Shown here: positions 1 through 31,598 of the stretch, piece after piece | Position numbering within the stretch: the first letter of the stretch is position 1 | Layout: every line of letters starts with the position of its first letter | Virus record (IMG/VR): IMGVR_UViG_3300048797_000097 | Span: 1-31,598 of that record | Origin: a virus | Length of the DNA stretch: 31,598 bases | Direction: 5' to 3' (one strand) | Notes under the pieces: model-generated | What the model saw: only the letters and a program-made list of their open reading frames with translations | What the model was told of the DNA's origin: nothing | Databases searched by the model: none | Program-made: the position numbers and the translations under genes

Positions 1-72
1 GAAAGCCTGGAGGTTGTTGTGGTCGGCGGCTTGCTGCTCTTGCCGATCCCGGAATTGCACGATGCGTTCCAC
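1..72 (-). CDS. 5' end of an unrecognised tail/baseplate-region gene (partial)
   Basis: Only the first 24 codons are inside the window. The start is GTG at 72, with a strong ribosome binding site (GAGGAG) on the minus strand at 81-86, inside the last codons of the tail protein I gene. The visible peptide begins MERIVQFRDRQ and is Gln/Asp-rich. Position directly after the gpI homologue suggests a tail fibre or distal baseplate component, but the fragment is too short to assign. Confidence 0.6.
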   Translation of the reverse strand, partial: MERIVQFRDRQEQQAADHNNLQAF

Positions 73-75
73 GGT

Positions 76-1422
76 CTAGCTCCTCGTCCATGAGCCCAAG
101 ATGATCGGGGTGCCCATAAAGAGCGGGCTCCCCATGCGTGCCGGCCGAAAGGTCCGGGAATTCACCCTGATCTTATCACGGCGCGACTTAGAGCGAACCA
201 CCGCGTCCAGGACGCGGTTTAGAGGCCGGCGGTCCCCGGCTAGAAAGTACATTCCCGGCCCCATAAACTCGCCCGCCGCCCACGCCGGGCGCTTGCTGCG
301 GACGGAGATGTCGAGCTCCGCCGTGAACCTTTCGATGCCGAAACGGTCATCCCCCATGAACGAGATGGCCTTGCGCCCCTGGAGCTGCCGGGTCGCGTCC
401 CGGAGGTAGACCACCTGATAGAGCCGGCGGGACGCGGTGGACGGGACGAAGAAGTCGTGTCCCATGAAGGACCCTAGCGACAACGGCAGGGCGCCGGAAA
501 AGACGCTGGCGGGAGCGAAGCCGTGCTCGGCCACGTGGTCCGGGGCGGAGTTGACCGGCGAGAAGGACGGCACGACCGGGAACAGGTGGACCAGCCGGTT
601 CGACGGCGGCGTGTCCAGCAAGTTGAGGGTGACCATCCGCTCCGCCGCCCGCGACGGCATGAAGAACTTGCCTAGGCCGAAGGGCTCGCCCGAAAAGACA
701 GCGTCCAGGCGCGGGACCGGCGGCAGATAAATCCGGTCAATGACGCCGCCCGTGTCCTGCGTCTCCCGCAGCCGGGTCAAATCAGTCGCCACCCCGCGAT
801 CCCAATAGATGGCGGCCGGCATCAACCGCTGGCCGGCGGCGGTCGGCAGCGGGCCGGCATATTGCGGGACGCCGGAAACGATGATCGGCAGCGTCGCCGC
901 TTTCCAGCCGCCCTCAGTCCCCGGCACGGTGAACAGGAACGGCTTGACGCTATCGCTTAGGAACTTGCCGGAGAAGTCATGCCAGAAGGTGCCCGTGCTG
1001 GTCCCACCCCGCACCCAATCGTAGAGCCGGATCTGCGGCAGGTCCCCCAGGGCGGCCTCGCGCTGCTCGCGCGTCAGTGACGGCGAGAGGTACGACTTGC
1101 CGGGCGGGGTGAACGCGCGGACCATTTCCGCGCCGAGGGCGCGGACGTAGCGGGTTATCCCGCCGAGCGTGCCCTTTTTCTGATGCATCTGGAAGCTGGC
1201 CAGGACTATGGCGCGCTTCTGCTCGACGCTCCAGTTCTCATCCCACACGTCAACCGACAGGCCCCAGGCCAGCCACGGCAGAAGCGCCGCCGGCATGTCC
1301 TTCGGCCGCCATAGCTCCCGCAGCGGGACGGGGAGCGGGTTGAGCCGCGCCCCGGTCGTGGCGACCACCGCCTTCTCAAAGGCGGTGGAATTGACCGGGA
1401 GAAGCGCCGCTTCGCCGCTCAT
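76..1422 (-). CDS. I: Phage tail protein I (P2 gpI-like baseplate protein)
   Basis: 448 residues. The N-terminal 120 residues follow the P2 gpI pattern closely: LLPVNSTAFEKAVVATT, then PLRELWRPKDMPAALLPWLA, then SVDVWDENW and a QKKGT turn. In P2, gpI sits at the baseplate rim and helps link gpJ to tail fibre components. The family is usually around 200 residues, so roughly 250 C-terminal residues are extra. They contain repeated motifs around SGEPFGLGKFFMPS, SGALPLSLGSFMGHDFFVPS and SFMGDDRFG, suggesting a repeated beta-rich module that could serve as a fibre attachment point (inference). The start overlaps the gpJ stop as ATGA (1419-1422), so translation is probably coupled. Confidence 0.9.
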   Translation of the reverse strand: MSGEAALLPVNSTAFEKAVVATTGARLNPLPVPLRELWRPKDMPAALLPWLAWGLSVDVWDENWSVEQKRAIVLASFQMHQKKGTLGGITRYVRALGAEMVRAFTPPGKSYLSPSLTREQREAALGDLPQIRLYDWVRGGTSTGTFWHDFSGKFLSDSVKPFLFTVPGTEGGWKAATLPIIVSGVPQYAGPLPTAAGQRLMPAAIYWDRGVATDLTRLRETQDTGGVIDRIYLPPVPRLDAVFSGEPFGLGKFFMPSRAAERMVTLNLLDTPPSNRLVHLFPVVPSFSPVNSAPDHVAEHGFAPASVFSGALPLSLGSFMGHDFFVPSTASRRLYQVVYLRDATRQLQGRKAISFMGDDRFGIERFTAELDISVRSKRPAWAAGEFMGPGMYFLAGDRRPLNRVLDAVVRSKSRRDKIRVNSRTFRPARMGSPLFMGTPIILGSWTRS

Positions 1423-2288
1423 GCAAGCTCCCCATGCCGCTTGACGGCGGCCGAGACGGTCAGAGTGTCAACTTGAAACGCCTCACGCGGGCCGCAGAAA
1501 ATGTCCTGGTCCATGCCAGTCAAGGCAGCGGAGTAGACGCCGGGGACCCTAGCAATCGAGACGACGCCCTGCCGCAGCAAGTCAATGCCGAGATAGCGGT
1601 TGGCCTCGAAGAACGCGTTAAACGCCGTTGTCGCCGCCCCTGTGACGACGGAAGCGTCCGGCCCCATGTAAAGCGTCAGAATGACGCCTAGGTTAAGCCG
1701 GTGGAGCGTCACGGGGACGACTGAGACGGCGTCGGTCAGAGGCCGCACGTCGTTGTCGGTGACCGCCCGGTAAACCGCTGACAGCATGTCCGGCGTTGGC
1801 CTTGGCTCGGCCCCGGACATCATGACGGTCACCACGACCTCCCCCGGCCGTGGCTGGTCCGTCGAAACGTCCCGGATGGTGACATCGGCCGTCATGGCGT
1901 GGAACTGGTAGGCGCCGTCCGGGCCAGCCACGCTGAACGCGTCCGGCGCGAGCTGAATGCGCTTGAGGAAGCGGGCGTCGTCCTCCCCCACCATGCGCAC
2001 GACGCCCCACAGGGCGGCGAGCTGGTCCAGGTCCGAGCCTTGCGAGAAGGCCAGCATGACGGCGCGGGCCGCGTCATTGACCCGCGCCCGGATCAACATT
2101 TCCCGGTAGGCGAAGACTTCAATGAGCTTGCGGGACGGCTCACTCTCTAGATCGACGACGCCGACGATCAGGGGGAAGCGCACGACCAGGTCATCCCGCG
2201 CCGCCTTGACTATGGCGTCAAAGGACAGGGTTTCGATGACGGACGGCGCCGGCAGGGACGCTAGGTCAATGATGGTTGGCGAGATCAT
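1419..2288 (-). CDS. J: Baseplate assembly protein J (P2 gpJ-like)
   Basis: 289 residues. Matches the baseplate J family: an N-terminal segment on Asp/Leu-rich targets, a middle part with RARVNDAARAVMLAFSQGSDLDQLA followed by LWGV, then GPDGAYQFHAM and VTVMMSGAEPRPTPDML, then the C-terminal half with AVYRAVTDNDVRPLTDAVSV. These are typical steps of gpJ homologues, which form the baseplate wedge with the gp25-like W protein. Length is close to the usual ~300. It is coupled by 4-base overlaps to W upstream and I downstream, in the standard P2 order V-W-J-I. Confidence 0.93.
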   Translation of the reverse strand: MISPTIIDLASLPAPSVIETLSFDAIVKAARDDLVVRFPLIVGVVDLESEPSRKLIEVFAYREMLIRARVNDAARAVMLAFSQGSDLDQLAALWGVVRMVGEDDARFLKRIQLAPDAFSVAGPDGAYQFHAMTADVTIRDVSTDQPRPGEVVVTVMMSGAEPRPTPDMLSAVYRAVTDNDVRPLTDAVSVVPVTLHRLNLGVILTLYMGPDASVVTGAATTAFNAFFEANRYLGIDLLRQGVVSIARVPGVYSAALTGMDQDIFCGPREAFQVDTLTVSAAVKRHGELA

Positions 2289-2701
2289 GGCGCAGCTCCC
2301 ACGGCCACGGTGGAGCCCGACAAGGTCACATACACCCGCCGCGCCCCTTCCACGGTGAAGTCACCATAAACGGCGCGCGGGCGATAGGCCCCGTCGATGT
2401 AGAACCCGAATTTCCCCAGGCGGGTGGCCTCCAGGACTTGGATCACCGCGACCCGATAGCGTGGCTCCCACTGCTCGATTGCGGCCGACATGGCCGTGAA
2501 GAACGGGGTTACCTCGGCAACCGTGATGTTCTTCCCCAAGAGGCCGGGGACCAGGGACCCGTACCACTCTCGCATCAGGCGCTCAGCGAAAGCCGTCGTG
2601 AAGAAGTCCCACATGGATTGCATCACGTGGTCCCACCCGGTGATGATCGACCCGGTGTTGCGGTCCAGCCCGACGCTTGGCGAGGTGAGGTCGGGTGTCA
2701 T
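2285..2701 (-). CDS. W: Baseplate wedge protein W (gp25/GPW family)
   Basis: 138 residues from ATG at 2701. A longer open frame extends upstream, but it runs through the gpV gene out of frame, and the ATGA overlap (2698-2701) marks the real start. The core SMWDFFTTAF, then AERLMREWYGSLVPGLLGK, then IEQWEPRYRV matches the GPW_gp25 signature, in which the reader frame is 'GERxMRxxYGSxL' followed by 'WEPR'. The protein is a wedge component connecting gpV and gpJ in P2-type baseplates. The usual family length of 115-140 is met. Confidence 0.88.
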   Translation of the reverse strand: MTPDLTSPSVGLDRNTGSIITGWDHVMQSMWDFFTTAFAERLMREWYGSLVPGLLGKNITVAEVTPFFTAMSAAIEQWEPRYRVAVIQVLEATRLGKFGFYIDGAYRPRAVYGDFTVEGARRVYVTLSGSTVAVGAAP

Positions 2702-3297
2702 GACGGCGTGTAGAACGCTGGCGGGACTGCGGACGTGGGCGGAGCCGGCGCCATCTGGTCCGCGATCAGCACCAAGTCGTGGACGACGCCATTGTGGGTG
2801 ATCTTGGCGGCCGTCGTGTGGACGACGCCGGCCTCCAGGCGGACCAGCGAGCCGGAGTGCTCGAATTGCAGGTAGTCCTTGGTCGCGGTGATGACAGCCT
2901 TGCCGACTTCCATTTTGACCAGATTGTCCGCGTGGGTGATCTTGACGTTGCCTACCGTGAAGACGTGCTGGTCCGGCTTGTCGCTCGGGCTCTTGTTCTG
3001 GTTGCTCCAGTGGAACGGGTGCGCGACCGCCTGCCCCCAATCCCCCATCGGGGACAGGATGCTCATTTGCTGGCCGACGCTTGGCGGGGTGTGATGCTTG
3101 AAGGCGCCGGCTATCTGGCTATAGGGGACCCATGGGCTCAAGAACGGGCCGCCGCCGCCGTCGCTGCTCTCCGCCAGCTTGAGCCGGACCAGGGCCTTCT
3201 TGGCGTCCACCTCGTGAACCGTCCCATGGCGCGCGACCGCCGCGAGCCGCCGCTCCAGCTCCCCCACGCGGGCGATCAACTCGACAATTTCCTTCAT
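2698..3297 (-). CDS. V: Baseplate spike protein V (P2 gpV-like)
   Basis: 199 residues. Starts with a short helix (MKEIVELIARVGELERRLAA), then an OB-fold region (residues ~23-95: RHGTVHEVDAKKALVRLKL, PFLSPWVPYSQ, PPSVGQQMSILSPMGDWGQAVA) and a repetitive beta-helix-like C-terminus (VGNVKITHADNLVKMEVG and onward). This is the organisation of gpV, the trimeric central spike that punctures the outer membrane. The gene lies first in the V-W-J-I block and is coupled to its neighbours by 4-base overlaps. Confidence 0.88.
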   Translation of the reverse strand: MKEIVELIARVGELERRLAAVARHGTVHEVDAKKALVRLKLAESSDGGGGPFLSPWVPYSQIAGAFKHHTPPSVGQQMSILSPMGDWGQAVAHPFHWSNQNKSPSDKPDQHVFTVGNVKITHADNLVKMEVGKAVITATKDYLQFEHSGSLVRLEAGVVHTTAAKITHNGVVHDLVLIADQMAPAPPTSAVPPAFYTPS

Positions 3298-4136
3298 AGC
3301 TCCTCTCCCGGCAGGTTGGCGTCCGCCAGCGCCGTGGACACGTCGCGCCCGTCAAAGGTGATGACGGAGAACGGCACTACGTCATCCGCATGGGTGGCCG
3401 GGTCGATGAAAGGTGCGAGCCCTATGCCGCCGAACTCGTCGGGCGTCATGCCCACGGCCGCCCGCAATCGGTCCCAATCGAGAAGCGGGCCGCCACCGAT
3501 TTCGTCGGTGACGGCCGCTGCAAGGTCCCCCAGGTCCGGGTCGGCCGCCATCTTGTCCAGCGCCGCCTTGATCTTGAGGTTGAAGGACGCGGTTTCCCCG
3601 AAGGGCGGATCGTCCAGGGTCACTAAGTTGAAGACATACTGCCGGGCGGCAAAGCGGATGCCGTTCTTGTCGTCTGCTCCGCGCCGGGTCGTGATGTTCT
3701 TGATGGACGCGACCAGCCCCATGAAAATCCTGGACCACTCCGTCTCGCCGGCAAACAGGCCGCGAAGCACCTGCCGGCCGAGGATATTGATAACGACCTC
3801 CAGGCCGGCGTCAGTGTGCGGAACGGTGATCCCCGCCACGGGAGTGACGGGCGGGCTCGCTAGGCTGTCCCCGGCCTTGGGTGGCTCGACCAGGACCTTG
3901 GCGGCCACTGCCAGCTCGAGGATCAAGTCCATGTTCTTGTCGCCGCCGAGCGGATCGCGGCCGGCGGGCTCCGCCACCGTGTCCTCGGTGTAGACGACGA
4001 TAACCGGCTGCCGCTCAGTGGACATGGTTTCGTCGATGGCCTGGATCGCGCTGTCAAAGACGCGATCCGCCGCGACGGTGGCGTTGGTAAGCGCGTGGAC
4101 CGCAGCCACGCGGACTAGGAGCGGGATGATGCTCAA
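3294..4136 (-). CDS. Putative tail-completion / head-tail interface protein
   Basis: 280 residues from a TTG start at 4136 that overlaps the preceding stop as TTGA, with GAGGA just upstream. No motif identifies it firmly. The first ~60 residues (helix ALTNATVAADRVFDSAIQAIDE followed by PVIVVYTEDTVAEP) resemble the beginning of tail-terminator/gpU-like proteins, and it lies between the FII-like connector and the gpV spike, where lambda and P2 relatives carry tail completion genes. The remaining ~200 residues are alpha/beta and unassigned. The role is inferred mainly from position. Confidence 0.5.
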   Translation of the reverse strand: MSIIPLLVRVAAVHALTNATVAADRVFDSAIQAIDETMSTERQPVIVVYTEDTVAEPAGRDPLGGDKNMDLILELAVAAKVLVEPPKAGDSLASPPVTPVAGITVPHTDAGLEVVINILGRQVLRGLFAGETEWSRIFMGLVASIKNITTRRGADDKNGIRFAARQYVFNLVTLDDPPFGETASFNLKIKAALDKMAADPDLGDLAAAVTDEIGGGPLLDWDRLRAAVGMTPDEFGGIGLAPFIDPATHADDVVPFSVITFDGRDVSTALADANLPGEEL

Positions 4137-4516
4137 ACGTCCTCACGGGTGAGCTGGAGGGATATGCCGCCGCGATCATCGGTCGGCGCGGCGTTCACCG
4201 TGAAGGCCATGCCCCGGACGGTTAGCAGGTCATTTTTCACCGGCAGCCACCCGAGGTCAGCTATGGCCACCGCGTCCATGGAAAACTCGGCAGAAGTGGA
4301 AACGGCCGTCACCAGAGCCCGGCCACGCTCGACCGCGAGGACGGTGCTCTTGGGGGCATCCGTGAAGACGCCCCACACGTCTTTTTCAGCTCGATCCGGG
4401 TCGGTAGTGGCGGCGCGGTAGTCCGACCCGCGCCGCGCGGTTAGGTGCGCCGTCTCGCCGAAGGCTTCGGAAATTGCATCGTCGGCGGCGCTAATGCCCT
4501 CATCGAAAACGTTCAC
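4133..4516 (-). CDS. Head-tail connector, lambda gpFII-like
   Basis: 127 residues, GTG start at 4516 with a clear AAGGGG ribosome binding site 6 bases upstream. The opening MNVFDEGISAADDAISEAFG is typical of FII-type head-tail joining proteins. The C-terminal half (DLGWLPVKNDLLTVRGM, then FTVNAAPTDDRGGISLQL) fits the small beta-barrel of these connectors, with the usual 'D.. G......L' end. It lies directly after the major capsid gene, as FII does in lambda-like phages. Assignment rests on size, position and general pattern. Confidence 0.65.
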   Translation of the reverse strand: MNVFDEGISAADDAISEAFGETAHLTARRGSDYRAATTDPDRAEKDVWGVFTDAPKSTVLAVERGRALVTAVSTSAEFSMDAVAIADLGWLPVKNDLLTVRGMAFTVNAAPTDDRGGISLQLTREDV

Positions 4517-4525
4517 CCGTTCCCC

Positions 4526-5560
4526 TTAATCAGGAAGGTCCGAATTCAGGGTCCCGGTGAGGAGAACGCGCGGGCGGGTGCAATACTGGAGCGCGTTGGT
4601 CTGAACGTCGAAGTTCACGCCCTTGTCGTTTTCCATGGGGTATTGCTTGGCGTACAGGCGCCGCCCCATGGTGTTGACTGTCTCCAGGTAGTCCGCCGGC
4701 CCGTAGACCGTCCTAAACAGGTTGGGCACGCCGAGCGGGAAGATGTAGCACTCGTCCGGCTCGATGAAGTGCGTCCCGCCGACAAAGCCACGGTAGTTCT
4801 CGAAGACGACGCCGCCGAACGAGAAGCTGCCCCAGGTGGACGCGTTCGGGCCGACGTAGCCGTCCCGGAGGATCTGCGCTTCGGTCCAGTTGAGGAAGGT
4901 CTGGCGGACCTCCTGGTGGCCGATCAGGGCGTCGAAGAAGTCGTCGCCGCATAGCGCCCACAGGCGGGTGAAGGGCAGGCCGCCTAGTTCGGTGCCGATG
5001 GTGCGGACAAGGTTGGAGACGAACTGCCGCAGCCGGCCCATCGGATAGCTGGTGTTTTTCAGGTCAAAGTTGACCGGCGCCAGCTTGGCCACGTTGAACT
5101 CTGTGTAAAGGTTCAAGGTGGTCCCGTCCGCGTAAGTGACCAGCCCCTTGATGGCGCCGAGACGGTGATACTCCTCGGTGACATCGAAGGAATTGACGTG
5201 AAGCTCCCCGTGCTCCAGCACCTTGTCCATGACGGTTTCGAGCTGGCTCTCGGTACCGAACGCCCGCACCCCCTGGACCTCCTCAGCCATGATGGCGTCG
5301 TTGATCTCAAAGTGCGGGATGGTCAAGTTGCGCGCCCGGCGGCGGAGACGTTGAACCGTGGTTCCTGGTCCGCCGCGCGGGGTGGGCGGGATAAGGACGA
5401 GCTGGCCGTCCCTCTCCTCGATGACGATGGTTGTGACCGGCACGGACCCGGTGGAGAAAATCCCCAACTCGCCGACGCGTCCCGGCTTGAAGGGCAGGTT
5501 CGTGATGGCGTCGGTCAATGCGACGACGCCGAAGATGTTTGAGGCGAAGATGTCAAGCAC
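4526..5560 (-). CDS. E: Major capsid protein (lambda gpE family)
   Basis: 344 residues from GTG at 5560, chosen because GGAGG lies 8 bases upstream and the product MLDIFASNIFGVVALTDAIT begins like other gpE-family capsids; the frame continues to a TTG at 5575 that lacks such a site. Family hallmarks seen are LPFKPGRVGELGIF, then EERDGQLVLIPPTPRGG, the R-rich LRRRARNL segment, and GVRAFG further on. It forms the HK97-fold capsomers of the head. It follows the decoration-protein gene, as in lambda order D-E. Confidence 0.9.
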   Translation of the reverse strand: MLDIFASNIFGVVALTDAITNLPFKPGRVGELGIFSTGSVPVTTIVIEERDGQLVLIPPTPRGGPGTTVQRLRRRARNLTIPHFEINDAIMAEEVQGVRAFGTESQLETVMDKVLEHGELHVNSFDVTEEYHRLGAIKGLVTYADGTTLNLYTEFNVAKLAPVNFDLKNTSYPMGRLRQFVSNLVRTIGTELGGLPFTRLWALCGDDFFDALIGHQEVRQTFLNWTEAQILRDGYVGPNASTWGSFSFGGVVFENYRGFVGGTHFIEPDECYIFPLGVPNLFRTVYGPADYLETVNTMGRRLYAKQYPMENDKGVNFDVQTNALQYCTRPRVLLTGTLNSDLPD

Positions 5561-5600
5561 GGCCGAAGCCTCCAATGGTGGGCGCGAAGCCCTCTAGGGG

Positions 5601-6569
5601 TTAGCGGGCGACGATGCCCACGCTGGCGAGCTGCGCCATCTTGGCCGCCTTGCCGGCGTCATCCGTGACACTGGCGTCGTAGACCAGCTCTTTGGCGTTG
5701 ACCTCGCACAGGCGGGTGATGGCGGGCGTCTTCACGTCCACGTCCGTTGCGTCCACCCGGTAGATCAGGATGGCGTTGGCGAACTCGTCTCCATCCGTCC
5801 CGGTCAACGGAGACGGCCCGTATTGCAAGGTCGTGAAGTTCACCTGGACCAGGAAGGTGTCGCCGGGGACGAAGTTGGCCGAGCCGTCCGCCACGTTGAA
5901 GGCCAGCTCATGGGCGTAGGCGGTCCCGATGGTGCCGCCGGCCTTGACGATGCCGTCCGGATCGGTGACCTGGAATGTCCCCAGGCCGTTGGCCGGGACC
6001 GCGTGGCTGATAGTCACGTCGAAGCCATCCCCGACCAGCCAATCAGCGGAGCCGTGGGTGGCCGTGAACTTGATCTGTCCCACGTAGGCCACCCCGTCCG
6101 TAGCCGGCGCGAGGACGGTCCCGTTAGGATCATGAACCGAGAAGGTCCCGCCGCCGGCCGCCGGGACGGTGCAACGGACCTGATACGTCCCTTCAAGGAC
6201 CGTGCCCGCGTCGAAGGCCGCGCCGCCACCGCCGGTCAACGCTAGGGTGCCGTTGGCCGTGCTGCCCGGCGCGTGGATCAAGGCGCTGGCGACGGCGGCA
6301 AAGGTTCCGCCTATGACTTCAACCTTGTAGGCGCCGGACTTGACGCCGCCGCCGATGGCCGGCGAGGCAAGGGTGAAGACGCCGTTGCCGGTGTTGCCCT
6401 CGCCCGGCGAGACGATGGCAGCGGCCGAGCTGGTCAGTCGGCCGAGAAGTGTCCCCGGCTCCAGGATGCCGGAGCCGGCCACGACGATGATGTTGTCGCG
6501 GGAAAGGTGACCATCCTGCTCTGTCAGGATGAATGACGCCGCACGGCGTCCTTCGTTGAACTGCGTCAT
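5601..6569 (-). CDS. D: Head decoration protein (gpD-like) with an inserted double beta module
   Basis: 322 residues, against about 110-150 for simple gpD proteins. Residues 1-50 (RRAASFILTEQDGHLSRDN, then AGSGILEPGTLLGRLT) and 246-300 (TLQYGPSPLTGTDGDEFANA, ILIYRVDA, TRLCEVNAKELVYD) form the gpD core that caps capsid three-fold sites. Between them (56-245) lie four half-modules: two of the type 'GNG-F-L...SGAYKVEV' (58-89, 103-138) and two of the type 'GTFxVxDPxG...GDxFxV' (140-188, 196-245). The order N1-N2-C1-C2 suggests one module nested in another. The insert is probably exposed on the capsid surface (inference). ATG start at 6569. Confidence 0.85.
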   Translation of the reverse strand: MTQFNEGRRAASFILTEQDGHLSRDNIIVVAGSGILEPGTLLGRLTSSAAAIVSPGEGNTGNGVFTLASPAIGGGVKSGAYKVEVIGGTFAAVASALIHAPGSTANGTLALTGGGGAAFDAGTVLEGTYQVRCTVPAAGGGTFSVHDPNGTVLAPATDGVAYVGQIKFTATHGSADWLVGDGFDVTISHAVPANGLGTFQVTDPDGIVKAGGTIGTAYAHELAFNVADGSANFVPGDTFLVQVNFTTLQYGPSPLTGTDGDEFANAILIYRVDATDVDVKTPAITRLCEVNAKELVYDASVTDDAGKAAKMAQLASVGIVAR

Positions 6570-6632
6570 AGTTGAGGGCTCCGGTTACGGGGCGCCTCTC
6601 TGCGGGACAGGCTTCAAGCGAAGGCGGGTAGA

Positions 6633-7070
6633 CTACGCCGCCTTATTCCCACCGTTAGCCTTATTACGCTTTTCGATCCGCCTTGCCCATGCGCCGGAAA
6701 TCGCCGCCGCCTCGGGCACTGCCGCGAGCGCACCCGTCCGGCTGGTGTCGCCGAACTCCGCCGTGCCCGCCGCCCGCTCCGCGATGGCGCCGATGACGGC
6801 GGTCTTGGGGATAGTCGCGAGCACCTTGCCGGCGGCCTCGACGCTCATGTCCGTGTCCATGGCCAGCGAAAGCGCGCTGGTTGCCCGGCCGGCGGCTTCG
6901 GGGTGGCTGGTAATACCCTTGATCCGGGCGCGCTCGGCAATGGCGCCGGCAGTTGCCCCGGCCTTCTCGCCCTCGGTGCGGCCCTCGGCGCGGGCGGTGG
7001 CCGCCGCCCCCGTCATGATCCGCTCATGGTCCGTGCGAAGGATGCTGTCCTCAGTGCTGGCGTTGGCCAT
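6633..7070 (-). CDS. Internal in-frame scaffold protein (Nu3-like)
   Basis: 145 residues read in the same frame as the protease, from ATG at 7070. An excellent ribosome binding site, GAGGAG, lies 8 bases before this ATG inside the protease gene. The product MANASTEDSILRTDHERI is Ala/Glu/Arg-rich and largely helical (TARAEGRTEGEKAGATAGA), as scaffolds are. In lambda the scaffold Nu3 is made by the same device, an internal start in gene C. Existence as a separate product is inferred from the ribosome binding site and the parallel. Confidence 0.72.
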   Translation of the reverse strand: MANASTEDSILRTDHERIMTGAAATARAEGRTEGEKAGATAGAIAERARIKGITSHPEAAGRATSALSLAMDTDMSVEAAGKVLATIPKTAVIGAIAERAAGTAEFGDTSRTGALAAVPEAAAISGAWARRIEKRNKANGGNKAA

Positions 7071-8003
7071 TGCGTTTCTCCTCGTAGGGGTTGGCCGGTT
7101 TCCTTGTCGCGGGCTCTGCGACATTTCCGCGACTATATCATCAAAGCTGCCCATGCGGTCAGCCATGCGATGGTCGATGGCGTCCTGCCCGTAATAGGTC
7201 CGGGCTTCCGTCGCCCTAATCGCGCCGGACGCCATGCGAAAACCACGCCCGGCCGCAACGGAATTGACGAACTCGTCGTAGATCGAGCTGACTTCCGCCT
7301 GGAGGTCAGCCTTCACGGTGTCCGGCAGCGGGCCGAACGGGTGCCCGTCCACCTTGTGCTTGCCGGCATAAATCAAGGTGGCAACTTGCCCCTTCTTCTC
7401 CATCTCGCCCGACACGTCCAGGTGCATCATGACGACGCCCACGGACCCGACCATGGACGTGGGCGAGACGACGATTTCATTGGCGGCAGCGGCGATGCCA
7501 TAGCCGCCGGAGGCTGCCACGTCATTGACCAGGGCAGTGACCGGCTTGTCCTCGCGGATGCTGCGGATCAGCGCGGCTAGGGAGTTGTTGCCGGACGCCT
7601 CGCCCCCGTAGCTCTCGATGTCGAGAAGGATGGCGTGGACCTCCGGGTCATTGGCCGCGTCGCGGAGCTGCGCCCCGATGCCCTCATAGGACACCAGCCC
7701 GGAGCTGTTGCCGATCCAAGCGCCCCGGTTCACCAGGGACCCGGCTATCGTGATGATGGCGACGCCATTGTGGGCCGGCGTCATGGCCCAATCTCGACCC
7801 TTGCGCCGCCGGGTCCCGATAAACTCGTTCATTGAAGGCCGCGCGGCCTCAGCCGCCTCCAGGTCCGCGACCACGGTGGCGTCGTCTACTTCGACGCCGA
7901 TCCGGTCCCGGATGGCCATGACGATGATTTCAGCCTTGAGCGGGTGGATCAACAGCGGCCGGTTAAGGACGCGATCCGCCACGTGGATCAGGACCCGGCT
8001 CAA
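6633..8003 (-). CDS. C: Prohead protease, S49/SppA-like (lambda gpC-like), with scaffold C-terminus
   Basis: 456 residues from TTG at 8003, which overlaps the gpW stop as TTGA; the frame also opens at a GTG at 8087 but that would lie inside gpW. The protease part contains the ESYGGEASGNNSL step, the nucleophile motif NDVAASGGYGIAAAA (Ser165) and a downstream YAGKHKVDGHP segment carrying the candidate general-base lysine (Lys215 or Lys217). This is the gpC/S49 family, which matures the portal and scaffold inside the prohead. Residues 312-456 are Ala/Glu-rich, form the scaffold and can also be made alone from an internal start. The C-terminal tail is basic (RRIEKRNKANGG). Confidence 0.88.
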   Translation of the reverse strand: MSRVLIHVADRVLNRPLLIHPLKAEIIVMAIRDRIGVEVDDATVVADLEAAEAARPSMNEFIGTRRRKGRDWAMTPAHNGVAIITIAGSLVNRGAWIGNSSGLVSYEGIGAQLRDAANDPEVHAILLDIESYGGEASGNNSLAALIRSIREDKPVTALVNDVAASGGYGIAAAANEIVVSPTSMVGSVGVVMMHLDVSGEMEKKGQVATLIYAGKHKVDGHPFGPLPDTVKADLQAEVSSIYDEFVNSVAAGRGFRMASGAIRATEARTYYGQDAIDHRMADRMGSFDDIVAEMSQSPRQGNRPTPTRRNAMANASTEDSILRTDHERIMTGAAATARAEGRTEGEKAGATAGAIAERARIKGITSHPEAAGRATSALSLAMDTDMSVEAAGKVLATIPKTAVIGAIAERAAGTAEFGDTSRTGALAAVPEAAAISGAWARRIEKRNKANGGNKAA

Positions 8004-8272
8004 CGGAAGAAGCCCGAGGTCGATGAACCGCCGGTCGATATGGCGTGCCGGCGGGATGGCTTGGCCACAGTGGAGAGCGCGTCGCACGCGGTTTGCAGCC
8101 GCGCTATCTGCGCTTCGAGGCTGGCCATATCGACGCGGGCGAAGGTCAGCCGGCGCGATACGCCGCCGGGCGAGACGTATTCGACGCTCTCCGCATGGGC
8201 GCCGGACAGGAGCTTGGTTCTCGCCGCCTGGAGTAGCGCCAGCTCCTCACAGGGACCGTTGACCACCGTCAT
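8000..8272 (-). CDS. W: gpW-like head-tail joining protein
   Basis: 90 residues, ATG at 8272 overlapping the portal stop as ATGA, with GGAG upstream. The pattern LLQAARTKLLSGAHAESVEY, then the GGVSRRLTFARVDMASLEAQ core, then IARLQ matches the lambda gpW family (68 residues in lambda), a small protein needed to stabilise DNA in filled heads and to receive FII. Here it follows the portal gene, whereas in lambda W lies between terminase and portal. The last ~20 residues are low-complexity and Ser/Gly-rich. Confidence 0.82.
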   Translation of the reverse strand: MTVVNGPCEELALLQAARTKLLSGAHAESVEYVSPGGVSRRLTFARVDMASLEAQIARLQTACDALSTVAKPSRRHAISTGGSSTSGFFR

Positions 8273-9963
8273 GGGGTTGCTCCGCCTTGCCCGGTGTCGG
8301 TGTTCGTGACCACGTCGGGCGGTGCCTCAACCGAGCCGGTTCTGCCGATAACCGCCGGCTCCGGCAGCTTGTAAAGCTGGCGCAGCTCGTACTCATGCGC
8401 CCGCTGGCGATAAACGTCGTCGATGTCCAGGCCGAGGTCGTTGGCAATGAATTCGGCGGGCACGACCCCCATCGCGTACCACTCGGCGTGCGATTTGGCC
8501 AGCTTGTAATCGTCGGCCTGAGGCTTGGGCGTCCCGCGCCACTCCGCCGCACATGCCGCCGCACGCTGCCCAACGAAGGCTTCGATGCCGCCCGGAAACG
8601 GGATGCCCTGGTCGGGTCCCCGCATGATTTCTTCCTCCAGCCACGCCTCATAGGCCGGCTGGCAGAAGGGCTGAATGATGTTGCGGCGGCGATACCGGGT
8701 GATCTCGAAAATCTCGCCCGAGGCCATGCGGGCGGAGCTGTAGTTCGCGTGCTCATAGTCCCCGGTGGCGCTCTCGTAAGTGAGCCCCAGGCAACGCGCC
8801 AGCTCCCGGAGAAGGTGGGCGGAGAATTCCTTGTAAGTGGTGTTCGGGTGCTCGTTCTTGTGAAATTCCATCTTCTGGCCGGGGAATAGGTGGGCGATCC
8901 GGCCGTTGAGGCCCACGTCCATGGTCGCCGTGTCGTACCACCCGGACTGAGCCTCGAACCACGCCTCGAACGGGCTCATGCCTTCCGCCCGCATCTTGCT
9001 CTGCTCTTGCGGGGTTAGCAGGCCCTCTACCGCGTCCTCGGTGGGCTGGTCCGGCGTTGTGATCGTCGCGGCGAACACCGTCTGAATGATCGACGCCATT
9101 AGGGTCGCGTCGGAAAGCTGATCGAATTGCTTGGCCACCTGGAGCGCCGGGACCAGGGGCGTGATGCCCCGCACGGTCCCTATGGCCCCGTCAAAGACGT
9201 GGACAACGCGCGGCCGGTTCAAGCCGTCCCGCGCCGGGACCTCATAGGTGGCGAAGCCTACCGACCCGGTCCCGAAGCCGGTAAAGGCGTCGGCGTTGGT
9301 GAAGAACGGGTCCACCTTGATAGCAAGATAGGAGACGGGGAAGCCGTCCTTGTCCATGCGGACGCCGCCTATCAGGTTGCGTAGAAGGTCCGTCCTTCGT
9401 GAGAGCCTCTGCGGCGGAATGAGCCGGACCTTGGTCCCGTATGTCGTCCCCGGCCGTTGGTTCCAGGGCAGCTCCGACAAGATCTCGCCCGTCGCGATGT
9501 AGCTCCTGAAAGCGGCGCCCTGCATCTGGCCGAAGTGCCGGCGCCCCTCGATGTCGCACTCGATGGGCGAGTTGGCCCATAGCGCGAAGCGGTTCTCTAC
9601 CAGCCGCGTCCAGTCCCCGGCGGTTTTCTGGTCCATGTTTAGGGTCTTGATGTCCGGGGTGCTTTTCAGCCGGAGCCCGATCCCCACGGTGTTGGCGACG
9701 GCCTGATCTATGGCGCCCGCGATCCACCCGGAATTGTGAATGATGTCCAGGGCGCGGGACGCGGCAAGGTCCCAATTCTGCGAAACCTCGGTGGACGCCT
9801 CACGAAGGAACGGGCGCCACTTGTTGAACAGGACGCCCCGGCCGCCTCGCATGTAGTCCGTGCGAACTCTCATTCGCTCGGGCGGCGTAGCGGCCGGGTT
9901 ACGCGGCCTCCCGCGTAGCGGCAGGATGGTGTCTCGGATGGTCGCCAGGATGCCCTTGGCCAT
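8269..9963 (-). CDS. B: Portal protein (lambda gpB family)
   Basis: 564 residues, ATG at 9963, close to the usual 500-560 of lambda-type portals. Recognisable steps: an N-terminal WDLAASRALDIIHNSGWIAG followed by AIDQAVANTVGIGL, then VENRFALWANSPIECDIEGR, GRMHFG-like QMQGAAFRSYIATGEIL, then ADAFTGFG-type variable region, then MEFHKNEHPNTTYKEF and LARCLGLTYESATGDYEHAN, followed by YSSARMASGEI. This dodecameric ring forms the DNA entry channel. It lies directly after terminase, with 8 bases between them. Confidence 0.93.
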   Translation of the reverse strand: MAKGILATIRDTILPLRGRPRNPAATPPERMRVRTDYMRGGRGVLFNKWRPFLREASTEVSQNWDLAASRALDIIHNSGWIAGAIDQAVANTVGIGLRLKSTPDIKTLNMDQKTAGDWTRLVENRFALWANSPIECDIEGRRHFGQMQGAAFRSYIATGEILSELPWNQRPGTTYGTKVRLIPPQRLSRRTDLLRNLIGGVRMDKDGFPVSYLAIKVDPFFTNADAFTGFGTGSVGFATYEVPARDGLNRPRVVHVFDGAIGTVRGITPLVPALQVAKQFDQLSDATLMASIIQTVFAATITTPDQPTEDAVEGLLTPQEQSKMRAEGMSPFEAWFEAQSGWYDTATMDVGLNGRIAHLFPGQKMEFHKNEHPNTTYKEFSAHLLRELARCLGLTYESATGDYEHANYSSARMASGEIFEITRYRRRNIIQPFCQPAYEAWLEEEIMRGPDQGIPFPGGIEAFVGQRAAACAAEWRGTPKPQADDYKLAKSHAEWYAMGVVPAEFIANDLGLDIDDVYRQRAHEYELRQLYKLPEPAVIGRTGSVEAPPDVVTNTDTGQGGATP

Positions 9964-9971
9964 CAGTCCCC

Positions 9972-12050
9972 TCAGCGGTTGAGCCGTATCGACATGGCCG
10001 CCATCCTAGACCTCAAGTCCCCGCGCGGCGAGGGGGGTGGCGCCGGCAGGGCCGGCGGCTCTCCATAGACCGGCAGCTCTGAGGGCGTCTCATCGGCCGG
10101 GGAGACGGTCGGCGGCGTCGGTTCCGGTGGCGGCTCCCCGCGAGGCCGGACCATCCCCGGCGGCAGCCGGTGAACATTCAGCATGTAGCCGGCGGCCATC
10201 GCCATCGCCTCGCAATCGAGGTAGTGGTTCAACCGGGTCCGCAAGATCCACTGCGGCGCCTGCCCCAGGCTGACGACGCGGACCTCAGAGACGAGCTGGC
10301 GGGCGTAGTCCTCGGTGATGTCCTCCGGGAAGTTCATTGCGCCGGGCTGCCCGGCCGGGGTCCGCAGCCGGGAATGAACCATCGACTTGAAGAAGTCGGT
10401 GTCCAGATGGATCAGGTTGAGGCTGTAGGGCCGCTTCTTGCCCTTGGTGGTCACTTCGATGGCCGCCACCCGGAGCGGGCTCGCTTGGGTGGCGTGCCCC
10501 TTGGTCGCCTGGACTATGAACCCGAGCTGCCGGCAGTAGGCGTAGACCTTGTGCTCGTCCCCGCGATCAGGCTTGTTGGGCCGGAAGCCGCTGTCTATGA
10601 AGCACCGCTCTATCTGGACGCCGCCGATGGGCGAGAGGATCAGGTCGGTGAGCTGGCTCCAGACCTCGTCGTCCTCGGTTGCCCCGTAGAGCTGGCCGGC
10701 GCCCACCAGCCAGGACGCCGCCCGGCCGCCGAAGCCCCGGATGACGTAATACAGGGACCGCTTCTGAACATCGACGCCCGCGACCAGCCGGATGACCTCC
10801 AGCGGCACGTCGCCCATGCGGTAGGGCAGCCGGCGGCTCATGACCTCTTGCCACTCCGGCACGTCCCCGCGCGCTATCGGCGAGAACAGCTCCCCGAAGG
10901 ACGCGTTCATGGCCGTCTGGACGCGGTTGTCGTCCCCGCTTTCCAGGGCGGTCATGTAGGTTTCCGCGCGCTGGCCGAAGGACACGAAGGGCGAGCACAG
11001 GCCGCTCGTCCAGAAGGACAGGGTCGTTGACGGCGGCGGATGGCCGCTCACGACCGCCGCGTCCTCTACCAGGGCCACCGTCTGGCCGGGCGCCACCATG
11101 GCGCCGTGAGCGTTTAGCCACTGCTTGTCGGCCTCGGTGTGCTCACTGCCGCAGTGCGGGCAGTAGATCCACGCGGTATCTCGCGCCTGGACCGGCGTTG
11201 CCAGCTTCGGCCACTGCAACAGCTTGAAGCGCGGAATGAAGAACCGGCCGCAGTGCCGGCAGGGCCACGCCCAATGATGGCGGGTGCCTTCCTGCCACAA
11301 GGTCCAGATGGGCGATTGGATAGGGCTCGCGCCGCCTTGCGCCTTGACAACCTGCCAGAAGTCCAGGCCGGACAGCTCGTCGTGCTCGGTTTCCACCAGC
11401 CCGCGCGACGGGGTGGACGTGACGGCGGTCACAAAGTCCGCGTAGGTTTCCCCGCGCGCCTCTACCAGCCCGAGCACGTCACCCTGGTGATCCACGTCCG
11501 CCATCATCGCATCATACTCGTCTATCAGGGCGAGCGCCGCCGGGTCCGATTTCAGGGCGACGGAGCTGGAGCCGTGCGCAAGCCGGAGCCGGACGCCCGC
11601 CACCCACTTGAGGGTCTTTTTCATGCGGCGGCCCCGGACAACCTTGTTCTTGAGGCTGGCGGCTTCATCCAGAAGCGCCATCAGCCGGGGCTCGAACTGG
11701 TCGGTCAGGAACTCCCTGGTCGGGCCGACATAGATGATCGGCGCCGGGCGCTGGTCCAGGCGGGCGCCTATGATGTCCAGCATGTTGTCCGTCTTGCCGC
11801 TCTGCGCCGCCGTCATGGCGACGACGCGGCGATACTCGCCGGAGTGGACGGCGTTGGACCACGGGATCATGTAGGGCGTCAGCTCCGGCCGGCGCGGACC
11901 GGGGACGCCTGCCGTCTCAGGATAAATCCGGTTCTTGCGACCCCACTCGGCCGGATCAAGCCGCTCCGATGGCCGCCAGATTTCCGCCGCCGAGAGCAAG
12001 AGCTTCCGCTGATGATCCGGCGCGGTCGGCCATGCGCCTGAGAACGTCAT
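9972..12050 (-). CDS. A: Terminase large subunit (lambda gpA family)
   Basis: 692 residues from ATG at 12050 (GGAAAG 8 bases upstream; a GTG lies 9 bases earlier). The ATPase half has the Walker A motif TAAQSGKT (near residue 85) and Walker B LALIDEYD (near 177). A zinc finger of the GpA type follows (PCRHCGRFF with YCPHCGSEH). The nuclease half begins at AGVDVQKRSLYYVIRGFG and includes CFIDSGFRPNK. It packages DNA into the prohead and cuts it. The start lies about 95 bases inside the small-subunit gene. The C-terminal ~50 residues are Pro-rich. Confidence 0.95.
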   Translation of the reverse strand: MTFSGAWPTAPDHQRKLLLSAAEIWRPSERLDPAEWGRKNRIYPETAGVPGPRRPELTPYMIPWSNAVHSGEYRRVVAMTAAQSGKTDNMLDIIGARLDQRPAPIIYVGPTREFLTDQFEPRLMALLDEAASLKNKVVRGRRMKKTLKWVAGVRLRLAHGSSSVALKSDPAALALIDEYDAMMADVDHQGDVLGLVEARGETYADFVTAVTSTPSRGLVETEHDELSGLDFWQVVKAQGGASPIQSPIWTLWQEGTRHHWAWPCRHCGRFFIPRFKLLQWPKLATPVQARDTAWIYCPHCGSEHTEADKQWLNAHGAMVAPGQTVALVEDAAVVSGHPPPSTTLSFWTSGLCSPFVSFGQRAETYMTALESGDDNRVQTAMNASFGELFSPIARGDVPEWQEVMSRRLPYRMGDVPLEVIRLVAGVDVQKRSLYYVIRGFGGRAASWLVGAGQLYGATEDDEVWSQLTDLILSPIGGVQIERCFIDSGFRPNKPDRGDEHKVYAYCRQLGFIVQATKGHATQASPLRVAAIEVTTKGKKRPYSLNLIHLDTDFFKSMVHSRLRTPAGQPGAMNFPEDITEDYARQLVSEVRVVSLGQAPQWILRTRLNHYLDCEAMAMAAGYMLNVHRLPPGMVRPRGEPPPEPTPPTVSPADETPSELPVYGEPPALPAPPPSPRGDLRSRMAAMSIRLNR

Positions 12051-12459
12051 TGACTTCACTTTCCAGCTTACGCCGCTCGGTTATGTCCCGCGTATAACGC
12101 ACGGGGAGCCCGTAAAGCTCGGCCCGCATGGTGGCTGCCAGCTCCAGGACGACAGCTTGCGCGTCCTCAACGGGGATTAGCTGCCGCTGCCGCTCCGCCA
12201 TGCGAAGCTCGATTTCCTTCGTCCGCGCGTCGGTGACCCGCGTAGCCGCCGCTGACTTCGACGCCTTCGCCAGCAAGTCCTCATAATAGGCGATGGCGCC
12301 CTGGACCAGGGCCACGATGGTCAAGGCCCCGTCCACGCGAATGATGTACTTTTCCTTGATCCGCATTTGCAGCCAGACGCGGGAGCGCCCGAGGAGCGCG
12401 CACCCCTGCTCTATGGTAAGCGCCTGGACAGGCTGCGCCGCCGGCTTGTCATCCGCCAT
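11956..12459 (-). CDS. Terminase small subunit (Nu1-like)
   Basis: 167 residues, ATG at 12459. It has an N-terminal winged-helix-like DNA-recognition segment (IEQGCALLGRSRVWLQMRIK, then YIIRVDGALTI), a central coiled-coil region (KSAAATRVTDARTKEIEL, then RMAERQRQLIPVEDAQAV) and a C-terminal part beginning RYTRDITERRKLES that probably contacts the large subunit. This is the Nu1 arrangement. The gene lies immediately upstream of the large subunit and overlaps it by about 95 bases. Its start overlaps the preceding small gene by 11 bases. Confidence 0.8.
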   Translation of the reverse strand: MADDKPAAQPVQALTIEQGCALLGRSRVWLQMRIKEKYIIRVDGALTIVALVQGAIAYYEDLLAKASKSAAATRVTDARTKEIELRMAERQRQLIPVEDAQAVVLELAATMRAELYGLPVRYTRDITERRKLESEVNDVLRRMADRAGSSAEALALGGGNLAAIGAA

Positions 12460-12604
12460 CTTGAGCCTTCCGCCTCTCCGCGCGAGCCCGCTCCTTGGCG
12501 CCCACGGGCTTCACGGGCCGGGAGTGCCGCAGAGGCTTGAGGTAGTTCTTGCCCACGTCCTTGTCCAAGAGGAACTTGCCGTTCTTGCCGAAAATCTTGG
12601 CCAT
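12449..12604 (-). CDS. Small basic protein before terminase
   Basis: 51 residues from ATG at 12604. AAAGG lies 9 bases upstream, across the stop codon of the IbrB-like gene. The product is strongly basic (MAKIFGKNGKFLLDKDVGKN at the start, KERARAERRKAQ near the end). It ends inside the start of the terminase small subunit with an 11-base overlap, so translation of terminase is probably coupled to it. No family recognised; a nucleic-acid-binding or terminase accessory role would fit charge and position (inference). Confidence 0.6.
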   Translation of the reverse strand: MAKIFGKNGKFLLDKDVGKNYLKPLRHSRPVKPVGAKERARAERRKAQDGG

Positions 12605-12616
12605 GGGAGCACCCTT

Positions 12617-13417
12617 TCAAGTGGCCGGCGGTTCCGGTTGATTGGCGGCGCGGCGGGCGCGGGCTTCGATGCCGATCCGTATCTGGCGCTTGGTTTGCCA
12701 CGCCTTCTTGTACTCAACATCGGCAAAAAGCCGGGAGAAGCCAGTGATATGCTTCAAGCGCAGCAATTCCTCCGGTTCCATGCCTAGCTCATTGCAGATC
12801 GCGGCGTCGCTCCAGCCGCCCTCCAGCATGGCGAAGACCATATTCGACATGCCCTCAACCGAATGCTTGCCGCGCGCCCGGTTGTGCCGCACCGTCGCGG
12901 CCATGCGGTCATTGATGTCCCGGTCCAGGACGACTATCGGGACCAGCCCGAGGAGCGCCTTTTGCACGTCCGGGGAGTGCTTCGCCACGCTCCAGCGGTG
13001 AAATCCGTCGATGATTACATAGAAACCACTGGCCTCATCCCAAATAGTCACTATCGGCTGAGTATAACCGTCATGATTTACTGAATGATACAGTAGTTTC
13101 ATTTCCTGTGAGGCTACAGTGTTCGGATTATAGTCATTTGGACGGACTTTCTCGAGCGGGACCCACAAAATCCGGTCAATCGGCTGGTTTTTCAGCGGCG
13201 AGAGCTGGTGAAGGGCCTCACGGATGGCATTCAGGCCGGAGATCGGGTCCTCAAAGCCCTGTAGCAGGGCCTCCAGCGTGAAGCGCACCGTCTCCGGCAG
13301 CGGCGGCGTCCCCGGCGGAGCCTTCGGGGAGCTGCCGGCCGCCGAGGCTGCCCCGGCCTTTGCTGAATTGGCCGTGCGACGCGAAGAACGAGAGGAGTTT
13401 GGTTCCGTGGTAGTCAT
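12617..13417 (-). CDS. IbrB-like ParB/sulfiredoxin-fold protein
   Basis: 266 residues from ATG at 13417, or 223 from a GTG at 13288 that has GGAG just upstream. The ParB/Srx core is in the middle: WVPLEKVRPNDYNPN, then YTQPIVTIW, then the nucleotide-binding-type motif VIIDGFHRWSVAKH, then RMAATVRHNRARGKHSVEGM. A helical C-terminus follows (SDAAICNELGMEPEELLRLK). IbrB proteins are encoded next to IbrA in enterobacterial prophages, as here. The first ~43 residues are Ser/Ala/Pro low-complexity and overlap the IbrA end, so the shorter start is quite possible. A segment of the core (about 13005-13145) is markedly AT-rich. Confidence 0.75.
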   Translation of the reverse strand: MTTTEPNSSRSSRRTANSAKAGAASAAGSSPKAPPGTPPLPETVRFTLEALLQGFEDPISGLNAIREALHQLSPLKNQPIDRILWVPLEKVRPNDYNPNTVASQEMKLLYHSVNHDGYTQPIVTIWDEASGFYVIIDGFHRWSVAKHSPDVQKALLGLVPIVVLDRDINDRMAATVRHNRARGKHSVEGMSNMVFAMLEGGWSDAAICNELGMEPEELLRLKHITGFSRLFADVEYKKAWQTKRQIRIGIEARARRAANQPEPPAT

Positions 13418-14450
13418 TTACGAGCACCGAGCTGACCTGGAGCTTGGCAAGCTCCTCTAGGGTGAAGGCGTCCTCATATTGGCCGTCCGTCTTGGCAAAC
13501 ATGCGGGTGAACTTCTCGCGCGTCTCCGGGTCCGTGACAAGGTTGGCCACAAGGTGGTCGCGGTAGTCCCGCCAGTCCTTGAACATCGGGGGGAGGACCT
13601 TGGGCTTGAAGATCGCCTTCTCCAGGTGCCCGGTCGCGTTGATGCCCGAGAGCCGGGCGGTTAGCTTCTCCCACGTCGGCCCCTCGACCTCTTGCAGGTA
13701 CATGAGCTGGTGGACCGCCGTCTCGTGATGCAGGTTGGACACCCGCATCCGGCTCATGGGGACGCCGTGCTGGTACATCAGGTCATAGAGCCGGCAGTAG
13801 TGCCAGCCTTCCGTGTGGATTGCCTTCCAGATGTCGCTGTCCGACCAGTCATAGAGCGGATACATGACGAAATGCCCCGGCCCGGACTTCTTGTCGAGCC
13901 GGCGGCCCCAGGTGGCCCCGTTGTACGTCTCATAGCTGGTGAGCCCCTTGAACCGCGCCGGGCTTTCCGACGCGCGGACGCCGGCAATCCGCACCGCCTT
14001 GGCGTCCGGGTGCTCATAGGCGGTCAAGGCGCCGAACAGCTCCGCAAAGCGGTCGGTACCGTAGACGTTCTCTGTCACCGCCGTGGGCTCCCGCGTCCGC
14101 ATGTGGACGCGGCCCGGTTCCCAACATAGCAACCATGGCTCGGCGTGGCTGGTCGCGTTGAAGATCTTGATCGGGATTTGCAGCCATTGCGGCTTTATGC
14201 GCGGGTCGCGGAAGGTGTCGCGGATATAGTCCACGACCGTTTCCCACTCCGCCTCTTGGTCGATGAAGGTAACCTGGAGCGGCAGCCGGTCCAGCTCCGC
14301 CGCAACGCGGAGCGCGAGGTTCAAGGTGACCGTGCTGTCCTTGCCGCCGCTGAAATTGACCACGACGTGCTCAAATTCGGCGAACAGCCAGCGGAGCCGG
14401 GCCAGGGCGGCGTCGAAGACGTTCTCGCCCGTATAGAACTTGTAGCTCAT
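13251..14450 (-). CDS. IbrA-like PAPS reductase family protein
   Basis: 399 residues, ATG at 14450. The PP-loop motif FSGGKDST (residues 33-40) marks an ATP-pyrophosphatase of the PAPS reductase/DndC superfamily. Further segments are FIDQEAEWETVVDYIRDTF, RIAGVRASESPARF and MYPLYDWSDSDIWKAIHTEG, typical of the phage/IbrA branch. These enzymes activate a substrate with ATP, and some relatives handle sulfur in DNA phosphorothioation. Substrate here is unknown. The last ~40 residues, after FFASHGQFSK, are Gly/Ala-rich and overlap the IbrB-like gene. It is coupled to the DNA methyltransferase gene by ATGA. Confidence 0.82.
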   Translation of the reverse strand: MSYKFYTGENVFDAALARLRWLFAEFEHVVVNFSGGKDSTVTLNLALRVAAELDRLPLQVTFIDQEAEWETVVDYIRDTFRDPRIKPQWLQIPIKIFNATSHAEPWLLCWEPGRVHMRTREPTAVTENVYGTDRFAELFGALTAYEHPDAKAVRIAGVRASESPARFKGLTSYETYNGATWGRRLDKKSGPGHFVMYPLYDWSDSDIWKAIHTEGWHYCRLYDLMYQHGVPMSRMRVSNLHHETAVHQLMYLQEVEGPTWEKLTARLSGINATGHLEKAIFKPKVLPPMFKDWRDYRDHLVANLVTDPETREKFTRMFAKTDGQYEDAFTLEELAKLQVSSVLVNDYHGTKLLSFFASHGQFSKGRGSLGGRQLPEGSAGDAAAAGDGALHAGGPATGL

Positions 14451-15097
14451 TTTACCTTGCCGCCCTGGAGCCGCTTGATAGTCGTGTCCAGGCGCACCCG
14501 GTTCAATTCGTTGCCCCGGAACCGGCAGCCGAGGTCAACGGCGGCTTGCGCGGTGTAACCGAGCCCGCAGCACGGGTCCAGGAGAGTGACCACCCGGTCG
14601 GGCGGCTGGAGGGTGACCAGTGGCGCGATGGCGCGTCGAACCGTCGTGTAGCCCATGGTTCCGTGGAGCGCCTCAAAGTAGAGCGGCGGGATAGGCGCGG
14701 CGGCGCGGGTGAAGACGTGAAGGTCCAGGGGAAGCACCTTGCCGCCGCCCCGATATTGGATCTTGGCGACGCCTTGCGGGTCGAAGCCGGCGGACTTGCC
14801 CCACGCTTGGATTTCGGCTTTCCAGCGGATGCCGTATTCGATCAGCAGGTAACGGGTCGCATAAGTCCGGGCTACCAGGAACACGGCCTCGAGGAAGCTC
14901 TCCAGGCTGGCCGGCTGGACAACCTGCCCCGTCATCTTGGCGTTCATGGTCGCCCAAAACTTGATATTGCCGGCGCCCCACGGCGGGTCAGAATACATGA
15001 TCTCGGCGCTGTCCGGCCCCATCAGCTCCGCCATCCCCAGGCGCGAGGTCACATCGCCATGACGGACCCGGTGGACGCCGATGGTGCGGATAGTCAC
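14447..15097 (-). CDS. DNA methyltransferase with SDPPWG motif
   Basis: 216 residues from GTG at 15097 (GTGA overlap with the previous stop). Motif IV is SDPPWG at residues 36-41, and the SAM-binding motif I, LLDPCCGLGYTA, comes later at 172-183, followed by NELN. This order (catalytic before SAM motif) is that of beta-type amino-methyltransferases, and DPPW is used by adenine-N6 or cytosine-N4 enzymes. No separate target-recognition domain is obvious, so site specificity cannot be read. The host-type CcrM uses DPPY, so this is not a simple CcrM copy. Neighbours suggest a joint DNA-modification task. Confidence 0.82.
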   Translation of the reverse strand: MTIRTIGVHRVRHGDVTSRLGMAELMGPDSAEIMYSDPPWGAGNIKFWATMNAKMTGQVVQPASLESFLEAVFLVARTYATRYLLIEYGIRWKAEIQAWGKSAGFDPQGVAKIQYRGGGKVLPLDLHVFTRAAAPIPPLYFEALHGTMGYTTVRRAIAPLVTLQPPDRVVTLLDPCCGLGYTAQAAVDLGCRFRGNELNRVRLDTTIKRLQGGKVK

Positions 15098-15957
15098 GGC
15101 ACGTCGGCCGCAAAGCCGAAGCTGGCCCGGCTGGTGTCCAAGCTCCCCAGGGCGCCGCCCTCGATAACGTTGAAGCGGCCTAGCTCGCTCCGCACGCCCG
15201 GCATCACGTCCGGGACGTGGACTAGGTGGGTGAGCTGGACGCCGGCCCGCTCGTAAGTGACCGGGGCGTAACCTTCCCCGTAGAACATCATGAAATAGCG
15301 TCCCCCAGGCGTGAGGAGCGAGGGGACGCGGCGGAGCGCGGATGCCGTGATGTAGTTCGGCGCCCCGAACAGCCCGACGATCAGGTCATAGCGGACGGGT
15401 GGCCAGAAGTCCTCCAGCGGGCACTGCATGGTCTTCGCCTCGGGGTGCTTCTCGCGGAGCCGGGCGAGCATCTTGGCGGACGGGTCGATGCCGAGGTAGT
15501 TCATGGGCGGAACCGCCAGCTCGTCCAGCAAGAGGCCGGTTCCGCAGCCAATGTCCAGGACGGCCTCGTCGGGCTGATAGCGGAGCCGGTCCACAACAAC
15601 GGCGTTCTCCGCCACGGACAGCGGGTCCGCGTGGAGCCGGTCGTAGCTCTCCGCGAGCTGGTCGTAGAGCGCCGGGCGGTCCACGGTTGCCCGGTTGATA
15701 AGGATGGTCGAGCGCAAAGGCGCCCCCATGGTCCAGTAGCGGACGCCGTTCGCGTTGAAATAGGTGTATTTCGTCTTGGCGTACCTTTCCCCGTAGCCGT
15801 ACTCCCGGATGAAGGTCACCACGTCATCAAAGGACGGGACGCCCGACCAGTCCCTGCGAAGGGTGTAGTGGTGCGGGTTCTCCGGCATCGTCTTTGCGTA
15901 CACCCACCGGGACCGCAAAAGGGCTGAAACGGCCTCACTGGCCTTTAGGTCGGTCAA
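15094..15957 (-). CDS. Class I SAM-dependent methyltransferase
   Basis: 287 residues from TTG at 15957, chosen because GGGGAG lies 10 bases upstream; a GTG at 15975 is in frame but lacks such a site. Residues ~15-95 form an unusual conserved-looking extension (VYAKTMPENPHHYTLRRDW, FIREYGYG, RYWTMGAPLRSTILINRA). A Rossmann methyltransferase follows with VLDIGCGTGLLLDEL (motif I, ~133) and LGIDPSAKML (motif II). It lacks a DPPW/Y motif, so it is not a standard base amino-methyltransferase; substrate unknown. It overlaps the ParB-like gene by 23 bases. Confidence 0.75.
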   Translation of the reverse strand: MTDLKASEAVSALLRSRWVYAKTMPENPHHYTLRRDWSGVPSFDDVVTFIREYGYGERYAKTKYTYFNANGVRYWTMGAPLRSTILINRATVDRPALYDQLAESYDRLHADPLSVAENAVVVDRLRYQPDEAVLDIGCGTGLLLDELAVPPMNYLGIDPSAKMLARLREKHPEAKTMQCPLEDFWPPVRYDLIVGLFGAPNYITASALRRVPSLLTPGGRYFMMFYGEGYAPVTYERAGVQLTHLVHVPDVMPGVRSELGRFNVIEGGALGSLDTSRASFGFAADVP

Positions 15958-16558
15958 TCTTGAAGCTCTCCCCACAGTGTGGACACATGACGTCGATCAG
16001 GTCCTGGTTGGCGGCGTTGCGATGGTGCTCCGCAATCCGCCGCTGCGCCGCTGCCACCTGTTCATCCGTCACCCGGCCCGGCGCCAACAGCCCCGCGACA
16101 GTGGGCGCGAAGGTTCCGGCGGTCAACGCCTCAAGCGCAGCGGCGTCAAAGCCAATGACGGACAGGTCCACCGCGTCCCCGGTCAACGCGGCTATCTCGA
16201 CGCGGAGCTGGTCCAGGTTCCAAGTGGACGTTTCGGCCAGACGGTTGTCCGCCAGCCCGTAAGCTCTCCGCTGCTCGTCCGTCCACCCCTTGGCGACTAT
16301 GACCGGGACTTGGGTCATGCCAAGCTCTTGCGCCGCCAGCAAGCGGCCATGGCCGGCAATTATGCCGCCGTCCTCCCCAACCAGTAGCGGGATGGTGAAG
16401 CCGAAGGTGCGGATGCTGCCGGCTATTGCCGTGATCTGCGCCGGGGAGTGCTCCCGCGCGTTGCCGGCGTAGGGCGCCAGCGCCGCAACGTCCCACAGCT
16501 CCACCGTCGTGGCGGGGCTCTCCTGACCTGGAGCCGCCTTTAACGTGCGCTTACCCAT
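15935..16558 (-). CDS. ParB-like nuclease-domain protein with CPHC end
   Basis: 207 residues from ATG at 16558, with AAAGGG 7 bases upstream; an upstream extension of the frame has no good start and unusual composition. The ParB/Srx core shows LAPYAGNAREHSPAQ, then GFTIPLLVGEDGGIIAGHGR, then LLAAQELGMTQVPVIV, and ADNRLAETS, as in phage ParB domains that are often fused to DNA methyltransferases. Here the methyltransferases are separate genes just downstream. The C-terminus carries CPHCGESF, a half zinc ribbon. Role in phages of this type is unsettled: DNA binding, nuclease or nucleotide-dependent switch. Confidence 0.8.
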   Translation of the reverse strand: MGKRTLKAAPGQESPATTVELWDVAALAPYAGNAREHSPAQITAIAGSIRTFGFTIPLLVGEDGGIIAGHGRLLAAQELGMTQVPVIVAKGWTDEQRRAYGLADNRLAETSTWNLDQLRVEIAALTGDAVDLSVIGFDAAALEALTAGTFAPTVAGLLAPGRVTDEQVAAAQRRIAEHHRNAANQDLIDVMCPHCGESFKIDRPKGQ

Positions 16559-16894
16559 ATTCGCCCTTTCCACGCCAGTCATAGCACGGCCTCGCGGAGC
16601 TGCGCAAAGGCCCCAGGGAGCCCCGTCAGTGCGTCGGACGGGCGCCGGCCCTCCGGGAGCACCCCCGAGCCCCGCGCGTGGCGCCTTGCCCCGGCCGCGC
16701 CCCGGCGTTCCACTAAGCCGGGCCATCTGGTTTGCGCCAGTCAAAAAAAGCGGGGAATTTTGGGGCTGCGGCAGCCGCATCATGACCGGGCGAAGGTAAG
16801 GACCCTTTTAACCCGACGGATGGTGACCGTAAGCAGAGGCGGTGAGGGGGGATGACGGGTTGGAGTAGAGCGCGGCCGGTGGGTGGGTGAGGTG
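16559..16894. other. 336-base gap between gpZ-like and ParB-like genes
   Basis: No convincing gene. The half next to the ParB gene (about 16600-16735) is extremely GC-rich and codes only for Gly/Pro/Arg-rich peptides in any frame. A short perfect inverted repeat (TGCGGC-A-GCCGCA) lies at 16767-16779 and a run of seven A (T on the minus strand) at 16743-16749, but they are 17 bases apart, so a terminator is doubtful. At 16838-16894 G-rich GGTGAGG/GGTGGGTGGG repeats occur. A packaging (cos/pac) site is possible but nothing shows it. Confidence 0.4.
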
Positions 16895-17431
16895 CTATCG
16901 GACTGCGAGCATCCGAGCAAGGTCATAGACTGCCCGTGTGTAGATACTTGGCAGTGCTTCCTCGAACGCCTTCTTGCTTTGGTCCTTGACTAGCTCATTG
17001 GCTATACCTGGACCATACATACCACGGATAGGTCCTCGCTCCGGTCCAATACGCTTGAACGCTTGACCACGCTCATAGGCAACAAATGCACCGCGTAAGA
17101 CTTGGAAGCGTCCCCACAATTTCACACGCACGCCATAGCTAAAGGCTTTTGGTGCGAAGTAGGAAATCGGTAGAGGCCGTCCTTCGCCGAGGATGAATGC
17201 TATTAGAGTGGCTGGACTGCTACCCTTAAACTTGGTTCGCGCTACGACACCAGCACGTGGCAGGCTGGTTTGCTCAACCAATGCCCGGCGGACTGCGGTG
17301 AGCGCCTTGGCGCCTTCGTGGTTCAAGGTGCGGGAGAATGACTGCCGTGCTCCACCTGTCCCAATGAGGGCGCACGCTTCGGTGAAGCGTTGGCGGATGC
17401 CGTCCGGTTCTTTGATGACGATTTGGACCAT
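16895..17431 (-). CDS. gpZ-like minor tail protein
   Basis: 178 residues, ATG at 17431, no clear ribosome binding site. The N-terminal half (ARQSFSRTLNHEGAKALTAV, then RRALVEQTSLPRAGVV) and RPLPISYF followed by KAFSYGVRVKLWGRFQ fit the prophage minor tail protein Z/HK97 gp10-like family, which joins the tail tube end to the head. Such a gene normally lies between head and tail genes; here it is the first gene of the leftward module, 12 kb from the other tail-completion candidates. Its GC is visibly lower than that of its neighbours (31 of 60 in one line counted), so recent acquisition is likely. Confidence 0.7.
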   Translation of the reverse strand: MVQIVIKEPDGIRQRFTEACALIGTGGARQSFSRTLNHEGAKALTAVRRALVEQTSLPRAGVVARTKFKGSSPATLIAFILGEGRPLPISYFAPKAFSYGVRVKLWGRFQVLRGAFVAYERGQAFKRIGPERGPIRGMYGPGIANELVKDQSKKAFEEALPSIYTRAVYDLARMLAVR

Positions 17432-17579
17432 GGGGCAGTGACGGACAGGGCGGCTTGCAGTTGGTTGAGCTGGAAGGGGGCACTCCAGGAAGACGCCTGT
17501 CCGTCCAGGTTAATGTCGGCCTTGGCTCTGTTTCCGTCAATGGGACGATTTGGGCATATCTCCAAGGATCACGACTGCC

Positions 17580-17747
17580 ATGGCTAGCGATATGTGGCGA
17601 TTGGCAGAATTCGCCCGGATCACCTTGGATCGGTGGGCAGGTTTGGGCAGAACTCCGGCGAAGGCGTTGCGCGGAGCGCAGCGGCAAGCGGAGCGCAGCG
17701 CAACGGTGACTGCGGTTGTAGACGCCTTACGCCTACCTTTGCCCTGA
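17580..17747 (+). CDS. Doubtful 55-residue ORF
   Basis: ATG at 17580 preceded by AAGGA at 12 bases. The N-terminal half (MASDMWRLAEFARITLDRWA) looks like an amphipathic helix, but the C-terminal half is translated from the tandem 13-base repeats and ends inside the loop of the 17725-17760 hairpin. It may be a real small gene closed by this hairpin or a chance frame in a regulatory region. Confidence 0.3.
   Translation: MASDMWRLAEFARITLDRWAGLGRTPAKALRGAQRQAERSATVTAVVDALRLPLP
17671..17700. repeat. Tandem 13-base direct repeats
   Basis: GCGGAGCGCAGCG occurs at 17671-17683 and again at 17688-17700, each followed by (G)CAA. Two copies 17 bases apart near a hairpin in a divergent intergenic region resemble short iterons or paired operator sites. 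Two copies are too few to decide. Confidence 0.6.
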
Positions 17748-17760
17748 GGTAGGCGTAGGC
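17725..17760. repeat. Strong hairpin (10-bp perfect core)
   Basis: ACGCCTACCT (17729-17738) pairs perfectly with AGGTAGGCGT (17747-17756) over an 8-base loop. The stem continues four more pairs (GCCT with AGGC) across a single bulged T. No T-run follows on either strand, so this is not a standard intrinsic terminator. It could be a structural element of an origin, a regulator site or an attenuator. Confidence 0.7.
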
Positions 17761-18024
17761 GCTAGCGCGCCGTTTGCTTTACTCCAGGGCTTGTTTTTTG
17801 AGAGCCTATAGGTGGGAGTAGGCGCAAAGTTCATGCCACGTGTCGAATTTGCGTTCGCGTCGTGGTTGGATTAGCGTTGCGGGCGAAGGACAAAAAGGAA
17901 GCGCCGCACGGGCGGACACCCGGCGGCGCTCATAGCAACACACGGCGCCTGCGACAGCCTTGCCGCGTGTCCTTCCGCGATACCATGGCCGTCACGGCGC
18001 CGCAACCAGCGGAGCGCCGAGCCA

Positions 18025-18513
18025 ATGGCTCAAGGTCTTAACCAGTGCAATTTCATCGGCAACCTTGGGCGCGATCCCGAGGTACGCCAGACGCAAGGCG
18101 GCAAAACCGTGGTCAACATGCGGTTGGCCGTGGGCAACTCATGGCGTGACAAGAACACGGGCGAGCGCCAGGAGAAGACGGAGTGGGTGAACATAGTCAT
18201 TTGGGCGGAGGGACTGGCAAAGGTCGCCGAGCAATACTGCAAGAAGGGCGGCATGATTTATGTGTCCGGGGAATTGCAGACGCGCAAGTGGCAGGATCAG
18301 CAGGGGAATGACCGTTACTCGACGGAAGTCGTGTTGAACAACTTCAACGGCAAGCTGGTCTTGCTAGGCGGGAAGGAAGGCGGCCAACAGCAAAGCGGCT
18401 ATGACGACGCCGGCCCCAGGCGGGGCGAGAGCACAAGGGCGACTGACAGCGCCCGTCCTGGTCCAGCTCCAGCGACACTAGCCGAGGAGCTTGACGACGA
18501 CATTCCGTTCTAG
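18025..18513 (+). CDS. ssb: Single-stranded DNA-binding protein
   Basis: 162 residues, ATG at 18025. Residues 1-110 form the bacterial SSB OB-fold: LNQCNFIGNLGRDPEVRQTQ, then VNMRLAVGNSWRDKNTGERQ, then TEWVNIVIWAEGLAKVAEQY, then KKGGMIYVSGELQTRKWQDQ. A disordered linker follows, and the end is the canonical acidic tail DDDIPF that recruits partner replication and repair proteins. First gene of the rightward operon, so likely an early replication function. It works with the primase-helicase at 29055-31430. Confidence 0.95.
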   Translation: MAQGLNQCNFIGNLGRDPEVRQTQGGKTVVNMRLAVGNSWRDKNTGERQEKTEWVNIVIWAEGLAKVAEQYCKKGGMIYVSGELQTRKWQDQQGNDRYSTEVVLNNFNGKLVLLGGKEGGQQQSGYDDAGPRRGESTRATDSARPGPAPATLAEELDDDIPF

Positions 18514-18524
18514 GGGTGCGAGAC

Positions 18525-18722
18525 ATGGGCAAGATGGCAAAGCCGCGTCACCCCGGCGCGCAGTGGTTTGATGAATTTCCTGGACCATGCGCGTGCGGAC
18601 ACACCGCTCGCGGCTGGTTGATGAGCACCCGCAACGACCGGCTGCGGGCAATGTGCCGGCCATGCGCTGACAAGGAAATCAAGGCCGCCAACCGTTGGCG
18701 TGAACAAGAGGCAAAGTCGTAA
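18525..18722 (+). CDS. Small zinc-binding protein (unrecognised)
   Basis: 65 residues from ATG at 18525, with AGGGG 8 bases upstream (a GTG at 18516 is less well placed). Two pairs, CACG and CRPC, about 30 residues apart, suggest one zinc site. The C-terminus is a charged helix (ADKEIKAANRWREQEAKS). No family recognised. It ends TAATG on the next start. Confidence 0.55.
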   Translation: MGKMAKPRHPGAQWFDEFPGPCACGHTARGWLMSTRNDRLRAMCRPCADKEIKAANRWREQEAKS

Positions 18723-18934
18723 TGCACCTGTCCAAACTCTCCGAGCTGCGGAGCTGCATTGACCTCGCTGAGGTAAAGCGCGAGAGCCCGGCGGTGTGCC
18801 GGGCCTTGGATCTTATTGCGGAAGTGCTGGTGGAGCTGGCCAAGGATAGTCACCCGGCGGTTCCCGTAGTCCACCCCGACACGCTGGCGGCAGTCGCCCG
18901 GCGCGTCACTACCCTGGAGCAAAGGAAGCCATGA
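18722..18934 (+). CDS. Small helical protein (unrecognised)
   Basis: 70 residues, ATG at 18722 sharing one base with the preceding stop. Predicted mainly helical (LSELRSCIDLAEVKRESPAV, then CRALDLIAEVLVELAKD, then DTLAAVARRVTTLEQRK). No known motif. Coupled to the next gene by ATGA. Confidence 0.55.
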   Translation: MHLSKLSELRSCIDLAEVKRESPAVCRALDLIAEVLVELAKDSHPAVPVVHPDTLAAVARRVTTLEQRKP

Positions 18935-19230
18935 AAGAGCAGGAAATTCTCAGCCGGATCACGGACCTTCGCACGATCCTAGGCAACGCCGTCCAGCGGT
19001 CACTGGAGGTTGACGACATCACCCGGACCATGAGCCGGGAGCAAAGGGAGGCGCGCGGCAAGCGCGACATCGCTGACCTCGTCCAGGCCAGCCAGCATCT
19101 AGTCGAGCTGTTCGGCAACCTGTTCGTGGATATGCACCGGATAGCGGACAGCATCACGGGCAACAATGAGCGCCTAGGCGTCACCGATGCGCTGGTGGCA
19201 ATAGCTCACGCACTGGAGCACCGCAAATGA
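18931..19230 (+). CDS. Small helical protein (unrecognised)
   Basis: 99 residues, ATG at 18931 in an ATGA overlap. Long amphipathic helices throughout (EQEILSRITDLRTILGNAVQ, LVQASQHLVELFGNLFVDM, HRIADSITGN) suggest a coiled-coil or four-helix protein. No catalytic motif. The character resembles structural or adaptor proteins, without enough to name it. Confidence 0.55.
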   Translation: MKEQEILSRITDLRTILGNAVQRSLEVDDITRTMSREQREARGKRDIADLVQASQHLVELFGNLFVDMHRIADSITGNNERLGVTDALVAIAHALEHRK

Positions 19231-19433
19231 CCCGGTTGACCCTAGCGCAGAGGACCGTCCTGGTGACGGCGCGCGACCACGGCCATGCGCTGGCTAACAC
19301 CGGCATGAGGTCGCGGGCGGGCGGCGCCGTTGTCCGCATGATCGACCGCTTGGTGATGGCCGGTCTATTGACCAAGCCACCGCACAAGATAACCGCAGCC
19401 GGCCGCAAGGCCCTGATGGAGCACCGACCATGA
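19227..19433 (+). CDS. Winged-helix-like small protein
   Basis: 68 residues, ATG at 19227 in an ATGA overlap. The pattern LTLAQRTVLVTARDHG, then VVRMIDRLVMAGLL, then ITAAGRKAL fits a small winged helix: two helices, recognition helix, beta wing and a closing 'LT..GR..L' element. The gene at 19786 ends the same way, so both may be DNA-binding regulators of related origin. Confidence 0.55.
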   Translation: MTRLTLAQRTVLVTARDHGHALANTGMRSRAGGAVVRMIDRLVMAGLLTKPPHKITAAGRKALMEHRP

Positions 19434-19789
19434 CGTTCACTGACGGCGAGAAAATCCGGGCGTGTGAGCGTGAGGCCGCATTGCGGAAACACGTCTACGC
19501 CAAGCAAGTCACCGCCGGCAGGATGACCAAGGACAACGCGGTCAAGGGCGAAAGCATCATGCATCAGATTGCGGATGACTACCGGGCGCTGCCCGAGCAG
19601 CGCAAGCGCATGGCGCGCATGGACCGGCTGATAACGGCGTTCACGCCCTACCTGCGGCACGTGCCCGCCGTGGGCATGGCCGAGTTCTGGCTGGACTTGA
19701 AGGAATACTATCTGGACACGGACCAGCCACCGCCACCCAACCCTCACGACCCGGCGAATTGGCCTGTTGATAGGGCGGATGGCGCATGA
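19430..19789 (+). CDS. Unrecognised 119-residue protein
   Basis: ATG at 19430 in an ATGA overlap. Basic, helical first half (KIRACEREAALRKHVYAKQV, then KDNAVKGESIMHQIADDYRA), then LITAFTPYLRHVP and an acidic LDLKEYYLDTDQ, ending Pro-rich. No known motif. Coupled on both sides, so expressed with its neighbours. Confidence 0.55.
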   Translation: MTFTDGEKIRACEREAALRKHVYAKQVTAGRMTKDNAVKGESIMHQIADDYRALPEQRKRMARMDRLITAFTPYLRHVPAVGMAEFWLDLKEYYLDTDQPPPPNPHDPANWPVDRADGA

Positions 19790-19992
19790 GGAAGCACAGC
19801 GTCACCCGCACTGATGTCTATGGCAGCGTGGACCGTCCTCACAAGCGGGGCGGCAAGCTGACCGTCTTGCCGGCAGCAATGGCGACCCTGGTCAAGCGCG
19901 GCCTATTTGAGCCGGCCGATGACGGCTCGTTCATCCTAACCGCCAAGGGGCGGCGGCTGGCTGAGGCCGGCAAGATCCCGGATGACGGGTGA
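19786..19992 (+). CDS. Winged-helix-like small protein
   Basis: 68 residues, ATG at 19786 in an ATGA overlap. After a basic start (MRKHSVTRTDVYGSVDRPHK), the second half LPAAMATLVKRGLFEPADDG, then FILTAKGRRLAEAG, has the recognition-helix and wing pattern of a small winged helix. Compare the gene at 19227. It is followed by a 58-base gap with a palindromic site. Confidence 0.55.
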   Translation: MRKHSVTRTDVYGSVDRPHKRGGKLTVLPAAMATLVKRGLFEPADDGSFILTAKGRRLAEAGKIPDDG

Positions 19993-19996
19993 CACC

Positions 19997-20011
19997 GCTG
20001 GAAATTTCCAC
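19997..20011. promoter_or_regulatory. Palindromic site, copy 1
   Basis: GCTGGAAATTTCCAC contains the perfect 12-base palindrome TGGAAATTTCCA (19999-20010). It lies in one of the few non-coding gaps of the operon, just upstream of the gene at 20051. The identical 15-mer occurs again at 26416-26430 before the ParB-family gene, so this is a candidate operator shared by two transcription units. Confidence 0.5.
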
Positions 20012-20050
20012 TAACCTCACAGAGCTGTCCCGAGGAATAGAGGCCACCCC

Positions 20051-20266
20051 ATGCAAGCAACGCCCCGACGCCTGTCCGACCTATGGCCGGTCTATTCCCA
20101 GATCGGCAGTGACGAAGCCACCCGCCAGTATCACTTCAAGGCGTCCGGCTCCGAAAGCGACGCAGACATCGTCTGCAAGTTGGGGCTCACCACTCATGAC
20201 GTTCTGAACGTCGTCCTCCACACCCACCAGGGCACTAGCTTCTGGCTGGTCAAGGTGCGCCCATGA
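20051..20266 (+). CDS. Small protein, paralogue of the next gene
   Basis: 71 residues, ATG at 20051 with GAGG 8 bases upstream. It shares YSQIGSDEATRQY, KLGLTTHDVLNVVL and the end FWLVKVRP with the product of 20263-20451 (YIQVGDDESTRRQW, RLGLQRDDVLSATL, RWLVKVRK). The two are a tandem duplication that has diverged. Probably a small alpha/beta fold; function unknown. Confidence 0.65.
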   Translation: MQATPRRLSDLWPVYSQIGSDEATRQYHFKASGSESDADIVCKLGLTTHDVLNVVLHTHQGTSFWLVKVRP

Positions 20267-20451
20267 ACGAGGTCTACATTCAGGTCGGGGATGACGAAAG
20301 CACCCGCCGGCAGTGGCCGACCCTGGTCCCGGACTATCTCCAGCTCAACCACCTTGTCAGGCGCCTTGGGCTCCAGCGTGACGACGTGCTGTCAGCCACC
20401 TTGACGCTCGATGAAACCGGCGGGCGCTGGTTGGTAAAGGTGCGCAAATGA
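20263..20451 (+). CDS. Small protein, paralogue of the previous gene
   Basis: 62 residues, ATG at 20263 in an ATGA overlap with its paralogue. Conserved elements are Y-x-Q-(I/V)-G-x-D-E-(A/S)-T-R near the start, a helix ending L-G-L-x-x-x-D-V-L, and a C-terminal strand W-L-V-K-V-R. No known family. Confidence 0.65.
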   Translation: MNEVYIQVGDDESTRRQWPTLVPDYLQLNHLVRRLGLQRDDVLSATLTLDETGGRWLVKVRK

Positions 20452-20738
20452 CCCGCTTCGAGCTGGCGGTTCCGCTTCTCTACACGATCCGAGAGGAAGC
20501 GTTCGGTCACCGCGTCGCATGGATCGACGATCACGGACACGTCCACCGTGAGGAGCGGACCTGTCCGGTTGAGGACACCCGCGCGGAGTTCAAGGCCGCC
20601 GGCATCCTGGAGGCGCCAGCACGCGAGACGGTCGCTGAAAGCGTCGCGGCGAGCATTGCCATCCTGCCGGACGAGCTGAAACGGAAGCTGGTCAACGCCG
20701 AGCTGATCGCCATGGCAGAGGGGCGGGGCAGTGAGTAA
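20448..20738 (+). CDS. Unrecognised 96-residue protein
   Basis: ATG at 20448 in an ATGA overlap. N-terminal beta-rich part (FELAVPLLYTIREEAFGHRV, AWIDDHGHVHREERT), then a helical acidic part (ESVAASIAILPDELKRKLVN). It overlaps the GTG start of the next gene by 8 bases. No known motif. Confidence 0.55.
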   Translation: MTRFELAVPLLYTIREEAFGHRVAWIDDHGHVHREERTCPVEDTRAEFKAAGILEAPARETVAESVAASIAILPDELKRKLVNAELIAMAEGRGSE

Positions 20739-21075
20739 GGCGCCGCGTGAGAGCGACTTCTGGCCCACCTTCTTTTTTCGGCGCTTGGAATTGCTCCATG
20801 AGGAGCTCGCCCGCGTGATGACCGCCGGCGCAACCCCACTACCGCGGAGACAGCCGATGAAGACGTTCGAGTTCGACGTTACCCTTACCACGCGCCGGCG
20901 CATGCACTTGCGCGGCCCGGCCGATCGCGAGACCGCACGCGCAATCCTAAAGCGAACGATCGAAGACGGGATCGCGCCCGGTATCTTCGACGTTCGCGAC
21001 GTGCACGGCTTTGCGACGGAGACCCTTATCGGCGAGGCTCTCGTCGAAGATCCAGCAGCGGGAGGCGTTCAATGA
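20731..21075 (+). CDS. Unrecognised 114-residue protein, possibly two starts
   Basis: GTG at 20731 with a strong upstream site (AGAGGGGCGGGG). The first 42 residues (SDFWPTFFFRRLELLHEELA) are followed, in frame, by a second possible start at 20860 (GGAG 8 bases upstream) giving a 71-residue protein MKTFEFDVTLTTRRRMHLRG that looks like a complete small alpha/beta domain. Either a fusion or two nested products. No known family. Confidence 0.5.
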   Translation: MSKAPRESDFWPTFFFRRLELLHEELARVMTAGATPLPRRQPMKTFEFDVTLTTRRRMHLRGPADRETARAILKRTIEDGIAPGIFDVRDVHGFATETLIGEALVEDPAAGGVQ

Positions 21076-21776
21076 ACTGGCGCGAGGTTCCGGTACCGGC
21101 GCGGATGGCGAAGCTGCCGCGCGATCGCCGCGGCTATCCTATCCCCTGGGTCGTGCTACGCGACAAAGAGGGTCGTGCCCACTTTACCGTCAACGATGAA
21201 CTTAAGCGCCGGCTGGCGCTGAAGAAAGAGCTTTGCCCGATCTGCGGCCGGAAGCTTCTCCGCGGCCGGTGGTTTGTCGGCGGCGGTATGTCGGCCACCC
21301 ATCCCCAGGGTGCCTATCTCGATCCGCCCATGCACGATGAGTGCGCCCACTACGCGCTCCTCGTCTGCCCGTACCTAGCAGCGCCAAGCTACGCCAAGCG
21401 GATAGACGACAAGACGCTCAAGCGGGCGCCGCCGTCCGATGGCGTCCTCATAACCCTGGACCCGACCATGCTGCCGAGCCGGCCCACCGTGTTCGTTGCG
21501 GTGATGGCAATAGGCTCCAGGATCACGGGGATGCACCCGGACGGGTCCGGTCCCTTCGTCGCCCCCAGGCGGCCCTACCGCAAGATCGAGTATTGGCGCC
21601 ACGGGCAGAACGTCGGCGCGGCCGTGGGTGGCAAGGCGGCGCTCAAGGATATGGTCAGCCTGGGGCTCGGGGTGCAGTTCACCGATGGTGTCCGCCGCGC
21701 CCTGGTCCAGCAAGGGCTCACTGAGGCGCAAGCCAATGACGCGCTGGCGAGCATCATGCATGAGGCGGGGCGGTGA
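21072..21776 (+). CDS. Unrecognised 234-residue protein with zinc motif
   Basis: ATG at 21072 in an ATGA overlap; one of the largest genes of this operon. Residues ~55-60 carry CPICGRKL, and further on HDECAHYALLVCPY, so a Cys/His zinc site is likely. After this come VLITLDPTMLPSRPTVFVAV, then FVAPRRPYRKIEYWRHG and a helical end (VRRALVQQGLTEAQANDALA). The character suggests an enzyme or adaptor, but I recognise no catalytic motif. Confidence 0.6.
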   Translation: MNWREVPVPARMAKLPRDRRGYPIPWVVLRDKEGRAHFTVNDELKRRLALKKELCPICGRKLLRGRWFVGGGMSATHPQGAYLDPPMHDECAHYALLVCPYLAAPSYAKRIDDKTLKRAPPSDGVLITLDPTMLPSRPTVFVAVMAIGSRITGMHPDGSGPFVAPRRPYRKIEYWRHGQNVGAAVGGKAALKDMVSLGLGVQFTDGVRRALVQQGLTEAQANDALASIMHEAGR

Positions 21777-21994
21777 CCAGTGAACGCACCTTTGCCTACC
21801 GGGAACGGCTCTACAACGCCTTGAAGATGCATGACCCGCAACTGTACCTGGAGACTATCGAAACGGCCGAGGCCACCATCCTAGCGCATGGGCTTGACCA
21901 GTCCGTGGCTGTCCACGTCGAGGTCGCCTGCGTCTATTGCGTCTGCCGCGCCTTGCACCTGGACGCGGTCGCCAGCGGTGGGCCACCGCGATGA
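21773..21994 (+). CDS. Unrecognised 73-residue protein
   Basis: GTG at 21773 in a GTGA overlap. Helical first half (ERLYNALKMHDPQLYLETIE), then VAVHVEVACVYCVCRALHLD with CVYCVC. No known family. Its stop overlaps the start of a gene that appears broken. Confidence 0.5.
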   Translation: MTSERTFAYRERLYNALKMHDPQLYLETIETAEATILAHGLDQSVAVHVEVACVYCVCRALHLDAVASGGPPR

Positions 21995-22185
21995 TGACCG
22001 TCTAGCTATGCACCGTCCTCGAGGAGCCCGCCGGCATCTGCCACCCCGGCGTCGGCTACACCAGGAAGCGGGCGCTCACTGACGCCCTCCGGCACATGCC
22101 TATCTCGGCGCGGGCCACCGCACAGGTCAAGCTGTCACTCCGCCCGGACAGCATCGTGGTCTACCACCAAAGGGAAATCTCATGA
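21991..22185 (+). pseudogene. Small gene interrupted by an in-frame TAG at codon 5
   Basis: ATG at 21991 is placed in an ATGA overlap like every other gene of this operon, but the fifth codon is TAG (22003-22005). After it the same frame stays open for 59 codons with normal-looking content (LCTVLEEPAGICHPGVGYTR, RKRALTDALRHMPISARATA, SLRPDSIVVYHQ) and ends at TGA in an overlap with the next start. A single base change would restore a 64-codon gene. No other plausible start exists upstream of the conserved-looking part. Confidence 0.5.
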
Positions 22186-22404
22186 GCCGCGCCGCTGCCG
22201 TCGATAGGCTTCACCATTGCCTGGACGGTGACCAAGGAACGGGACGGGCTCTACATCAATGAGGGCTTCGGCTCGTACGTCACCCGGCTTGGCCCCGTGG
22301 ACAGCGAGCAGATAGCCAACGCCGTCATCCGCGAGCGCAAGGGGATCTTCAAGAAGGCGGTCCAGCGGGCTCGCGCTGCCGCCATGCGACGCCCTGTCCA
22401 CTAG
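22182..22404 (+). pseudogene. Small gene with an apparent frameshift near codon 9
   Basis: ATG at 22182 follows AAAGGGAAA and opens in an ATGA overlap, but that frame ends after 26 codons. Starting around 22207 the +1 frame reads GFTIAWTVTKERDGLYINEG and FGSYVTRLGPVDSEQIANAV, then RERKGIFKKAVQRARAAAMR, down to TAG at 22402-22404. Removing one base near 22206 would join MSRAAAVD to this body. Either a decayed gene, a sequencing error or programmed frameshifting; no slippery run is visible. Confidence 0.5.
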
Positions 22405-22415
22405 AGGAGAGCACT

Positions 22416-22898
22416 ATGGGAAGCCTGGACGATCCAAAGAACATGAATGCACTGTTGACGCGGATCGGCCGCGTCCTGAGACGGGCTGGGCACGCCAAGT
22501 TGCCGGAGCCGAGAGCGGTTGCCTACCGCTTGCTGGAGGAGACGGTCGAGCTGGCCATTGAGTGCGGCCTGGGGACGGGCTCGATCCACGCCGCCGTCAA
22601 CGACGCCATCACCAATGAGGCAACCAAGCTCAACGTGCTGCCGTCCGAGCTGGTGGACCAGGAACCGGACTATCGGCCGAGCCCGCTGGCGCTGGCCGGG
22701 GAGCTGGCCGACGTGAAGCTCCTCGCCGGCTGGTGTGGCCGGGTGGGCAACGTCAACCCGAACGCCATCCTCAACGCCGCCTATGAGAAGATCGTGCGCC
22801 TGGAGGAAGCGGCTCGCGCCGGGGAGCTGTTCGTCAGCGCAGACGGGCGGTTCTATCGCCGGGTCCGCAAGGGAGAGCCTGATGCCGTCCATCAATGA
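22416..22898 (+). CDS. MazG-like nucleotide pyrophosphohydrolase
   Basis: 160 residues, ATG at 22416 with GAGGAG upstream. The helical core AVAYRLLEETVELAIECGLG, then LALAGELADVKLLAGWCGRV has the all-alpha NTP-PPase pattern (E-E-x-x-E with later E-L-x-D-V), here LLEETVELAIE and GELADV. Such phage enzymes hydrolyse (d)NTPs or alarmones. The remaining part (ADGRFYRRVRKGEP) is a short tail. Reasonable but not certain. Confidence 0.6.
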   Translation: MGSLDDPKNMNALLTRIGRVLRRAGHAKLPEPRAVAYRLLEETVELAIECGLGTGSIHAAVNDAITNEATKLNVLPSELVDQEPDYRPSPLALAGELADVKLLAGWCGRVGNVNPNAILNAAYEKIVRLEEAARAGELFVSADGRFYRRVRKGEPDAVHQ

Positions 22899-23193
22899 TC
22901 CGGGCGCCATGACGGGCGCGTGCTTCGACTGCAAGCACATGGTGGAGCTGCCGGGCAACACTCACATCGCGTGCGGCCATCCCGACACGGACATGGCCCG
23001 CGAGGAGCGGCTGGCCATGGTCCAGAAGGTCAGCGCCGGGGACGGTAAGCTCGGCGGCCCGCTGGAGATCCAAGGCGACGATCACGGCTGCCGCATGGGG
23101 TGGTTCTGGTGGCCCATCAACTTCGATCCGACGTGGCTGGTCCACTGCAAGGGGCTCACCGTGCGCCACACGGGAGCGCCGGCCGGGCCATGA
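22882..23193 (+). CDS. Unrecognised 103-residue Cys/His protein
   Basis: ATG at 22882 with GGGAGAG upstream, overlapping the MazG-like gene by 17 bases. Contains CFDCKHMVELPGNTHIACGH, a plausible zinc site near the N-terminus, and a Trp-rich part MGWFWWPINFDPTWLVHCKG. No known family; the CxxC...CGH arrangement recalls small phage zinc proteins. Confidence 0.55.
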   Translation: MPSINDPGAMTGACFDCKHMVELPGNTHIACGHPDTDMAREERLAMVQKVSAGDGKLGGPLEIQGDDHGCRMGWFWWPINFDPTWLVHCKGLTVRHTGAPAGP

Positions 23194-23666
23194 GCACCCA
23201 ACACGCTCGCTTTCTTGCCCGGCTGGCAGCGTCCGCAGACGGCGTGTTCAAGATCGCCCGCTGGTATCACAGCAAAGGGATCAGGGTCGAGATACCGGGG
23301 ATGCAGTTGGCGCCCTCGGCGGACCAGCATGAAGCCTACTCTGACAACGGGGACCTGATTGTCATTGATGGCCACCGCAAGGTGCTCAACGTCAAGCGGT
23401 TGACCACCCTATTCACCGGCACGGATGACTGGCCGCACAAGAACGATAACGGTGTGAAGCACGCCTTTGTCTCCAGCAAGGCGGACGTGGAGCGCGGCGT
23501 CTCAGAGCTTTACGTCTTCCTAAGCCACGACATGAAAACCGCCGGCTTCATCAAAGCCAGCACTGCCGGCGCGTGGTACGTGGCCAAGGCGCTCAACAAG
23601 AACACGGGCAACCTGGAATACTACTACGCCTGCCCGCTCAATTGCGTTGAGTGGCGACAGCTATGA
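23190..23666 (+). CDS. Unrecognised 158-residue protein, possibly nuclease-like
   Basis: ATG at 23190 in an ATGA overlap. The segment DNGDLIVIDGHRKVLNVKRL shows an acidic residue followed after a strand by N-V-K, a spacing reminiscent of PD-(D/E)xK nucleases (D...xxK), and KNDNGVKHAFVSSKADVERG follows. The rest is alpha/beta (YVFLSHDMKTAGFIKASTAG, YYYACPLNCVEW). The nuclease suggestion is weak. Confidence 0.5.
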   Translation: MSTQHARFLARLAASADGVFKIARWYHSKGIRVEIPGMQLAPSADQHEAYSDNGDLIVIDGHRKVLNVKRLTTLFTGTDDWPHKNDNGVKHAFVSSKADVERGVSELYVFLSHDMKTAGFIKASTAGAWYVAKALNKNTGNLEYYYACPLNCVEWRQL

Positions 23667-23902
23667 GACTGCGGTGCGTAGTCCCGTTCTGCCGGCGGAC
23701 GTGCAAGGCCGCCCCGGGTGACACTGAATGGGTTTGCGCGGATCACTGGCGGCTCACCGACCGCCGGCTCCGGCTCGTCTATTTCCGGGTCCGCCGCAAG
23801 TACCGAGCCCGCCCGTCCGAGGTCCTTCGGGGCATTGGCTGGCGGTGTTGGGAGCGGTTGAGGCGGCAGGCCATAGAGCGGGCCATGGGGATCAGCGCGT
23901 GA
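23663..23902 (+). CDS. Small Arg-rich zinc-ribbon protein
   Basis: 79 residues from ATG at 23663 (ATGA overlap). The start CVVPFCRRTCKAAP followed by WVCADHW gives four Cys plus His, a likely zinc site. The rest is very basic (RRLRLVYFRVRRKYRARPSE), suggesting nucleic-acid binding. No family assigned. Confidence 0.55.
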   Translation: MRLRCVVPFCRRTCKAAPGDTEWVCADHWRLTDRRLRLVYFRVRRKYRARPSEVLRGIGWRCWERLRRQAIERAMGISA

Positions 23903-24237
23903 GGCGACCGTACAAGAGCGACATGGTTGGAGCGCGTGAGGAGTTGATCGACGTGGCCAAGGCGCTAGAGCACGGCGTGATGTCACCGGTACAGGCAGCC
24001 GGTCGGATTAGGACTATCGTGAGCACCAAGCTGTTTCGCCACAAGCCGGACCACCGCGCCCCTCGGAAGGCTGTCACCACGCCCTTGAAGCGACAGCAAG
24101 CGGTGGAGCTGCGGGGACGCTTCCCCCAGGCAAGCCAGCTCGAAATTGCCGCGTCTGTCGGGGTAAATCCGGGCCGGGTGAGCGAAGCCATTCATTCCGT
24201 CAAGAAGGGTGAGCCCCCGCAGGGCTCACTCCTATGA
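23899..24237 (+). CDS. Small DNA-binding protein with HTH
   Basis: 112 residues from GTG at 23899 (GTGA overlap). The C-terminal part LKRQQAVELRGRFPQASQLE, then IAASVGVNPGRVSEAIHSVK is a clear helix-turn-helix of the kind found in sigma-4-like or transposase-like proteins (Q-x-E-I-A-A-S-V-G-V-x-x-x-R-V). A regulator acting on phage genes is likely; the target is not known. Confidence 0.65.
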   Translation: MRRPYKSDMVGAREELIDVAKALEHGVMSPVQAAGRIRTIVSTKLFRHKPDHRAPRKAVTTPLKRQQAVELRGRFPQASQLEIAASVGVNPGRVSEAIHSVKKGEPPQGSLL

Positions 24238-24557
24238 GGAAGCGGGACATCGAGAGCGGGACCATGACGCCCGGCCGGCGGCGCCTGGAGCGGGTTCTGC
24301 GCGAGGTGTGCAAGGTGACCGGCGTCCTCGCCCTTGGGCTCGCCCACGGGGCAGCCTCGGCCGTGCTGAGGGCAGAGTGGGCGGCAGCGGCGCGGAGCGC
24401 GTCGGCCGGCCTGTTGACGATTGCAGAGGAGCTTGAAGGACATGGCCGAGCGCAAGAAGGCCGAGAAGCCAGTGGTGATAGTGACGGTGGGACCGCCATG
24501 GATGGACACCTTCGGGGAGCTGACGAAGCACTACCGGCCCCAGGCGACGGTGGGTGA
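24234..24557 (+). CDS. Unrecognised helical protein, tail uncertain
   Basis: 107 residues from ATG at 24234 (ATGA overlap). First 70 residues are helical and plausible (RRRLERVLREVCKVTGVLAL, AAARSASAGLLTIAEELEGH). The last ~35 residues are Gly/Asp/Ala-rich, and this part overlaps the gene starting at 24442 by 116 bases in another frame. The true end may be as given. A weak hydrophobic stretch (VLALGLAHGAASAVL) is seen. Confidence 0.45.
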   Translation: MRKRDIESGTMTPGRRRLERVLREVCKVTGVLALGLAHGAASAVLRAEWAAAARSASAGLLTIAEELEGHGRAQEGREASGDSDGGTAMDGHLRGADEALPAPGDGG

Positions 24558-24861
24558 CTACCGCATAGTCATTCCGTCCGGGAAGATCGGCAAATGGGCC
24601 TACCTCTGCCGGGGCACGTCGCGCGCCACCCTTTGGACGCTTGAGCGCGAGGACGCGCTTTGCTTCCGCTCGGCCGAGAGCGCGGGGCGGACCATTGACG
24701 CAATCAGGAAACACACGCCATCCGTCCAGCCTGTCATCGACGGGCCGGATGGCGTGGTGACAACGGAGAAAAGCAATGATGACGGAGAACGCGGAGACGT
24801 TGGCGCCGCCGAGGCGCCACAGGCGGTCGGCGGACAAGTGGACGTTCGCGATCCAACCTAG
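24442..24861 (+). CDS. Unrecognised 139-residue protein
   Basis: ATG at 24442 with GAAGGA just upstream. Content is well behaved: VVIVTVGPPWMDTFGELTKH, then YRIVIPSGKIGKWAYLCRGT, then LEREDALCFRSAESAGRTID. Beta-rich, perhaps a small OB or SH3-like fold. The last ~30 residues are read across the start of the next gene (24776), an 86-base overlap. Confidence 0.55.
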   Translation: MAERKKAEKPVVIVTVGPPWMDTFGELTKHYRPQATVGDYRIVIPSGKIGKWAYLCRGTSRATLWTLEREDALCFRSAESAGRTIDAIRKHTPSVQPVIDGPDGVVTTEKSNDDGERGDVGAAEAPQAVGGQVDVRDPT

Positions 24862-25003
24862 CGAGGACGGCGGTCCTTGGCAGACCAGCTCTAAGGAATT
24901 CAGGTCCGCCGAGGAAGCGGCTGGAGCTGCCGGCGCCTATCTCGCCGTCAGCGCGGAGAACGGGGTGTTCCCGGCCCTCCGGCTGGTCAAGGTGGAGGGG
25001 TAA
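24776..25003 (+). CDS. Unrecognised 75-residue protein
   Basis: ATG at 24776 with GGAG upstream (GGAGAAAAGCA). It has a charged start (PPRRHRRSADKWTFAIQPSE) and an alpha/beta end (EFRSAEEAAGAAGAYLAVSA). The end is a typical 'LVKVEG'. No known family. Overlaps the preceding gene by 86 bases. Confidence 0.5.
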   Translation: MMTENAETLAPPRRHRRSADKWTFAIQPSEDGGPWQTSSKEFRSAEEAAGAAGAYLAVSAENGVFPALRLVKVEG

Positions 25004-25006
25004 ACC

Positions 25007-25237
25007 TTGGACATCAAGAACCTCTCCAGGGTCAATGAAGCGACGGCGAGATACAAGAACAACAAGGGCGCCCTCGCGGAGCTGCAAGCCGGCTCCCCGC
25101 TGGCTATTCAGATCGGGGACTACAAGATGCCGGTCATCCGGGAGCGCGTGGCCCCCGGCCTTGAGGCCGTCCTTCGGTCCATGGTGGACGAGGAGCTTGC
25201 CGTCTTGCGCGGCTTCGGCGTGGAGATTGACGGGTGA
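25007..25237 (+). CDS. Unrecognised 76-residue protein
   Basis: TTG start at 25007, supported by GGAGGGG just upstream, 3 bases after the previous stop. Product DIKNLSRVNEATARYKNNKG, then ALAELQAGSPLAIQIGDYKM, then VAPGLEAVLRSMVDEELAVL; mixed helix and strand. Its stop overlaps the next GTG start. No known family. Confidence 0.55.
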   Translation: MDIKNLSRVNEATARYKNNKGALAELQAGSPLAIQIGDYKMPVIRERVAPGLEAVLRSMVDEELAVLRGFGVEIDG

Positions 25238-25521
25238 GCGCGCGTTCCGCCGCTGACCTGGACGGGGAGCGGATCGAGATGCTCGCCTCGGGGATCATGG
25301 GGCTGGTCAAGGCCAATTTCCTTGCCGGCCCCCGCAGCAATGACCGGGTCTATGAGGCGTTGAACGCGCTGGCGGCGTGTGCCGGCGTGGTCCTTGAAGG
25401 GACCGGGTGGGACGCTCCGGCGGTCGAGTTCTACCGGCGGGCGCTTGAGGCCCCGCATGTCATCGACGCGGAGCTGGCCGAGCACATGGAGCGGCATCGC
25501 GCCGCCGTGTGGCAGCGATGA
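25234..25521 (+). CDS. Unrecognised 95-residue helical protein
   Basis: GTG at 25234 in a GTGA overlap. Mostly helical with one Cys (ALNALAACAGVVLEGTGW, then FYRRALEAPHVIDAELAEHM). No known motif. Coupled on both sides. Confidence 0.5.
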   Translation: MSARSAADLDGERIEMLASGIMGLVKANFLAGPRSNDRVYEALNALAACAGVVLEGTGWDAPAVEFYRRALEAPHVIDAELAEHMERHRAAVWQR

Positions 25522-25784
25522 GCCGCGCGCCACGTCTCCGCGATCCGGGCTGGCTGTCCGCCGCCGGGCTCGCCAAAGCCGAGGCGACGGCCACCTATCA
25601 ATCCGGGACGTTTATCTGCAACAGTGCTCACCCGTGGCGCCCCGGCATTGAAGGGGAACGGCGCGTCTACCACGCCGTCCACCGTGAGGTCGGGGAGCAA
25701 GTGGACGGCTGGCCGGGCGGTGACATTGTCCGCTATGAGTGCTTGAGCTGCGGTCACACCTGGACGGCGGAGCTGCCCCAATGA
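25518..25784 (+). CDS. Small zinc-ribbon-like protein
   Basis: 88 residues, ATG at 25518 in an ATGA overlap. C-terminal CLSCGHTWTAELPQ and an earlier CNSAHPWRPG give a possible CxxC plus C/H site. The middle EGERRVYHAVHREVGEQVDG is charged. No known family; one of several zinc-type miniproteins in this operon. Confidence 0.55.
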   Translation: MSRAPRLRDPGWLSAAGLAKAEATATYQSGTFICNSAHPWRPGIEGERRVYHAVHREVGEQVDGWPGGDIVRYECLSCGHTWTAELPQ

Positions 25785-25993
25785 GTGCGCATGAGGATCT
25801 GGCAAAGCGGGCTGCCGTCCTCTTGCCGTTCATGGTCGAGGTCAAGACCCAGATGGCAGCGGTTGGCGCGCGGAGCTGGCAGGCGCGTTGCCCGATGCCG
25901 GACTGCAAGGGCGTCATGCACGTCTCCGTCGTCGGCAAGAGCGATCACGTCCGAATGCGCTGCGAGAGCTGCGGCGCGTCAATGATGGAATGA
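25781..25993 (+). CDS. Small zinc-ribbon protein
   Basis: 70 residues, ATG at 25781 in an ATGA overlap. Classic ribbon spacing: CPMPDCKGVMHVSVVGKSD, then VRMRCESCGASMM, i.e. C-x4-C ... C-x2-C. Last gene of the first rightward operon, followed by a 482-base gap. Confidence 0.6.
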   Translation: MSAHEDLAKRAAVLLPFMVEVKTQMAAVGARSWQARCPMPDCKGVMHVSVVGKSDHVRMRCESCGASMME

Positions 25994-26359
25994 GGAGGGC
26001 GGCAGTCACCGGACGCTTCGGCGGGCCGTGACCCGCTGGCTGTCAATCCGTTCGCTGCCGCCCGGTGACTTGGTATCACGGGCCACAGATCGGCGGCAAG
26101 CCGCCGACGCCGGCTCCAGGAAATGGGCAAGGCTCACCGAGGCGGTCCACACGCGGTGCCCTTCGTCCCTCACCCCTGGAGCCGGCGCTAGACCCGGTTG
26201 CGGATTAAATTTGCGCACGGGCATTTTGTTGCGAAACCCCGCTGGCGCGTCATTCCATCAAGGCAGCTACGGTCCTAGCGGGGCGCCCTCTGACGCGCCC
26301 ACGCGCGCCCCTGCCACGCATAGGGGCATGTCGGCCTCTTGATAAATGCCCTTTCCCGG

Positions 26360-26386
26360 TTTTGGCCCGTTGACGGATGGCCAAAA
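26360..26386. promoter_or_regulatory. Inverted repeat upstream of ParB-family gene
   Basis: TTTTGGCC (26360-26367) and GGCCAAAA (26379-26386) are perfect complements 11 bases apart, with TTGACG between them. Likely operator for an auto- or phage regulator. It covers the more distal ATG at 26377, another reason to prefer the start at 26476. Confidence 0.45.
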
Positions 26387-26415
26387 TTAGTTTTCAACTG
26401 GCCATTGCGCCTTGT

Positions 26416-26430
26416 GCTGGAAATTTCCAC
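26416..26430. promoter_or_regulatory. Palindromic site, copy 2
   Basis: Identical to the 15-mer at 19997-20011 (core TGGAAATTTCCA). It lies 46 bases upstream of the ParB-family start at 26476. See copy 1. Confidence 0.5.
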
Positions 26431-26475
26431 CTAACAGGAGCAAGACGTTTCCAAATGAAACCGAGAGGATCGAAA

Positions 26476-27369
26476 ATGAGCAACGTGCATGAAATCCGTG
26501 AAATCCCCCTGGTGGACATCACGGTCGGGTCGGATCGCAAGCGGGCGCTCCGCCCTGCCATCGTCACTGATCTGGCCGAGAGCATGAAGACGCAAGGCCA
26601 GCTCCAGCCCATCGGCGTCACCAAGAGCGACGCCGGAGGTTTCACCCTGGTCTTCGGCCGCCACCGCCTTGAGGCTGCCAAGAGCCTGGACTGGCCGGCC
26701 ATCCGCACCATTCTCCTGCCGGCCACCGAGGCCGACGACGCCACCTTGGCCGAGATCGACGAAAACCTGATGCGGGCGGACTTGACGCCGGCCGAGCGGG
26801 CCGCACACCACGCCGCCCGTGAAGTCATCTACCGGCGCCGCTACCCCGAGGCCGCACATGGTGGCGCTCGTCCGGGCGCCGGCCGCAAGGGCAAGGTCGC
26901 GGGCGCCAAGGCCAAGAAGGGCGGCAAGCGCGGCGGAGCGGACAGCTACGCCAAGGACGCGGCCAAGAAGACGCGGACCAGTGAGCGGTCAGTCCGGCGC
27001 GACGTGCGCCGTGGCCGGGCGGTGGTTGATGTCACCCGCGTTGCCGGAACCTCCCTGGACAAGGGCGAGGAGCTGGACGCCTTGAGCAAGCTGCCCAAGG
27101 CTACCCAGGACGAGCTTATCAAACAGGCGCAAGGCGGCCAGAAGGTCAGCGCCCGCAAGAAGGCCCTGGAGCTGGCGCCGCCCAAGGCGGACGCCGACGC
27201 GGTCGCCCGGCTGGTGATGGCGGTCGATGACCTCAAGGCGAGGATCGACAAAGAGCTGCCCGGCTTGGGCAAGGCGGCGCGGGTGCGCATCGCCAAGAAG
27301 CTCACCCGCATGGCAGCGGCGGTCATACCCGTGGACGCGGCCGAGGGGATGGCCGAAGCGGCGGAGTGA
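26476..27369 (+). CDS. ParB/RepB/Spo0J-family protein
   Basis: 297 residues from ATG at 26476, with GAGAGGA 6 bases upstream; the frame is open further upstream but poorly started. N-terminal ParB domain: EIPLVDITVGSDRKRALRPA, QGQLQPIGVTKS, then FTLVFGRHRLEAAKSL (the G-R-H-R-x-x-A motif), ending ENLMRADLTPAERAAH. A Lys/Gly-rich linker (GAGRKGKVAGAKAKKGGKRG) precedes a helix-turn-helix (YAKDAAKKTRTSERSVRRDV). The C-terminal part is helical. The arrangement is that of phage/plasmid ParB-like proteins and lacks the chromosomal ParB dimer domain. It may regulate genes or segregate DNA; the window also has a parS site, but that one fits host ParB. Confidence 0.85.
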   Translation: MSNVHEIREIPLVDITVGSDRKRALRPAIVTDLAESMKTQGQLQPIGVTKSDAGGFTLVFGRHRLEAAKSLDWPAIRTILLPATEADDATLAEIDENLMRADLTPAERAAHHAAREVIYRRRYPEAAHGGARPGAGRKGKVAGAKAKKGGKRGGADSYAKDAAKKTRTSERSVRRDVRRGRAVVDVTRVAGTSLDKGEELDALSKLPKATQDELIKQAQGGQKVSARKKALELAPPKADADAVARLVMAVDDLKARIDKELPGLGKAARVRIAKKLTRMAAAVIPVDAAEGMAEAAE

Positions 27370-27533
27370 CTATATTCTGGCCGTGGGGATTGGTTCGAGC
27401 GGCCAAGGGTGGCGACCCGGACTTCAAGGCCGGCCAGGATCAGGTCATCATCAAGAACGTGGACGGCAGCCGGTTCTCCGGTGACGCCTACGAGAAGACC
27501 GTCCCCCGCGCGGACGTGAAGGACGTTTCCTAG
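27366..27533 (+). CDS. Small unrecognised protein
   Basis: 55 residues from GTG at 27366, overlapping the ParB stop as GTGA. The product starts MTIFWPWGLVRAAKGG and continues with DQVIIKNVDGSRFSGDAYEK. Composition is protein-like. No known family. Confidence 0.5.
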   Translation: MTIFWPWGLVRAAKGGDPDFKAGQDQVIIKNVDGSRFSGDAYEKTVPRADVKDVS

Positions 27534-27550
27534 TCGCTGATTTGACGGGC

Positions 27551-27581
27551 GGCGCCGAGGCCGATACAAGGCCCCGGCGCC
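27551..27581. repeat. GC-rich hairpin after the ParB unit
   Basis: GGCGCCGAGGCC (27551-27562) pairs with GGCCCCGGCGCC (27570-27581) over a 7-base loop, with a single mismatch. No T-run follows, so not a classical terminator. It may mark the end of the ParB transcript or act in mRNA stability. Confidence 0.5.
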
Positions 27582-27704
27582 ACCGTCTCCGCTCTCCAGT
27601 GGTCAATGCGGCGCGATGGTGGCGGGTCGCCCTAAGGGAACCGGGCGGCCTGCTCTCATTTTCAGGGCTTGTCATGGCCCGCAATAGGGCGCACCCTGCC
27701 GCCC

Positions 27705-28076
27705 GTGAACATCAACGTGAACGTCACCCTTTCCCTGTCACCGGACCTCGCCCGGCGCCTTGACGCGCTGCTCGGGATCGAAGGTGCGCGGAAGCACCTG
27801 GAGGAACAAATCTTGGCTACCGAAGCGCAGCTCGTCGCCGTCGTCACTCCGCTTGTGCCGGCTATCGACGCCTACATGACCAGCGTTGACGCGGCCCTCG
27901 CGACCGCCATCAACAACGCCGCCAACGCCAATGACCCGGCGCTCGACGCCCTGGTGACCGCTGTCCAGGCCGAGCATGACAAGCTGGTTGCCGCCACCGT
28001 GCCGGTTGCCCAGGCGATCAACGTCACTCCGCCAGCCGCACCGCAGACGGCAGTTGACGCCAACGCCACCGCCTAA
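27705..28076 (+). CDS. Unrecognised Ala-rich protein
   Basis: 123 residues from GTG at 27705, chosen because the product MNINVNVTLSLSPDLARRLD reads naturally; a TTG at 27669 would add 12 residues. The start is therefore uncertain. The middle is Ala/Val-rich helix with hydrophobic heptads (VAVVTPLVPAIDAYMTSVDA, ATAINNAANANDPALDALVT), suggesting a coiled coil or trimeric stalk. It is the last gene before a strong terminator. Confidence 0.5.
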   Translation: MNINVNVTLSLSPDLARRLDALLGIEGARKHLEEQILATEAQLVAVVTPLVPAIDAYMTSVDAALATAINNAANANDPALDALVTAVQAEHDKLVAATVPVAQAINVTPPAAPQTAVDANATA

Positions 28077-28096
28077 CCACCTTTTCGAGGGTGCGA

Positions 28097-28128
28097 CGGG
28101 CCGCCGGGCTTCTCGGCGGCCCGTTTTC
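28097..28128 (+). terminator. Intrinsic terminator for the rightward genes
   Basis: CGGGCCGCCG (28097-28106) pairs perfectly with CGGCGGCCCG (28114-28123) over a 7-base loop and is followed by TTTTC. It ends the plus-strand block; the convergent minus-strand block stops right at its foot, so it may also hinder leftward read-through. Confidence 0.85.
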
Positions 28129-28336
28129 AGGCCGGCCGTGCGGTCCCGAAATTGTCCACCAGCTCCCGCGCCAGCTCAATCAGCCGGATAGGGTGCTCAT
28201 CAAGCTCGATGGTCGGGTCAATGCCGTGCGGAAACTTTTCCCCGGCGCCGTTAGCCACCATGGCGACCGGGACGCCCTGCCGGCGGAAGAAGCCCACCAG
28301 GACGGCCTCAACCGCCATCTCCTCGCGCCAGCTCAT
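28127..28336 (-). CDS. Small unrecognised protein after gcrA-like gene
   Basis: 69 residues, ATG at 28336 in an ATGA overlap with the gcrA-like stop. MSWREEMAVEAVLVGFFRRQ, then GEKFPHGIDPTIELDEHPIR and LIELARELVDNFG. Helical ends with a Pro/Gly-rich centre. No known family; co-translated with gcrA-like. Confidence 0.5.
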   Translation of the reverse strand: MSWREEMAVEAVLVGFFRRQGVPVAMVANGAGEKFPHGIDPTIELDEHPIRLIELARELVDNFGTARPA

Positions 28337-28848
28337 GACCAGATGCCGTGGAGCTGCCGGCGCTCCGCCCGCTCCCGCTTTTTGACTGGCTCATAGCAGA
28401 GCCGGGCGTGGCTCTCGCAATAGCCGCCGGGTCCTACATCGACTGATGGCTTCCCGCAGTCATGGTAGGGACGCTCACCGAGAGGGAACCGGCACGGGAT
28501 CGACCGGAACGCCCTTACGGGCACAGGGAGCCCCGCTGGCGCGTCTGCCGCCTTTCCCGCTACCAGGGCAGGGGCATTAGGCTTTTGACGCACTGCTCGC
28601 GGGCGTGGCGGGCGAGGCTTGCGTGGTTTCGGGGGGTTGACGCTCCCCGGCGCGCTCTTGGTCCCGAGGAGCTGCAATCCCGGCGTCCTATGGACCTTGC
28701 CGATGATCGCATTGCGGGAGAACAGCGGCACTCCGGCGTGATCCTTGATGACCGCCGCAATGCTCCCGGCGCTCTCCCCGGCCGCTAAGAGTGTGCGGAG
28801 CTGCGCAAGCCGGGCCTCATTCCAGTAGTCCACGCGCGGCCGGCTCAT
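28333..28848 (-). CDS. gcrA: GcrA-like cell-cycle regulator
   Basis: 171 residues from ATG at 28848. The N-terminal domain YWNEARLAQLRTLLAAGESA, then GSIAAVIKDHAG, then FSRNAIIGKVHR follows the GcrA pattern (W...R...L..L...G.SA..IA........RNAVIGKVHR) that binds GANTC DNA. A basic Pro/Arg linker (66-90) leads to a C-terminal element CRFPLG...CGK...YCESHARLCYEP, as in GcrA proteins that contact sigma-70 region 2. GcrA activates CcrM-dependent cell-cycle genes in alphaproteobacteria. The phage itself has no GANTC site, so this copy presumably acts on host promoters, as helper or competitor (inference). Its start overlaps a leader ORF that contains parS. Confidence 0.85.
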   Translation of the reverse strand: MSRPRVDYWNEARLAQLRTLLAAGESAGSIAAVIKDHAGVPLFSRNAIIGKVHRTPGLQLLGTKSAPGSVNPPKPRKPRPPRPRAVRQKPNAPALVAGKAADAPAGLPVPVRAFRSIPCRFPLGERPYHDCGKPSVDVGPGGYCESHARLCYEPVKKRERAERRQLHGIWS

Positions 28849-28886
28849 GGCCGCACCGTTTGTTTCACGTGAAACATTCCGTTCAT
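28845..28886 (-). CDS. 13-codon leader ORF coupled to gcrA-like gene
   Basis: ATG at 28886 has a strong ribosome binding site, AAAGGA, 6 bases upstream, whereas the gcrA-like ATG has none of its own. The ORF encodes MNGMFHVKQTVRP and its TGA overlaps the gcrA-like start as ATGA (28845-28848). Ribosomes are therefore probably delivered to gcrA-like through this ORF. The parS sequence forms its middle codons (M-F-H-V-K-Q). Confidence 0.6.
   Translation of the reverse strand: MNGMFHVKQTVRP
28861..28876. promoter_or_regulatory. parS: Perfect parS site
   Basis: TGTTTCACGTGAAACA is the exact 16-base palindromic consensus bound by chromosomal ParB (Spo0J-type) in most bacteria. Chance occurrence in 31.6 kb is below one in 100,000. 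It lies 12 bases upstream of the gcrA-like start codon. Likely bound by the host ParB, which would nucleate spreading/condensation and could also control gcrA-like expression. Confidence 0.9.
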
Positions 28887-28916
28887 GGTGCTTCCTTTCA
28901 TGGGACAGGTAACAAT

Positions 28917-28971
28917 TCCGGCGCCTGGAGATACAAAATCCGGCCGGCTGGTAACGCTCCGGCGCCTGGAG
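28917..28971. repeat. Paired 14-base direct repeats in the gcrA-like/primase gap
   Basis: TCCGGCGCCTGGAG occurs at 28917-28930 and 28958-28971, 41 bases apart, close to four helical turns. Each carries an imperfect dyad around GGCGCC. Downstream towards the primase gene are similar elements GCGTCACAATTT (28971-28982), CGGTCACACTTT (28992-29003) and CGGTTCACTTTA (29024-29035). These look like binding sites for one or two regulators controlling the gcrA-like promoter. Confidence 0.5.
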
Positions 28972-29054
28972 CGTCACAATTTCCCGCCGGACGGTCACAC
29001 TTTAGTTTTCAGCCGGAATGTGACGGTTCACTTTAACGGTCAGACCCTTCAACC

Positions 29055-31430
29055 TCAGAACGGTGCATCCTCTTTGTCAGTGCCGGCGGTGGGCGCTGGC
29101 GGCGCAGCGGTGTCAGTCCCGCCTACGACGGCGAGCTTGGGCTTGTCCGTCCGGGGTGGCGCGAAGCCTTTGACCCGCCGGCCGGTCAGCCAGACATAGG
29201 GCCTCTCGCGCATGATGACGTTCTCCGCGACCAGGACCTCCCCCGCCCGCTTGATCGCCATTTTGATGCGACCTTCAACTTTTTTCGGGTCTTCGCCGTC
29301 CGCCGCCTCCTCAAAGGTGAGCGTCGCGTATTGAGCCCGGACGTGCTTCCAATCGACAACCATCACAAACGCCGCTAGCTGGAGCGTCGGCGGCGCCGGG
29401 ACGCCGTGGTTCTCCAGCGCAAAGTAGACCGCCTTGAGCAGCATGTTCTCGCCGGCCGTCAGCTTCTTGCCGTAGTCCTTGCTGACCTTGTCCGCGTCAC
29501 CCATGGCGCCCGTGTAGGGCGTGATGACGACGCAACTGGTCACCGGGTCCCCGTCCGCGTCAACGCCGACCTGGACGCTCTTGAGCACAAAGCGCAGCCG
29601 CTCCCCGTCCTCCTCGTCCTTTTGCTTGGTCAGCTCCGCCACCCGGATAGGCCGGCGTCGATAGCGCGTCTCGCCTGTGATGTTGTCCTGGTAGGGCTCG
29701 CCGGCATCCTTGAGCCCTTCCTCCAGCTCACAGTCGATCACGCTGTCCAGGTTGGCGAACACGCTGGAGTGCCCGCGCGGCCGGGAGCCCGCCGCGTTCT
29801 TGTGATGGACGATCAGGACGGCGGCGCCGATGGCCTCGCTCAACCTGTCCGCCCTTGCGAGGATCTTGGACACGTCCTCGCTCGCGTTCTCGTTCGCTCC
29901 AGGCGTGGCCGCCGAATAGGTATCGACGATGAACAGCTCCAGGCGGTGCGCCGCGTAGACCCGCTGCCAGTGGGCCGCCTCCTCAATGAGCGCATTCGTG
30001 TGATCGTCGGACCCGTAGAGGTCGATCCGGGTGGGCAGCAAGACAAAGGGCACGTCGTCTTCCGGCTTCAAGCCGTTGTGACTGCGGTACGCCCGGACCC
30101 GCTTCTTGAGCCCCAGGCGCCCCTCGCCGGCCTGATAGAGGACCAGCCCGCGCCGGACCTTGTGCCCGAAGAAGTCGGTTCCCCTAGCGACCGCGAAGGC
30201 AATGTCCAGGGCTAGGAAGCTCTTGCCGGACTTGCTAGGCCCGACCAGCATGGCGCGCTCGTACCGGGTGAGCCACCCCTTGACCAGCCATTCGTGCTCG
30301 GCCGCCGGCCGGTCCATGTCATGCCACGGGATGGCGTGGAACCGGGAGCGCCAATCGAAGTCGGGGGACCAGACGACGCCCCGCTTGTCAGCCAGGGCGT
30401 ACAGGGCCTCAGTGGAGTTGCCGAGGCCGAGCCATTCCACAACGTCCCCCTTCGGGGGCAGATCAGGTCCGGCTAGAGGCGGCTCCGCCCGGCCGCCAAG
30501 CTCGAGGATGACGGCGGACGCGGCAATGCCCTGGAGGGACTTAGCGACGGTCACCGCATGGTCCCGGCCGGCGTAGACCGGGCGACCGTCCTCATGGAAG
30601 CGTGGCTTGCCGGTTTTCTTGTTGATAGCTTGCGGATCATTGTCCGAGAGGATGACAACCTTGGCCCCGGCGAACCACTTGACGTGATCCTCGCTCCAAT
30701 GGCCGGCGCCGCCCGCGTTAGTCGTCGCGGGGACGCCCTGGTCCCGGAGCGCGTCCACGCATTTCTCGCCCTCGACCACGAAGATGGTCGCGCCATCCTT
30801 GATGTCGGCTATCAACTCCGGGAGCCGGTAGGGGACGGGCACGACATCTTTCGTGTTCCACACCATGGCGCCGCCCTGGAGCGGCCGTCGCTGGCGGAAC
30901 GTCTTCCCCCTGCCGGCGCCCCGGTCATTGGGCTCGAAGCGGACAACCTGGAGCGTCAGCTTGCCGGCGGCGTCCAGGTAATCGAAGGACGCGACCTCAT
31001 GGTAATCAAGCGGCACGCCTGCCGGCCCGGTCGCCGGCCCCGCGCTGCCGCCCTGGTCCGGCTCGCCCTGGTCCCATGGCGGCGCCTCATCATGACCGTT
31101 GTCGGCCGGCGGCGCGGCAAGGAAGCTCCGGCTAGGCCCGCCCATGCGATCATCGGGCAGGAAGCCGTTGTCCATGAGCCAGTCAACGCGATCCTTCCCC
31201 TTCTTGCCCGTCTCTCGCTCAATGAAGTCCAGGGTCCCACCGCCCGCACCCTTCTCGCCGGGTGCCATACTGTGATCGACGAAGACGCCCTTCTTTACGT
31301 CCACCGACAAGCTGCCCTTGGTCCCCCATCGCAGCTCAGACTTGCTGCTCATGCGCCGGTTAGGCTCGCCTAGCAGGTGCTCGGCAACTTGCGGCATGAG
31401 CCGGGCGAAGTCGTCATTGTGGAGTGTCAT
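29055..31430 (-). CDS. Bifunctional primase-helicase (Toprim + RecA-like ATPase)
   Basis: 791 residues, ATG at 31430. Residues ~30-95 form an N-terminal module (SELRWGTKGSLSVDVKKG, FVDHSMAPGEKGAGG, TLDFIERETG) typical of phage primase fusions. A Toprim-like part follows with IFVVEGEKCVDAL (217-229) and VVILSDND (258-265), metal-binding acidic residues. The helicase/RecA-like half has Walker A GPSKSGKS (397-404), Walker B LFIVDTYS (499-506) and VLIVHHKNAAGSRPRGHSS, a RepA/AAA_25 sensor element. It should unwind DNA and make primers at the phage fork, with the SSB of 18025-18513. Confidence 0.88.
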   Translation of the reverse strand: MTLHNDDFARLMPQVAEHLLGEPNRRMSSKSELRWGTKGSLSVDVKKGVFVDHSMAPGEKGAGGGTLDFIERETGKKGKDRVDWLMDNGFLPDDRMGGPSRSFLAAPPADNGHDEAPPWDQGEPDQGGSAGPATGPAGVPLDYHEVASFDYLDAAGKLTLQVVRFEPNDRGAGRGKTFRQRRPLQGGAMVWNTKDVVPVPYRLPELIADIKDGATIFVVEGEKCVDALRDQGVPATTNAGGAGHWSEDHVKWFAGAKVVILSDNDPQAINKKTGKPRFHEDGRPVYAGRDHAVTVAKSLQGIAASAVILELGGRAEPPLAGPDLPPKGDVVEWLGLGNSTEALYALADKRGVVWSPDFDWRSRFHAIPWHDMDRPAAEHEWLVKGWLTRYERAMLVGPSKSGKSFLALDIAFAVARGTDFFGHKVRRGLVLYQAGEGRLGLKKRVRAYRSHNGLKPEDDVPFVLLPTRIDLYGSDDHTNALIEEAAHWQRVYAAHRLELFIVDTYSAATPGANENASEDVSKILARADRLSEAIGAAVLIVHHKNAAGSRPRGHSSVFANLDSVIDCELEEGLKDAGEPYQDNITGETRYRRRPIRVAELTKQKDEEDGERLRFVLKSVQVGVDADGDPVTSCVVITPYTGAMGDADKVSKDYGKKLTAGENMLLKAVYFALENHGVPAPPTLQLAAFVMVVDWKHVRAQYATLTFEEAADGEDPKKVEGRIKMAIKRAGEVLVAENVIMRERPYVWLTGRRVKGFAPPRTDKPKLAVVGGTDTAAPPAPTAGTDKEDAPF

Positions 31431-31598
31431 CGACGGGCCTCGCGCTTGGCGATAAGCCGGCGAATGTCATCCTGGAGCGGCTCAATCTTGGCCAGCATGT
31501 CGGCCGCCAGCTTGAAGCGGTTGGCCCGGCGGAGCTGGCCGGCATCCGGTGGACTGCCGAACACGGATAGCCGGAGACTTTCCGTCAACTCCAGGCGG
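31427..31598 (-). CDS. C-terminal end of an unrecognised gene (partial)
   Basis: The final 56 codons of a minus-strand gene whose start lies beyond the window. Its TGA overlaps the primase ATG as ATGA. The visible end (LELTESLRLSVFGSPPDAGQ, then ADMLAKIEPLQDDIRRLIAK, REARR) is charged and helical. Function unknown; a replication accessory is possible by position. Confidence 0.6.
   Translation of the reverse strand, partial: RLELTESLRLSVFGSPPDAGQLRRANRFKLAADMLAKIEPLQDDIRRLIAKREARR

Follow-up and report, generated by a model that had tools for sequence, protein, structure and literature searches.

What accounts for the complete lack of GANTC in a viral DNA of more than 30 kb? GANTC is the sequence read by CcrM and GcrA (PMC7403470, PMC3667746). 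The DNA considered here, called the window and meaning the whole 31,598-bp viral record, is linear, 65% GC and probably a fragment. A first-pass annotation had claimed that the window contains no GANTC at all, and a string search bears this out: the count is zero on both strands, GAATC, GATTC, GACTC and GAGTC each being absent. A first-order Markov model predicts 125.7 sites, 100 dinucleotide shuffles average 125.2 (sd 9.3), and a maximal-order Markov model predicts 47.6. Among 256 patterns of the form XYNZW tested in the window GANTC is the sole absentee, the next-lowest pattern having an observed/expected ratio (o/e) of 0.39. When synonymous codons were shuffled within each of 26 genes (23.2 kb), 37.6 +/- 5.0 sites were expected and the lowest count among 500 shuffles was 22, so that the codon-aware expectation is nowhere near zero. 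GANTC is under-represented beyond composition and codon use, as a site subject to restriction avoidance should be. The sites GATC and GAATTC had both been described as frequent, which is true of GATC (145 copies) and not of GAATTC (only 6).

The lack of GANTC is genuine, far outside what chance would give, and was brought about by silent codon choice. Selection on GANTC can be read in the codons themselves, and in all three frames. Serine following Asp or Glu is encoded by AGY in 28 of 28 cases in the window genes; at other positions serine is encoded by 123 AGY and 228 TCN codons (TCN in 228 of 351, about 65%). Arg and Gly codons of the form xGA never precede an NTC codon and occur 80 times elsewhere. 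Likewise ANT codons, which are common elsewhere, are never found in the context xxG-ANT-Cxx. The strong selection proposed at first pass is thus supported by the codon-aware null and by these codon footprints.

What kind of phage is this, and what might its host be? The genes assigned by profile matches are as follows.

76-1422, minus strand: tail protein (Tail_P2_I; Pfam PF09684)
1419-2288, minus strand: baseplate J-like protein (Pfam PF04865)
2285-3040, minus strand: baseplate wedge gp25-like protein (Pfam PF04965)
2698-3297, minus strand: baseplate protein V-like (Pfam PF04717)
4526-5575, minus strand: major capsid protein E family (Pfam PF03864; aligned with relatives)
5601-6569, minus strand: head decoration protein D-like (Pfam PF02924)
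6633-8087, minus strand: S49 peptidase, capsid protease (Pfam PF01343)
8269-9963, minus strand: lambda-family portal protein (Pfam PF05136)
9972-12059, minus strand: terminase large subunit, gpA type (Pfam PF05876/PF20454)
11956-12459, minus strand: terminase small subunit (PHROG 57)
12617-13417, minus strand: ParB-like protein, adjoining the PAPS-reductase-like gene (Pfam PF02195; PHROG 2159)
13251-14450, minus strand: PAPS-reductase-like/DUF3440 protein (profile matches)
14447-15097, minus strand: small putative DNA methyltransferase (weak PHROG DNA-methyltransferase matches)
15094-15975, minus strand: another SAM methyltransferase, class-I fold (Pfam PF13649)
15935-16783, minus strand: second ParB-like protein (profile matches)
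18025-18513, plus strand: single-strand DNA-binding protein (Pfam PF00436)
26377-27369, plus strand: third ParB-like protein (profile match)
28333-28998, minus strand: GcrA-like protein (Pfam PF07750, E 7.5e-16; likely start about 28848)
29055-31430, minus strand: AAA_25 replication helicase/primase-like protein (Pfam PF13481)

The gp25-like gene probably starts further in than listed, since from its listed start it would run into the neighbouring gene. Positions 12617-16783, directly upstream of the terminase, resemble an operon: a ParB-like gene, the PAPS-reductase-like/DUF3440 gene, the small DPPW methylase, the other SAM methylase and the second ParB-like gene. The PAPS-reductase/ParB pair looks IbrA/IbrB-like. 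In many relatives a ParB-DNA methylase fusion occupies the position of the second ParB-like gene, and in one related phage record (L006, 1669-3162) an ORF has the final part of a DNA methylase domain fused to a PALP (pyridoxal-phosphate) enzyme domain. The small putative methylase has its DPPW motif first and DPCCGLG last, the order of the CcrM-type beta class. We considered it as a phage GANTC methylase and rejected it, because it is not similar to the enzyme with which phage phiLM21 methylates GANTC.

Relatives were found through the gpA-type terminase large subunit, in Rhodobacterales and Hyphomicrobiales genomes and in IMG/VR, and these point to a host in one of the two orders. A megablast of the window's first 25 kb matched no known phage, and the portal and GcrA-like proteins, used as single-sequence queries, returned no relatives. 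Does the lack of GANTC recur among the terminase relatives? Seven related phages or prophages have at most one site in 13-57 kb.

L006, 13 kb: 0-1 GANTC
L159, 19 kb: 0-1 GANTC
Viral record (L142, L070, L143), 56.7 kb: 0-1 GANTC
Loktanella MAG contig, 55.8 kb: one GANTC
Hyphomicrobiales MAG contig, 38 kb: zero GANTC
Rhizobium subbaraonis prophage (L166-L168), about 37.5 kb: one GANTC, with six in the flanking 5.4 kb
Pararhizobium haloflavum prophage, about 43 kb: zero GANTC

A clean split of the relatives into a zero class and a host-like class proved too simple, since their o/e values spread between 0 and about 0.5. Of the related temperate phages in CcrM-positive hosts, most retain 10-50 percent of the expected sites. 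In the 68-row terminase tree the zero class comprises 11 rows, some of them short contigs, and requires 8 changes, every one of them imposed by branches with good support; judged from the terminase sequences, GANTC loss is therefore convergent. A Thalassobacter prophage record (G026) has a 20-kb stretch without GANTC (L153) and another with 8 sites (L154); it may be a mosaic in which only some of the modules are purged.

Might the window simply mirror the low GANTC content of its hosts' DNA? Alphaproteobacterial genomes under-represent GANTC, and host coding regions avoid it (PMC3973325). Eighteen chromosomal segments of 11-20 kb, drawn from bacteria that harbour related prophages, gave a first-order o/e of 0.14-0.52 (mean about 0.27) and a maximal-Markov o/e of 0.36-0.72 (mean about 0.53). 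The fair baseline is the hosts' own depletion rather than composition, and since the hosts are themselves GANTC-poor, the expected count in the window falls to about 25-33. The first-pass estimate of roughly 100 sites from composition is of the order given by dinucleotide models (about 125) but is too high by this fairer baseline; zero is still far lower (Poisson about 1e-11 or less, a hand estimate). Inherited depletion also fails to explain the sharp ends of the GANTC-free blocks inside two host genomes. In P. haloflavum the block stops at a tRNA-Phe gene (L164:3592-3667), the next GANTC lying within that gene at L164:3607, and in R. subbaraonis there is a similar step at the prophage edge. 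We regard inheritance of a host-like level as highly improbable.

The first-pass annotation thought the loss the more striking in a phage with its own GcrA-like gene. Are the two connected? The window protein scores 59.3 bits against PF07750, above the gathering cut-off of 26.9, and 46.7 bits against NF050816, the NCBIfam equivalog for the GcrA cell-cycle sigma70 cofactor, far below the cut-off of 280; as judged by these profiles it is divergent from the cell-cycle orthologue. Among 80 GcrA-bearing viral contigs none is GANTC-free (o/e 0.11-0.65), and among 66 contigs of a second set, selected for similarity to the window GcrA, one has at most one site; the two sets overlap in part and together exceed 100 contigs. 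The one exception, L258, has 1 GANTC against 62.6 expected and bears the closest relative found for the window GcrA (39% identity). The window shares a phage-borne GcrA homologue with the GcrA-bearing phiCbK-like phages (PMC3556154), where the Caulobacter phage CcrMagneto keeps 22 GANTC in 30 kb. Conversely, no GcrA was found in the GANTC-free virus records L006, L008 and L070. GcrA carriage does not predict GANTC loss, GcrA bearers in both sets otherwise retaining host-like levels, and we dropped it as the link; the phage GcrA would be a separate host-takeover gene.

Is the loss specific to GANTC? The annotation had said so, and this is wrong. Against the codon-aware null, 11 words are purged from the window: GANTC and about ten other Type II palindromes of six bases.

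CCGCGG: 2 observed, 34.4 expected
CCCGGG: 0 observed, 18.6 expected
GTCGAC: 0 observed, 16.5 expected
GACGTC: 1 observed, 18.7 expected
GGGCCC: 0 observed, 14.5 expected
CGATCG: 1 observed, 13.2 expected
CAGCTG: 0 observed, 10.1 expected
GAGCTC: 1 observed, 11.5 expected
AGGCCT and CTGCAG: absent or nearly so

GANTC is the most extreme of these words. Under the same null some palindromes are over-represented, GCCGGC (81 against 47.5) and GGCGCC (48 against 31.8), and their near neighbours are purged. With GANTC counted, the number of purged palindromes is 2-13 in each of eight GANTC-free genomes and mostly 0-2 in thirteen GANTC-keeping relatives. One of the thirteen has 9: it retains 62 GANTC of 92 expected, and its purged words include GTAC, GGCGCC and CTNAG. 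When equal 11-kb slices are compared, the GANTC-free genomes have more of the other purged palindromes (p = 0.002, without correction for kinship), an effect carried by the window, L159 and L006. Across relatives, in equalised slices, GANTC o/e is uncorrelated with an overall palindrome index (rho -0.06). For the Hyphomicrobiales prophages GANTC is almost the sole purged word in equal slices, with 2-6 purged words over the whole genome; the R. subbaraonis prophage, with 2, comes close to a GANTC-only purge. The purge thus has two flavours, a broad one as in the window and one nearly confined to GANTC.

We lean, with some reserve, towards the view that the loss of GANTC is restriction-site avoidance carried to completion, that is, selection to evade sequence-specific cleavage. 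Each new GANTC would be a possible cut site at entry or in lytic replication, silent substitutions would remove it, and DNA without the site would escape cleavage. Restriction avoidance is supported by a count of zero against 38-126 expected, by the convergent loss, by the co-purged palindromes, by the near-universal presence of CcrM in the host orders, and by the relative that keeps GANTC and has purged GTAC, GGCGCC and CTNAG instead; such differences in the purged set would follow if the enzymes encountered differ from phage to phage. Against it stand the nearly GANTC-only purge of the Hyphomicrobiales prophages and the want of correlation with the palindrome index. Moreover at least the integrated members are temperate, and site elimination has been described as characteristic of phages that are not temperate (PMC6286503).

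The main rival, also raised at first pass, is that the phage escapes control by CcrM and GcrA: a GANTC anywhere in its genome, once methylated or hemimethylated, would recruit CcrM, or GcrA with sigma70 RNA polymerase, and so keep the phage transcribing or replicating in step with the host cell cycle. Both proteins that read the site are present in every sampled host, the host coding regions avoid it, as already mentioned, and the nearly GANTC-only purge of the Hyphomicrobiales prophages is what such escape would produce. One would think, however, that sites near promoters would then be the ones removed, and the purge runs throughout coding sequence. Nor is the window's loss restricted to GANTC, and most of the temperate relatives in CcrM-positive hosts keep part of their sites. 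The phage GcrA-like gene, this reading's main prop, fails, GcrA-carrying phages having host-like GANTC levels. We think escape from cell-cycle control rather unlikely. Of the two options first offered, nuclease escape is the better match: GANTC comes first among the purged Type II palindromes and has been removed from coding sequence by silent changes, although no GANTC-cutting nuclease was found in the host orders.

Where would such an enzyme come from? A CcrM-type RAMA protein is present in 14 of 14 sampled hosts of relatives, and all host genomes searched for GcrA have it; CcrM occurs in 245 of 245 Rhodobacterales genomes and 242 of 249 genomes of Hyphomicrobiales (the order of Pararhizobium). 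A second CcrM-like methylase is found in none of the 245 and in at most three of the 249. Ordinary HinfI-type restriction-modification pairs therefore look rare in these orders, as such a pair would need that second methylase. CcrM-like short methylases were also followed in 115 alphaproteobacterial genomes; four adjoin an ORF of about 180 aa with a PD-(D/E)XK domain, and three are DpnII-like two-methylase systems. The ORF, found in small-genome alphaproteobacteria, matches Pfam PDDEXK_11, and with its methylase makes a candidate restriction-modification pair at these places.

L351, 2449-4276: candidate methylase/PD-(D/E)XK pair
L352, 3818-5101: candidate methylase/PD-(D/E)XK pair
L355, 3932-5391: candidate methylase/PD-(D/E)XK pair
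L357, 3280-4625: candidate methylase/PD-(D/E)XK pair

An ORF of 53% identity adjoins a similar methylase in Neisseria gonorrhoeae records. No member of the family occurs in the genomes searched from the two host orders (391 and 397, 788 in total), no endonuclease neighbour of CcrM relatives was seen on the alphaproteobacterial plasmids examined, and the two Gram-positive CcrM relatives examined belong to DpnII-type two-methylase systems. Searches of the host orders for the PD-(D/E)XK family and for second CcrM-like methylases thus yielded no GANTC-cutting enzyme, which with the rarity of restriction-modification pairs argues against restriction avoidance. If cleavage is the agent, the enzyme would belong to another family, be paired with an unrelated methylase, or depend on CcrM for self-protection.

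Could the purge be a record of enzymes in other hosts that the phages once visited, with no GANTC enzyme in the current host? The fruitless search in the host orders is in keeping with past or broad-host exposure, as are purged palindrome sets that shift from relative to relative. Point mutation would recreate the sites, though, and 0-1 site in several genomes that are placed apart therefore suggests that the pressure goes on; we find exposure elsewhere quite improbable as the explanation. A different source would be the phage itself: a phage-encoded nuclease specific for GANTC, or Gm6ANTC, might degrade the host chromosome, the phage having purged its own sites. Some GANTC-free relatives do have HNH-like genes. 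Yet a comparison of 8 GANTC-free with 22 other genomes (fragmentary, with simple ORF calls) turned up no gene family common to the former and missing from the latter. The best is the AAA_25 helicase, in 4 of 8 clustered GANTC-free genomes and 1 of 22 others, possibly a replication-module link to GANTC loss. We consider a phage-borne nuclease very unlikely.

Phages are well known to eliminate Type II sites, completely or nearly so in roughly a tenth of viral genomes (PMC6286503, Rusinov et al. 2018). The window resembles those dsDNA phages in losing orthodox Type II palindromes. It differs in that at least some members of its group are integrated temperate phages, in that CcrM, an orphan methylase of the host, recognises this very site, and in that a cognate endonuclease was not found in the host-order searches. 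GANTC depletion itself has precedent in pelagiphages and in a GANTC-poor proviral region of SAR11, where past restriction was raised by the authors (PMC9516812). There too depletion partitions the phages of CcrM-bearing alphaproteobacteria. The window is no SAR11 phage, to judge by its 65% GC and its terminase relatives in Rhodobacterales and Hyphomicrobiales. In contrast to the pelagiphages, the present group is high in GC, has a gpA-type terminase, has 0-1 site in up to 57 kb, and has purged other palindromes. Phages phiLM21 and vB_OspM_OC, which encode their own GANTC methylases (PMC5537653, PMC7139368), also cope with the GANTC mark of CcrM hosts, and phiLM21 exemplifies the opposite solution, keeping 53 GANTC in 50 kb that it can methylate; the window has no sites, and its small methylase is unrelated.

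What does the loss of GANTC mean for these phages? That some alphaproteobacterial phages are depleted in GANTC was already known, and the window is an extreme case. We found no literature report of total GANTC elimination in scattered, terminase-related Rhodobacterales and Hyphomicrobiales phages and prophages, with sharp block ends in CcrM-bearing chromosomes. The present comparison also separates GANTC loss from the phage-borne GcrA. If restriction avoidance is the correct reading, a host whose chromosome is CcrM-methylated at GANTC could tolerate a GANTC-cutting enzyme, and new phage DNA, replicated faster than a cell-cycle-limited CcrM could methylate it, would be exposed to cutting. One may go a step further and suppose that lone GANTC-cutting nucleases, having no methylase of their own, are shielded by CcrM. 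The cell-cycle mark would then also serve immunity by labelling self DNA, and temperate phages would answer by deleting every GANTC. This is a speculative proposal, to which we assign a low probability. It does raise a testable question: is the CcrM mark, in these alphaproteobacteria, also a self-mark for DNA cleavage?
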